The position numbers were made by a program, and so were the translations under genes. Positions 1 through 44,604 of a stretch of 44,604 nt of DNA are shown here, in pieces. The notes beneath the pieces were generated by a model. The model had not been told where the DNA came from. It did no database searches and worked only from the letters and a program-made list of their open reading frames with translations. The DNA is from a virus: the IMG/VR virus record IMGVR_UViG_3300027996_000062, positions 1 through 44,604 of that record; one strand, given 5' to 3'. Position 1 is the first letter of the stretch; every line of letters starts with the position of its first letter.

Positions 1-2
1 GT

Positions 3-110
3 GTTTTTGATGGTCAATGGATGTATTTGTGCCCATATCAAAATGCCACATCAACACCACACGGAAATATGATCAGAATAAGACTAACACCATACAATAG
101 GAGTATATAA
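3..110 (+). CDS. C-terminal end of a propeller-like repeat protein (partial)
   Basis: Frame 3 is open from the window edge and encodes about 35 residues ending in PYNRSI. It reads FDGQWMYLCPY, then an HGN motif and a basic IRIRLTPYN tail. These match the last repeat of the next gene, which ends FDGQHLYLSPY, then VKLSPYNRGI. It is therefore the C-terminus of a third tandem paralogue whose body lies upstream of the window. Its TAA stop shares one base with the ATG of the following gene (TAATG), and AGGAG of that gene's ribosome binding site lies inside this coding sequence, so translation is probably coupled. Confidence 0.85.
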   Translation, partial: VFDGQWMYLCPYQNATSTPHGNMIRIRLTPYNRSI

Positions 111-1393
111 TGACATATTTACCTAATTTAAAAAAATTAAAAAATAAGACATATCAAGCAGCTGTTTCAAAAGGTAATGGAAATGAGAATTCGGGTGGAT
201 TCTCTGGTGGATGTGGACCAAATACTGAAATGTATATGAGAGCGGACAACGTTGAATATATGGACTTTTCATCGATTAATATAGCCTATAAAGGTTATTG
301 TGGTATATGTGATACTGGAGATTATATTTTTTATATTCCTCAAGGCGACAATTACTATTTTCTTAGGTATGATAAGTCACAGGCTTTTACAACATCTGCT
401 GTATCTGTGATAGATATTTCTAATGGTGGATCAACTCCACAATATAAGGGATTTAGAGGTGCAGTTTTTGACGGTCGATATGTATATTTTGTACCTTATA
501 CTGTGGGAGGTGTTTATTATGGAAACATCATTAGATATGACACTACAGCAGCATTTACATATGCTAATCTGAGTTTCTTTGACTTAACAACTATCAATGC
601 AAATTATAAAGGATATTATGGTGCTTGTTTTGATGGTCGATATGTATATTTCAGCCCATATAGTTACGGTACAGCATCACATGGAAATTTTGTTAGATAT
701 GACACTACAGGTAGTTTTACTTCGGCTGGATCTTATACGGTACACGATTTGACGACTATTAATGCAAATTATAAAGGATTTATCAATATCACATGTTCTG
801 AATCTGGATATATTTATATGAGTTCTTATTACCATATGGTTGGTGGTATAAAAGGTATAATACTACGGTACAAATTCGATGAATCATTCACTAGCTCGGG
901 TAGTTATGAATCGATTGATTTGGAAGCTATTAATGTAAATTATAAAGGGTATTTTGGATTTGTTGAGACAAACGAGTATATTTTCACTATACCATGGAGT
1001 AATGGATCATCATCTGGCATTTTTGCTAGATATGACAAAGCGAAAAACTTCACTGAAAATAATTCATGGGATTTTTTCGATATGGAAACTATTGATTCGG
1101 ATTACAAAGGATTCTTATGTGCTGCTGTTTCAGGACGATATATTTACTTTGTACCGTATAAAGCGGGAGTATCTGAAGGCGGTGTTGTTGTTAGATATGA
1201 TACAAAAAAAGATATGGATGACACTACAGCATATGCATCGTTTGATTTGGCTACTGTTGATTCAGATTTGGTGGGGTTTTTTGCTTCATTATTTGACGGT
1301 CAGCATTTGTATTTGTCTCCATATACATCGTCCGGATCGACTTCAGGTGTAGCAGGCAGGGTAAAACTTTCACCATACAATAGGGGAATATAA
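110..1393 (+). CDS. Seven-repeat propeller-like protein, probable virion surface or receptor-binding protein
   Basis: The 427-residue product has a short N-terminal segment containing GGFSGGCG. It is followed by seven repeats of about 50-55 residues with the pattern YKG(F/Y)..A.FDGRYVYF.PY....HGN..RYDTT..F. Seven such strand-rich units suggest a seven-bladed beta-propeller; this is inferred from the repeat count and the aromatic FDGRYVY core. There is no signal peptide or membrane segment. It sits between two paralogues with TAATG overlaps on both sides, so the three are probably one transcript. Its place at the edge of the late structural region suggests a tail-associated or adsorption protein. 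I cannot name a described family; Kelch-like or BNR-like folds are alternatives. Confidence 0.75.
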   Translation: MTYLPNLKKLKNKTYQAAVSKGNGNENSGGFSGGCGPNTEMYMRADNVEYMDFSSINIAYKGYCGICDTGDYIFYIPQGDNYYFLRYDKSQAFTTSAVSVIDISNGGSTPQYKGFRGAVFDGRYVYFVPYTVGGVYYGNIIRYDTTAAFTYANLSFFDLTTINANYKGYYGACFDGRYVYFSPYSYGTASHGNFVRYDTTGSFTSAGSYTVHDLTTINANYKGFINITCSESGYIYMSSYYHMVGGIKGIILRYKFDESFTSSGSYESIDLEAINVNYKGYFGFVETNEYIFTIPWSNGSSSGIFARYDKAKNFTENNSWDFFDMETIDSDYKGFLCAAVSGRYIYFVPYKAGVSEGGVVVRYDTKKDMDDTTAYASFDLATVDSDLVGFFASLFDGQHLYLSPYTSSGSTSGVAGRVKLSPYNRGI

Positions 1394-2667
1394 TGGGATA
1401 TAGTAAAAAAGCAAAGGAATTAAATGATAATAAGGTCAAACTATCAGCTCTAGCAAGTTTGGCAAATACAAGCAATTCTGGAGGGTTCTCTGGTGGTATT
1501 TCAGGAGTTAATAATTTAGAAATGCATACAGGAAATGTTGAAAATATGGTACTAACATCTATAAATTCCAACTATAAAGTATTTAGTGGATCTTGCTTCG
1601 ATGGTCGTTATATTTATCTAGTGCCACTGGAAGCCGCTCAACCATATTTTATAAGATATGATACAACACAAGCATTCACCACATCCAATATAGATGTTGT
1701 TGATCTTACTAATGGTGGATCGAATCCATCACATTCAGGATTTATTTCCGCTGTTTTTGATGGTCGTTACATATACCTAATTCCTTCATATAATACCGCA
1801 TATCACGGTATTGTGATGAGATATGATACAACTTTATCATTTTCTATAGGTAATTTTACAACATATGATTTATCAACTATTAATTCAGCATATAAAGGAT
1901 TTGGTAGCGCAACATTTGATGGGAGATATGTATACCTTCCACCAGATAAAAACACAACAGTAGCACATGGATATTTTGCTAGATATGACACTACAAAAAC
2001 TTTTACTGCATCCGGTTCATGGGATTTTTATGATATAACTAATGTAGATGTTGATTGTAAAGGTTATTTAAGCTCGTGTATATGTGGTAATTATATATAT
2101 CTTTCACCATACTATACGGGAGCACCGACAAACAATTATCACGGTCATGCAATACGCTATGACATAACACAATCATTTACATCGAGTAGCTCTTATGATT
2201 ACATTGATTTGGAATCCAATGATTCTGAATTAAGAGGATTTTTTCATTGCTGTACTGACGGAGATAATGTGTACTACATTCCATATTACTCTGAGAGTAA
2301 GACAAAAGCAAAAATTCTTAAATATGATACATCCAAAAATTTTAACGAATTTGATTCTTTTGAAAATACAAACTTAATGCTTCAATCAACCGATTATTCC
2401 AGATTTTATTCAGCATTGATAATAAATAAAAAGCTGTATCTGATTCCTTATGAAGCACCAACCACCAAAATTGGAAAGATAGTACAATATGACACAACCG
2501 AAGATTTTGATTATTCCAATTTTTATGATTTTGATTTAACAACTTTCAGCGCTAATTATAAAGGTTATTTTGGTGCGTGTTTTGATGATCAGTGGTTATA
2601 TTTAATTCCTTATTATAATACAGATGGTAAACACGGAAATTTTTTAAGAATCAAAATAAAAGCCTAA
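1393..2667 (+). CDS. Second full-length seven-repeat propeller-like paralogue
   Basis: The 424-residue product is a diverged copy of the preceding gene. The N-terminal segment GGFSGG is kept, followed by seven repeats with FDGRY(I/V)YL.P and RYDTT motifs. Repeats 5 and 6 are the most degraded (CTDGDNVYYIPYY, INKKLYLIPYE). The start codon overlaps the previous stop (TAATG), and GGGGAA precedes it as a weak ribosome binding site, so coupling to the upstream gene is likely. The paralogues differ mainly in loop positions between conserved strands, which fits binding-surface diversification. That is inference; the function is not established from sequence. Confidence 0.75.
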   Translation: MGYSKKAKELNDNKVKLSALASLANTSNSGGFSGGISGVNNLEMHTGNVENMVLTSINSNYKVFSGSCFDGRYIYLVPLEAAQPYFIRYDTTQAFTTSNIDVVDLTNGGSNPSHSGFISAVFDGRYIYLIPSYNTAYHGIVMRYDTTLSFSIGNFTTYDLSTINSAYKGFGSATFDGRYVYLPPDKNTTVAHGYFARYDTTKTFTASGSWDFYDITNVDVDCKGYLSSCICGNYIYLSPYYTGAPTNNYHGHAIRYDITQSFTSSSSYDYIDLESNDSELRGFFHCCTDGDNVYYIPYYSESKTKAKILKYDTSKNFNEFDSFENTNLMLQSTDYSRFYSALIINKKLYLIPYEAPTTKIGKIVQYDTTEDFDYSNFYDFDLTTFSANYKGYFGACFDDQWLYLIPYYNTDGKHGNFLRIKIKA

Positions 2668-2679
2668 TACAATCTAATA

Positions 2680-2687
2680 TATAAATA
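2680..2687 (+). promoter_or_regulatory. T4-type late promoter
   Basis: TATAAATA stands 32 bases before the start codon at 2720. The octamer matches the T4 gp55-dependent late promoter, and the spacing matches that of the other late promoters in this window. Confidence 0.75.
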
Positions 2688-2719
2688 ATTTCATTCAAAC
2701 AACTTTTTAGAGAATAATC

Positions 2720-2941
2720 ATGCCTAAGAAAACTAGAGCACTTACTGAAGAAGTTGATATAATGGTTACGGTTAATAATGATGGACGAATAATAGGTTAT
2801 AATACACCTAATGGGAATGTAGTCCTTCCCGATGAGTTACTTGGATTGGATTGGAGAGCCTTTATTTACAATACAAATAATGGAAAATTTAAATTAGATC
2901 CTGATTATGTTCCTCCAGTTCTAGAAGATCCAGAATTTTAA
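2720..2941 (+). CDS. Small late protein of unknown function (73 aa)
   Basis: The product is short, acidic and soluble, with no signal peptide. It has the sequence ...NNDGRIIGYNTPNGNVVLPDELLGLDW and a proline-rich acidic end (VPPVLEDPEF). It has its own late promoter and follows the propeller genes, so it is probably a structural or assembly accessory of the tail or fibre region. A small fibre-assembly chaperone is possible from position, but no diagnostic motif is visible. Confidence 0.65.
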   Translation: MPKKTRALTEEVDIMVTVNNDGRIIGYNTPNGNVVLPDELLGLDWRAFIYNTNNGKFKLDPDYVPPVLEDPEF

Positions 2942-2945
2942 TATA

Positions 2946-2953
2946 TATAAATA
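2946..2953 (+). promoter_or_regulatory. T4-type late promoter
   Basis: TATAAATA lies 32 bases before the start at 2986, in an otherwise featureless AT-rich gap after the stop codon at 2941. Confidence 0.75.
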
Positions 2954-2985
2954 ACTATATATTAATTATTATAATCTATAAAAAA

Positions 2986-3567
2986 ATGACACAAACAACA
3001 GCATTCAAAAATAAAAAGACTCAGTTGAATAAGTTTACTGACGTTATCGAGGAATACGGGATCACCGGAGATGTAGCAGGTGTAATTGTTAACAAATTAA
3101 ACCGAGAAACATTCGAGGAAGTTTCAGGCCAAACAAAATCAAGTCTAAAGAACATTCTATCTATAGATGAATATACCTATGCTGAGAAATTAGAACTCGA
3201 ACAAGCTTATACAAACATCATTGAGAGAGTAGGAGACGATTACTTTATTCACGGAAACTATACTAATGAGACGGACAAATCATTAATTCAATCAAATCTA
3301 AATACAAAACTATTAATACTATATATTCACAAGGGACTAAAAAAATTCTTTGACAATATTATTTCTAGAAATTATGAAAGAGATGTATTATTGAGACTAG
3401 TTAATGATAAAATGATTGAAGTTACTAACTCTGTTAAAAACTATCTTACAGATTTTACTTATTCTATAGACTATGATGATAATTCTAAAGAATTGTATAT
3501 AAATCTATATGAGCAATATAATAAACAGATAGATAGATTTTATATAAATATAACTGAGTTAATTTAA
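2986..3567 (+). CDS. Late protein of unknown function (193 aa)
   Basis: The product is predicted to be mostly alpha-helical and soluble. It is polar, with charged heptad-like stretches around residues 45-70 and 95-130. It starts MTQTTAFKNKKTQLNKF and ends in an aromatic segment (YEQYNKQIDRFYINITELI). Its own late promoter lies 32 bases upstream, although no good Shine-Dalgarno sequence precedes the ATG. The location between fibre-like genes and the sheath suggests a virion or assembly role. No family is recognised. Confidence 0.65.
   Translation: MTQTTAFKNKKTQLNKFTDVIEEYGITGDVAGVIVNKLNRETFEEVSGQTKSSLKNILSIDEYTYAEKLELEQAYTNIIERVGDDYFIHGNYTNETDKSLIQSNLNTKLLILYIHKGLKKFFDNIISRNYERDVLLRLVNDKMIEVTNSVKNYLTDFTYSIDYDDNSKELYINLYEQYNKQIDRFYINITELI
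3543..3550 (+). promoter_or_regulatory. T4-type late promoter inside the end of the preceding gene
   Basis: TATAAATA occurs within the last codons of the 193-residue gene, 27 bases before the next start at 3578. The spacing agrees with the other late promoters, so it is probably functional rather than chance. Confidence 0.6.
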
Positions 3568-3577
3568 GGAGACATAT

Positions 3578-4246
3578 ATGAAAAAGGAGTATATAGCATT
3601 ATTTACAGCGCTTTTAACATTAGGAACTGGAATCGCCAATCATTTTTTGAAGAGTGGTAATATAGCATCGGCATTAACCCTGTATTGTGCTACTATCGTT
3701 TTCATATCAATATTTTTCCTCGTTAAAACAAGAACATTCAACGGAAGAAATATAAATCTCTCAAAACACTATTTCTTTGAAAGAATGAATTATTGGATCA
3801 AATACAAAATTCCTCATCTAGAAATCGGATCAGATTTAAGAACTAAATTTATAAGAGAAAGACTATTAGTTAAATATATGATTGGTAGAGATCTGATACA
3901 AAATAAAATGATTGCTTCGAAAGATATGTCAGTTACAGAACAGACAGATATATTCGTCGAAATAATAGGCGAATACGAAAAAGAATGGAAAGCAATGCAT
4001 ACCCCGGATATTTTCATCAATAAATTCAATGAATGGCACAAAGAACATACTGATAGAGCAATTTCAAGAATAAAAGACGTGTGTACCTCAGGTGTATTAA
4101 ACGATAACGAGAAAAAAATAAGCTTATTGGATATATATCTTACTACATATGATATAACTCTCACCGATTCAGAAAAAACTTTGGTAGAGCTTAACGGTGT
4201 ATTAGAAAACGAGTTCAAAAAAATGCGTAAAGAAGGAAAATTATAA
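3578..4246 (+). CDS. Two-helix membrane-anchored late protein, unknown function
   Basis: The 222-residue product starts after a strong AAGGAG site. Residues 6-24 (IALFTALLTLGTGIANHFL) and about 30-50 (ASALTLYCATIVFISIFFLV) are hydrophobic and probably form a membrane hairpin. The rest is a soluble, charged, helical domain of about 170 residues. A late promoter sits 27 bases upstream. The stop codon overlaps the start of the homing endonuclease-like gene (TAATG). The structure suggests a membrane-bound late protein, perhaps linked to lysis or host envelope interaction, but there is no diagnostic motif. Confidence 0.65.
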   Translation: MKKEYIALFTALLTLGTGIANHFLKSGNIASALTLYCATIVFISIFFLVKTRTFNGRNINLSKHYFFERMNYWIKYKIPHLEIGSDLRTKFIRERLLVKYMIGRDLIQNKMIASKDMSVTEQTDIFVEIIGEYEKEWKAMHTPDIFINKFNEWHKEHTDRAISRIKDVCTSGVLNDNEKKISLLDIYLTTYDITLTDSEKTLVELNGVLENEFKKMRKEGKL

Positions 4247-5469
4247 TGAAAATATTTTGTTTGATTTGTAATGAGGAGCGTATGAACAATCTTTCTTTGG
4301 CCCGACATATTAGAGATAATCATAAATTATCATCAAAAGAATATTATGATATATACATTGGAAAAGAAAATAGCGGAATATGTATAGAATGTGGGAAAGA
4401 AACTAAATACAGATCACTAAACAAAGGATATAGCGAGTTTTGCTCCAAAAAATGTTCTAGTAGTTCTAAGCAAACTCAGAGTAAATCGATAGAAACTTGT
4501 CAAAATAGATACGGAGTTGAACACTACTCACAAACAGAAGAATCAACTATTAGATCTAAAGAAACTTGTCAAAATAGATACGGAGTTGATTCTGTTAGTA
4601 AGTTGGAATCAGTAAAAGAAAAGAGGAGGGCAACAAATCAAAAAAAATATGGTGTAGATTATTATGTAGAGACAGAAGAATTCAAAGAAAAAATAGAAGA
4701 AAGCAAACAAAGAGAAAATATTCGAATACAAGAAATATATGGTGTAGATTATTATGTAGAGACAGAAGAATTCAAAGAAAAATCGATAGAAACTTGTCAA
4801 AATAGATACGGAGTTGAACACTACTCACAAACTGATGAGTTTAAAGAAAAAGCAAGGAATCGATCACAAGAAATACATGGAACTGATAGTTATTTTGAAA
4901 CTGATGAGTTTAAAGAAAAAGCAAGAAAAACTAAATTAGAGAAGTATAATGATGAGAATTATACCAATAGCGAAAAGAAGAAGAAAACTAAATTAGAGAA
5001 GTATAATGATGAGAATTATAATAATCGAGAAAAATTTATACAAACTTGTCAAGAAAGATATGATGTTGATAATCCCACACAGAATGCTAAAATACTCGAA
5101 AAAGCACAAAAATACTCAAGAACAAATAAAAAATATACTTGTCCATCCGGAAAAACTATAATTATACAAGGTTATGAGTACTTCGCATTAGATATATTAT
5201 TTGAAAAATACGAAGAAATAGATATTTTAACGGATAAGTGTGATGTACCCAAAATAAATTATATTTTCAATGATAAAAACAAAGTATACTTTCCGGATAT
5301 TTACATACCTTCTAAAAATTTAATAATCGAAGTGAAATCAGGATACACATTTGAAAAAGAACTTGATAAAAACTTAGCTAAACAGGAAGCATGTATATCT
5401 GAAGGATATAACTTTAAGTTTTTGATATTTGACGGAAAAGGAAATTTAATAAATAATAATAGAAAATAA
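4246..5469 (+). CDS. Hef-like homing endonuclease with PD-(D/E)XK nuclease domain
   Basis: The 407-residue product has three parts. Residues 1-75 hold two zinc-finger-like units: CLIC followed by H.RDNH, then CIECGKE followed by FCSKKC. Residues 80-285 are about seven or eight repeats of the type ETCQNRYGVEHYSQTEEFKEK, probably DNA-contacting helices. The C-terminal domain reads YFPDIYIP, then NLIIEVKSGYTF, giving a PD-(D/E)XK active site with Asp351, Glu362 and Lys364. This architecture matches the free-standing Hef-type homing endonucleases of T4-like phages, which cut a sister genome and promote their own inheritance. The gene overlaps the upstream stop codon and precedes the sheath gene. 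Its repeat DNA is partly duplicated exactly, which suggests recent internal expansion. Confidence 0.8.
   Translation: MKIFCLICNEERMNNLSLARHIRDNHKLSSKEYYDIYIGKENSGICIECGKETKYRSLNKGYSEFCSKKCSSSSKQTQSKSIETCQNRYGVEHYSQTEESTIRSKETCQNRYGVDSVSKLESVKEKRRATNQKKYGVDYYVETEEFKEKIEESKQRENIRIQEIYGVDYYVETEEFKEKSIETCQNRYGVEHYSQTDEFKEKARNRSQEIHGTDSYFETDEFKEKARKTKLEKYNDENYTNSEKKKKTKLEKYNDENYNNREKFIQTCQERYDVDNPTQNAKILEKAQKYSRTNKKYTCPSGKTIIIQGYEYFALDILFEKYEEIDILTDKCDVPKINYIFNDKNKVYFPDIYIPSKNLIIEVKSGYTFEKELDKNLAKQEACISEGYNFKFLIFDGKGNLINNNRK
4483..4832 (+). repeat. Direct DNA repeats inside the homing endonuclease gene
   Basis: A 53-base segment at 4483-4535 recurs identically at 4780-4832, an offset of 297 bases (99 codons). 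A second 46-base segment at 4647-4692 recurs at 4737-4782, an offset of 90 bases (30 codons). Both offsets keep the frame. Exact identity at synonymous positions shows recent duplication or conversion of the helical repeats. Confidence 0.9.
5448..5455 (+). promoter_or_regulatory. Possible late promoter variant before the tail sheath
   Basis: AATAAATA lies 40 bases before the sheath start at 5496. It differs from the standard octamer at one base and the spacing is at the long end of the range, so this is tentative. Confidence 0.35.
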
Positions 5470-5495
5470 TAACAATTGACTAGGAGATAAATAAT

Positions 5496-7382
5496 ATGGC
5501 TACTAACTATAGTCCTTCAATAGTTTCAAGAATTCAGGACAAAAGTGTTTCTGTAGTTCCAGTAGGAACAGGAAATGCAGGATTTGTATCTGGAGCGCAG
5601 TGGGGAGAAGCAAACAAGATCCTCACTATAAACAGTGAATCTGATTTAATCAGTAAAATTTCTGAACCAGTAGTAGGAATTAATGAATATACTTTCAATG
5701 CTATGGTATCTCATTTGAGTTACAGTGCTGGAATAAAATTTATTAGAGCTATTTCTGACACCAATAGTACTAAAAATTCAGTCGCATTTTTTGATGATGC
5801 TGGTGCATCACTTGCATGGTATAATGGTGCTGATCAAATTAGAAAATTAAATGATGATAAAGATGAACCATCAGTAAGTTTTGTTACAGTTAGACTGACC
5901 CTAGACGCTGTTACCTCTTATGCTGTTGGTGATACTATTACTGGAGATACTTCTGGTGCTAGTGCTGTTATCACAGGTATTGATACCACAAACAAATACG
6001 TTTATGTTGTTACTGTAACAAGTGGACCTTTTCAAGTAGAAGCTGTTGATACTGCTACAACAAATATCTCAGCTGTTGATAGTGTAACTCAGACACTTAT
6101 GTTTTATGGAAAATATGCTGGAAGCCGTGGAAATGATATCAAAGTTGCTTTTACAGGAGCTACTGATTTTGCTACTGCTACTTATTCAGGAACAAGTCTT
6201 ATTAAAGATGTGGTTGCTGAGAAACTTTCAATTACTTCTATTACTGCTACTGAACTTGCTATCTTAGTATTACTTGATGATGTTATAGTAGAGACTTTTG
6301 TTGTATCAACTGATTCAACTGCATTAACAGTTCAAGGATCACTTCCATTGTTCATTGATAAGTATCTTGAAAACAATTCTAATTATATTGGTTCTGTTTC
6401 CGATTCAACTCTTATTGCTTCTTTTGATTGTGACGCTGTTGCAACTGCATTGACTGGTGGAGCAAGTGTTCAACCCGTACTTGCTGATCTTTATACAGCA
6501 TACGATGTATTGATTGGTGATAGAAGAAATGAAATATACCTTATAGCAGATTGTCATGACCTCTCAGCTGAATCAGAATGGAATACTCTTATGGTTGCTC
6601 TTCAAACTAGAGTTGAAGCTTCTAGAAGACACTTTTTAATCGGAACTCTTCCTAAGGGTGCTATTGATGCTAGTAGTTTTGCTGTAACTGATATTGATGC
6701 ACATGTTTCAGGATTAAATTCTAAATATGTTGCTATATATGATGAGCATAAGCAAATTTATGATAAGTATAATAGAATTAAATATTTTATTCCAATGACT
6801 GGAGATGTACTTGGTATCCATGTTAAGACTTTTGAGAATTTTGGCGAATGGGAAGCACCTTTTGGAAATGAAAAAGGATCACTTTCAGGCGTTGCTAAAT
6901 TATATCATAATCTTCCACAAGGTGGCGGAAGTCCTGTATCAGCACTTTACAGAAATGGTATCAATAACATTATATACAAAGACGGAATTGGATTTGTAGT
7001 ATGGGGACACAAAACAAGATACAACCCAGCAAGTTCTTTAGTAGACATTGAAGCAGTTCATACACTTACAAAAGATCTTATTGCTATGGGTAATTTACTT
7101 GATAACTTTATTTCAAAACCAATCAATAATGGAACTTTCGCTCTTATCAGAAATGCAATTGATAGAGGATATCTTGAAAGAAGAGCCAATGCAGGCGCTT
7201 ATTACGGTGGAACAGAAGGATATCTGTTTGTAGTAGATGAATCAAATAACACTGCTGCTGATGCACAAAACAAGACTCTCAATGTAGACTTCTTTGTTAA
7301 ACCAGCAAAAGCAATTGACTTCGTTATTCTTACTGCTATCATAACACCAACTGGAACTGAATTCAGTGAAATAAAGGAATAA
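5496..7382 (+). CDS. Contractile tail sheath protein (T4 gp18 type)
   Basis: The 628-residue product has the usual sheath features. The N-terminal strand (SPSIVSRIQDKS) is the arm that links subunits, and GFVSGAQWGEANKILTI follows it. The centre contains variable beta-rich surface domains (about residues 125-290). The C-terminal conserved part includes GFVVWGHKTR, a GYLERRANAGAYYGGTEGY segment and a final strand ending FSEIKE. T4 gp18 is 659 residues, so the length fits. Sheath subunits polymerise around the tail tube and contract to drive the tube through the host envelope. The tube gene follows directly, as in T4. The ribosome binding site AGGAG lies 9 bases before ATG. Confidence 0.93.
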   Translation: MATNYSPSIVSRIQDKSVSVVPVGTGNAGFVSGAQWGEANKILTINSESDLISKISEPVVGINEYTFNAMVSHLSYSAGIKFIRAISDTNSTKNSVAFFDDAGASLAWYNGADQIRKLNDDKDEPSVSFVTVRLTLDAVTSYAVGDTITGDTSGASAVITGIDTTNKYVYVVTVTSGPFQVEAVDTATTNISAVDSVTQTLMFYGKYAGSRGNDIKVAFTGATDFATATYSGTSLIKDVVAEKLSITSITATELAILVLLDDVIVETFVVSTDSTALTVQGSLPLFIDKYLENNSNYIGSVSDSTLIASFDCDAVATALTGGASVQPVLADLYTAYDVLIGDRRNEIYLIADCHDLSAESEWNTLMVALQTRVEASRRHFLIGTLPKGAIDASSFAVTDIDAHVSGLNSKYVAIYDEHKQIYDKYNRIKYFIPMTGDVLGIHVKTFENFGEWEAPFGNEKGSLSGVAKLYHNLPQGGGSPVSALYRNGINNIIYKDGIGFVVWGHKTRYNPASSLVDIEAVHTLTKDLIAMGNLLDNFISKPINNGTFALIRNAIDRGYLERRANAGAYYGGTEGYLFVVDESNNTAADAQNKTLNVDFFVKPAKAIDFVILTAIITPTGTEFSEIKE

Positions 7383-7388
7383 TTTTTT

Positions 7389-7416
7389 AAGGGAGAGTTG
7401 AAATATACTCTCCTTT
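7389..7416 (+). terminator. Intercistronic hairpin, possible terminator between sheath and tube
   Basis: GGAGAGT at 7392-7398 pairs with ACTCTCC at 7407-7413, extended by a G-U and two A-U pairs, around an 8-base loop. Only a short T run follows before the next late promoter, so it may be an attenuating or RNA-stabilising hairpin rather than a full terminator. Confidence 0.5.
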
Positions 7417-7423
7417 ATAAATA
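7416..7423 (+). promoter_or_regulatory. T4-type late promoter for the tail tube gene
   Basis: TATAAATA stands 30 bases before the tube start at 7454 and directly after the hairpin that ends the sheath unit. The tube can therefore be transcribed independently of the sheath. Confidence 0.8.
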
Positions 7424-7453
7424 ATAATATAATAATTATGGAGTAAAAATAAA

Positions 7454-7975
7454 ATGGCTTTAGTAAATGAATATATAGCTAAACTGAAATCAACGGTTAA
7501 TCCGAATCGTTTCAGAGCTAAGATAAATTTTCCATCTTTTTTGGAAAGTAATGACGCAAGTGACTTATCAGAATTCATGATTCAGTCAACAAGCGTTCCG
7601 TCAGTTGATATTGGTGTAATAGAAATACCGATTCATGGCGGAGAAAAATTAAAAGTAGCCGGTGATAAAACTTATGCTGATTGGACAGCAACATTAATTT
7701 GTGATGTTGATTTCGTTCTTTATAGGAACTTTATGAAGTGGACCGAATTTTTGAAGAGCACTGTGGCGGGAACCAAGGCAGCTGACTTTACATATAAAGT
7801 AGCTATCGAATTGACTCAACTTGACGGCGCTAATCAACCGATCCAAACTTGGTCACTCATAGGAGCTTTTCCTATATCTATTGGTGAATTGAACATGTCT
7901 ACTGAAGATACAGACAGTTACAGCACTTTTGATGTTACTTTTTCGTATGATTTCTCGGTAACCCAATTAACCTAA
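7454..7975 (+). CDS. Tail tube protein (T4 gp19 type)
   Basis: The 173-residue product has the tube fold. It opens with NEYIAKLKSTVNPNRFRAKINFPSF, followed by strands (SVPSVDIGVIEIPIHGGEKLKVAGDKTYADWTATLI in sense), a helix DFVLYRNFMKWTEF and a closing sheet (GAFPISIGELNMSTEDTDSYSTFDVTFSYDF). T4 gp19 is 163 residues. The tube stacks as hexameric rings inside the sheath and conducts the DNA. It follows the sheath in the canonical order, has its own late promoter and ends before a strong terminator. Confidence 0.92.
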   Translation: MALVNEYIAKLKSTVNPNRFRAKINFPSFLESNDASDLSEFMIQSTSVPSVDIGVIEIPIHGGEKLKVAGDKTYADWTATLICDVDFVLYRNFMKWTEFLKSTVAGTKAADFTYKVAIELTQLDGANQPIQTWSLIGAFPISIGELNMSTEDTDSYSTFDVTFSYDFSVTQLT

Positions 7976-8001
7976 TATTGATTTTGATATGAATTTTTAA
8001 T

Positions 8002-8026
8002 AGGCTCCTTCGGGAGTCTTTTTTTT
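8002..8026 (+). terminator. Rho-independent terminator after the tail tube gene
   Basis: GGCTCC and GGAGTC form a six-pair stem (one G-U pair) around a stable TTCG tetraloop, followed by eight T residues. It ends the sheath/tube transcript in front of a convergent gene. Confidence 0.9.
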
Positions 8027-8028
8027 GG

Positions 8029-8241
8029 TTATTTTTTGATCATTATATAGGTAAGAAGAATAATATCTTTAATTCTTTCTTCTGAATCGAATGTAAGAAG
8101 ATTATCAGCCAATTTTAGATAGTCTTTAAGTGCTTTTAATTGCTTTGGGTCATTGAGATATATTCTAACCTTCATATTTTTTACAATCACTCCACCAATA
8201 TTAAATTTCTTCTTTAAAAAATCTTTAAATTTATCGTTCAT
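8029..8241 (-). CDS. Small basic protein of unknown function (70 aa)
   Basis: The product is lysine-rich and soluble: MNDKFKDFLKKKFNIGGVIVKNMKVRIYLNDPKQLKALKDYLKLADNLL in outline, with a helical end. GGAGAAATAA precedes the ATG. It is the last gene of a three-gene leftward unit read from the sigma70 promoter at 8743-8771 and converges on the tube terminator. No family is recognised. Confidence 0.6.
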   Translation of the reverse strand: MNDKFKDFLKKKFNIGGVIVKNMKVRIYLNDPKQLKALKDYLKLADNLLTFDSEERIKDIILLTYIMIKK

Positions 8242-8267
8242 TTATTTCTCCATTTTATATAGTGTAT

Positions 8268-8516
8268 CTATTTATTTATTTCATATTCCTCTTCCTCTTC
8301 GCTTATTTTTTTGTCATTATTCCAGTAAGATTTTTTCATGAGTTGACCATTAGAATAGTACAGCAAACGTTCTCCGTGTTTTTTGCCATTCTTCCAATAA
8401 GACTTTTCCATGAGTTGACCATCAGACCAATAGTATATGTATAGTCCTTTCCACTTTATTCCTGATAACCAAATACTATATCCTCTAGTCATCTTCAATA
8501 GATTAAAACAGTTCAT
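8268..8516 (-). CDS. MNCF-family MORN-repeat protein (82 aa)
   Basis: The product opens MNCFNLLKMTRGYSIWLSG, the N-terminal block shared by 15 proteins in this window. It has two full MORN-like repeats (SDGQLMEKSYWKNGKKHGER and SNGQLMKKSYWNNDK) and an acidic end (EEEEEYEINK). It overlaps the upstream membrane gene by four bases (ATGA). Related MORN_2-type repeats occur in bacterial YwqK-like proteins, often annotated as antitoxins without direct proof. There is no signal peptide, so it is probably cytoplasmic. Confidence 0.8.
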   Translation of the reverse strand: MNCFNLLKMTRGYSIWLSGIKWKGLYIYYWSDGQLMEKSYWKNGKKHGERLLYYSNGQLMKKSYWNNDKKISEEEEEYEINK

Positions 8517-8704
8517 TTCTTATCCTTTGGATCAGGTAGACCAATAATTCCACATATAATACCTACTACAGCAGCTCCAAAGCAGATAAGCTGCAATGGT
8601 TGTACTCCAATCATTCCCATAATAGTCATGTTAAGCAAGATAATAATAGCATTTGCTGTAATTAATATTTTAGGATTTGACAATTTTTTAATAATTTTAC
8701 TCAT
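8513..8704 (-). CDS. Small two-helix membrane protein (63 aa)
   Basis: I place the start at 8704, because AAGGAGAAGTATT precedes that ATG. The earlier in-frame ATG at 8734 lies about eight bases after the promoter -10 box and would be nearly leaderless. The product has two hydrophobic segments (ITANAIIILLNMTIMGMIG and LICFGAAVVGIICGIIGL) and a charged DPKDKK end. It is the first gene of the leftward early unit and overlaps the following MORN gene by four bases. It is an inner-membrane protein of unknown role. Confidence 0.7.
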   Translation of the reverse strand: MSKIIKKLSNPKILITANAIIILLNMTIMGMIGVQPLQLICFGAAVVGIICGIIGLPDPKDKK

Positions 8705-8742
8705 AATACTTCTCCTTATAACAATTTTACTCATCTAATATA

Positions 8743-8771
8743 AGTATACTATACAATTATATTAATGTCAA
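8743..8771 (-). promoter_or_regulatory. Consensus sigma70-type early promoter (leftward)
   Basis: On the minus strand TTGACA, a 17-base spacer and TATACT read into the three small genes ending at 8029. The -35 box lies 8 bases from a late-promoter variant on the other strand. Confidence 0.85.
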
Positions 8772-8778
8772 TAGAAAA

Positions 8779-8786
8779 AATAAATA
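8779..8786 (+). promoter_or_regulatory. Late promoter variant before the resolvase
   Basis: AATAAATA is 26 bases before the preferred resolvase start at 8813, within the spacing range of the other late promoters. One base differs from the standard octamer. Confidence 0.5.
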
Positions 8787-8812
8787 TTATTAAAGGAAGG
8801 GAGGAAGAAATA

Positions 8813-9457
8813 ATGGATTATGTAGTTTCAATTGATTGTTCAATAAATTCACCGGCAGTATGTGTATATGATATGGAGAATGATTTCTATCATTTATATT
8901 CATACACAGATAAGATACCAAAAAATTCAGTGATTAAATTTACAAAGGAAAACTGTTCTATCTTTATAGAGAGAAAAATAAAAGAAGAAGACTATACAGA
9001 TGATTTTACAAATACAACTAATAAAATACTAAAATTCATTGGTAGACATACAACAAAAGAGTTTGTTATAGTATTAGAAGGCTACTCATATGGATCAAAA
9101 GGAAGATCTATATTTGATATTGCTGAACTCGGAGGAATATTAAAGTATAGACTTAAAGAAACTTTTAAAAATGCACATCTATTCATTGTTACTCCAAGTG
9201 AATGGAAAAAAGAAGTAGTAAAACATGGTAATGCTGATAAAGAAAAGATTGCTAATTATTTAATTGAGAATGATAATACATGGAGTTCAGTTCTAGATCA
9301 TTTCTTGGAATTGGCCTTAGATGAAAAATTTGGAAAAAAGAGAGATCCAAGCAAGTTAAAAGATAAAATATATGAATCTCCTGTCAATGATGTAACGGAT
9401 GCCTATTGTATATGTCAATACTTCTTAAATAAGCGTGCTCAGACTGTCTCAGACTAA
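8813..9457 (+). CDS. RuvC-like Holliday junction resolvase (RNase H fold)
   Basis: I choose the start at 8813, after AAGGAAGGGAGG. The first in-frame ATG at 8765 lies inside the opposing promoter. The 214-residue product has the RuvC-type active-site order: Asp8 in VVSIDCSINSPAVCVYD, Glu89 in FVIVLEGYSYGSKGRS, and the late acidic pair Asp193/Asp196 in VNDVTDAYCICQYF. The helix FDIAELGGILKYRL and TPSEWKKEVVKHGNADKEKI between them are typical of RuvC-like phage nucleases. The likely role is cutting branched replication or recombination intermediates before packaging, the job of endonuclease VII in T4. A late-promoter variant upstream fits that timing. Confidence 0.8.
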   Translation: MDYVVSIDCSINSPAVCVYDMENDFYHLYSYTDKIPKNSVIKFTKENCSIFIERKIKEEDYTDDFTNTTNKILKFIGRHTTKEFVIVLEGYSYGSKGRSIFDIAELGGILKYRLKETFKNAHLFIVTPSEWKKEVVKHGNADKEKIANYLIENDNTWSSVLDHFLELALDEKFGKKRDPSKLKDKIYESPVNDVTDAYCICQYFLNKRAQTVSD

Positions 9458-9494
9458 CGAAACAATAAAACTGATAGCAGAGTATAGGTAAGGA

Positions 9495-9890
9495 CTATTC
9501 TACCCTATTTCCATCAATGTCGTATTGGATATAATCCTTTAATGATTCGTTATCATATGTACAAATTAAAGAAGGTTGACCATTATCATAATATTCTGAA
9601 TATTCAGTAATTCTCTCCCCATCATATGTACAAATTAAAGAAGGTTGACCATTATCATAATATTCTGAATATTCAGTAATTCTCTCCCCATCATCATAAT
9701 GACACCTTTCATATAGATCACCATTCTTAAACCATACCAAATATAATCCGTGTCTCTCCCCATCTTTCCAATAAGATTTTTCGCTTAGTTGACCATTATC
9801 ATGATATTGCAAATATAGTCCTTCATACTCTACTCCAGATACCCACATACTTTTTCCTCTAGTCCTTTTCAGTAGATTAGAACAATTCAT
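9495..9890 (-). CDS. MNCF-family MORN-repeat protein with duplicated repeat (131 aa)
   Basis: The N-terminal block is MNCSNLLKRTRGKSMWVSG, with Ser in place of Phe at position 4. About four to five MORN-like repeats follow (DNGQLSEKSYWKDGERHGLY and others). Two adjacent copies of the 23-residue unit DGERITEYSEYYDNGQPSL are identical in DNA. The C-terminus (LKDYIQYDIDGNRVE) resembles that of the next gene upstream (VKDYIQYDFDGN), so these two are close relatives. It is second in a leftward pair read from the promoter at 10232-10260. Confidence 0.8.
   Translation of the reverse strand: MNCSNLLKRTRGKSMWVSGVEYEGLYLQYHDNGQLSEKSYWKDGERHGLYLVWFKNGDLYERCHYDDGERITEYSEYYDNGQPSLICTYDGERITEYSEYYDNGQPSLICTYDNESLKDYIQYDIDGNRVE
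9552..9689 (-). repeat. Exact 69-base in-frame tandem duplication
   Basis: Bases 9552-9620 and 9621-9689 are identical with no spacer. Each copy is 69 bases, which equals one 23-codon MORN unit. Perfect identity means a very recent duplication or strong gene conversion. Confidence 0.95.
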
Positions 9891-9901
9891 GGTATTCCCT
9901 C

Positions 9902-10204
9902 TCAGTTATTGCGATTATATAGTTTTGCTATGCTGATGGGTAAGGATGATGCCACAACATTTCCGTCAAAGTCATATTGGATATAATCCTTAACTGAACC
10001 ATTAGTATATATGCTAATTATAGAAAGTTGTCCGTTGTCATGATATACCACACAATTTCCGTGTTTATTTCCATCCTCCCAATAACATTTTTCATATAAT
10101 TGGCCATCATTATAATAATATATTAAACCTAGTCCTTCGTATTCTACTCCAGACAACCAAATATAGTCTCCTCTAGTCTTATTCAATACATCAAAACAGT
10201 TCAT
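9902..10204 (-). CDS. MNCF-family MORN-repeat protein (100 aa)
   Basis: The product opens MNCFDVLNKTRGDYIWLSGVEYEGLGL, followed by two to three MORN-like repeats (NDGQLYEKCYWEDGNKHGNC, HDNGQLSIISIYTNGS). Its C-terminal tail has left the repeat pattern (VVASSLPISIAKLYNRNN). GGAGATACT precedes the ATG, and the gene is first after the leftward early promoter at 10232-10260. It is followed by a closely related paralogue 11 bases downstream. Confidence 0.8.
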   Translation of the reverse strand: MNCFDVLNKTRGDYIWLSGVEYEGLGLIYYYNDGQLYEKCYWEDGNKHGNCVVYHDNGQLSIISIYTNGSVKDYIQYDFDGNVVASSLPISIAKLYNRNN

Positions 10205-10231
10205 AGTATCTCCTCATATTAAACTAATACT

Positions 10232-10260
10232 ATCATACTTGATAATTTCTATAATGTCAA
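10232..10260 (-). promoter_or_regulatory. Sigma70-type early promoter (leftward)
   Basis: Minus strand TTGACA, 17 bases, TATGAT. It faces away from another sigma70 promoter at 10279-10307, with 18 bases between the two -35 boxes, so two MORN cassettes are fired divergently. Confidence 0.8.
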
Positions 10261-10278
10261 TAGTTTTTAAGAAATAGT

Positions 10279-10307
10279 TTGACTTTATTAAAAATATGCT
10301 ATATACT
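10279..10307 (+). promoter_or_regulatory. Sigma70-type early promoter (rightward)
   Basis: TTGACT, a 17-base spacer and TATACT read toward the MORN gene at 10341. This is one of only two sigma70 promoters seen on the plus strand. Confidence 0.8.
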
Positions 10308-10340
10308 TATATAGAGTTGATAAAATTTATGGAGTGGTTA

Positions 10341-10571
10341 ATGAATTGTTTTGAACTACTGAAAAGGACTTTACGAGAGGGTAATGGAATAATGTTATCT
10401 AGTCTTTATTTTTATTATCATCCTAATGGTCAACTATGGGAAAAATCTTATTGGGAGGATGGCAATAAACATGGTAAATATTTATTATGGTCTAAAAATG
10501 GTCAACTATGGGAGAGGTCTTACTATAGGAATGGAAGAATATATGGGAAACGTTTAATATATAAACATTGA
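10341..10571 (+). CDS. MNCF-family MORN-repeat protein (76 aa)
   Basis: The start at 10341 (MNCFELLKRTLREGNG) matches the family N-terminus and follows GGAG. An upstream in-frame ATG would add a non-family extension. Two MORN-like repeats follow (HPNGQLWEKSYWEDGNKHGK and KNGQLWERSYYRNGRIYGK), and the protein stops soon after. It is read rightward from its own sigma70 promoter and is followed by a small HTH-like gene. Confidence 0.78.
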   Translation: MNCFELLKRTLREGNGIMLSSLYFYYHPNGQLWEKSYWEDGNKHGKYLLWSKNGQLWERSYYRNGRIYGKRLIYKH

Positions 10572-10630
10572 TATTATTAAAATTGTAGAGTATACTTTTA
10601 GTAGATCATTTAAAATCAGGGGAGGAAAAC

Positions 10631-10783
10631 ATGTTAGACAGAATAAGAAAGAATTTTGGATCAGTATCGACATTAGCAAGACGATTGGACGTTAGTGGAG
10701 ATGAAATTTACTTGGCTATTGATGGTCATATGGAAAAGAGATCTTTACTCAAAAGAATATTAAGAGCTTTGAAAGATCTATAA
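10631..10783 (+). CDS. Small HTH-like protein (50 aa)
   Basis: GGGGAGGAAAAC precedes the ATG. The product contains FGSVSTLARRLDVSGDEIYLAIDGH, close to FGTVGSLAEKLGMSVEDVNLALDNH in the 87-residue protein at 43993-44256. That shared block has the spacing of a helix-turn-helix: a helix with LA, a turn at DVS or GMS, and a recognition helix. The tail is basic (LLKRILRALKDL). DNA binding or transcription control is inferred from this pattern only. Its stop codon overlaps the late promoter of the next gene (CTATAAATAA). Confidence 0.7.
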   Translation: MLDRIRKNFGSVSTLARRLDVSGDEIYLAIDGHMEKRSLLKRILRALKDL

Positions 10784-10786
10784 ATA
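10779..10786 (+). promoter_or_regulatory. T4-type late promoter overlapping a stop codon
   Basis: TATAAATA lies 30 bases before the start at 10817 and contains the stop codon of the small HTH-like gene. Confidence 0.75.
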
Positions 10787-10816
10787 AAAGTAGTATAATA
10801 CTTTATGGAATAAATC

Positions 10817-11596
10817 ATGTCAGTAAAATTACAAAGAGAAACACAAGAATATATAGTTCCATTGGTTGAGAAGAGCTCCGAAGGAAGTAGAGTAAGCACA
10901 GGAGAACTCCTCGGACAAGTAGCAGCTCTTGCTCTAACTGGTGCCGCTTCTGAATCAGTTGGTAGAACAAGAGAAGCATATATGAGAAACAATGCACAAA
11001 AGAATGTGGATAAGCAGAATTACTATAATACTATCATTACAGACACACAAGGAGAAGATAGAACCATAGTAAATTATTTTTATGAAGCAACAGGCATACT
11101 AGACGAGAACGGAATCAACTTCGGAAATAATTGGTATATAGACTTCGGAAAGAATGAAACTTTAAAAGACGAGCAGATAAATATATTGAATGCATATACA
11201 ACCGAAGTATCAATGCCTACAGTAGATATAGAAACAAATACAAATCCTCTTGGGTTTACTAAAAATGAAGATATATCAGGAATCAATTACGGAGATTTCT
11301 CAGTAACTTTTATAATTGATAAGAAAAATCGTACTCATAGTGCTATAATGAATGTCATATCTGAGATGAAAAATAGAAAAAATGGTAGATATGGATATAA
11401 ATCTAACTATATGTTTAGATATATAGATGTAACCGTAAATGATTCTATCAATAATCCTGTACAACTATGGTCATTTGAAAACTGTATAATCAAATCAATA
11501 TCTGACTTGACATTAAATTATGGTGAGAGTGAAATGAAAACTTTCAGCTGTACATTTGGATATGATAGATTAAAAGGATTTAGCGGAATTTCTTAA
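10817..11596 (+). CDS. Baseplate tube-fold protein (T4 gp54/gp48-like tube initiator)
   Basis: The 259-residue product has an N-terminal part with an alanine-rich helix (ELLGQVAALALTGAAS) and a C-terminal domain of about 140 residues with the tail-tube fold. The visible elements are VSMPTVDIETNTNPLG, SVTFIIDKKNRTHSAIMNVI, YIDVTV, and a closing QLWSFENCIIKSISDLTLNYGESEMKTFSCTFGYDRL. T4 gp54 has the same layout and starts tube polymerisation on the baseplate. The assignment to gp54 rather than gp48 is by size and is tentative. It has a dedicated late promoter. Confidence 0.65.
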   Translation: MSVKLQRETQEYIVPLVEKSSEGSRVSTGELLGQVAALALTGAASESVGRTREAYMRNNAQKNVDKQNYYNTIITDTQGEDRTIVNYFYEATGILDENGINFGNNWYIDFGKNETLKDEQINILNAYTTEVSMPTVDIETNTNPLGFTKNEDISGINYGDFSVTFIIDKKNRTHSAIMNVISEMKNRKNGRYGYKSNYMFRYIDVTVNDSINNPVQLWSFENCIIKSISDLTLNYGESEMKTFSCTFGYDRLKGFSGIS

Positions 11597-11616
11597 TGTT
11601 TTTGTGGAGGTCTAAT

Positions 11617-11955
11617 ATGAATTGTTTTGAATTATTAGAAAGAAAATATATTTTCTTAACCGATGGAGAAAAGGAAGCAACAGGAATCTGTATCGAATGG
11701 TTTCCTAATAATCAGATTAGATATAAAACATATCTAAACAATAATAAAAAGCATGGAACCACTTCAGTATTTAATAAGTGTGGAAGACTAATCGCCTGCT
11801 CTGAGTGGAAGAATGGAAGACGACACGGTAAATGTAATAGATGGTGGGGAAATGGTAATAAAAGAGAACATGGAGAATATATAAAAGGAAAAGCAGTAGG
11901 CGAACACATATTTTATTTCGAAGACGGATCTATCTGGACAAAAGAAGTTCATTAA
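11617..11955 (+). CDS. Diverged MNCF-family MORN-like protein (112 aa)
   Basis: The start at 11617 (MNCFELLERKYIFL) follows GGAGG. An upstream ATG at 11596 overlaps the previous stop but lacks the family start. The repeats are degenerate: FPNNQIRYKTYLNNNKKHGTTSV, KCGRLIACSEWKNGRRHGKC, and a final HGEYIKGKAVGEHIFYFEDGS. It has no promoter of its own and directly follows the tube-fold gene on the same strand, so it may be transcribed late, unlike most family members. Confidence 0.72.
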   Translation: MNCFELLERKYIFLTDGEKEATGICIEWFPNNQIRYKTYLNNNKKHGTTSVFNKCGRLIACSEWKNGRRHGKCNRWWGNGNKREHGEYIKGKAVGEHIFYFEDGSIWTKEVH

Positions 11956-11972
11956 AAAATCAACAAAAACTC

Positions 11973-12001
11973 TTGACATTTAATTAAAAATATAGTATAC
12001 T
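11973..12001 (+). promoter_or_regulatory. Consensus sigma70-type early promoter (rightward)
   Basis: TTGACA, a 17-base spacer and TATACT lie 31 bases before the GTG start of the MORN gene at 12033. Confidence 0.85.
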
Positions 12002-12032
12002 ATTAATAGATAAATTTTATTAGAGGAATACC

Positions 12033-12443
12033 GTGAACTGTTTTAATGTGTTAGACAAGACCAGGAATTCAAGTATCACTATTAATTTAAGTAATAAAAC
12101 TTGTGCTTGTATTGGATGGTGGGATAATAGATCACTGAAATACAAAACTTACTATAAGAATGAAAATAAATGGCCTATGTTCAATTGTGAGTTACACGGA
12201 ACATATTCCGTTTGGTATAGTGATGGTCAACTAAAAGAAAAGTCTTACTACATGAATGGTGGATTACATGGAGAAAGATTGGTATATTATTATACAGGTC
12301 AACTCATGGAAAAATCTCATTGGAAGAATGGAAATCTACACGGAAAGTATTTGTGGTATCATGATAATGGTCAACTATGGAAAAAGTCTTATTGGAATAA
12401 TGGCGAAGAAATCACTGAAGAGGAGTATAATGAATTGTTTTGA
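12033..12443 (+). CDS. MNCF-family MORN-repeat protein with GTG start (136 aa)
   Basis: The start is GTG at 12033 after AGAGGAAT; it gives the family N-terminus MNCFNVLDKTRNS. Three clear MORN repeats follow (SDGQLKEKSYYMNGGLHGER, TGQLMEKSHWKNGNLHGK, DNGQLWKKSYWNNGEE). The C-terminus is ITEEEYNELF. The DNA of that C-terminus contains GAGGAG and the ATG of the next family member, which starts 14 bases before this gene ends. A preceding sigma70 promoter makes it an early gene. Confidence 0.82.
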   Translation: MNCFNVLDKTRNSSITINLSNKTCACIGWWDNRSLKYKTYYKNENKWPMFNCELHGTYSVWYSDGQLKEKSYYMNGGLHGERLVYYYTGQLMEKSHWKNGNLHGKYLWYHDNGQLWKKSYWNNGEEITEEEYNELF

Positions 12444-12621
12444 TACATTAAAAAAGACCAAAGGAGACTATATTTGGTTGTCGTTATCAGATGGAAGATC
12501 TCTTTGTATGTACTGGTACCATATTAACGATCAAATAACGGAAAAGACATACTTTTATCGTAATAACATAGTAAGTCAAACTGCGTGGGACTGTAACGGA
12601 GTTGTGACACATAAATTATAA
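12430..12621 (+). CDS. MNCF-family protein, short, no full MORN repeat (63 aa)
   Basis: The start at 12430 lies inside the last codons of the preceding paralogue, with the GAGGAG of that gene as ribosome binding site. The family N-terminus is intact (MNCFDTLKKTKGDYIWLSLSDGRSLCMYWY). Only one weak repeat-like unit (NDQITEKTYFYRNN) follows before the end. It may be a truncated relative or an N-domain-only protein. Its stop codon lies within the late promoter of the next gene. Confidence 0.75.
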   Translation: MNCFDTLKKTKGDYIWLSLSDGRSLCMYWYHINDQITEKTYFYRNNIVSQTAWDCNGVVTHKL

Positions 12622-12624
12622 ATA
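12617..12624 (+). promoter_or_regulatory. T4-type late promoter
   Basis: TATAAATA spans the stop codon of the short MNCF gene and lies 32 bases before the gp26-like gene at 12657. Confidence 0.8.
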
Positions 12625-12656
12625 ATAACATAAAAGTCGTAGGAGGACAAAATCAA

Positions 12657-13442
12657 ATGAAAATTAATGACAAATTACTTAGCATCTTTGAAGAAGATTG
12701 GAATTTAATTACACTTCCGTTTTCAGATAAGGAAATCGAATGTAAAGCTTATACACATAAAGCAGTGAAAAATATTATTCAATCTGCTGTTAAAATGAAA
12801 GATAGAAAGAAAGGACACGTAAAACAATCATTGAATACACTTAGAAATCTTGTACAGAGTTGTATTAAACCAGATGAGACAGGTGAGCCGATCGACGTTA
12901 GAAATCTTTTAATTGGTGACTTTACTTATGTAATGTTATATCTCAAGACTATTTCAAGTCCTGATAAAAGTAAATATAAAGCTGAATGTGCAAATGATCA
13001 GTGTAAATTTATTTACACAATTGATTTTGATATAGAAACTCTAGAATTCTTGAACAAAGAAAATCTCAAGAACGAACGAAAGATAGATCTCAAACAGAAT
13101 AGCAATGTATTTTCAATTGAGATGGGAGAATATACTTTTAATACTATGTTAGATAATGCTGATTTATTTGGAGCAGAGATCGAAACAGGCGATGAGATAA
13201 CCAAATTCTACTGTTCTTTTATCAATAGTATTATTGTTGGTGATACTGTATTCGAATCAAACGATCTTAATGTAGCAACCAAAATGGCTTTCCTGGATAA
13301 GCTATCAGATAATGATTTACTTCCACTTGTAAAATATATAGAAGAACAACCAAAATTATTCTGGAAGACTACATTCGAATGTCCTATATGTGGTGAAAAG
13401 AATGAATTAGTATTGGAGAATACCCTCGATTTTTTCTCCTAA
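12657..13442 (+). CDS. Tail/baseplate hub assembly protein (T4 gp26-like, zinc-binding)
   Basis: The 261-residue product starts after GGAGG and is helical in its first half. It contains a split cysteine motif: CANDQC around residue 105, and CPICGEKNEL near the C-terminus, probably binding zinc. The layout resembles the T4-type baseplate hub assembly family that includes gp26. These proteins act with the tape measure during hub assembly. The gene overlaps a 57-residue gene by one base (TAATG) and lies just upstream of the probable tape measure, which supports a hub or tape-measure chaperone role. The exact T4 counterpart is uncertain. Confidence 0.6.
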   Translation: MKINDKLLSIFEEDWNLITLPFSDKEIECKAYTHKAVKNIIQSAVKMKDRKKGHVKQSLNTLRNLVQSCIKPDETGEPIDVRNLLIGDFTYVMLYLKTISSPDKSKYKAECANDQCKFIYTIDFDIETLEFLNKENLKNERKIDLKQNSNVFSIEMGEYTFNTMLDNADLFGAEIETGDEITKFYCSFINSIIVGDTVFESNDLNVATKMAFLDKLSDNDLLPLVKYIEEQPKLFWKTTFECPICGEKNELVLENTLDFFS

Positions 13443-13615
13443 TGGCCAGCACCTATGGGGCCATCTCCGATTACTATGAGTGTTTACATGTATTCACTTA
13501 TCACATGGGTTGGACAGTAAGTGAAGTAGAGAAACTTCTTCCATACGAAGTTGAAATCTTTTTACTGAACTTTGCTAAACAGAAAAAAGAAGAAGATGAC
13601 AAAAATAATAAATAA
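13442..13615 (+). CDS. Small overlapping tail assembly gene (57 aa)
   Basis: The ATG overlaps the stop codon of the gp26-like gene (CCTAATGG), so it is translationally coupled. The product MASTYGAISDYYECLHVFTYHMGWTV... continues with SEVEKLLPYEVEIFLLNF and a charged tail (AKQKKEEDDKNNK). The pattern of a larger protein with an overlapping small partner just before the tape measure resembles tail assembly chaperone pairs, where the second frame supplies the tape-measure-binding part. It could be a split C-terminal portion of a hub assembly protein. I see no evidence of programmed frameshifting. Confidence 0.7.
   Translation: MASTYGAISDYYECLHVFTYHMGWTVSEVEKLLPYEVEIFLLNFAKQKKEEDDKNNK
13607..13614 (+). 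promoter_or_regulatory. Late promoter variant
   Basis: AATAAATA lies 30 bases before the start at 13645, the typical spacing, and overlaps the stop of the small gene before it. Confidence 0.5.
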
Positions 13616-13644
13616 TTGTATATTAAAAACATAAAGAGATAGTT

Positions 13645-13947
13645 ATGATTAAAATACTAAAGAAAGATGATAAATACTACATTTCAGAAGAAGACATAAA
13701 CGAAGCAGTAAAAAAGATTACTGTTGTTAGAGACGGAAAGAAAAAGAAAGTTAAGAAGTCAACTAAGAAAGGATATAAGATAGTTGATGGAAAAGAAGTT
13801 AAACAAAGTTCAACAGAGAAAAGAAAGTTATCTAAATCAGCTAAGAAAGCAGCTAAGAAAAGAAAGGGCAAACAAAGTGTTGCTAAAAGAAAAAGAGCAA
13901 AGTCTATTGCTCGAAGAGGATCTCTCAAGACTATTTCAAAAAAATAA
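13645..13947 (+). CDS. Very basic lysine/arginine-rich small protein (100 aa)
   Basis: The first 35 residues are mixed (MIKILKKDDKYYISEEDINEAV). The remainder is a run of Lys, Arg, Ser and Ala with SAKKAAKKRKGK-type motifs, similar in composition to histone H1-like tails. It lies between the gp26-like unit and the tape measure and has a late-promoter variant. DNA or RNA binding is expected from composition. Possible roles are a virion DNA-associated protein or a nucleic acid-binding factor, but the gene order would also allow a small baseplate protein. No family is recognised. Confidence 0.7.
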   Translation: MIKILKKDDKYYISEEDINEAVKKITVVRDGKKKKVKKSTKKGYKIVDGKEVKQSSTEKRKLSKSAKKAAKKRKGKQSVAKRKRAKSIARRGSLKTISKK

Positions 13948-13963
13948 CGAACTTATAAAGTTA

Positions 13964-13971
13964 AATAAATA
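13964..13971 (+). promoter_or_regulatory. Late promoter variant before the tape measure
   Basis: AATAAATA lies 30 bases before the start at 14002, the same spacing as the other late promoters. Confidence 0.5.
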
Positions 13972-14001
13972 ATAGTAATATAAACTATTATAGAAATAAC
14001 T

Positions 14002-16173
14002 ATGGCAAACTCAGAAAAAAAGATGATAGAGGACTTTACCAAGTTCTTATCAAATTTATCAAAACAGTCTACTAGTCAAACAAGTACACAAAAAGAAATA
14101 CTAGCTTTAACAAATAAACAGTTAAATGCCTTGAAGAGTCTACTTGATAAGCCTGCTGGAGATACTTTTGGTATAGGTGATATGAGTTCAAGTGTATTCA
14201 AGTCCAAGAAAGATGAGATAGAATATGAAAAGAAAATGATTGCTCTTGAAGAAGAACGAGCAGAACTATCAGAAGATTCCTTAGAGAAGGAATTAGACAT
14301 GTTAGAAGATAAAATAAAAGGTGTTGATAAATTACAGAAAGAAGAAGATAAATTACAAGAGAAAAAAGCAAGGAACGCAAGACTAGTCAAAGAAACTAAA
14401 AATTTTGTGTCTGATACTATGGGACTTGTTGCTGATGTAGTTGGCGTATCAAATCCATTAACCGTATTTGGAAATATTTTCTCAGGACTCAAAAGTCAAT
14501 TCGGTGGCATACTTGGAGCTGTTGGCGGCATAGGATCAGGTCTAGGTCTAAAGAAAAAAGAAGCAGATGAATTAGTTAAAGAACAGTCACTTGGTCTTCA
14601 GACAGAAACAAACGAACTACTCAATCAATTAGTCGATAATACAACTGAGAAAAAAGATATGCTTAAAGGCGGATCTATGTTAGACTTTTTAAAGAAGTTT
14701 ATTCCTAGTGGACTTGCTGGTATGTTTTCTCCTAAGGGAACTTTCGGTAAGATGGGTGGTACTCTATTAAAGGGTGCTGGTGCTGCTATGATTCTTGGTG
14801 GTGTATGGATGGTTGTTGATGATTTCATTGAGGGATTCAATAAAGGCGGTATATCTGGCGGTCTATCAAAAGCACTACTTGGAGAAACTACTGGTAAGAT
14901 GGAAGACTCATTCAAGAATGCTGGGAAGTTTGCTCTTATAGGAGCCGGTATCGGTGCTTTCTTTGGTCCTATTGGTGTACTTGCTGGCGGTCTTATCGGC
15001 GGAGCTATTGGTCTACTTGCTAACTACATAGGTAGTCTTATAAAATCAACTGATAAATCAACTGGTGAAAAGATTGGTGATGCATTGTTCGGTGGATCTT
15101 CCGGTATTAAATCAGCATTATTTCATGGAGCTAAGTTTGCTGGTATAGGTGTCGGAATCGGGTTTGTTGCTGGTGGTCCTATTGGTGCTATTGTCGGTGG
15201 TCTTATCGGATTCGTTGTAGGGTTTGTTATTAACTTCGTTAAACAGATTCTTCCAGATGATTTAAAAACAAGTATGAGTGCTTTCTTTATAAAGACTGGT
15301 AGATGGATTAAAAATGCTGGTATTAGAATGTGGGAAGGATTCAAGAACGTATTATCATTTATGTGGGAAGGATTCAAAAATAATTTATCTAGTATATGGA
15401 GCGGAATAGAATCTATAGGGCACATTTTTAAAAGATTAGGCAATAAAATATGGGAAGGAGTGTTGTGGATTTCAGATAAATTAGGAATATCTGGTTACCT
15501 AGAAAGAATTAAAAACGGATTCATAATGATGAAGGACAAGACTCTAAGTTTCGTTGAATCTATCTTTACTGAGATATCTAATTTATGGGACTCATTTAAA
15601 AATGTTATGGATGGCTACTGGAATAGAATTAAAGGATTCTTTGACTTTGGTGGAGATGACAAAAAACCAACAGAGAAAAGAAAAGCATTTAAGAAGATGT
15701 CTTTTGGTGGTATAGGTTCTGGATCAATATCAGCTAATAAAATACCTGAAGCAAATTCAGTTACAGAATTAAAAGAAGAAAAGAATTCAACTAAGATAAT
15801 TGAAAAGCAAGACGTAATGAAAGATGTACTAGGAAATGCTAAAACACATATAAAAAATATAGAAGAATTTCTTATTAATGATATGATTGATAATATTAGA
15901 AAGATGTTCAGTGAAAATATTAATCATTTAATAACACAAATGAAAATAATGCAATTTGAAGACAGACAATGGAGGACATTTTTAGATACTGGAACATTGA
16001 GTACTTTTGGTAGTTCATATAAATCATTTGCACGAGAAGTAGGTGACATGGGAGCTAATAGAAGAGAAAGAGAAGAAATAGGAAGCGCTATTAATTCAGT
16101 AAATAATGTAAACAATTCTGTATTTCAAAATGTTCAAACAACAGAAACATATAATTCACTAAGGAAGGGATAA
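14002..16173 (+). CDS. Probable tape measure protein (T4 gp29-like role)
   Basis: The 723-residue product has a polar N-terminal coiled coil (residues about 60-135, EEERAELSEDSLEKELDMLEDKI in sense). The centre is glycine-rich and hydrophobic, with long small-residue helices (GGIGSGLG, GAGIGAFFGPIGVLAGGLIGGAIG, FVAGGPIGAIVGGLIGFVVGFVI) at about residues 165-420. Tryptophan-containing helical repeats follow (MWEGFKN, IWSGIES, NKIWEGV), then a polar C-terminus. This matches tape measure proteins, which set tail length and help inject DNA. T4 gp29 is 590 residues, so a somewhat longer tail is possible. The adjacent hub-assembly genes support the call. Confidence 0.75.
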   Translation: MANSEKKMIEDFTKFLSNLSKQSTSQTSTQKEILALTNKQLNALKSLLDKPAGDTFGIGDMSSSVFKSKKDEIEYEKKMIALEEERAELSEDSLEKELDMLEDKIKGVDKLQKEEDKLQEKKARNARLVKETKNFVSDTMGLVADVVGVSNPLTVFGNIFSGLKSQFGGILGAVGGIGSGLGLKKKEADELVKEQSLGLQTETNELLNQLVDNTTEKKDMLKGGSMLDFLKKFIPSGLAGMFSPKGTFGKMGGTLLKGAGAAMILGGVWMVVDDFIEGFNKGGISGGLSKALLGETTGKMEDSFKNAGKFALIGAGIGAFFGPIGVLAGGLIGGAIGLLANYIGSLIKSTDKSTGEKIGDALFGGSSGIKSALFHGAKFAGIGVGIGFVAGGPIGAIVGGLIGFVVGFVINFVKQILPDDLKTSMSAFFIKTGRWIKNAGIRMWEGFKNVLSFMWEGFKNNLSSIWSGIESIGHIFKRLGNKIWEGVLWISDKLGISGYLERIKNGFIMMKDKTLSFVESIFTEISNLWDSFKNVMDGYWNRIKGFFDFGGDDKKPTEKRKAFKKMSFGGIGSGSISANKIPEANSVTELKEEKNSTKIIEKQDVMKDVLGNAKTHIKNIEEFLINDMIDNIRKMFSENINHLITQMKIMQFEDRQWRTFLDTGTLSTFGSSYKSFAREVGDMGANRREREEIGSAINSVNNVNNSVFQNVQTTETYNSLRKG

Positions 16174-16183
16174 TACTCTTCCT

Positions 16184-16462
16184 CTAATCCTTTAATAAAA
16201 AATTTAATTCGTCGCTTACACCATTAACGTATCTGGATTTCTCCCATAACTCTCCATTATTCGAGTAAGTTGTAAACTTTCCGTGTCTAACTTCACCCTT
16301 ATAATAACCCTTTTTGAAAAGAATTCCGTTTTCCCACCACTCCAAATATAATTCTATTCCATCTGATAAGGGAATGAATAACCTACTTCTGTTTTCATAT
16401 TCTTCCTCAGTCAACCACATACTTTTTCCTTTGGTCTTATTCAGTATATCAAAACAATTCAT
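16184..16462 (-). CDS. MNCF-family MORN-repeat protein (92 aa)
   Basis: The start at 16462 gives MNCFDILNKTKGKSMWLTEEEYENR; an upstream ATG would add a five-residue extension (MIIEV) before the conserved start. About two MORN-like repeats follow (ENGILFKKGYYKGEVRHGKF, NNGELWEKSRYVNG). It is a single-gene leftward cassette read from the promoter at 16490-16518. It ends ten bases from the tape measure stop, so it converges on a late gene. Confidence 0.78.
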   Translation of the reverse strand: MNCFDILNKTKGKSMWLTEEEYENRSRLFIPLSDGIELYLEWWENGILFKKGYYKGEVRHGKFTTYSNNGELWEKSRYVNGVSDELNFLLKD

Positions 16463-16489
16463 ATTAACCTCAATAATCAATCTAATACA

Positions 16490-16518
16490 AGTATACTACA
16501 CAACTATAATAAAGTCAA
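16490..16518 (-). promoter_or_regulatory. Sigma70-type early promoter (leftward)
   Basis: Minus strand TTGACT, 17 bases, TATACT. Its -35 box lies eight bases from the late promoter at 16526-16533 on the other strand. Confidence 0.85.
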
Positions 16519-16525
16519 TGAGTAT

Positions 16526-16533
16526 TATAAATA
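16526..16533 (+). promoter_or_regulatory. T4-type late promoter
   Basis: TATAAATA lies 33 bases before the gp15-like gene at 16567. Confidence 0.8.
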
Positions 16534-16566
16534 ATATCAGATAAAATTATAAAATAGGAAACTAAC

Positions 16567-18090
16567 ATGGAACAGTACTTTTTTGACAGTCAACGCAAGA
16601 CTATAGTAGCATTCTCTAAGCTTTTTACCGATGTAATTGTGAGGAGAGAGAATTCAACTAATATAGATGTTCCAATAATATATGCAAATAAACAAAAATT
16701 CTATCAAAGAATAAATGATAATAGATCTTCCCAAGGAATAACTCTACCAGCTATTTCATTATTTAACACTGATATTGAATATAATCTGGAAAGACAAAAA
16801 AGTAATCTGGCCAAGTCTATACTTAAGATTTCCAAGAATGACTCTGATATACTTTATCATATTCCAAATCCAAGTCCCGTCACAATGCTATTCGAAGTAT
16901 TAATCAAATCTAAATACTATTTTGATCATAGATACATTACTGAGACTATTATTCCTAGATTTCAACCAACACAACATCTACTACTTAATCTTATTCCTGA
17001 AATGAATGTACAATGTTCTGTTCCAGTCACTCTTACAAGCATACAAAATGATTTCCAAACAGAGTTGGATGAGGATCCGAATTCAGTAAGATCATTTGAA
17101 ACTACTCTCACGTTCGAAGTCGAATCTTTTATATTTCCTCCTCTTACTGAAAAATCTATTATAAAAACTATTAAGTCTTATGGTAACGATGTTTTATTGA
17201 CTGTTGAGAACGAGTATTCCCACGATGAGCTGATAAACAGTAAATTACATACTATAACAGACAATGCGACTAATCTAGCAGCAGAGATCAATATAGCCGC
17301 TACAACAGCAGATAGATACAATCATTTCGTCATACAAGACTTTACAACTGAAATAGGAACTTATGGAGACAAATTCAAAATAACAAATGAAGAAAATGAA
17401 GAATTCGAGTATCTATTTGAATATGATAACGGAGAATTATATTCAGCCGATCAATTTGTTCCTGATACACTTACATTAAATAAGACTAATAATATTTTTA
17501 TTCATATCCCTTTCATTAAAGAAAATAAATCAATGAAACTATTTGTTAAGACTTATCATGGAGATTCTTATATAAAAGCTGAAGAAATTGTTCCTATATA
17601 CAATTCTTTTAATACTAGAACACTCAGAGACCTTTATATACAGGAAAAAAAGTCAGACTCTATAGTTTACATTGATAATTCTGTTTTATTCGTTAGAGAC
17701 AGTTCTGGTTCGTCTATTGATGATATACTACGTGTTTCCTCAGTGAATGCTTTAAGTGGATCAAAAACTATTAGTATAGGACTATCAACTTTCACTTGGG
17801 AAGCTGAAAAATTCATATGTGGAGTGTCTGATGAAAATGAATCTGAACTCTATATAAAAACAACTACTACACAAGACGAGTACGAAGTGTTTGTTGATGC
17901 TACTTCAAAAGGAACATTAACAAAAGCTAGTATAAGTTTAATTAGATTTGACTATGATGGAACTGATTGGGACGTATATGTCAATGATCAGACATTAAGT
18001 TTTACTGAAAGTGATTTCATATCACCTTTTATCTGTTGGAATGGTACTAGTATTGCTCAGTTTGATTATATTAAAGGTTATACTGTCTAA
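16567..18090 (+). CDS. Tail completion/sheath stabiliser protein (T4 gp15-like) with extra C-terminal domains
   Basis: Residues 1-200 match the T4 gp15 pattern. The visible elements are YFFDSQRKTIVAFSKLF, then VPIIYANKQKFY, a TLPAISLFNTDIEYNLER segment, NPSPVTMLFEV, YITETIIPRFQP, and TLTFEVESFIFPP. gp15 caps the tail tube and sheath and joins the tail to the head. T4 gp15 is 272 residues, whereas this protein has 507. The additional 300 residues are beta-rich and end in a lectin-like jelly-roll sequence (WEAEKFICGV, YIKTTTTQDEYEVFVDATSKG, RFDYDGTDWDVYVNDQ). That part is unusual for this family. The last four bases overlap a convergent MORN gene. Confidence 0.78.
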   Translation: MEQYFFDSQRKTIVAFSKLFTDVIVRRENSTNIDVPIIYANKQKFYQRINDNRSSQGITLPAISLFNTDIEYNLERQKSNLAKSILKISKNDSDILYHIPNPSPVTMLFEVLIKSKYYFDHRYITETIIPRFQPTQHLLLNLIPEMNVQCSVPVTLTSIQNDFQTELDEDPNSVRSFETTLTFEVESFIFPPLTEKSIIKTIKSYGNDVLLTVENEYSHDELINSKLHTITDNATNLAAEINIAATTADRYNHFVIQDFTTEIGTYGDKFKITNEENEEFEYLFEYDNGELYSADQFVPDTLTLNKTNNIFIHIPFIKENKSMKLFVKTYHGDSYIKAEEIVPIYNSFNTRTLRDLYIQEKKSDSIVYIDNSVLFVRDSSGSSIDDILRVSSVNALSGSKTISIGLSTFTWEAEKFICGVSDENESELYIKTTTTQDEYEVFVDATSKGTLTKASISLIRFDYDGTDWDVYVNDQTLSFTESDFISPFICWNGTSIAQFDYIKGYTV

Positions 18091-18560
18091 GCATCTATTA
18101 TAGGAAGACTTTTCCTATATTCTTCCTCGGTAATTTTTTCACCATCCTTCCAATAAGATTTTTCATGTAGTTGACCGTTAGAATAATACATCAGACGTTC
18201 TCCGTGCATATTCCCATTCTTCCAATAAGATTTTTCACTGAGTTGGCCGTTAGAATAATACCACAGAGATTCTCCATGTCTTTTGCCATTCTTCCAATAA
18301 GACTTTTCCCGAAGTTGACCATTAGAAAAATACCTCAGACGTTCTCCATGTATTTCACCATTCTTCCAATAAGATTTTTCATGTAGTTGACCGTTAGAAT
18401 AATACATCAGACGTTCTCCGTGCATATTCCCATTCTTCCAATAAGATTTTTCGTGTAGTTGACCATTATCGTGATATTCTAGATGTAGACCTACGTATAG
18501 TATTCCCGATACCCATAAATCATCGTCTATAGTCTTATTCAGTAAATCAAAACAATTCAT
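18087..18560 (-). CDS. MNCF-family MORN-repeat protein with five near-identical repeats (157 aa)
   Basis: The product opens MNCFDLLNKTIDDDLWVSGI and has five 24-residue MORN-like repeats of the form (D/S)NGQL.EKSYWKNG..HGERL.YY, ending ITEEEYRKSLPIIDA. It is the most regular member of the family. A 90-base segment is present twice with no differences, three repeat units apart. The gene is a one-gene leftward cassette with its own promoter and overlaps the gp15-like gene tail-to-tail by four bases. Confidence 0.85.
   Translation of the reverse strand: MNCFDLLNKTIDDDLWVSGILYVGLHLEYHDNGQLHEKSYWKNGNMHGERLMYYSNGQLHEKSYWKNGEIHGERLRYFSNGQLREKSYWKNGKRHGESLWYYSNGQLSEKSYWKNGNMHGERLMYYSNGQLHEKSYWKDGEKITEEEYRKSLPIIDA
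18147..18452 (-). repeat. Internal 72-base period repeats with a 90-base identical pair
   Basis: Bases 18147-18236 and 18363-18452 are identical over 90 bases. The offset is 216 bases, three 72-base (24-codon) MORN units. The intervening units are similar but not identical, so this reflects segmental duplication or gene conversion inside the array. Confidence 0.95.
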
Positions 18561-18589
18561 CTGATACTCCTAAAATTTATTCTAATACT

Positions 18590-18618
18590 ATTATACTATA
18601 TAAATTCCTCTAAGTCAA
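18590..18618 (-). promoter_or_regulatory. Sigma70-type early promoter (leftward)
   Basis: Minus strand TTGACT, 17 bases, TATAAT, reading into the five-repeat MORN gene. The -35 box lies six bases from a late promoter on the plus strand. Confidence 0.85.
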
Positions 18619-18623
18619 GAGTT

Positions 18624-18631
18624 TATAAATA
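18624..18631 (+). promoter_or_regulatory. T4-type late promoter
   Basis: TATAAATA lies 34 bases before the preferred start (18666) of the small terminase gene. Confidence 0.8.
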
Positions 18632-18665
18632 ATATTAAAGATTGATTTCTTATTGGAGATTTATA

Positions 18666-19085
18666 ATGGAAAACGAATTTAAACAAGTCGATGAAAAACT
18701 TGGATTCGAAGAAGAGAAAGAAGAAATAGTGGAGACTACTAAAAAGGAAGAAATACAAGTAGAAGTCTCTGAGTTTCATGATACAGAAATAAAAAATGAT
18801 TATCAAAAAATAAGAAAAGATATCATAAATAGTATTAACACAATTAATAGTGCTGTAGAGATCATTGAAGAGTCAATGAAAGTAGCCGACGAGAGATTTC
18901 TTGCTAGACAGGCAGAAGTAATCGGCACACTAATGAAAGTTGGTGTTGATATAAGAAAAGAACTAATGAATTTACATAAATCAAGACAAGAATTACTATA
19001 TCAAGAAGAAGACGAAGATAAGCCTGAAGGTAAAGTAATAACATTAAAAGACGTAAAGAGTAAAATCAAGGGAGAAATGTTTTAA
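18666..19085 (+). CDS. Small terminase subunit (T4 gp16-like)
   Basis: The start at 18666 follows TTGGAG; an upstream ATG at 18642 is poorly placed. The 139-residue product has an acidic N-terminus and a central helical hairpin. That hairpin (DYQKIRKDIINSINTINSAV, then RQAEVIGTLMKVGVDIRKELMNLHK) follows the T4 gp16 pattern DYxxxRxx...EVxxxLMxxxxxxxxExxxLHK. T4 gp16 is 164 residues. It would form the ring that recognises DNA and regulates the large terminase. Its position directly after the gp15-like gene is the T4 order (15, 16). The stop overlaps the next start (TAATG). The large subunit is not in this window. Confidence 0.72.
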   Translation: MENEFKQVDEKLGFEEEKEEIVETTKKEEIQVEVSEFHDTEIKNDYQKIRKDIINSINTINSAVEIIEESMKVADERFLARQAEVIGTLMKVGVDIRKELMNLHKSRQELLYQEEDEDKPEGKVITLKDVKSKIKGEMF

Positions 19086-19546
19086 TGTCACAAAATTTAG
19101 TGAAAAATAAGTATCAGATGGTTTTCGACGATAGTCTATATAATCTATCACAAGAAATCATATCTGTAACACTACCATCAATTTCTTTATCTACAGAAGA
19201 GAAAAGAACTCCTCTTGGTGGAAAGTTTTTTGAGTCTGGCGAGAATATCGATTATAGTCCTCTATCAATTCAATTCGTTGTTGGATCTGATATGAGTAAC
19301 TATATTAATCTAATTGATTGGGTATACGAGCTATACAATCCAATGGAACTGACTATATCCGATAAAGAAATACAAGGATCTCTATTAGTATATGATGTGA
19401 GCGGTAATCTAAGAAGAACATTTGATTTTCAAAATCTAAGACCTACTGATATATCCGAGATAGAATTCGCATCAAATGACACTGATAACAATTACGAAGT
19501 ATGCACAGTATCATTTGTTTTTGATCATATGAGAGTTTATAAATAA
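19085..19546 (+). CDS. Second tail-tube-fold protein (153 aa)
   Basis: The product has the tube-fold order: a first strand (KYQMVFDDSLYN), VTLPSISLS, LGGKFFESGENIDYSPLSIQFVV, a helix SNYINLIDWVYELYNP, then LLVYDVSG and closing strands (FQNLRPTDISEIEFAS, VCTVSFVFDHM). It is about the size of gp19 but clearly distinct from the tube protein at 7454. It may be a tube initiator, a tube terminator or a baseplate tube component. It is translationally coupled to the small terminase gene and ends before two hairpins. Confidence 0.6.
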   Translation: MSQNLVKNKYQMVFDDSLYNLSQEIISVTLPSISLSTEEKRTPLGGKFFESGENIDYSPLSIQFVVGSDMSNYINLIDWVYELYNPMELTISDKEIQGSLLVYDVSGNLRRTFDFQNLRPTDISEIEFASNDTDNNYEVCTVSFVFDHMRVYK

Positions 19547-19550
19547 TATT

Positions 19551-19578
19551 ATAACATGTTCCTCCTCCTGCATGTTAT
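19551..19578 (+). terminator. Hairpin after the tube-fold gene
   Basis: ATAACATG and CATGTTAT form a perfect eight-pair stem around a pyrimidine-rich 12-base loop (CCTCCTCC core), directly before the terminator at 19583. No T run follows it, so it may stabilise the 3' end. Confidence 0.5.
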
Positions 19579-19582
19579 GATT

Positions 19583-19604
19583 GGGACTCTTCGGAGTCCC
19601 TTTT
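19583..19604 (+). terminator. Rho-independent terminator
   Basis: GGGACTC, TTCG, GAGTCCC is a perfect seven-pair stem with a stable tetraloop, followed by TTTT. It ends the gp16-like/tube-fold transcript before a convergent operon. Confidence 0.9.
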
Positions 19605-19611
19605 CCTTTAT

Positions 19612-19743
19612 TCATCTGTTATACTTTTCCCTAAATACTTCCATCATCTCTTCATAGCAAGTCATGCAAAGTGCTCTACCATATTTGTCGATAGAAATAC
19701 CATCTTCCTCGCCACAGCTTTTACAATGATCACAAACTAACAT
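19612..19743 (-). CDS. Tiny zinc-ribbon protein (43 aa)
   Basis: The product MLVCDHCKSCGEEDGISIDKYG... continues RALCMTCYEEMMEVFREKYNR. It has two CxxC pairs (C7/C10 and C26/C29), typical of a small zinc ribbon. The ATG lies within the last codons of the upstream MORN gene (AATGTTAGTTTGTGA), so it is coupled. It is the last of nine genes read leftward from the promoter at 22042-22069. A nucleic acid- or protein-binding adaptor is plausible; nothing is more specific. Confidence 0.65.
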   Translation of the reverse strand: MLVCDHCKSCGEEDGISIDKYGRALCMTCYEEMMEVFREKYNR

Positions 19744-20170
19744 TATAAATCTTCTCCTTCTTTAACCATTCAAGCATGCTGATATTTAGTTCTTTTAGAA
19801 GCTCTTGCGTTTCTTCTGTAATTATTTTCTTCATTTCTTCGACGGAATCAATACTTTGGTATTGCTTGTATTGTTCCAAATCTTCTTTTGTGAAAACTTT
19901 TTTTAATCTATCATCAGACATTTTTCCCTCCTTTAGTATCTTATACTCTTCTTCGGTTATCTTCTTTCCATCTTTCCAATAATATTTGTCCACAAGCTTA
20001 CCATCATAATAGTATCTTGTACACTTCCCAACTCTCTCACCATCTTTCCAGTAAGACTTTTCGCATAATTGTTTGTTAGGATAATAATCTAAATAAAGAC
20101 TAATGGAATTAAATAAAGGTATAGAAAATATTTTACCTACAGTCTTATCTAGCAGATTTAAACAATTCAT
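19730..20170 (-). CDS. MNC-family MORN-repeat protein with helical C-terminal extension (146 aa)
   Basis: The product opens MNCLNLLDKTVGKIFSIPLFN, the family block with Leu at position 4. Two MORN-like repeats follow (PNKQLCEKSYWKDGERVGKC, YDGKLVDKYYWKDGKK) and then ITEEEYKILKEGK. After this the protein continues for about 65 residues as a charged helical tail (VFTKEDLEQYKQYQSIDSVEEM, then ITEETQELLKELNISMLEWL), not seen in other members. It starts inside the last codons of the upstream paralogue and overlaps the tiny zinc-ribbon gene downstream. Confidence 0.78.
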   Translation of the reverse strand: MNCLNLLDKTVGKIFSIPLFNSISLYLDYYPNKQLCEKSYWKDGERVGKCTRYYYDGKLVDKYYWKDGKKITEEEYKILKEGKMSDDRLKKVFTKEDLEQYKQYQSIDSVEEMKKIITEETQELLKELNISMLEWLKKEKIYNVSL

Positions 20171-20603
20171 TATATTCTTCCTCAGTGATTTCTAATCCAT
20201 CATTGAAAAACGATACACATAATGATCCATCGTAATTCCGCCATATACATTTTCCATGATTCTGACCATCTTTCCAATAAGATTTTTCCTTTAACTGACC
20301 ATCAGAATTATATATTATACGATCTCCATGTTTCTTTCCATTCTTCCAATAAGATTTTTCCCATAGTTGACCATTATAATAATATTCTAAATATTCTCCG
20401 TGTCTTTTGCCGTTCTTCCAATAAGATTTTTCCTTTAACTGACCATTATCATAATACCACAAACGTTCACCATGATTCTGACCATCTTTCCGATAAGATT
20501 TTTCCCATAGTTGACCGTTATCACAGTACCGGTGTATGATAATAGATCTACCGTCTGATAACGGTATGCAAAGAGATTTTACTAATACATCAAAACAGTT
20601 CAT
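20145..20603 (-). CDS. MNCF-family MORN-repeat protein (152 aa)
   Basis: The product opens MNCFDVLVKSLCIPLSDGRS and has five MORN-like repeats (DNGQLWEKSYRKDGQNHGER, DNGQLKEKSYWKNGKRHGEY, YNGQLWEKSYWKNGKKHGDR and others). The end is ITEEEYNELFKSAR. The start overlaps the stop of the preceding gene (TAATG), and the DNA for EEEYNELF contains the start of the next MNC gene, a 26-base overlap. It is part of the nine-gene leftward operon. Confidence 0.82.
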   Translation of the reverse strand: MNCFDVLVKSLCIPLSDGRSIIIHRYCDNGQLWEKSYRKDGQNHGERLWYYDNGQLKEKSYWKNGKRHGEYLEYYYNGQLWEKSYWKNGKKHGDRIIYNSDGQLKEKSYWKDGQNHGKCIWRNYDGSLCVSFFNDGLEITEEEYNELFKSAR

Positions 20604-20848
20604 TACGCTTCAGCCTCTTCCATGAAATTCTTATATAGATAATCTAAATCAAAATATGTATCTATGATAAACTGTAATCCAAAGTGGGAAAGTTCATTTG
20701 GTCTACCCATTTCACTTATAACTCGGGACATTGTATATCCTTCATCATTCAATTCCATTATAACACAGTCACCATCTCGTTCCATAACTGTATAGAAATG
20801 ATTGATTATAGCATTTTTCATAACGATTAATTCTCTAGTTATTTTCAT
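20603..20848 (-). CDS. Small acidic protein of unknown function (81 aa)
   Basis: AAAAGGAGGCAAGCA precedes the ATG. The product MKITRELIVMKNAIINHFYT... continues DGDCVIMELNDEGYTMSRVISEMG and an acidic C-terminus (NFMEEAEA). It is soluble, with no known motif. Its stop overlaps the start of the following MORN gene. It belongs to the leftward early operon. Confidence 0.65.
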   Translation of the reverse strand: MKITRELIVMKNAIINHFYTVMERDGDCVIMELNDEGYTMSRVISEMGRPNELSHFGLQFIIDTYFDLDYLYKNFMEEAEA

Positions 20849-20866
20849 TGCTTGCCTCCTTTTAAA

Positions 20867-21079
20867 TCAAACTCCATTCCACCACACATCAACAACAAAA
20901 CCACATACACTACAAACTTCATAGTGTATTGTAATATTTGTGCACCCATTTTCATATTCAACAATTAAATCTTTAAATCTTCCTGATTCAATTTCACTGC
21001 AATCACATGATAGAAGAATATCGCAATCCTCACAGTAATCTGTATGAGCATCACTATAACCGCATTTACATTTATACAT
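20867..21079 (-). CDS. Small cysteine-rich zinc-binding protein (70 aa)
   Basis: GGGAGGTGAAGG precedes the ATG. The product has four cysteine knuckles: CKCG, CEDCD, SCDCSE and CSVCGF, ending in VVDVWWNGV. Two zinc sites are likely. The gene lies in the leftward early operon with two other tiny zinc-ribbon genes. Its role is unknown. Confidence 0.7.
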   Translation of the reverse strand: MYKCKCGYSDAHTDYCEDCDILLSCDCSEIESGRFKDLIVEYENGCTNITIHYEVCSVCGFVVDVWWNGV

Positions 21080-21147
21080 CCTTCACCTCCCTTGCATCTA
21101 TTGCTAAACCTTCCCCAATCCTGCGGCGTTAATTTATCTTTCACTAT

Positions 21148-21324
21148 CTATCTCCTAAACAATCTCATTAAATTATCCATTATACTTCTCTTACCATTCA
21201 AGTGTATTTCTAGATCTTTTTCACATACTTTCGAACACACCCCATACGTTAAATTAGTTGACTCTGATACAACTTTGAATTTCTTTTCTTTGAAATAATC
21301 TCCACAAGATGCACATCTACACAT
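21148..21324 (-). CDS. Small zinc-finger protein (58 aa)
   Basis: I choose the start at 21324 (MCRCASCGDYFKEKKF) because AGGAGATTTAAT precedes it; the ATG at 21342 lacks a binding site. The product has CASCGDYF, then YGVCSKVCEKD, a CxxC...CxxxC treble-clef-like pair, and a basic end (MDNLMRLFRR). It resembles small phage zinc-finger proteins of unknown role. Confidence 0.65.
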   Translation of the reverse strand: MCRCASCGDYFKEKKFKVVSESTNLTYGVCSKVCEKDLEIHLNGKRSIMDNLMRLFRR

Positions 21325-21334
21325 ATTAAATCTC

Positions 21335-21586
21335 CTAGTCATATTTTACTAATTGTTTATACTCTTCCAATGTTACGAATATTCCCTCATTCCAATACGA
21401 TACGCCGATGAAAGATCCTTTTCTTGTCCACATTAAACATCTTCCATGAGCCTTTCCATTAAATCGTTCCACTATATCCTCTATCTGGCCATTGCTATGC
21501 CAGTGATAAAGAATATCACTATTTTCTGACTTAGGAATAACCAATCCATCTCCTTTAGTCTTATCTAATAGATTAAAACAATTCAT
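21335..21586 (-). CDS. Diverged MNCF-family MORN-like protein (83 aa)
   Basis: The family N-terminus is intact (MNCFNLLDKTKGDGLVI), but the repeats are weak: SNGQIEDIVERFNGKAHGRC, then a RKGSFIGVSYWNEG unit. The C-terminus VTLEEYKQLVKYD keeps the EEY motif. Its ATG overlaps the stop of the upstream gene (TAATG). It is a degenerating or specialised paralogue within the nine-gene operon. Confidence 0.75.
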   Translation of the reverse strand: MNCFNLLDKTKGDGLVIPKSENSDILYHWHSNGQIEDIVERFNGKAHGRCLMWTRKGSFIGVSYWNEGIFVTLEEYKQLVKYD

Positions 21587-21771
21587 TATACTATCTTAAT
21601 ATATTTTTCAAATTTAATCTCTTCTAATTCAATGAACTCTCTAAAATCTTTTCTATTCATTGTCAATTCATTTTCATTAATTCTAATAAGACACTCAATA
21701 GCATTAATAATAGCTTTCATTCCTTTGCTCTTCTTCTTTAGTGTATTTCTTAACTTATTAAAATCTTTCAT
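21586..21771 (-). CDS. Small helical protein (61 aa)
   Basis: GGAGGTTCAAC precedes the ATG. The product is basic and helical (MKDFNKLRNTLKKKSKGM, then MNRKDFREFIELEEIKFEKY) with no membrane segment. It is coupled to the following MORN-like gene by TAATG. Its function is unknown. Confidence 0.6.
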   Translation of the reverse strand: MKDFNKLRNTLKKKSKGMKAIINAIECLIRINENELTMNRKDFREFIELEEIKFEKYIKIV

Positions 21772-21783
21772 GTTGAACCTCCA

Positions 21784-22008
21784 CTAACTCAGGATACTAA
21801 ACTGACTCTTGGGTGAATGAATCCTAATAGTACAAAAATCAATTCTAGTAACTTTATATTGTTTTCTTAGATGTGATATAATAGTCTCCGCTTTAACTTC
21901 TGATATACTAGATAAATCAAATATGATACTATTATCATATGTTCCATTGTTTATTGCGTCCCACTTTGAATCTATTATTGTATCTGTTAAATATTCTTTC
22001 CAACACAT
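21784..22008 (-). CDS. Small protein of unknown function (74 aa), first gene of the nine-gene early operon
   Basis: I prefer the start at 22008 (MCWKEYLTDTI), because GGAGGTTGAT precedes it; the upstream ATG at 22032 lies about nine bases after the -10 box. The product is soluble (IIDSKWDAINNGTYDNSIIF, then HLRKQYKVTRIDFCTIRIHS) and may be a small alpha/beta domain. It is the first gene after the leftward promoter at 22042-22069. No family is recognised. Confidence 0.6.
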   Translation of the reverse strand: MCWKEYLTDTIIDSKWDAINNGTYDNSIIFDLSSISEVKAETIISHLRKQYKVTRIDFCTIRIHSPKSQFSILS

Positions 22009-22041
22009 ATCAACCTCCAAATAAACATTCAATCTAATACT

Positions 22042-22069
22042 ATTATACAGTATCTATTTCATAAGTCAA
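22042..22069 (-). promoter_or_regulatory. Sigma70-type early promoter (leftward)
   Basis: Minus strand TTGACT, 16 bases, TATAAT, heading a nine-gene leftward operon that runs to 19612. Its spacer sequence is the same as that of the promoter at 24580-24607. Confidence 0.85.
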
Positions 22070-22076
22070 TAGATTT

Positions 22077-22084
22077 TATAAATA
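22077..22084 (+). promoter_or_regulatory. T4-type late promoter for the lysis genes
   Basis: TATAAATA lies 32 bases before the holin-like gene at 22117 and eight bases from the opposing early -35 box. Confidence 0.8.
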
Positions 22085-22116
22085 ATCTTGTAAATAAATT
22101 TAAATCGGAGGAGATA

Positions 22117-22380
22117 ATGAAATTTTTACAGCCTTTTAAAGGAATTCTATTCGAGAAGAATTCAAAGTATATATCAATAGGAAGATTTTTTCTTCTAATC
22201 ACTTTTTCACTGTGCTGTTTTTTGTGGATCAGGAATGCTATTGAATGTAGTGCTCAAGACATACCAAAAAGCCTTGAAAATATCATCATGTTTCTTTTGA
22301 TTTATAACTTCGGTAAGAAAGTTTCTGTATTAAGAAAGAAAGACGAACCCAAAAATGAACAGGAGATACTTCATGGATAG
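22117..22380 (+). CDS. Probable holin (87 aa, two membrane segments)
   Basis: CGGAGGAG precedes the ATG. The product has a basic N-terminus, a hydrophobic segment FFLLITFSLCCFLWI (residues about 25-40), a second weaker one IIMFLLIYNF (about 58-68), and a charged tail (SVLRKKDEPKNEQEILHG). It overlaps the M15 endolysin gene by eight bases. Small size, membrane segments, late promoter and coupling to an endolysin together indicate a holin that times lysis by piercing the inner membrane. No specific holin class is assigned. Confidence 0.65.
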   Translation: MKFLQPFKGILFEKNSKYISIGRFFLLITFSLCCFLWIRNAIECSAQDIPKSLENIIMFLLIYNFGKKVSVLRKKDEPKNEQEILHG

Positions 22381-22846
22381 AATACAATATCCTAATATAG
22401 ATTTAAATCTGAAACCAAAACATACAAATGTATATGTGCCTAGACACTTCTCTATAAAAGAGTTTGTACATCCAGATATATATTCTTATTTTGGTGAGAA
22501 GTCGATTCAGTTTATGGACACAAGGATACTATACACGGCAGATCAGCTAAGAGATCTATTCGGTCCTATAACTTGTAATAGTTGGTCATGGGGGGAGAAT
22601 AGAAAGTTTTCCGGTCTTAGACCATTTGATTCTAAAATCGGTGCAAAGTATTCGGCGCATAAGTATGGAAAAGCTCTTGATTTGATATTCAGAAATAATA
22701 CAGCTGAGGAAGTTAGACAATATATTAAAAAATATCCTAGATTAGAAAGTTTTAAATATATCACAAGGATCGAATCAAAAGTTTCATGGCTCCATATAGA
22801 TACTTTTACAACTAATAAAGAAGGTATTTTATTCTTTAATCCCTGA
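22373..22846 (+). CDS. Endolysin, M15-family peptidase
   Basis: The start at 22373 is chosen because AGGAG lies seven bases upstream; an earlier ATG at 22355 has no binding site. The 157-residue product has the M15 zinc motifs: FSIKEFVHPD near the N-terminus, SAHKYGKALD (His96, Asp103) and SWLHIDT (His141), with SGLRP before the first. M15 enzymes of phages cut L-Ala-D-Glu or D-Ala peptide bonds in peptidoglycan. It has no signal peptide, so release through the neighbouring holin is expected. The gene ends one base from a convergent gene. Confidence 0.82.
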   Translation: MDRIQYPNIDLNLKPKHTNVYVPRHFSIKEFVHPDIYSYFGEKSIQFMDTRILYTADQLRDLFGPITCNSWSWGENRKFSGLRPFDSKIGAKYSAHKYGKALDLIFRNNTAEEVRQYIKKYPRLESFKYITRIESKVSWLHIDTFTTNKEGILFFNP

Positions 22847-23182
22847 TTATCTATAGCTTCCTTTCAATTCATCCATATACTCGTTAAAAACTCTCAATAA
22901 AATAACCTCGTTTACATTCTCATAGTGCAGACTTATTTTGATATCGCCATACAAAAGTTCCTTGGTAACATAGAGATTATCTTTTATAATTGCTTTAGTG
23001 GTTTTAGTTAACTCATCAGAGCAATTCATTTCATAACAATCCGGATTATTTTTCATATCAATGGTAATCAATTCATTAATACTTTCCTCTAATCTTCTTA
23101 TTTCTTCAAACTTCTCAATCACTTCTAACATAGACTTCAAAAGTTTAACTTGATCTTTTTTTGCTAACTTAGTTTTTTTCAC
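22847..23182 (-). CDS. Coiled-coil-like protein of unknown function (111 aa), GTG start
   Basis: The start is GTG at 23182 after GGAGAAATAA. The first 60 residues are helical and charged (LLKSMLEVIEKFEEIRRLEESINELI). A mixed C-terminal part follows (YGDIKISLHYENVNEVILLRVFNEYMDEL). It is the last gene of the leftward operon from the promoter at 24580-24607 and abuts the endolysin end-to-end with no terminator. Its function is unknown. Confidence 0.65.
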   Translation of the reverse strand: MKKTKLAKKDQVKLLKSMLEVIEKFEEIRRLEESINELITIDMKNNPDCYEMNCSDELTKTTKAIIKDNLYVTKELLYGDIKISLHYENVNEVILLRVFNEYMDELKGSYR

Positions 23183-23254
23183 TTATTTCTCCATATATTC
23201 AACACACTATTATAAAAAATATGGTCGATAAAACTTTATTCGTAATATCTCCTT

Positions 23255-23557
23255 TTATTTTCTAATTAATGAAAACATATCACTAGCTGTAATATCCCGG
23301 CATAGATCCGAATTCGTTTGAACATACAATCTATTTCCATTCTCATCTGTGAAAACATACTGGTAATATTCTCCTTTCACATCTAAAATTCTTATAAAAA
23401 TAAATTCAGATTTAAATGGATCCGAATTATTCATTCTATACACTTGTCCAATTTCAATTCCCTTGCATGTATCAGTTTTGCTTGTACTATTAAGTACACT
23501 ACATCCCAATAAGCACATTAATAATAAAAAAACTAAAAAAACTAAAAAAATTCTCAT
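23255..23557 (-). CDS. Small lipoprotein (100 aa)
   Basis: AAAGGAGAGTACA precedes the ATG. The N-terminus MRIFLVFLVFLLLMCLLGCS is a signal peptide with lipobox LLGC, so the mature protein would be lipidated at Cys19. The mature part reads CKGIEIGQVYRMNNSDPF, then FIRILDVKGEYYQYVFTDENG and LCRDI. It is a paralogue of the protein at 23883-24227. An early envelope lipoprotein suggests superinfection exclusion or envelope modification; that is inference. Confidence 0.72.
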   Translation of the reverse strand: MRIFLVFLVFLLLMCLLGCSVLNSTSKTDTCKGIEIGQVYRMNNSDPFKSEFIFIRILDVKGEYYQYVFTDENGNRLYVQTNSDLCRDITASDMFSLIRK

Positions 23558-23588
23558 TGTACTCTCCTTTTATTCATTTACAATTAAT

Positions 23589-23633
23589 CTATGAATCTCT
23601 CTTCAGTTCTTTCAAAATAAACTCTTTATTCAT
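23589..23633 (-). CDS. Possible 14-residue minigene with strong ribosome binding site
   Basis: AGGAGGATTAAA precedes ATG, and the frame encodes MNKEFILKELKRDS before TAG. It lies between two real genes of the same operon, and AGGAGG overlaps the end of the upstream gene. It could be a genuine small peptide, a leader for coupling, or a remnant of a larger gene. Confidence 0.3.
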   Translation of the reverse strand: MNKEFILKELKRDS

Positions 23634-23634
23634 T

Positions 23635-23886
23635 TTAATCCTCCTGTTCAATACTATTTAAAATATTAATCAAGTCGCTCTCCGATACAAATACAAAATC
23701 ATAACTCAATGAGTCGATTTCATGTATTGTATATTCTCTTTCTACTATTTTATTTTTGTTTTTAAACGAACAAACAACGCCATTATGCTTTCTATTTAAT
23801 TTTAAAGTTATCTCAGTGTCGCCTATATTGTCGCTTAATGTACACAAACTGAGATACCAGTGTAAAAGTGTCTTATTGGTTATCAT
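23635..23886 (-). CDS. Small protein of unknown function (83 aa)
   Basis: GGAGAAACATT precedes the ATG, which overlaps the upstream stop (ATGA). The product is soluble and beta-rich at the centre (TEITLKLNRKHNGVVCSFKNKNK) with an acidic C-terminus (LINILNSIEQED). It lies between the two paralogous envelope proteins in the same leftward operon. No motif is recognised. Confidence 0.62.
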   Translation of the reverse strand: MITNKTLLHWYLSLCTLSDNIGDTEITLKLNRKHNGVVCSFKNKNKIVEREYTIHEIDSLSYDFVFVSESDLINILNSIEQED

Positions 23887-24227
23887 AATGTTTCTCCTTT
23901 GTCTAATTCAAAAGCTTCTAAGTTACGGCATCTATCTGAACGTCCTTTTCCTTTTCCTTCATACTTCCTCTTACCGTCTTCAGATACATAGATACTTCGA
24001 TAATATTCTTCCCTTATCTCCAAAACCTTAATGTATAGTGCTTTGGTATCAAACGGATTCTCACTGAGTGATATCTTGTATACTCCCCCTAATACTACAT
24101 TAGAACATTCTTCGGATACCGGCTCATTATTATAAACTACATCAGGGTCTTTATTAGTTTCAATATTCTCTGGTATAATCCATATAGAAAGCATAATAAT
24201 ATAGCTTAGTAAAGTAGTGATATTCAT
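23883..24227 (-). CDS. Secreted or membrane-tethered paralogue of the small lipoprotein (114 aa)
   Basis: GGAGGTTTAAA precedes the ATG. Residues 1-18 (MNITTLLSYIIMLSIWII) are a signal peptide or anchor without a lipobox. The body follows the pattern of the protein at 23255: LGGVYKIS..ENPF, then IKVLEIREEYYRSIYVSEDGKRKY and RCRNLEAF. Two paralogues, one lipidated and one not, in one early operon suggest a duplicated envelope-acting function. Confidence 0.68.
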   Translation of the reverse strand: MNITTLLSYIIMLSIWIIPENIETNKDPDVVYNNEPVSEECSNVVLGGVYKISLSENPFDTKALYIKVLEIREEYYRSIYVSEDGKRKYEGKGKGRSDRCRNLEAFELDKGETL

Positions 24228-24248
24228 TTTAAACCTCCATTAATAAAA

Positions 24249-24539
24249 TTATTTAATATCTTTTAGTTCAATTGTTGCAGAACTAGCAAGGCCCATAGCA
24301 CTTTTAGGCATTTGAAATTGTAAAATTTCAATATTATATTCTTCAAAAACTTCTAAAACATAAAGAAATTCTTCATCGTTAAATCTAAGAAATTCTATTA
24401 TTTTAGGATTTTTTTCGCATATATCAAAACCTTTTGTACATTCTAGATAACCTCTTCTTCTTATTTTTTTATATTGTGTTTTTTCAATACCAAGATATTC
24501 TAAAACATTTTTCCAATTATATTTTTTTATGTTATTCAT
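24249..24539 (-). CDS. Small protein with HTH-like N-terminus (96 aa)
   Basis: The start at 24539 follows GAGGGGG. The product opens MNNIKKYNWKNVLEYLGIEKTQYKKIRRRGYLE, which resembles a helix-turn-helix with a basic recognition segment. A short C-terminal domain follows (FLYVLEVFEEYNIEILQF). It is the first gene of a leftward early operon, where a regulator would fit. DNA binding is only a suggestion. Confidence 0.58.
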   Translation of the reverse strand: MNNIKKYNWKNVLEYLGIEKTQYKKIRRRGYLECTKGFDICEKNPKIIEFLRFNDEEFLYVLEVFEEYNIEILQFQMPKSAMGLASSATIELKDIK

Positions 24540-24579
24540 TATGAACCCCCTCAAGTATTAATCAATCAACTCTAATATA

Positions 24580-24607
24580 AGTATACAGTATCTATTTCAT
24601 AAGTCAA
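24580..24607 (-). promoter_or_regulatory. Sigma70-type early promoter (leftward)
   Basis: Minus strand TTGACT, 16 bases, TATACT. The 16-base spacer (TATGAAATAGATACTG) is identical to that of the promoter at 22042-22069, so the two are copies. Confidence 0.85.
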
Positions 24608-24615
24608 GAGTTTTT

Positions 24616-24623
24616 TATAAATA
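24616..24623 (+). promoter_or_regulatory. T4-type late promoter
   Basis: TATAAATA lies 33 bases before the start at 24657 and eight bases from the opposing early -35 box. Confidence 0.8.
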
Positions 24624-24656
24624 ATATCAGAAAAAACTAAATTAGGAGAATATTAT

Positions 24657-25112
24657 ATGTGTACAGCTCAAAAAGATCTACTAAAAAATGCGATTGAAGA
24701 TATGAGAAAGAATGGCAAAATAGATACCACAGTGGAATCTTCGATGGAATCGTTTATAGATGACATTACTTCCACTGATTTTTATGAGGTTGCTTATTCA
24801 GAATTTGATCAAACATCATCCGTTAATATTGTATTTGCTGATGCTTCTCGGACAGCAACCTATTCAACTGCCGGAACAGATGAACTAATAACATCCGCTA
24901 TTTCATTAGCAACTTCGAAGATCAAAGGACTTAAATTAAAAGGATCAGATGAGAATGTAGATTGGCAACTATCTTTAGACGGCACAAACTTTTTCAATGT
25001 AGATTCCTATAATATAGATGAAGCTGTTACGACGACTGTTTATATTAAAGCATTGGTACCTGCTACTAATGTTATTTCCGGAATTATCATAATTTATGAG
25101 AATGTTGTTTAA
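24657..25112 (+). CDS. Late protein of unknown function (151 aa), probably structural
   Basis: The product has a helical N-terminus (MCTAQKDLLKNAIEDMRKNGKI) and a beta-rich C-terminal half. That half contains KLKGSDENVDWQLSLDGTNFF and VYIKALVPATNVISGIIIIYENVV, a pattern seen in small decoration or fibre-associated domains. It is a single-gene late unit between two leftward early operons. A virion accessory role is inferred from late expression and composition. Confidence 0.65.
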   Translation: MCTAQKDLLKNAIEDMRKNGKIDTTVESSMESFIDDITSTDFYEVAYSEFDQTSSVNIVFADASRTATYSTAGTDELITSAISLATSKIKGLKLKGSDENVDWQLSLDGTNFFNVDSYNIDEAVTTTVYIKALVPATNVISGIIIIYENVV

Positions 25113-25231
25113 ATCGTTTCTAAGAGACTTTTCTAATCTACCCGACACTTACTATTCATTTTATCTTTTCATTCACTAGAGACAACCTGAGACCGATCAT
25201 TCATCTATTTAAAACTAAATACTTGATAATT

Positions 25232-25510
25232 TCATTTAGCTTCTCCTTTAAAAAAAGATGTTATTGTTGTTGGTTCCGGTATAGGCTTCCAGAAAATACA
25301 TTTAATACATCCTGGAATAGTAGTCTTTCTATATTCTATAGCTTCTTTATTTGAGCACCATAACGAGCAAGCCGATGTTAGGTGATAACAATCGTAGCAA
25401 CTTCTTTTATCTTCTGGTAAGACAGCTTCAAACTCTTCTTTAGTCATATTATATATTTCTTCTTGTGTCATGTCCTTAAAAAGTTTCTTGGACATTTCTT
25501 TCTCCGTCAT
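25232..25510 (-). CDS. Small cysteine-rich protein (92 aa)
   Basis: The ATG at 25510 overlaps the upstream stop (TAATG). An in-frame ATG 15 bases on has a better binding site (GGAGAAAGAA), so the exact start is uncertain. The product has a helical acidic N-terminus (LFKDMTQEEIYNMTKEEFEAVL), then CYDCYH, CSLWC and GCIKCIFW, a zinc-binding pattern. It is last in a three-gene leftward operon headed by a MORN gene. Confidence 0.62.
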   Translation of the reverse strand: MTEKEMSKKLFKDMTQEEIYNMTKEEFEAVLPEDKRSCYDCYHLTSACSLWCSNKEAIEYRKTTIPGCIKCIFWKPIPEPTTITSFFKGEAK

Positions 25511-25806
25511 TATTTGTCAAACGTTTTATATAGTTCTCTAGCAGTCTTAGGAATATAAACTTTTCCATCTATAATGATTTTCATTTCTTTCTTTCCGAAA
25601 TCAGTTTCCCAAATCCACCACTTAATTGTTTCTTCTTCTGATTTGTACTTTTCTAAAAAACTATCTACAGCACTATTAATCAATTCACATATAAGTATGC
25701 CTAACTTAGAATCTATTCCAGTATAATCAAAAGCGTCATCTGTTCGTCTATACAATCTCTCAAGCATTAGCATGTCTTTACAAAATTTATATCTATCTAT
25801 TTTCAT
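25510..25806 (-). CDS. Protein of unknown function (98 aa)
   Basis: The start at 25806 (MKIDRYKFCKDMLML) lies inside the last codons of the upstream MORN gene, with GGGAGGAA in front. The product is helical first (LERLYRRTDDAF, ELINSAVDSFLEKY), then reads IKWWIWETDFGKKEMKIIIDGKVYIPK. It probably has an alpha/beta fold and is soluble. No family is recognised. Confidence 0.62.
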   Translation of the reverse strand: MKIDRYKFCKDMLMLERLYRRTDDAFDYTGIDSKLGILICELINSAVDSFLEKYKSEEETIKWWIWETDFGKKEMKIIIDGKVYIPKTARELYKTFDK

Positions 25807-26107
25807 TATATTCCTCCCCAGTAATTTTTTCACCATCTTTCCAATAAGACTTCTCATGAAGTTGACCATTAGAATAATAGTCTAAATATTCTCCATGTAT
25901 ATACCCATCCTTCCAGTAAGACTTTTCATTGAGTTGACCATCAGACCAATGCCGCAAACATTCTCCATGTCTTTCATAATCCTTCCAGTAAGACTTTTCC
26001 CAGAGCTGACCATTTTCATAATAGTCTAAATACAATCCTTCATATTCTATTCCAGACAGCCACAATTCGTCTCCTCTAGTCTTCTTCAGTATATCAAAAC
26101 AGTTCAT
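25793..26107 (-). CDS. MNCF-family MORN-repeat protein (104 aa)
   Basis: The start at 26107 follows GGAGGATGTC. The product opens MNCFDILKKTRGDELWLSGIEYEGLYL and has three MORN repeats (ENGQLWEKSYWKDYERHGEC, SDGQLNEKSYWKDGYIHGEY, SNGQLHEKSYWKDGEK). It ends ITGEEYNENR. The next gene starts 14 bases before this one ends, inside the codons for EEYNENR. It heads a three-gene leftward early operon. Confidence 0.83.
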   Translation of the reverse strand: MNCFDILKKTRGDELWLSGIEYEGLYLDYYENGQLWEKSYWKDYERHGECLRHWSDGQLNEKSYWKDGYIHGEYLDYYSNGQLHEKSYWKDGEKITGEEYNENR

Positions 26108-26144
26108 GACATCCTCCAAAATAAAAAAATCAACTCATAATTTA

Positions 26145-26173
26145 ATAATACACTATCATTTCGAATAAGTCAA
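26145..26173 (-). promoter_or_regulatory. Sigma70-type early promoter (leftward)
   Basis: Minus strand TTGACT, 17 bases, TATTAT. The -35 box lies eight bases from the late promoter at 26181-26188. Confidence 0.8.
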
Positions 26174-26180
26174 GAGTTTT

Positions 26181-26188
26181 TATAAATA
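26181..26188 (+). promoter_or_regulatory. T4-type late promoter
   Basis: TATAAATA lies 22 bases before the gp53-like gene at 26211, the shortest spacing among the window's late promoters. Confidence 0.8.
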
Positions 26189-26210
26189 ATATTAAAAATG
26201 GAGAACATAT

Positions 26211-26645
26211 ATGAAATATTTTGAAGATATCTTAAAAAAATACACGGATGCGGACAATAATGAGATACCAAATCTATCCAGAACAGTCAATATAGACAGT
26301 GTAATCAATTCTGAATATTTAATTGATTACTATATTAAAGATGGAGATACTCCTGAACTACTCGCATTGAATCTATACAATGATAAGGACATGTGGTGGG
26401 TTATTCCAGTTGTAAATAAGATGCTAGATATATACAATGAATGGCCTCTTACATCAAGAGTATTAAAGTCATGGTACACCAAATTAGTAGCAGATGGAGA
26501 GATAACAGGAACAGCTGCTCAAAAGGCTGTTATATTTGCTACACTGAAAACAGAGAACAATGCTAAGAGAAAGGTTAGTGTGATAGATCCAAAATTTATT
26601 GGAGACTTTCAAAAAGATCTACAAACAGTTATCAATAATATATGA
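26211..26645 (+). CDS. Baseplate wedge protein (T4 gp53-like)
   Basis: The 144-residue product carries the gp53 core. The visible elements are YLIDYYIKDGDTPELLALNLYNDKDMWWVIPVVNKM, which follows the T4 pattern YYIKG..PEELA...Y.....YWV (shown here only as an alignment by eye), then DIYNEWPLT, and a C-terminal IDPKFIGDFQKDLQTV that parallels the end of T4 gp53. The core resembles a LysM-like fold. gp53 joins neighbouring wedges and stabilises the baseplate. T4 gp53 is 196 residues. A late promoter precedes it, and a small GTG-started gene follows. Confidence 0.78.
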   Translation: MKYFEDILKKYTDADNNEIPNLSRTVNIDSVINSEYLIDYYIKDGDTPELLALNLYNDKDMWWVIPVVNKMLDIYNEWPLTSRVLKSWYTKLVADGEITGTAAQKAVIFATLKTENNAKRKVSVIDPKFIGDFQKDLQTVINNI

Positions 26646-26655
26646 GGTATTGGTT

Positions 26656-26826
26656 GTGCCATCAATCATAATAAAGTCGCTTTCAAAGAAATTAGATGTA
26701 CCAGTTAAAGACTTAGAGAAAGTATGGAAAGAAGCAAAAGAGATTTCTAGTAAGTTAGGAAGATCTTTTGATATAGATTATGTAATAGGTATTTTTCAGA
26801 AATTGTGTAGAGTTAAATATAAGTAG
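26656..26826 (+). CDS. Small basic helical protein (56 aa), GTG start
   Basis: I place the start at the GTG at 26656, nine bases after ATGAGG and eleven after the gp53-like stop. The product is MPSIIIKSLSKKLDVPVKDLEKVWKEAKEI in outline, ending DIDYVIGIFQKLCRVKYK. It looks like a small HTH-like or helical-bundle protein common near phage structural genes. It shares the late transcript of the gp53-like gene and ends one base from a convergent gene. Confidence 0.65.
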   Translation: MPSIIIKSLSKKLDVPVKDLEKVWKEAKEISSKLGRSFDIDYVIGIFQKLCRVKYK

Positions 26827-26827
26827 T

Positions 26828-27217
26828 CTATTCAGTATGATTAGCAAGAATCATGAATGCCTGTACCATAGAAAGACAATCTATTACAAAACTATCTGCC
26901 TTTGCTTGTGTAATTAATTTATCAATTTTCTTAGCTTCACTTAGCCAATGATCGTAAACAGGCAATTCATATTCTTTTAATGCTATTTCTCGTATATAGT
27001 TATTACTTCCTTTTTTAATATACATAAAAATTGCATAAAACTTATTAATTTCATCAAGAGTATTTTCAAACTCTCCTGTTCCTATAATCTTGATACCATG
27101 TGCTTCAGTAATTATCTCAAAAGCTTTTTTGTTTATCATTTCTACTTTTTCTCCATTAGCAGTAATCCAAAAATTATCTTTCATAGGATAAGCCCATCCT
27201 TCTGAAATTTTACTCAT
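26828..27217 (-). CDS. Protein of unknown function (129 aa), last in the MoxR/VWA operon
   Basis: AAGGAGGATTAA, which includes the upstream stop codon, precedes the ATG. The product is soluble and helical in its second half (IREIALKEYELPVYDHWLSEAKKIDKLI). It reads FWITANGEKVEMINKKAFEIITEAHGIKI near the start. It follows two MORN genes in the operon that begins with the MoxR ATPase. No motif points to a function. Confidence 0.62.
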   Translation of the reverse strand: MSKISEGWAYPMKDNFWITANGEKVEMINKKAFEIITEAHGIKIIGTGEFENTLDEINKFYAIFMYIKKGSNNYIREIALKEYELPVYDHWLSEAKKIDKLITQAKADSFVIDCLSMVQAFMILANHTE

Positions 27218-27529
27218 TTAATCCTCCTTAAATCTATCGTCTCTATCTATCATTATTCCATCTTCCCAATAAGATTTTTCTTCAATACTACCATCATAAT
27301 ACCAACATTCTACCACACCATGTAGCTTGCCATTCTTATAACAATTAATTTCACATAACTGTCCGCTTGGATACCATGATTTACGTATTCCATATCTACG
27401 TTTATCCTTCATATAGAATTTATATCCTAATTGACCATTTTTATGATATTGCAAATGTAGTTTAATATCTTTGTTTATTAAATGAATTGTGCTGCCTCTA
27501 GTATTTTCTAATAGATCAAAACAATTCAT
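27218..27529 (-). CDS. MNCF-family MORN-like protein (103 aa) in the MoxR/VWA operon
   Basis: The product opens MNCFDLLENTRGSTIHLINKD and has three diverged repeats (KNGQLGYKFYMKDKRRYGIR, PSGQLCEINCYKNGKLHGVV, YDGSIEEKSYWEDG). Its ATG overlaps the stop of the preceding MORN gene (TAATG). The end lacks the EEEY motif (MIDRDDRFKED). The operon position makes it a translationally coupled partner of the VWA protein's operon. Confidence 0.78.
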   Translation of the reverse strand: MNCFDLLENTRGSTIHLINKDIKLHLQYHKNGQLGYKFYMKDKRRYGIRKSWYPSGQLCEINCYKNGKLHGVVECWYYDGSIEEKSYWEDGIMIDRDDRFKED

Positions 27530-27726
27530 TAGAACTCCTCATTGATATATAAATGTCCGTTTGAATACCATCTCTTATGATTTCCATTTAGGATATTATC
27601 TTTATAATAAGATTTATCTAATAGTTGACCATTAAAATACCACTCTAAATGTAATCCTTCGCCTTCTACTCCTGTTAGCCATATATCAGCACTTACAGTA
27701 TTATCTAATAGATCAAAGCAGTTCAT
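27529..27726 (-). CDS. Short MNCF-family MORN protein (65 aa) coupled to the VWA gene
   Basis: The product opens MNCFDLLDNTVSADIWLTGVEGEGLHLEWY, followed by one and a half MORN repeats (FNGQLLDKSYYKDNILNGNH, SNGHLYINEEF). Both ends show TAATG coupling: its start overlaps the VWA gene stop and its stop overlaps the start of the next MORN gene. It is probably a shortened paralogue. Confidence 0.78.
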   Translation of the reverse strand: MNCFDLLDNTVSADIWLTGVEGEGLHLEWYFNGQLLDKSYYKDNILNGNHKRWYSNGHLYINEEF

Positions 27727-28892
27727 TAAAATTCCTCTGTTTTTCTGATTTGAATATTCTTTCCACCTGGTATCTTATCAGTTCCTGATGTTACCCATAC
27801 AGTTTTTATACCATAAGTGTCATAGTCATAGCAAAATTCCCCGTCGGTAAAATATATTAATTGTTTCTTATGAATCTTATTTTCTCTCATGTAATCAAAT
27901 ACGGGTTGGACTCTAGTTCCTCCTTGACCACATATTTTAATATTTTTCCATTGACCTTTTTCATATGTCGCTACAGATTGAACATCACAATCACATTGTA
28001 TGAGAGTAATTTTATTTGTAATTGAATCAAGCATACTTTCGATCTCTCCAAAGAAGTCTTTTAGTAGATCATAGTAGAAAGTTGAGCCAGAAGTATCAAC
28101 AGCAATAACTATCTCAACTTCGTTGTATTTCTTTCCCGGAAGAGGCAAACTTCTTCTATTATATCTAGTCCAACTTGATTCGGGATTATCTGTTCTTTGA
28201 GCAACCAATTTCCTAAATGTTTTCTTCAATTCATTCTGCCATTTTATTTGTGACTTAGTAAGCTTATCGAGAGTTGCTTTCAGATTACTAGATATATTTC
28301 CATAGTTTCTCATTTTAGCAGCCTTAATAGTATCTTCTATAGCAATCTTAGACATTTCATCAATAGTAATGTCTTCATGTCCTGAATGATCATCAATTGT
28401 TTGATAATCTCCTGTTCCTGTCTCTCCCATTTCAGAGTTTTCCTTGGCTTTCTTATATAAGAAACTATATATTTCTTCAGTAACAAGATTTCCTGTGTAT
28501 CCATCTTTATCTAGAATGGATTTAAAACATCCATTCTCAGGAATTTCTAACTTAGTTCCTCCAATAGATGATTTAATCACTTCCTCATTAATACATATAT
28601 CAGAAGCAACATTAATTATTTTAATCAGCTTATTACCTATTCTATCATGTGTAAGTGTAATAAGATGCATTATCTCATGTACAAGTACTCCTTGCTGTTC
28701 TTGAGGAGGTAAGCTATTGAAGAATTCTTCATTTACAATCATTATTAGTGTTCCTTTGTCTACAGCAACTCCAACAGTAGGAATAGAATCTGTACTTATA
28801 TACTTAAATCTATTCAAGAACTCTGAGAAAAAAGGAGCTCTAGTAAACCAATCAGCACATATTTGTTTTATTTTTTCAGGAACATACTTCAT
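27726..28892 (-). CDS. VWA domain protein with zincin-like N-terminal metallopeptidase domain
   Basis: The 388-residue product has an N-terminal zincin-like domain with HEIMH at residues 72-76 (VLVHEIMHLITLTHDR), a type seen in DUF2201-like phage proteins. It has a VWA domain after residue 255, with the MIDAS motif DTSGS at 266-270, GGTR near 324-327 and FTDGEF near 348-353. It is encoded directly after the MoxR ATPase gene, and MoxR/VWA pairs act together as chaperone-like remodelling machines in bacteria. Whether the peptidase site is active is unknown. It is cytoplasmic, with no signal peptide. Confidence 0.85.
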   Translation of the reverse strand: MKYVPEKIKQICADWFTRAPFFSEFLNRFKYISTDSIPTVGVAVDKGTLIMIVNEEFFNSLPPQEQQGVLVHEIMHLITLTHDRIGNKLIKIINVASDICINEEVIKSSIGGTKLEIPENGCFKSILDKDGYTGNLVTEEIYSFLYKKAKENSEMGETGTGDYQTIDDHSGHEDITIDEMSKIAIEDTIKAAKMRNYGNISSNLKATLDKLTKSQIKWQNELKKTFRKLVAQRTDNPESSWTRYNRRSLPLPGKKYNEVEIVIAVDTSGSTFYYDLLKDFFGEIESMLDSITNKITLIQCDCDVQSVATYEKGQWKNIKICGQGGTRVQPVFDYMRENKIHKKQLIYFTDGEFCYDYDTYGIKTVWVTSGTDKIPGGKNIQIRKTEEF

Positions 28893-28921
28893 TATAAATC
28901 TCCAATAATTAAATCATTAAA

Positions 28922-30049
28922 TTAAGAATTAGGTAAATCAATCAATTGCTGAATCTCTTCATCTGTTAGATCGAGGTCTTTGTCTCTTCCGAAAGTTGTT
29001 ATGAACCTAACATTAATTTCTGAATATTCTTCAACAAAATCCTTAAAGAAGCTGATTAATTTTTCATCTTCTGTATTATGAATATCTTTGATCAATCCAA
29101 AAAGATGATCATCAGTAACATACTTATCAAGATACTTGAAAATATTCTCAAACGTATCTTTAGAAAAATCGTTTGCTTTAACTACATCTTTAATCTGTCC
29201 ATTCAATTGATGGATTCTATGTCTTTCAAAACTATCAAGTTTAGTTTCAATCTCTTCAAATCTCTCAACTACATCTTTAAAAGAAACACTTTCAAGCTCA
29301 GTAAGGAATTGTAAGAATGTTGAAGTTACTCCGTTTAACATACTAGGACCAATAAGTTCAGTGATTTCTCTAATTTTATTATCATTTTGTTTGATAATAT
29401 CTGAAAAGAGTGTCCATGTTCTAGGTGTGATTGATTTTGTGCATTCATCTTCAAAGTCAACATATAATTTACCAACGTCTCCTTCGAGATAATTAATAAT
29501 CTCTGGAACAACTTCGTTTTGTCTTGCCCATGTCAACCAACAATCGATTTCCGGTTCTACTTCGAGATATACGAATCTGTTTTTAAGAGCTGAATCAAAT
29601 TCGAGTACGTCTGTTCCATCTTCTGCTCCGAGATTACCAGCAGCAACAATGTACCAGTTATCTAATAGTTCGTATTCTCCAACTCTTCTATCATATACAA
29701 GCTGAAAGATGGACTGTAACACGTCTGGCCGGGCTCTGTTGATCTCATCTAAGAAAAGAATACCAGAAGTACCTTCAAACCTTTCAATGCCTTTAAACGG
29801 AATCATTTCAGGCGGAAACCAAGAAGAAACTTTTTTCTCATGATCTATAGCAGGAATACCTCTAACATCACAGCTATCTAATTGTGACAATCTGAGGTCA
29901 ATAAAATCAAATCCCATTTCTTCGGCTAACTGAGCAACAATCTCAGATTTTCCGATACCCGGTTTACCGTGAAGAAAAGGAGCGATAACTTGTTTTTTGC
30001 CTTTAATAACTAACTTCTCTAAAATGGACTTTGTTTTTAAAATGTTCAT
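28922..30049 (-). CDS. MoxR-type AAA+ ATPase
   Basis: The start at 30049 follows GGAGGCATT; an upstream start would add about ten residues (MFEYLIFGGI). The 375-residue product has Walker A GKPGIGKS (28-35), Walker B ILFLDE (97-102) with INRARPDV after it, and sensor 1 in YIVAAGNLG. The C-terminal helical lid follows. The MoxR family couples ATP hydrolysis to protein remodelling with a VWA partner, which is the next gene. It is the first gene of a five-gene leftward operon: ATPase, VWA/zincin, two MORN proteins and a 129-residue protein. Confidence 0.9.
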   Translation of the reverse strand: MNILKTKSILEKLVIKGKKQVIAPFLHGKPGIGKSEIVAQLAEEMGFDFIDLRLSQLDSCDVRGIPAIDHEKKVSSWFPPEMIPFKGIERFEGTSGILFLDEINRARPDVLQSIFQLVYDRRVGEYELLDNWYIVAAGNLGAEDGTDVLEFDSALKNRFVYLEVEPEIDCWLTWARQNEVVPEIINYLEGDVGKLYVDFEDECTKSITPRTWTLFSDIIKQNDNKIREITELIGPSMLNGVTSTFLQFLTELESVSFKDVVERFEEIETKLDSFERHRIHQLNGQIKDVVKANDFSKDTFENIFKYLDKYVTDDHLFGLIKDIHNTEDEKLISFFKDFVEEYSEINVRFITTFGRDKDLDLTDEEIQQLIDLPNS

Positions 30050-30088
30050 AATGCCTCCAAAAATTAAATACTCAAACAATCTACTAAT

Positions 30089-30117
30089 AATATACTATAT
30101 AAATAGTCAAAAGTAAA
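30089..30117 (-). promoter_or_regulatory. Sigma70-type promoter of the MoxR/VWA operon
   Basis: Minus strand TTTACT, 17 bases, TATATT. It is weaker than the other early promoters, and its spacer contains the late promoter at 30098-30105 on the plus strand. Confidence 0.65.
30098..30105 (+). promoter_or_regulatory. T4-type late promoter embedded in the opposing early promoter
   Basis: TATAAATA sits 46 bases before the start at 30152, within the -10/-35 spacer of the leftward promoter. Binding at one should block the other. Confidence 0.65.
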
Positions 30118-30151
30118 GATTTTTTTAACTTATTTAAGAGGTTTTTTGTAA

Positions 30152-30658
30152 ATGTGTGTTTTCATTATTCTTTTGGGCCCACTTTTCATATCATGCTTCT
30201 TGTATTTTTATATTGGATTTGTTGAAACCAATAAGAAATACGGAAAAATATTAGCCAAAATAACACGGTATGATATTTTTATAAGAAGTAAGATAGGTAA
30301 ACTTGATAATTCTTTCATTGATAAATTCGATTTGGCTTTCATGGTTATGTACAATAAGATTAATAGGAGTGATAATATTGAAGTGGTTCCGGATATATTA
30401 AAAAATACTGAGATATTCATTGTAGATAGTATAGAATATTTAAGCAACAAGTTTGCTGCTGGCATTACTTTCAAGAAGTTTTCGTGGAGAAGATTGAAAT
30501 ACATATACTATATAGGTATTAGCTATGATGTTATTTCTTTAAATTTCACTGTAGATCAATTATCAGAATTATTACTACACGAGTATAAGCATGATTGGTT
30601 AATACATCAAGGAAAAGATCCAGATCCAACTCATTCAAGTAATCTATTCAACGACTAA
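30152..30658 (+). CDS. Membrane-anchored HExxH protein (putative metallopeptidase)
   Basis: The 168-residue product has an N-terminal membrane segment (FIILLGPLFISCFLYFYIGFV) and no other. Near the C-terminus it has LLLHEYKHDWLIHQGKDPDPTHSSN, with an HEYKH zinc-binding motif. His/Asp residues lie about 15-20 residues after it. The body between is a compact soluble domain (residues 35-140). The pattern suggests a small membrane-tethered zinc metallopeptidase on the cytoplasmic or periplasmic face. It is a late gene placed before the fibre cluster, so it could process a virion protein or act at the envelope during lysis. The substrate is unknown. Confidence 0.68.
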   Translation: MCVFIILLGPLFISCFLYFYIGFVETNKKYGKILAKITRYDIFIRSKIGKLDNSFIDKFDLAFMVMYNKINRSDNIEVVPDILKNTEIFIVDSIEYLSNKFAAGITFKKFSWRRLKYIYYIGISYDVISLNFTVDQLSELLLHEYKHDWLIHQGKDPDPTHSSNLFND

Positions 30659-30670
30659 TCTAAAAAAATA

Positions 30671-30678
30671 TATAAATA
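30671..30678 (+). promoter_or_regulatory. T4-type late promoter
   Basis: TATAAATA lies 37 bases before the start at 30716. Confidence 0.75.
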
Positions 30679-30715
30679 CATATATAATTAATAAAATAGA
30701 TATATGGAGAAATAG

Positions 30716-31126
30716 ATGGCTTTTACAACAACAGAATTTGTAGCAGATAATTTAGAATCAATTACAGATGTTAATGCTGATGGTACGGAGTGGGCCTGTG
30801 TATACGATGTTAAAAATCCGAAATGTGAATTCGTTGAGTTACTTTACAAATACACTAAGAATACATCAACCAATTTTACACTAAAAACTGAATTCGTTAG
30901 TAAGCGTGTATCAGGTGAATTCTTTGGAGAAACTATCCTAGACACTACCTCAATGACTGTTGATGATGCTACATTGACAATTGATACAGCTGGATCATAT
31001 AGTATTAGAATTCCTGTAGGGATTGCTAATGATAAGGTAAAGATAACAATAACTCCTGATGTAGCAGGCGGAACAGACACACTCGAAATTTACATTGATG
31101 AATTAACTAGTAAATCATCTAGATAG
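30716..31126 (+). CDS. Small beta-rich fibre-associated protein (136 aa)
   Basis: The product opens MAFTTTEFVADNLESITDVNADGTEWACVYD and is beta-rich throughout. It resembles the protein at 32636-33028 in opening (MAFT), in a middle block with (F/Y)(F/Y)ETI and in ending strands (VKITITPDVAGGTDTLEIYID). The bases around the two starts are also nearly identical. It is followed 11 bases later by a tailspike-like gene, so it may be a fibre joint, adaptor or decoration protein. Confidence 0.68.
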   Translation: MAFTTTEFVADNLESITDVNADGTEWACVYDVKNPKCEFVELLYKYTKNTSTNFTLKTEFVSKRVSGEFFGETILDTTSMTVDDATLTIDTAGSYSIRIPVGIANDKVKITITPDVAGGTDTLEIYIDELTSKSSR

Positions 31127-31136
31127 GGAGGAAAAA

Positions 31137-32534
31137 ATGAGAAATAGAAGTAATAAATTACAAAAAGACAAATCTCCTTTTAATGGCTCTCTAGATTCGT
31201 CATATGAACTTGATTATAGAGATCTAGCAAAAGAAGAAGCTAATAGAACGATATACATAGCAACCACCGGAAATGATTCTACTGGAGATGGAAGTTCTGG
31301 TGCCCCTTTTCTTACTATTAATAGAGCACTATTAGATATAAAACCGTTTAATGAAGCAACCATAACCGTATCTTTTGATGATGGAACTTATACATTAGCA
31401 AACGATTTATTTATAAGAGATTATGGAAAAAATGCTGAATTGAAATTTGAGACTACTAATAGTGGGTTTTCCGTAGTTGAAGCTTCATCAACTTTTACAT
31501 CAAATGACGGATTCACTTACAATAATACAGCAAAAACATGGACAGTAGATGAGCATAAAGGAAGATTTATAAGAGTCATATCGATGGTCTCAGGTACTCT
31601 CCCTACTGGAAATTCAGCATATATTCCTATACTAAGTAATACCGCTACAGCACTTGAATTGTCGGGCGCATATTATAACAATTATAATGCATATGAAATA
31701 GTGGAGTGTGACGTTGAAATAGCACACAATTCAAATAATATTTTTACTGCTACCGATTCAAATTCGTATTTGCAGTTTAATAGAATTGAATTTTCTGGTA
31801 CTGGCGGAGTATATTGTGGATGCGACACTATTATCCCTATTCAACAGGCAGTTGCTGCTACAGTTTTCAATGCATGTCACATTGAAAACAGTAAAATTAG
31901 AGGTGAACGAACATTTTTGAACAATTGTTTCTTGGATTGTAGTGAAAGATGTCATATAAGAACCTTGACTTCCTGTGTTATTAATTCGAGTACTGATTAT
32001 ATACTTACAAATTATGCTGATAATGAAAGATCAGCTTACTTTTCGTTTGGTTACGGTAATTACAAAGGAGTCGGTACAAATACTTTATTTTTAGGAGACG
32101 GCTCAGTAAAAGAGTATGATTCTAAATATTCAAACTTTAAAGTACTTTTTTATAAAATGAAAGAATTGGTTATGCAGGGAGATTTTATATTTGGTTCCAA
32201 TGTAAAATTCATGGCACAAATTCTTCCAGGGATCACAGAATCCATTATTTCAAAGTATGGTGATCTGTATGGTGGATATTATTCGGTCGTATTTACTGGT
32301 GCGCCAACGACAGCATATTTGACTAAAGACGGTTCTACAGCATTTGAGCAATATATTAATTTGGATGAAAGTATTAACGCAGGTTTACTAAGTGATAATT
32401 ATACAGTTTTTACAGAAAATGACATTGAAATCACTGATAAAACCAAAGGCATAGTAATGACTACTCCAGATGGAACAAAAAGATATAGAATCAACATTGA
32501 TAATGCTGGTGCTTTAGTAACAACTTTAATATAA
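31137..32534 (+). CDS. Tailspike/fibre protein with parallel beta-helix
   Basis: The 465-residue product starts after GGGAGGAAAAA. Residues about 36-70 (IYIATTGNDSTGDGSSGAPFLTI) are the typical opening of right-handed beta-helix repeats, and short coils of strands follow (AHNSNNIFTATDSNSYLQFN, CHIENSKIRGERTFLNNCFLDCS). It has no enzymatic motif that I can identify. Adsorption or polysaccharide binding or degradation is the usual role of such proteins. It shares the late transcript with the upstream small protein. The C-terminal 100 residues would be the trimerisation tip. Confidence 0.72.
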   Translation: MRNRSNKLQKDKSPFNGSLDSSYELDYRDLAKEEANRTIYIATTGNDSTGDGSSGAPFLTINRALLDIKPFNEATITVSFDDGTYTLANDLFIRDYGKNAELKFETTNSGFSVVEASSTFTSNDGFTYNNTAKTWTVDEHKGRFIRVISMVSGTLPTGNSAYIPILSNTATALELSGAYYNNYNAYEIVECDVEIAHNSNNIFTATDSNSYLQFNRIEFSGTGGVYCGCDTIIPIQQAVAATVFNACHIENSKIRGERTFLNNCFLDCSERCHIRTLTSCVINSSTDYILTNYADNERSAYFSFGYGNYKGVGTNTLFLGDGSVKEYDSKYSNFKVLFYKMKELVMQGDFIFGSNVKFMAQILPGITESIISKYGDLYGGYYSVVFTGAPTTAYLTKDGSTAFEQYINLDESINAGLLSDNYTVFTENDIEITDKTKGIVMTTPDGTKRYRINIDNAGALVTTLI

Positions 32535-32589
32535 TCAAACATTTAAATCAATCAATCAAAAGCCATTTACATCAACTCAAATATTATAA

Positions 32590-32597
32590 TATAAATA
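32590..32597 (+). promoter_or_regulatory. T4-type late promoter
   Basis: TATAAATA lies 38 bases before the start at 32636. Confidence 0.75.
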
Positions 32598-32635
32598 AGT
32601 AGTAGAATAATATGTAAAAATAATAGGAGAAATAG

Positions 32636-33028
32636 ATGGCTTTTACAATCACCAAAGTAAATACTAATAATATAACTCAAATAACAGATGACGGATCTAT
32701 CTGGAGTGTATACTATACTAAAACAAACAAACAACATAATTCATTGATGTTTTATATAGACTATACACAGGGTGATGAAACTGAAATAGTTATAAGAGTT
32801 AAGAGAATGGATCAACGATTATCAACTGAATATTTTTATGAAACTATTGCTAGTGGTACCGGCGAGATATCTATATATGAGCAGACTATCACCTCGTCCG
32901 GTAGATACGTAATACATTGGCAGATAGCTAAATCAGAGGAATTTGCTATTATAGAAGTAGAACCAGATGCTACAACAGGAGACGGAACAGTATTAATAGA
33001 AATATCAGAAAATAATTTCTCAACTTAA
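32636..33028 (+). CDS. Small beta-rich fibre-associated protein, paralogue (130 aa)
   Basis: The product opens MAFTITKVNTNNITQITDDGSIWSVYY and follows the same beta-rich plan as the protein at 30716-31126. Both have ETI in the middle and an end block with (V/I)E(V/P).PDA..G(D/T)GT. Each paralogue precedes a large fibre-type gene, so they probably pair with fibre proteins. It has its own late promoter. Confidence 0.68.
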   Translation: MAFTITKVNTNNITQITDDGSIWSVYYTKTNKQHNSLMFYIDYTQGDETEIVIRVKRMDQRLSTEYFYETIASGTGEISIYEQTITSSGRYVIHWQIAKSEEFAIIEVEPDATTGDGTVLIEISENNFST

Positions 33029-33041
33029 TTTCAATAAAATA

Positions 33042-33049
33042 TATAAATA
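33042..33049 (+). promoter_or_regulatory. T4-type late promoter for the long fibre gene
   Basis: TATAAATA lies 31 bases before the start at 33081. The sequence continuing from it (ATATCAG) is like that after the late promoters at 16526 and 24616. Confidence 0.8.
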
Positions 33050-33080
33050 ATATCAGATAAAAATATAATAGGAGTATTTT

Positions 33081-36000
33081 ATGACTATAAGAGAAGGGAT
33101 GAAACAATTAACTTCTGTTAGTTCCGGATCAATTGATCCAACCATAATAACAAGAATAGAAACATTAGAGGATTATGATGAAACATACGAGATTTTCACA
33201 AACATTACAAGCGGTACAACAAGTACGATCACAAAACCAATCGGCTCAACAATTGTCCTTGACAGATATCCAGAAGCAGGTGACGCAATTATTGTCACCA
33301 CAGACACAAACGGAAGACCAATCGATACACCGGCCAGAACAGCAGCAGGAGAAATCATCACAACAACATTTGACACGGCGGGAAATTACACTCTTAGTGG
33401 CACTCCATCTGCTTATCCTGTTAGCCTTATATATCAAGTCACCATCAGCAGAGCAAATGCTGGAAATATTACGCAGTCTAGTATTGTAGATAAATTTGAA
33501 ACTTACGAGGCAGATGAAATAGCAGTCGACTCAAGTGGATTCTCTGGAAACTTAAGTACAACTGACATTGAAGTTCAAACAGCATTGAACACAGTCGATG
33601 GACTAACTATACCAATAGCAAGTGATATAGCATATAATTCTGTAACGTGGGATAGTAACACTGATGTTCCTACTAAAAATGCTGTTAGAGATAAGTTTGT
33701 GACTAGTGATACTGCAATAGGACTCAATACAACTCATAGAGGTCTAACTACCAATCCACATTCAGTTACTATGGATCAACTTCCTATTAGCGTAATAGGA
33801 ACACCAACTTATGATAATTTAGCAGACGCATTTAATATGTTTGGTAGTGCTGGACTGGTTTCTGGTGGAGTGATTACTGATGCTGGTGGAGCTACTATTA
33901 ATGTTAGTGCTGGATCAGGTCTCGTGAGATCTTCAGATGATTGTTTGGCCCAAATATATTCGTTTGATTTTTCAGCTATTGTTGGAACAGCTATACCAAC
34001 TGATACAGTAAGATATATAGGAGTTGAATACAATGCTGGATCACCACAAATATTGATTAGCGCAACAAATAACTTTGACGAACATACTATTTTTGCACTT
34101 GGGACAGTGGTGAATGAAAGTGGTGTATTACATATATTGAACAACCCTCAAAAATTTACAGATTCAACCACCTCAATTATTCATAGGTTTTATGAGACCG
34201 ATAGATTCAAATATGCTGAAAGACTTGGAGGCGGATATCTAGCAGAGACAGGAACCAGAAATCTAACACTTACAGCTGTTGAGTTTTATGACAGACTTAA
34301 TGAGTTTGAGATCACTTCAAAAAATACAAGTACAGGGGACACATTCGATTCTTATAGTTCTTCTGGTTTAGAGAGTACGGGCAACACACAATGGGATAAT
34401 CTTAACTATGATAATGCTGGAACTCTCACAGCTATGGCAGCTAATAGATATGCAAATCTCTGGTTTTATGTCGAAATGGATGATTCAATTGTGTGTGTAT
34501 ACGGAACCGGCCAGTACACTAGTTCGGCTGCTGCACAACAAGAATCAGCTCCAGCTACATTACCAGCAAGACTAACTTCTCATGGTAAACTATTAGCTAG
34601 GCTCACATTCAAGCAAGCTGATACAACAGCATTAGCTATCGAGTCTGCTTTTGATGTGTCATTCAATGGCACACTTGCATCCGTTCATAACAATCTTTCT
34701 GGATTACAGGGTGGAATAACAGATGAGTATTATCATCTATCAGCAAGTGATTACACAGCTATAAGTGGATGGAGTGAGTCAAATGTAGTTTATGTTGGTA
34801 AACATGGAAATGATTCAAACGATGGACTAACAATAGCAAATGCTAAATTGACATTTGCAAACGCAATAACATATGTTAATACTCAAACCCCAAGCTCTTC
34901 TAACAGATTTTCTATTCTATGTAATGATGCTGGTGAATATACTGAAAGTTTTACTGTTCCGTCTTGGGTGGGAATTATAGCTCCAGCTGCTAAGATAGTC
35001 GGTAATCAAACAGTTAACGAAAACAGTCTTTTGAATTCTTTTAGATTAGTTGCTTCATCTGGATACGCTGTGAATAAGACTACTGGTTCAGGTGCTGCTA
35101 CAGTTGTTTGTCCTAGAGCTGTTTTAACTTCTACTGCTGGTGCTCTAACATGTACATCAGGTGTAGTAAATTATTCTGGTAATTCTATTGAGGTCGTTGA
35201 TGGAGTTGCTATTAACGGAGTAAATGGAACTGTTAATGCTAAAGTAGAGTATATAGATATAACTGGAACTGGAACAGGTCTTGTTAGTGCATCTGGAGGA
35301 AACTTATTCTTTAACGGTACATCTATATCTTGTAGTGGTGCTGGTACCGCTTTAAGTCTTAACTTAACATGTACTATTACTGCTATGGTTAATAGTATAT
35401 CTTGTAATGTAGCATATAATGTTATAGATGCTTTCTCAACTCTTAAATTGAATTGTGCTGAACTATCAGGTACACAAACTGGCATAGGAACAGTTAATTA
35501 TTTTTCTGTTGATTCAGGCGCAATATTAGACGGTAGTATAAGAATTTTGGATTTAAACACGGCTAATGGATTAGTTCAGACAGATGCTGATGGTGTACTT
35601 AGTACTACTCTAACACCAAGTGGATTAACATCTATATCTGCTACGACCGGAACATTCACAAATGTTGGTGGTACATTAAGTACAGCTGCTCAAAGCAATG
35701 TTACTAGCTTAGGAACTCTAACTGGCTTAGGAGTAAATGGAACAACTTCTTTAGATGGATCTGTTACAATAAATGAAAGTGGATCAGATGTTGATTTTAG
35801 AGTTGAATCTGATACTAACGAAAATGCTTTGTTTGTTGAGGGTTCAAGTGGTAATGTAGGAATAGGAGTCGATACTCCATATCAAGGCGTTTTACATGTT
35901 AGATCATCAATAGCAACACAACCAAGAGGTATAACTACAGAACAATATACAGATGATTCTAAGGCACCAATGATCAATCTAGTAAAAAACAGACCTACTG

Positions 36001-37817
36001 GTCAAACTGCTGTGAATAATGATTATTTAGGAACATGTCGCTACATGTTTTACAATGATGCAGCGACTCCTGAATTGATAAATGGATGTGGTATGGTTGG
36101 ACAAGTTATTGATATAACCGATGGATCAGAAGATTGTAGTTTAGCTTTTTGGACTCAGGTTAACGGAACTTATACTAATGTACTTAATTTGGCCGATGGT
36201 AATATTGGTATTGGGGTTGATATACCTACTGAAATTCTTCATATTCAAGAAGATACAGCAAAAGTATTAATAGATTCTTCTGGAGACAGTACAAACGGAT
36301 CAGCACAAATTGAACTGTCAAACGATGATGGTAAAAGAGCTAGATATAGTGTTACAAGAAGCGGACTTGCTGGAAGAGTAAGTAGAGCAGAATTTCAAGC
36401 TGATAATGAACTAGCTATATATACAGGTGGAGTTAATTCATTCACTGCTATATTTGATAATGATGGTAAATTGGGTATAGGAACACAAAATCCTTTATAT
36501 CCTCTTTCTATTGCTAGAAATGGACAAAGTGCACAATTTACTGCACAATGTTACTCATCATCAACTTCAGATTCTCCTACTCTTTATTTTATGAAATCAT
36601 CATCTAGTACTTTAGATGTAGTGTCAGAAACAATTGATAGTGATAGATTAGGAGTGATAAATTGGTATGGAGCAGATAACACAGACGCATTTGATGTTGG
36701 TGCACAGTTATCAGTTATACAAAATGGTGCTAGCGGATCAAAAATACCGTGTGATATGATATTTAAAACAACTTCTTCTGGTCTTTTAGAAAGATTACGA
36801 ATTACTAGCGGTGGTTCATTGTCTACAGGAGCAGAAACAACACCAGATGTAGGACAAGGCGGAATATGTTTAAATCAAGGTGGATCAGATTTAAACATAT
36901 TCTCTTTAAAATCTTCTGATGTGGCTCATGGTATAACAACATGGGAGGAGACAGATACATATTATTCTATGTCAAAACAGTCAAATGCTGCTGGAGGAGT
37001 ATTCATGAGAGGATTAACTGAAAGTGACGTAGCTTTCTACATGCAGGGATTCTCAACCACTCCTTCAACTGTTACTTCATCAGCTGCTACAGCGTGTTTA
37101 TCCTTTGATGGAGTTAAAAAAAGTGGAACTAGCTACGCTGCACTAGGATCTACAGAAAACATAGCGGTTTTCAATACTGTTGGGTCGGCCAAGGTAATAT
37201 TCAAAGGAAATGGAAATGTTGAAGCTGACGGAACAGTAACTAGTAACTCATTTGACTTTGCTGAATATTTTGAATCTACTGACAAAACATCTATTCCTAA
37301 TGGAACTCCAGTTGTTCTAGAGGCTGATAAAATAAGAGCTGCTATTGAAGGTGAAGTACCGTTTGGAGTAATTTCAGCAACTGCATGTTTCATTGGTAAT
37401 CAAGGTCTTGGATGGCAACAAAGATATTTGACAGATAATTTTGGTGCTAATATCATGGAAGATATTGAATGGGTTAAATGGGAAGAAGAAGTTTGTACAG
37501 TTGAAGCAGTAGAAGAGTCTGAAGATACCGAAGCTAAAGATGCTGTTTATAAGATGACAACTCAACGTTGGAAAATTAAAGATTTAGAAGAAGGGTTTGT
37601 TATTCCTGATAATGCTGAATACTATATAACACAGGATACAAAGATGAATCCTGATTATGATCCACAAGCTGAATTTGTTTCAAGAAAAGATAGACCGGAA
37701 TGGAATGTAGTTGGTTTACTCGGACAAGTTTATATCAAAAAAGGATCACCTGTTCATCCTAACTGGATAAAATTAAAAGAAGCAAACGAAGAAGCGGATC
37801 TATATCTGATTAAGTAA
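33081..37817 (+). CDS. Large tail fibre protein with C-terminal autoproteolytic chaperone (Peptidase_G2-like)
   Basis: The 1578-residue product is the largest in the window. The N-terminus carries an Ig-like or jelly-roll domain (residues about 30-130) and fibre linkers (TTHRGLTTNPHSVT). A beta-helix opening appears near residue 570 (VVYVGKHGNDSNDGLTIANAKL), followed by strand repeats. From about 920, GNVGIGVDTP-type units mark fibre shaft repeats. From about residue 1389 the C-terminus has NSFDFAEYFES, then GTPVVLEADKIRAA, FGVIS and GWQQRYLTDNFG. This matches the Peptidase_G2 intramolecular chaperone, which folds the trimer and is usually cleaved off near its start. A bidirectional terminator follows. 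Confidence 0.8.
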   Translation: MTIREGMKQLTSVSSGSIDPTIITRIETLEDYDETYEIFTNITSGTTSTITKPIGSTIVLDRYPEAGDAIIVTTDTNGRPIDTPARTAAGEIITTTFDTAGNYTLSGTPSAYPVSLIYQVTISRANAGNITQSSIVDKFETYEADEIAVDSSGFSGNLSTTDIEVQTALNTVDGLTIPIASDIAYNSVTWDSNTDVPTKNAVRDKFVTSDTAIGLNTTHRGLTTNPHSVTMDQLPISVIGTPTYDNLADAFNMFGSAGLVSGGVITDAGGATINVSAGSGLVRSSDDCLAQIYSFDFSAIVGTAIPTDTVRYIGVEYNAGSPQILISATNNFDEHTIFALGTVVNESGVLHILNNPQKFTDSTTSIIHRFYETDRFKYAERLGGGYLAETGTRNLTLTAVEFYDRLNEFEITSKNTSTGDTFDSYSSSGLESTGNTQWDNLNYDNAGTLTAMAANRYANLWFYVEMDDSIVCVYGTGQYTSSAAAQQESAPATLPARLTSHGKLLARLTFKQADTTALAIESAFDVSFNGTLASVHNNLSGLQGGITDEYYHLSASDYTAISGWSESNVVYVGKHGNDSNDGLTIANAKLTFANAITYVNTQTPSSSNRFSILCNDAGEYTESFTVPSWVGIIAPAAKIVGNQTVNENSLLNSFRLVASSGYAVNKTTGSGAATVVCPRAVLTSTAGALTCTSGVVNYSGNSIEVVDGVAINGVNGTVNAKVEYIDITGTGTGLVSASGGNLFFNGTSISCSGAGTALSLNLTCTITAMVNSISCNVAYNVIDAFSTLKLNCAELSGTQTGIGTVNYFSVDSGAILDGSIRILDLNTANGLVQTDADGVLSTTLTPSGLTSISATTGTFTNVGGTLSTAAQSNVTSLGTLTGLGVNGTTSLDGSVTINESGSDVDFRVESDTNENALFVEGSSGNVGIGVDTPYQGVLHVRSSIATQPRGITTEQYTDDSKAPMINLVKNRPTGQTAVNNDYLGTCRYMFYNDAATPELINGCGMVGQVIDITDGSEDCSLAFWTQVNGTYTNVLNLADGNIGIGVDIPTEILHIQEDTAKVLIDSSGDSTNGSAQIELSNDDGKRARYSVTRSGLAGRVSRAEFQADNELAIYTGGVNSFTAIFDNDGKLGIGTQNPLYPLSIARNGQSAQFTAQCYSSSTSDSPTLYFMKSSSSTLDVVSETIDSDRLGVINWYGADNTDAFDVGAQLSVIQNGASGSKIPCDMIFKTTSSGLLERLRITSGGSLSTGAETTPDVGQGGICLNQGGSDLNIFSLKSSDVAHGITTWEETDTYYSMSKQSNAAGGVFMRGLTESDVAFYMQGFSTTPSTVTSSAATACLSFDGVKKSGTSYAALGSTENIAVFNTVGSAKVIFKGNGNVEADGTVTSNSFDFAEYFESTDKTSIPNGTPVVLEADKIRAAIEGEVPFGVISATACFIGNQGLGWQQRYLTDNFGANIMEDIEWVKWEEEVCTVEAVEESEDTEAKDAVYKMTTQRWKIKDLEEGFVIPDNAEYYITQDTKMNPDYDPQAEFVSRKDRPEWNVVGLLGQVYIKKGSPVHPNWIKLKEANEEADLYLIK

Positions 37818-37824
37818 TAATAAA

Positions 37825-37846
37825 GGGACTCGAAAGAGTCCCTTTT
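37825..37846. terminator. Bidirectional terminator between fibre gene and leftward operon
   Basis: GGGACTC, GAAA, GAGTCCC is a perfect seven-pair stem flanked by AAA on one side and TTTT on the other. It can end both the rightward fibre transcript and the leftward operon. Confidence 0.9.
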
Positions 37847-37885
37847 AATAATCTACTTAAGATCTTTTATTGATTTAAACTCTAA

Positions 37886-38119
37886 TTATTCACTTGAAAG
37901 AAATATACCATCATCAATATATTCTACTTTTGAAATATAAATTCCTTCATTTTCCATTGTTTTTTCTACTTCATCAATCGCATCACGTACCGTGTTTGCA
38001 TATACATATATGCAACCATCAGTATCTTCAAACCCTCTAAGTGTTCGTTCAATTCTGAATAATTTTTTAATTTCACCAATATTTTTTATCATTTTAAGCG
38101 TATTTAGAATTTTTGTCAT
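37886..38119 (-). CDS. Small protein of unknown function (77 aa)
   Basis: GGAGACTATTAATT precedes the ATG. The product is basic at the N-terminus (MTKILNTLKMIKNIGEIKKLFRIERTLRGF) and mixed after (CIYVYANTVRDAIDEVEKTM), perhaps a small alpha/beta domain. It is the last gene of a ten-gene leftward unit read from the promoter at 41556-41583. Confidence 0.6.
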   Translation of the reverse strand: MTKILNTLKMIKNIGEIKKLFRIERTLRGFEDTDGCIYVYANTVRDAIDEVEKTMENEGIYISKVEYIDDGIFLSSE

Positions 38120-38121
38120 AA

Positions 38122-38295
38122 TTAATAGTCTCCTTTTCTCTTACTAATATCCGTATTTTCTTCTAATACGTCTAAATTAGCTAATAATTCAATTAACTGT
38201 TTTACCTCTTGATGTGGTAAATTAGTTCTATCAAGATAACTAATAACACTCTTTAAACTATCTTCTCCAATCATGAATACTCTTTTTTCTTCCAT
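38122..38295 (-). CDS. Small protein of unknown function (57 aa)
   Basis: A perfect AAGGAGG lies five bases before the ATG. The product is helical: MEEKRVFMIGEDSLKSVISYL, then PHQEVKQLIELLANLDVLEEN. It lies between the RNA ligase and the 77-residue gene, with two bases between it and the latter. No motif is recognised. Confidence 0.65.
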   Translation of the reverse strand: MEEKRVFMIGEDSLKSVISYLDRTNLPHQEVKQLIELLANLDVLEENTDISKRKGDY

Positions 38296-38326
38296 TGTTT
38301 CCTCCTTAGGGTGTTTAGTATATTAT

Positions 38327-39334
38327 TTACATATTCTCTCTAAGCATTTCTCTAACGAACTCAGCATTCAGCTTTCCAAATGCTTTAGTAACTACACTTC
38401 TTTCACTACTCTCTGGTAGATCAGCATTCATTTCAGCTGAACAATCATCCATAAAGTCTTTAAATGCATCTGTAGATACTTCCTTAATAAACTGACCAAA
38501 CAGTTTAAAATCAGGTTCTCCAATTTTACTCATAGCACTAGCGAATCTTGCTTTAGTTAGATACTTAGTATATTCATTAATCCATTTCTGCTGTAAGTCT
38601 GATAAAACAAATGTCTGCCTAGGCTTCTTTGGTTTTCTTGCTTTATCAGTCCACTTTTCATTCTTATTTTTTATTATAATTCTTTCTTGTCTCATATAAA
38701 GAGGGTTAACAGGTTTAATAACAACTCCCTCACATATATTATCTTCTATCTCAGGAAGATTGAGCATAGAAGGTACTTTTGTTTGAAATTCATTTGAATA
38801 GTTTAGACACTCATCTAGTGTTCCTTTGAAAAGAAATGGTACATGAGGAATGCTTAAGAAGTTACACATGCCTATCACAGCTTCAGAATCAACCCATGAG
38901 GCAGAATCATCATTCATTAAGGCAAACACATCAAAAGCAATGAATTCGTTGTCAGGAGTGTAGTATATTCCTTTCTGGACCTGTGTAGAGTTGTTATTAG
39001 GTGTTACTTCTTTATGAGGATAGTTTCCTCCAATCAATTCTCCAAATACGTATAGTTCTTTTATATTTGTAAATGTTCTAAACATCTTCAATATCTTTTC
39101 TTCATATTTTTCTTTTACTGATTTCCAATTGAAGAAACTCTCATCTATTAGAATACTGGTTCTTTTTTGACATTCTACAGTTTTTCCATCACAAACAAAT
39201 GAAAAATTTGCTCCATGTACTTTTTCAGTAACCATCCACTCATAACTTTCTCGATCATATCCAAGATCTCTAATCTTTTCAATATACTTTCCCTTGTATG
39301 AATTTTCAATTGAGTTATATCTTTTAAACTTCAA
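38327..39334 (-). CDS. rnlB: RNA ligase 2 (T4 Rnl2 family)
   Basis: The start is TTG at 39334 after GGAGGATAAAA, which gives MKFKRYNSIEN, matching the T4 Rnl2 start MFKKYSSLEN. The length of 335 residues matches T4 Rnl2 (334). Nucleotidyltransferase motifs are present: the KxxG lysine is Lys38 (EKVHGANF), the middle motif is VFGEL, motif IV is EGVVIKP (202-208), and motif V is IIIKNKN (219-225). The Rnl2-type C-terminal domain follows (ISKIG-like sequence AMSKIGEPDFKLF). It seals 3'-OH/5'-phosphate nicks in RNA and typically repairs host-cleaved RNA. The TTG start probably lowers expression. Confidence 0.88.
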   Translation of the reverse strand: MKFKRYNSIENSYKGKYIEKIRDLGYDRESYEWMVTEKVHGANFSFVCDGKTVECQKRTSILIDESFFNWKSVKEKYEEKILKMFRTFTNIKELYVFGELIGGNYPHKEVTPNNNSTQVQKGIYYTPDNEFIAFDVFALMNDDSASWVDSEAVIGMCNFLSIPHVPFLFKGTLDECLNYSNEFQTKVPSMLNLPEIEDNICEGVVIKPVNPLYMRQERIIIKNKNEKWTDKARKPKKPRQTFVLSDLQQKWINEYTKYLTKARFASAMSKIGEPDFKLFGQFIKEVSTDAFKDFMDDCSAEMNADLPESSERSVVTKAFGKLNAEFVREMLRENM

Positions 39335-39344
39335 TTTTATCCTC

Positions 39345-39542
39345 CTATAGATTATCGTATAGTCTTTTTAAAATACTTATAGCGTCACGTGGATATTGGT
39401 CTTCAATTTCATCTATAGCATTTTTAACTTCTAATAATACATGTTCAATCAATTCATCTATTTCTATACTTCTGTAATAAGTAACTGTACTATCGTTATT
39501 GCTAACATCTTCCTGGTCAAGTTCTTCTGGCAATAAAGTCAT
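39345..39542 (-). CDS. Small acidic protein of unknown function (65 aa)
   Basis: GGGAGGTAAAA precedes the ATG. The product is strongly acidic (MTLLPEELDQEDVSNND) with a helical C-terminus (IDELIEHVLLEVKNAIDEIEDQYP). It lies ten bases upstream of the RNA ligase in the same transcript. No motif is recognised. Confidence 0.62.
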   Translation of the reverse strand: MTLLPEELDQEDVSNNDSTVTYYRSIEIDELIEHVLLEVKNAIDEIEDQYPRDAISILKRLYDNL

Positions 39543-39544
39543 TT

Positions 39545-40060
39545 TTACCTCCCTAATTTCTCTAAAAAAGATTCTAATATTATATTCCTATATTCGTTAT
39601 CAAATCTAATTATCAATTCTTCTGAATCTAACATAAGCTCTAAACCAAGTACTTTGTCCATTCTCTCGATCCAGTAAATAGCATTAATAATATTAGATAG
39701 ATTATTTCGATTGAATCTTATTTTGATATATCCAAGTCTTTTAAAAGACAATTCAGAAAAGTCTTCAAGTGTTTTTACATTTTCATAATCAGATAGTTTA
39801 ATATCATGACCATCGCAAGAAAACTGAGCCACTACAAAATCAATTTTATTAATTCTTTTACAATAATCTGACATAAAATTATCCATAATACCAAATTTAT
39901 TTTCTAAATTGAATATTCTAATCAATAAAGCTTTTAGTTCTTGTGTAAAAGGATAGTCATTAAAACAATTCATCTCATAGTACTTCTTTAATTTTTTTCT
40001 ATATTCTTTTATGTCTTTTACATTCTCTAAATCTTTATATACTTCAAACAAATCTTTCAT
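39545..40060 (-). CDS. Protein of unknown function (171 aa)
   Basis: The product is helical and soluble. It begins MKDLFEVYKDLENVKDIKEY and has a mixed middle region (IDFVVAQFSCDGHDIKLSDY) and an amphipathic end (ESFLEKLGR). An internal MNCF is accidental and is not the family motif. It overlaps the upstream gene by four bases (ATGA). Its function is unknown. Confidence 0.62.
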   Translation of the reverse strand: MKDLFEVYKDLENVKDIKEYRKKLKKYYEMNCFNDYPFTQELKALLIRIFNLENKFGIMDNFMSDYCKRINKIDFVVAQFSCDGHDIKLSDYENVKTLEDFSELSFKRLGYIKIRFNRNNLSNIINAIYWIERMDKVLGLELMLDSEELIIRFDNEYRNIILESFLEKLGR

Positions 40061-40557
40061 TTCTCATGCCTATTTTCAGTTAACCAAATTTCTATATATT
40101 TTTCTCTTAGTAATTTACTTGAATTGTTCTCTCTTTTTATTATAGTGTCTATTACTAATTTTGGCACTTTTCCTCTAAGTACAAAATACAATTGTTTATA
40201 TTGATTTGTAATTCCTATTAAATGATAGTACTCATTAATATTATCAAATCTAGATCTATTATACAGGAACCATTTATCAGAGTCAATGTTTTTTTGTAAC
40301 TTTTTCATTTCTCTTAGTCCTTTCAATATAAATGTATGATTATACTTTATTTTATCAATTAAGATTTTCATCTCATCTACTTTTATTTCATTGTAGAATT
40401 CATCTATTATTTTATTCAATATCTCAACTCTACCTATTCTGGCATTGACTCTAAAAGATTGATACGCATATTCGTTTGATATAATCACTTTATCATTTTT
40501 AGAAGCGATTAATGAAAAGCAGAAAAACAATGTGAAAACAATTAATATTTTTTTCAT
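40057..40557 (-). CDS. Secreted protein with signal peptide (166 aa)
   Basis: AAGGAGTAACAA precedes the ATG. Residues 1-19 (MKKILIVFTLFFCFSLIAS) form a signal peptide with likely cleavage after LIAS. The mature part is helical and basic (FYNEIKVDEMKILIDKIKY, LKGLREMKKLQKNID) with no cysteines. A periplasmic early protein could protect against lysis, other phages or envelope stress. The operon otherwise holds small membrane genes. Confidence 0.65.
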   Translation of the reverse strand: MKKILIVFTLFFCFSLIASKNDKVIISNEYAYQSFRVNARIGRVEILNKIIDEFYNEIKVDEMKILIDKIKYNHTFILKGLREMKKLQKNIDSDKWFLYNRSRFDNINEYYHLIGITNQYKQLYFVLRGKVPKLVIDTIIKRENNSSKLLREKYIEIWLTENRHEK

Positions 40558-40568
40558 TTGTTACTCCT

Positions 40569-40904
40569 TCATGTTAGATATTTTTCCCAAACTTCTTTTT
40601 CCGATTCACATAATTTTACATTAGGAATACTTTTGAACTTATGAATATTAACATCAATGACAGAATCCATGAAACTATCATACATATCATTGATATTCTT
40701 CCAGCTTTCTTGATGTTTTTCATTTTCTTCGTCAAAGTCAGTGAAAAGATACTTGTTTGGAGTAAGTTTAAGAACGTTTAAATACTCTTTTCTAAGTCTT
40801 TCCATATTCTTTTCTACAGCATACACGTCTTTTCCAGTGGCATCATCTGAATATACAATTAACGTATTGTAGATTTTTGTTAATTCTTTTCTAGTTACTT
40901 TCAT
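40569..40904 (-). CDS. Small soluble protein of unknown function (111 aa)
   Basis: The start at 40904 (MKVTRKELTKIYNTLIVYSD) follows AAAAGGAGAAGAA; a longer in-frame version would have no binding site. The product is acidic and helical (DVYAVEKNMERLRKEYLNVL, DFDEENEKHQESWKNIND). It lies between a secreted-protein gene and a three-helix membrane protein gene. No motif is recognised. Confidence 0.62.
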   Translation of the reverse strand: MKVTRKELTKIYNTLIVYSDDATGKDVYAVEKNMERLRKEYLNVLKLTPNKYLFTDFDEENEKHQESWKNINDMYDSFMDSVIDVNIHKFKSIPNVKLCESEKEVWEKYLT

Positions 40905-40915
40905 TTCTTCTCCTT

Positions 40916-41239
40916 TTAAAATAATGATTGAATAAAAAATACTTTTGGTGCTATGAAACATTTAACAAGAGTTATAATATTTAAAATTGTAAATATTATA
41001 GGAAAAACATTACAAACAGCATAAACCAATAAACACATGACAAAATCCTCAGAATCTCTTATCACATAATCTTTTTTATAAAATTTATAGATACATATAT
41101 TAATCAACACAATACACAGCAAACAAATTATTATACCAACACTCGATGTTAATATCTTGTAGTTAATAAAATTGTTAAATAGTTCTGGTGCTTGTGTTTC
41201 AATAACATTTAATAATTTTTTGAATTGTAAACTATTCAT
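40916..41239 (-). CDS. Membrane protein, three predicted helices (107 aa)
   Basis: The product has a polar N-terminal helix, then hydrophobic segments LTSSVGIIICLLCIVLINICIY, DFVMCLLVYAVCNVFPIIFTI and IITLVKCFIAPKVFFI. Its ATG overlaps the stop of the upstream small membrane gene (ATGA). The pair suggests two interacting inner-membrane proteins. The role is unknown; inner-membrane early proteins of phages often act in superinfection exclusion or lysis control. Confidence 0.65.
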   Translation of the reverse strand: MNSLQFKKLLNVIETQAPELFNNFINYKILTSSVGIIICLLCIVLINICIYKFYKKDYVIRDSEDFVMCLLVYAVCNVFPIIFTILNIITLVKCFIAPKVFFIQSLF

Positions 41240-41385
41240 TTCTTCTCCTCATTTAATAATCGTTTCTCATTCTTTCTTTTTTCTATTGCTTCAACCATCG
41301 TCATAACAGGTATCATTATCATACAATATATAGCAAACCAAGCAGCAACTCCCACTACCAATAAAACAATCGTTTCTTGATCCAT
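41236..41385 (-). CDS. Small single-helix membrane protein (49 aa)
   Basis: CAGGAGGATCAC precedes the ATG. The product MDQETIVLLVVGVAAWFAIY... continues CMIMIPVMTMVEAIEKRKNEK. It has one membrane segment followed by a charged cytoplasmic tail. It overlaps the following membrane gene by four bases (ATGA). Confidence 0.68.
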   Translation of the reverse strand: MDQETIVLLVVGVAAWFAIYCMIMIPVMTMVEAIEKRKNEKRLLNEEKK

Positions 41386-41402
41386 GTGATCCTCCTGTTA
41401 AT

Positions 41403-41516
41403 TTAAAATGGCATAATTCCGTCTACTATCAACATGATAATAGATACCGATATTAGACAAAACCCGATAGTTGATGCTACAACTGTTAAAATAATTCCTT
41501 TTGTATTCTGTGTCAT
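41403..41516 (-). CDS. Small single-helix membrane protein (37 aa)
   Basis: AAAGGAGAGTAGA precedes the ATG. The product MTQNTKGIILTVVASTIGFC... continues LISVSIIMLIVDGIMPF and is nearly all hydrophobic. It is the first gene of the leftward ten-gene operon. Strong binding site and hydrophobicity support it as real despite its size. Confidence 0.65.
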   Translation of the reverse strand: MTQNTKGIILTVVASTIGFCLISVSIIMLIVDGIMPF

Positions 41517-41555
41517 TCTACTCTCCTTTATAAAAAATAACAACTCTCATAATCT

Positions 41556-41583
41556 ATTTTACACGTTTAAAATAATTTGTCAA
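41556..41583 (-). promoter_or_regulatory. Sigma70-type early promoter (leftward)
   Basis: Minus strand TTGACA, 16 bases, TAAAAT, before the ten-gene unit from 41516 to 37886. Confidence 0.8.
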
Positions 41584-41645
41584 GTATTTTTTGAAAAAAT
41601 CGCTAATCCATTTAATAATTTTTGATGTTTGATAAAAAAGGAAAT

Positions 41646-43550
41646 CTAATTTAATTTCAGAAGAAATGATTCTTCTGTTAAAATTGTTGTTCCATTCTTT
41701 TCTGCTTTTTTAACTTTAGATGTTCCAGTCTCATTACTTATTAAAAAATCTAACTTTTTTGTTACGCTCTTTTCACATTTTCCGCCATTCTCTTCAATAA
41801 TATCATAAATTTTCTTTTTACCTAATTCAGTTTTTCCAGAAATGCAGAATGACTTTCCAGAAATAGAAGATTCAATTGTTTCTTTAATCACTTGATCTTC
41901 TATTGTAACATAGTTAAAAATTTCATTGAAATTATCAACATTAAACAACATTTCATCTTTGATATCTGCAAACATAACACTTCCAATTCCTTCAATCTTG
42001 TTATCTGAAATTAGATCAATTATTGTGTCTGATAATTCATACCAATCAATTGTTCTTGTATGATTAAAATAATTATAAAATTCTTTTGCAATCAACTCAC
42101 TCACTGAGTGACCAACATGTTTAAGTCCAAGAGACCTAAGAAATTGAGCCAAGGTGCATGTTTTATTATTCCGAATAGTAGAGACTATGTTGTTGATTGA
42201 CTTCTCTTTAAAACCGTCTACATTGATTAAATGACATTCTCTTATCAAGAAAAGATCACTCACATTAGAAATGAAAGAATTGTTTCTAACTATCTTTTCA
42301 ATGATCTTATCTGAAATACCTTTCATGTTCATCACATCGCAAAAATGAGAAATTGAACCAACAACTTTTGATAAACATTTTTCATTAGTACAAACAAGTG
42401 TTTCTGTTCCATGTTCATTTCTTATTTCTGTTTGACCATCACAAATTGGACATTCAGTTGGAATGTATGTGATATCAACATTGTGTTCAGTGTTGTTGCA
42501 GTGAATCTGCGGAATGATCATGTTCGCTTTGTATACTTCTATTTCATCGTATATAGCTAGATTAAGTTTCTTCAGCTCAGAAACATTATGACAAGAAGCT
42601 CTTTCAACTGTTGAGCCTTCAATCTCAGTTGGTTCAAAAACTGCAACTGGAGTAATTGTTCCTGTTCTTGATACATTCCAATCAATGTGTTTGAAAGTTG
42701 TTGTGTGAGTTTCATCTTTCCATTTGAATGCTATTGAATGTTTTGGATGATGTGATGTTGAATCAAGAGAGTTCGCATATTCTTTAAAATCAAATGTGAC
42801 AACTTTTCCATCTGTTGGATATTCTATGTCTACATTATTCAAATCATATTCAAGATCAACATATCTTATTATTCTATCAACGCAAGTGAATCCCATTGTC
42901 TCAAGTGAATCGAAATCATCGGATTTATAATCATTCTCAAAAGGTGTTTCAACTGGATCAATCACAATAGCTTCAACAAATCTTTCAGCGCAAATTGATG
43001 AATCAAGTTGTCTGATTGAACCACCAACTAGATTTCTAGGATTCTTATATTCATCTTTGAAGTTCTCGAAATTCTTATAAGAAATGACAAGTTCACATCT
43101 TAAAACAAATCTCTCTTCAAATTCAATTCTTTTAGGTAGATTTAAGAATGTCTTTGCATTATGTGTGATATCTTCTCCAATCTTTCCGTTTCCTCTAGTT
43201 GTTGCTGAAACAAGAACGCAATTTTCATAAACTATTTCACAGCTTGAACCATCGAGTTTATCCGAAATGATGTAACTCTTTCCGCCATTGAGGAAATTCT
43301 CAATATCAGAAACTAATTTTGTTTTTTGTAAAGATAACATTGGATAGATCAATTCTTTTTTATTGAAACCATCTATTACTTCATATCCAGGTGATTGCGT
43401 TGGTGAATTTTGATAGATCTTTCCAGTTCTTTCTTCAAGTGCTTTTAGCTTATCAAATTTTTCATCCCATTCCTTGTCTGACATGATTGCTTGATCATTG
43501 TAGTATGCCTTTGAAGCAGCATTCAACTCTCGAATCAATCTCTTGATCAT
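41646..43550 (-). CDS. ligA: NAD-dependent DNA ligase
   Basis: The start at 43550 follows AGGAGAATAAC. An earlier in-frame start would overlap a coding 56-residue gene. The 634-residue product has the LigA domain order. An Ia-like region carries YYNDQAIMSDKEWDE. The adenylation domain has catalytic Lys98 in DKLDG and the SIAFKWKDE motif near 272-280. The OB domain is followed by a zinc finger (CPIC at 367-370; Cys387 and Cys392), then HhH repeats and a C-terminal BRCT domain (about 555-634, SFCISGKTELGKKKIYDII). It seals nicks during replication, recombination and repair using NAD. Full-length LigA is common in bacteria and large phages; T4 itself uses an ATP ligase. Confidence 0.92.
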   Translation of the reverse strand: MIKRLIRELNAASKAYYNDQAIMSDKEWDEKFDKLKALEERTGKIYQNSPTQSPGYEVIDGFNKKELIYPMLSLQKTKLVSDIENFLNGGKSYIISDKLDGSSCEIVYENCVLVSATTRGNGKIGEDITHNAKTFLNLPKRIEFEERFVLRCELVISYKNFENFKDEYKNPRNLVGGSIRQLDSSICAERFVEAIVIDPVETPFENDYKSDDFDSLETMGFTCVDRIIRYVDLEYDLNNVDIEYPTDGKVVTFDFKEYANSLDSTSHHPKHSIAFKWKDETHTTTFKHIDWNVSRTGTITPVAVFEPTEIEGSTVERASCHNVSELKKLNLAIYDEIEVYKANMIIPQIHCNNTEHNVDITYIPTECPICDGQTEIRNEHGTETLVCTNEKCLSKVVGSISHFCDVMNMKGISDKIIEKIVRNNSFISNVSDLFLIRECHLINVDGFKEKSINNIVSTIRNNKTCTLAQFLRSLGLKHVGHSVSELIAKEFYNYFNHTRTIDWYELSDTIIDLISDNKIEGIGSVMFADIKDEMLFNVDNFNEIFNYVTIEDQVIKETIESSISGKSFCISGKTELGKKKIYDIIEENGGKCEKSVTKKLDFLISNETGTSKVKKAEKNGTTILTEESFLLKLN

Positions 43551-43551
43551 G

Positions 43552-43722
43552 TTATTCTCCTTTTTCTTCATGTTTTGGTGATATATCCACCCAAATTTTT
43601 CCATAATCATTTGTTATAACAACCTTTCCAGATTCAGTTAATCCAATAATCATAATATCAGTCTGTGTGTTGTTTGTGTTATTAACACCAGCGCAACTTA
43701 TTTGTATAATCTTATCATTCAT
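43552..43722 (-). CDS. Small protein with one BNR/Asp-box-like motif (56 aa)
   Basis: GGGAGAAATAA precedes the ATG. The product MNDKIIQISCAGVNNTNN... continues IMIIGLTESGKVVITNDYGKIWVDISPK. The TNDYGKIWV segment resembles a single Asp-box (S/T-x-D-x-G-x-x-W) strand. Its stop precedes the ligase start by one base, so it is coupled to the ligase gene. The function is unknown. Confidence 0.65.
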   Translation of the reverse strand: MNDKIIQISCAGVNNTNNTQTDIMIIGLTESGKVVITNDYGKIWVDISPKHEEKGE

Positions 43723-43927
43723 TTATTTCTCCCATATATTCTTCTAAAAATTGATTTCTCTTTTTTTCCAAGTATTTTTCAAAACAATCATCACAGTTTT
43801 TATGGTCACATCCTACACTATCTCCATGACAATGTCCTTCCTCTTGAAATCTTAAATTATCAATCATTTCATCAATAAGACTAATAATAGATCCTTCTAA
43901 AAACTTAATGCGCTCTTTATCAATCAT
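43715..43927 (-). CDS. Small His/Cys-rich metal-binding protein (70 aa)
   Basis: The start at 43927 follows GGAGAATAGA. The product has a helical N-terminus and a dense His/Cys patch (EGHCHGDSVGCDHKNCDDCFEKYL) suited to one or two zinc ions. It overlaps the BNR-like gene by eight bases. It is the first gene of the ligase operon. A nucleic acid or protein adaptor role is possible. Confidence 0.65.
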   Translation of the reverse strand: MIDKERIKFLEGSIISLIDEMIDNLRFQEEGHCHGDSVGCDHKNCDDCFEKYLEKKRNQFLEEYMGEINE

Positions 43928-43968
43928 TCTATTCTCCATCAAAGTTTAATTAACAACCTACATATACT

Positions 43969-43996
43969 ATTTTACTCAAACAAAAACAAATGTCAA
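43969..43996 (-). promoter_or_regulatory. Sigma70-type early promoter of the ligase operon
   Basis: Minus strand TTGACA, 16 bases, TAAAAT. It overlaps the last codons of the zinc-ribbon/HTH gene ending at 43993. Confidence 0.78.
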
Positions 43997-44256
43997 GGAG
44001 TTTCTTTATTTTCTATATCATTTAAAGTTTTAACTATTGATTCTCTAACATCTTCCATAGATTCGTGATTATCAAGTGCTAAATTTACATCCTCTACACT
44101 CATGCCCAATTTCTCAGCAAGCGATCCAACAGTTCCAAAGAGTCTATCAATTCTCTTTAATAACCATCTTTTCCGAATTCTGTCATAGCACACACCACAA
44201 AATTCTCCTAGAGAAGCCTCTACCCATTTATCATGTCCACACTCAGTACATTTCAT
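43993..44256 (-). CDS. Zinc-ribbon plus HTH-like protein (87 aa)
   Basis: The start overlaps the upstream stop (ATGA). The N-terminus has CTECGH and CGVCYD, a zinc ribbon. The C-terminal half has FGTVGSLAEKLGMSVEDVNLALDNH, which matches the small protein at 10631-10783 and looks like a helix-turn-helix. A DNA-binding regulator is plausible. Both genes are small, but this one adds the metal-binding head. Confidence 0.7.
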   Translation of the reverse strand: MKCTECGHDKWVEASLGEFCGVCYDRIRKRWLLKRIDRLFGTVGSLAEKLGMSVEDVNLALDNHESMEDVRESIVKTLNDIENKETP

Positions 44257-44525
44257 CTAACTCTCCCATGATTATTATCAGTATCCATTGATTTATCAAT
44301 TAATTCCACTTTCATTATACATTTTCCTTTATAATTATGAATTTTAAATTTTAGATATGTATGATATGCTCTATAATTTTCTTTGCATAAATTTTCTATA
44401 TCTTTTTTAACTTTATAAGCGTCTTTTTTATTCTTAAAAACTTTCGTATAGATTGGTTTTTTATCTCTGTCGTAGAAAAACCAATCTATTATATCATGTG
44501 TAATACTTCTAGCACTCCGATTCAT
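44253..44525 (-). CDS. Basic protein of unknown function (90 aa)
   Basis: The ATG at 44525 follows GAGGTG. The product MNRSARSITHDIIDWFFYDR... continues IYTKVFKNKKDAYKVKKDIENL and is basic and soluble, possibly a small alpha/beta fold. It is the first gene of a leftward unit read from the promoter at 44566-44594. No motif is recognised. Confidence 0.62.
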   Translation of the reverse strand: MNRSARSITHDIIDWFFYDRDKKPIYTKVFKNKKDAYKVKKDIENLCKENYRAYHTYLKFKIHNYKGKCIMKVELIDKSMDTDNNHGRVR

Positions 44526-44565
44526 CTTTTGACACCTCGTTAATTTAAATTACAACAACTAAAAA

Positions 44566-44594
44566 AGTTTAGCACATTTTTAAAGAAAAGTCAA
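44566..44594 (-). promoter_or_regulatory. Sigma70-type early promoter (leftward)
   Basis: Minus strand TTGACT, 17 bases, TAAACT, at the right edge of the window. Confidence 0.7.
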
Positions 44595-44604
44595 GTAATT
44601 TTAT

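Follow-up and report, generated by a model that had tools for sequence, protein, structure and literature searches.

What fifteen related small repeat proteins are doing in the tail region of a phage is the question raised by IMGVR_UViG_3300027996_000062, a 44,604-nt piece of a T4-like myovirus genome (the whole stretch is referred to here as the window). The window covers the tail region only, with genes for the sheath (5496), tubes (7454, 10817 and 19085), baseplate (12657), tape measure (14002) and stabiliser (16567). The majority of the fifteen MNCF/MORN genes are interspersed among these tail genes, and 11 of them are encoded on the opposite strand from the structural genes. Host assignment was attempted with the ATPase and tail-fibre protein; the top matches were distant phages of many hosts, and no host was assigned.

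The MNCF/MORN family and its putative promoters

The initial annotation had described fifteen MNCF/MORN open reading frames on both strands, and each was found in place (the evidence is given in brackets):

8268 to 8516, minus strand: MNCF/MORN_2, 82 aa, second in its operon behind 8513-8734 (translated search, head)
9495 to 9890, minus strand: MNCF/MORN_2, 131 aa, one gene with 9902 in a sister contig (Pfam scan, translated search)
9902 to 10204, minus strand: MNCF/MORN_2, 100 aa (translated search, head)
10341 to 10571, plus strand: MNCF/MORN_2, 76 aa counted from the MNCF start (translated search, head)
11617 to 11955, plus strand: MNCF/MORN, 112 aa, MORN_2 slightly below cut-off (29.3 bits)
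12033 to 12443, plus strand: MNCF/MORN_2, GTG start, 136 aa, 3' end GAGGAGTATAATG overlapping the start of 12430
12430 to 12621, plus strand: MNCF gene with degenerate repeats, 63 aa, without a Pfam match
16184 to 16462, minus strand: MNCF/MORN_2, 92 aa (Pfam scan, translated search)
18087 to 18560, minus strand: MNCF/MORN_2 with five repeats, 157 aa (Pfam scan, translated search, model)
19730 to 20170, minus strand: MNCF/MORN_2, last ~63 aa probably a separate open reading frame joined by a 1-base indel
20145 to 20603, minus strand: MNCF/MORN_2, 152 aa, overlapping 19730 by 26 bases
21335 to 21586, minus strand: MNCF/MORN, 83 aa, third in operon 21784-21586-21335
25793 to 26107, minus strand: MNCF/MORN_2, 104 aa, tail encoding GAGGAATATAATG, from which the unrelated downstream gene takes its ribosome-binding site and start
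27218 to 27529, minus strand: MNCF/MORN_2, 103 aa, start coupled to the 27529 stop (TAATG)
27529 to 27726, minus strand: MNCF/MORN, 65 aa, start coupled to the stop of the 27726-28892 gene (TAATG)

The fifteen genes do form one coherent family, as proposed, in which a conserved head precedes a repeat body that varies. A translated search with 18087 as query recovered all 15 members (E 3e-108 to 1e-4), and in all-against-all blastp each protein matched 12 to 14 of the other 14. The N-terminal block is alignable; M1, N2, C3 and L7 are invariant across the 15 proteins, the consensus in most members is MNC(F/S/L)(D/N/E)xLx(K/R/N)T, and pairwise identity averages 61% over residues 1-12 versus 17% over residues 13-24. 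The shared head is thus real, but its description as MNC(F/L) was too narrow, since residue 4 can also be S (9495), L being found in 19730. Kinship with MORN_2/YwqK proteins was confirmed by Pfam profile matches: among the 10 members scanned, MORN_2 (PF07661; curated cut-off 29.6 bits) was above the cut-off in six, sub-threshold in three and absent from 12430. Exact tandem-repeat motif matches numbered 6, versus 0 in 100 shuffles. Most members therefore carry MORN_2 repeats as claimed, but not every one, as 12430 has the head with barely any recognisable repeat.

Two other readings of the head were considered and rejected. Codon identity among identical residues was 0.65 in the head versus 0.55 elsewhere; this is no sharp excess of the kind a DNA or RNA signal would leave, and constraint at the protein level suffices. 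Pattern scans of IMG/VR and of an 84,980-species genome collection for MNCF as a widespread tag matched the sister contig alone.

Several MNCF/MORN genes are preceded by sigma-70-like promoter-like sites of their own. Strict promoter-like sites, called as consensus matches, numbered 29 versus 11.6 expected, and a promoter motif with shared flanks precedes six of the genes and the operons containing 8268 and 21335:

8771 to 8743: putative promoter of the operon with 8268, TTGACA-17-TATACT
10260 to 10232: putative promoter of 9902
10279 to 10307: putative promoter of 10341
11973 to 12001: putative promoter of 12033, TTGACA-17-TATACT
16518 to 16490: putative promoter of 16184
18618 to 18590: putative promoter of 18087, TTGACT-17-TATAAT
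22069 to 22042: putative promoter of the operon with 21335, TTGACT-16-TATAAT
26173 to 26145: putative promoter of 25793

With such promoters, host polymerase would presumably read the MORN genes apart from the structural operons. Tandem copies are joined through overlapping ribosome-binding-site/start sequences, and part of a conserved tail, ITEEEYN, also supplies the downstream gene with its ribosome-binding site and start codon.

This manner of joining would also suit an expansion free of selection, in which the family is a recombination by-product of repeat-rich small genes and does little or nothing. The star-shaped, unresolved tree of the 15 proteins, which gives no order of duplications, and the degenerate repeats of several members (12430, 21335) point the same way; however, the head and reading frames are retained in 15 copies, comparable families occur in many phage contigs, and the scaffold is strongly constrained, with variation in unrelated arrays falling at the same few positions (see below). 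An expansion of this sort is considered quite unlikely.

Predicted fold and localised change in a sister contig

An AlphaFold2 model of 18087 (pLDDT 93) predicts a helix at residues 3-9, beta-hairpins forming the repeat sheet expected of MORN_2, and a helix at residues 145-151. Foldseek matched the model to MORN1, a radial-spoke MORN protein and SET7/9 in the PDB. The initial annotation had read the conserved head as a block for a common binding partner; conservation of the head stands, but in the model it is a short helix opening the repeat sheet, and so the MNCF head may act structurally, as a cap, instead of as a tag for binding a partner. By inspection, no signal sequence was seen in the phage MORN proteins.

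A sister contig is 99.4-99.9% identical to the window, and all four in-gene indels or rearrangements between the two fall within MNCF genes, in repeats, where short-read assembly can go wrong. These genes make up ~19% of the coding sequence, and the chance of four out of four events there is about 0.001. The events are a 6-base in-frame indel (a deletion in 8268 of the sister contig), a paralogue fusion (9495 and 9902 being one gene there), a repeat mosaic and a 1-base frameshift. The mosaic lies in 18087, where one repeat of the sister contig is altered at repeat positions 14, 23 and 24 and reads as a copy of another of the gene's own repeats; the frameshift lies in 19730, where the sister contig carries one more T, at 19921, and encodes a protein ending in KILKEGKNV. 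The two contigs do not differ in the tape measure, the baseplate, the sheath or the tail tubes. A site-specific recombinase was not noticed in the window; only a RuvC-like gene, at 8765, was seen.

These comparisons bear on whether the proteins are accessories of the virion or its assembly, with the head as a packaging or docking tag and the proteins carried in the virion, injected like the T4 internal proteins, or trimming tail assembly. Most MNCF genes do sit among tail genes, and a tag would look like a short conserved head on a variable body; however, the head is predicted to lie within the folded repeat unit, the genes lie largely on the opposite strand with, in several cases, promoter-like sites of their own, and most other phage contigs have a tandem block with a different head. 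Furthermore, MORN number and content shift between near-identical contigs whose tail-structural genes are unchanged. Altogether, a virion role appears unlikely, and the accessory, non-structural character of the family is supported.

Site-wise variation in the window and in other phage arrays

The MNCF expansion had been judged unusual. The MNCF head was indeed found only in the window and one sister contig, but the expansion is not confined to one phage, as other large phage contigs hold MORN_2 families of a similar kind. MORN_2 genes were found in 11 further IMG/VR contigs, 9 of which carry several paralogues, and the largest arrays hold 45 genes (115-kb contig) and 24 genes (77-kb contig). 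A T4-type portal and terminase are present in three of these contigs. Most of the other arrays are tandem blocks of ATGA-overlapping genes with a common head of their own, unlike MNCF. The cultured-phage records searched yielded no more than a prophage with long repeat genes and one solitary gene, and literature searches for MORN with phage or jumbo phage returned no paper describing such arrays. In marine long reads, MORN repeats were 37 times enriched relative to assemblies (PMC9238414), which suggests that short-read assemblies under-report MORN genes.

In the 45-gene array (G003; 128 repeats), the scaffold of the 24-residue repeat is nearly invariant, silent sites included. Nonsynonymous/synonymous ratios by repeat position were 4.4 at position 6, 3.8 at 9, 4.4 at 14 and 3.3 at 24, and at most 0.5 at most scaffold positions. 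In 63 independent repeat pairs, positions 6/9/14 gave pN 0.341 versus pS 0.085 (ratio 4.0, Fisher p 5e-29), although these positions were chosen from the same data that were then tested, and the low silent divergence is partly recent homogenisation. A neutral simulation at the base composition of this array gave a ratio of about 0.85, and with positions chosen from the window alone (6, 14, 23, 24) the G003 ratio was 2.9 (95% bootstrap interval 2.3-4.0). Diversifying selection in the 45-gene array is therefore well supported.

The positions variable in G003 also vary most in the window, where per-position variability correlates with that of five other repeat sets (rho 0.58-0.81). The ratio at 6/9/14 in the window is only 1.0, because silent sites are near saturation (pS 0.50), and relaxed constraint fits as well as positive selection; diversifying selection is only suggested for the window family. 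The ratio over the rest of the repeat is 0.42 in the window and 0.66 in G003. Samples from three further arrays (G005, G008 and G011) were small and individually not significant.

A diversity-generating retroelement might instead write the variable positions: at positions 9 and 24 of the G003 repeats, changes fall chiefly in codon bases 1-2 with the third constant (NNT, NNA), a pattern resembling templated mutagenesis. However, adenines elsewhere in the repeat are nearly invariant (Y7 TAT, N10 AAT, K16 AAA, N18 AAC), the copies are dispersed across many genes, and no reverse transcriptase (RVT_1) was found in nine contigs, most of them fragments. This origin is disfavoured as highly improbable.

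Relatives and a proposed function

The nearest bacterial relatives (Ilyobacter, Cetobacterium, Fusobacterium and Porphyromonas levii) are about 37-49% identical. Bacterial MORN_2/YwqK 'antitoxins' (PF07661) share the 22-24-residue repeat; the phage family differs in its many paralogues per phage and in the MNCF head, which a scan of the genome collection did not turn up. In Fusobacterium, MORN2 genes have undergone a similarly lineage-specific expansion, with 1 to 27 repeats (PMC12940168), but most of those proteins carry signal sequences and are encoded next to autotransporters, whereas the phage proteins show no signal sequence by inspection and belong to phage genomes. By structure, the closest viral fold matches are giant viruses of protists. 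Giant viruses (Marseilleviridae, Orpheovirus, Hyperionvirus) likewise hold many MORN paralogues per large DNA virus (PMC8208085); however, their hosts are eukaryotic, and the phage families instead have phage-specific heads and mostly overlapping tandem genes.

The antitoxin annotation of the bacterial relatives raises the possibility of poly-immunity, in which orphan immunity proteins (YwqK-type/rAID-like) shield the infected cell from toxins injected by neighbours, with no anti-defence role. The rAID orphan-immunity arrays of gut Bacteroidales offer a parallel, being multi-copy and divergent with nonsynonymous changes gathered at the toxin interface (PMC12247911), much as change in the phage family is focused on a binding face proposed here, but they are bacterial, recombinase-associated and of another protein family than MORN_2. 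A tie to phage infection is provided by Cj0424, a YwqK relative encoded in cj0423-cj0425, the host locus most up-regulated during infection by a T4-like phage (PMC6024767). On the other side, the YwqK antitoxin name comes without a solved MORN_2 mechanism in the literature examined, and a search on MORN repeats with toxin and immunity protein found no paper. Unlike YwqJ-YwqK pairs, the phage genes adjoin no recognised toxin gene: among neighbouring small open reading frames, 10 scanned in Pfam and 6 of these also in PHROGs, no toxin family was found, although unlisted toxins would escape. The neighbours scanned likewise revealed no binding partner or target. By our own reasoning, long-term protection of the host would also be of little use to a lytic phage. 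Poly-immunity, a narrower version of the explanation favoured here, is regarded as rather unlikely. Searches of nine proteins (MORN genes or neighbours) against PADLOC-DB gave no defence-model match.

The explanation favoured, tentatively, is that the 15 genes are a repertoire of small binding modules, most likely neutralising varied host-side proteins. All 15 would share one scaffold, in which the MNCF head forms an N-terminal capping helix, followed by one to five MORN_2 beta-hairpins of 24 residues each and often closed by a helix at the C-terminus; the proteins are apparently cytosolic. Most variation lies at repeat positions 6 and 14, predicted cross-strand neighbours on one face, and at 9 and 23/24 in predicted turns; these positions are proposed as the target-binding surface, and binding proteins with variable targets, as first suggested, best fit the site-by-site variation. 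Recombination, both among repeats and between adjacent paralogues, would supply new variants. Many different binders would be deployed in parallel against fast-changing host-side proteins. Candidate targets are defence effectors or antibacterial toxins reaching the infected cell, and the role suggested in the initial annotation, as decoys or as inhibitors of host defence or toxins, stays an inference, no toxin or defence gene having been recognised among the neighbouring genes scanned.

Lamprey VLRs and TAL effectors are built of near-identical repeats with hypervariable residues at fixed positions, and the MORN arrays share this arrangement with a different fold. More broadly, and more tentatively still, large phages (T4-like where typed) may repeatedly have evolved modular MORN_2 recognition repertoires: dozens of genes with an invariant scaffold and fixed hypervariable residues, reshuffled by recombination and selected for diversity, giving each phage many ready-made binders against host-side proteins or polymers. 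If so, such a repertoire would be a phage equivalent of variable repeat receptors. MORN_2 proteins are common, and a phage lineage with 15 to 45 copies gives a handle on what the repeats bind, as the variable positions point to the probable target site and the paralogues are natural variants. If defence proteins or toxins are neutralised, these families would offer a large and as yet unexploited supply of inhibitors and point to an arms race hidden in uncultivated phages.

Anatomy and phage setting of the MNCF family

Each of the 15 MNC-headed, MORN-repeat paralogues that the initial annotation placed at 8268-27726 of the window proved to be a real open frame at its coordinates (genes are named here by start coordinate). 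They form one family, as a single member used as query matched 15/15, and MORN_2 (PF07661) was found in most members. The N-terminal head, claimed to be conserved, was alignable, with a mean identity of 61% over residues 1-12 and only 17% over the next 12. Structure prediction of head and repeats, run on a 157-residue member (pLDDT 93), gave a head helix (residues 3-9) leading into beta-hairpins with a 24-residue period, and a helix at 145-151; the same fold is found among solved structures in MORN1, radial-spoke proteins and SET7/9. Because the model places the head helix before the repeat hairpins, the head probably caps the repeat sheet, and it may also bind a partner.

The window, a 44,604-base IMG/VR virus record, encodes T4-like proteins, and its tail and baseplate genes are interspersed with the 15 MNCF genes; a role in the virion or its assembly is one rival explanation of the family.

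T4-like genes of the window
5496-7382, tail sheath
7454, 10817 and 19085, tail tubes
12657, baseplate
14002, tape measure
16567, sheath stabiliser
22355, endolysin
26211, wedge subunit

The orientation of 11/15 MNCF genes is opposite to that of the structural genes. Scanned with strict criteria, the window yielded 29 sigma-70-like sites (11.6 expected; highest of 60 shuffles, 21), including a subgroup with common flanks, AACTCTTGACT ... TATAcT .. TATTAGAttGA. Promoters of this subgroup lie upstream of 9902, 10341, 12033, 16184, 18087 and 25793, upstream of the operons containing 8268 and 21335, and upstream of one non-MNCF gene (24249-24554). From these sequences we infer that the MNCF genes may be transcribed by host polymerase, apart from the structural operons.

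Elsewhere, the window carries a T4 Rnl2-type RNA ligase and a phage-encoded NAD-dependent DNA ligase that includes a BRCT domain (38327-39334 and 41646-43610), a tandem pair of paralogues in which DGRYVYF(I/V)PY units of ~50 residues recur (110-2667), probably tail-fibre or adhesin-like, and a DUF7487 protein (PF24308; 4246-5469) with many EFKEK(S)IETCQNRYGV-like repeats.

MORN_2 families in other phages

The MORN_2 family itself is known, as are MORN expansions in giant viruses (PMC8208085) and Fusobacterium (PMC12940168); the families in giant viruses of protists are similar to those in phages (PMC8208085; structural matches). An exact translated repeat motif retrieved the sister contig (IMGVR_UViG_3300028045_000081) and two further IMG/VR contigs, and a second motif retrieved nine more.

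MORN_2 ORFs per IMG/VR contig, counted in the stretches read
G003, 115.7 kb, 45
G005, 77.7 kb, 24
G001, 148.7 kb, 14
G011, 21.8 kb, 9
G008, 39.6 kb, 8
G009, 362 kb, 7
G012, 155 kb, 6
G004, 37.9 kb, 3
G006, 92.5 kb, 2

G006 is probably a relative of G003, since its two genes are those at one end of the G003 block; G007 and G010 held only 1 and 2 repeats. T4-type portal and terminase genes were found in G001, G009 and G012, and the phage family phrog_1745 in G003 and G008 (E < 1e-146); the searches made found no hallmark genes in the remaining contigs, whose viral status is the IMG/VR call. The G001 portal gene (254-3232 of its stretch L040) is a single long frame in which ~1.3 kb, beginning CLSLDTRIPLLDG, splits the portal match; this stretch resembles an intein carrying a homing endonuclease. 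The cultured-phage records searched yielded just two cases, a Helicobacter equorum prophage whose repeat genes are long and one gene in a Vibrio jumbo phage. The prophage (BK070118.1, L012) spreads 34 MORN_2 repeats over a few long genes, one labelled 'GTP-binding protein EngA', probably a misannotation.

Most arrays have their own heads (MNSKDITPRNEKGExHGYWE, MNQYNDKGxRHGYWE, MKKNQYKDGKRHGYWE, MNKNIEPRNDKGERHG), and many consecutive array genes overlap by ATGA. Within the window, GAGGAGTATAATG or close variants encode the tail ITEEEYN of 12033, 20145 and 25793 and double as ribosome-binding site and start codon of the following gene, which is another MNCF gene after 12033 and 20145 and an unrelated gene after 25793; 27529 and 27218 also overlap, stop to start. 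These junctions suggest descent from tandem arrays like those of other phages. What appears to be new is that large phages have MORN_2 families of this size whose hypervariable positions are fixed; no such families were described in the literature searched, whose coverage mostly excluded subscription journals.

Position of repeat variation

Expansion without function is another rival account. Repeats were aligned in the register H1 G2 .. L13 .. K/R24. The 128 repeats of G003 are near-invariant, silent positions included (L13 TTA, 126-128/128 per base; H1 CAT, 126), and hypervariable at positions 6, 9, 14 and 24. A comparison of 63 independent repeat pairs gave a nonsynonymous-to-silent ratio of 4.0 at 6/9/14 (p 5e-29) and of 0.66 in the rest of the repeat, against ~0.85 in a neutral simulation. 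Because 6/9/14 had been picked on G003's own data, the test was repeated at window-chosen positions (6, 14, 23, 24), giving 2.9 (interval 2.3-4.0). In the window, the ratio at 6/9/14 was 1.0 with silent sites saturated, so the evidence for selection at these positions comes from G003 and not from the window. The window's variability profile correlates with those of five other repeat sets (rho 0.58-0.81), part of which is expected from the scaffold because all share the MORN_2 fold. A G003 member was modelled (pLDDT 95) with the same strands, at positions 2-7 and 13-20; since residues alternate along predicted strands, positions 6 and 14 would lie on the same face.

Differences from the sister contig and proposed function

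The sister contig shares 23.9 kb with the window at 99.4-99.9% identity, and the genes for sheath, tail tubes, baseplate and tape measure are identical in the two. Substitutions are found in the stabiliser and fibre-like genes, the second 110-2667 paralogue being among the most divergent genes. In the sister, 8268 has a 6-base in-frame deletion, 9902 and 9495 are one fused gene, one repeat of 18087 takes another same-gene repeat's version at positions 14, 23 and 24, and 19730 is frameshifted, an additional base at 19921 shortening its protein. All in-gene indels and rearrangements (4/4) thus fall within MNCF genes, ~19% of coding sequence (random placement probability ~0.001), with possible misassembly of repeats as a caveat. 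Retroelement mutagenesis is disfavoured as the source of variation. The last ~63 residues of 19730-20170 (MSDDRLKKVFTKEDLEQYKQY...) resemble a separate small ORF that a 1-base indel has fused with the MNCF gene. Furthermore, the sister carries a 533-base insertion (15796-16360; L009, L010) that contains a TTGACA promoter of its own as well as a lysine-rich ~160-aa ORF and is bounded by a 16-base direct repeat, whose single copy at window 13601-13616 marks the empty site; in addition, an unrelated ORF replaces the window's 70-aa cysteine-rich ORF (20862-21107).

Immunity against interbacterial toxins is a further rival. The leading explanation, tentative as a whole chain, is that the MNCF/MORN_2 repertoire would supply binding modules neutralising varied host-side proteins; confidence in diversified binding modules is higher than in any particular target.
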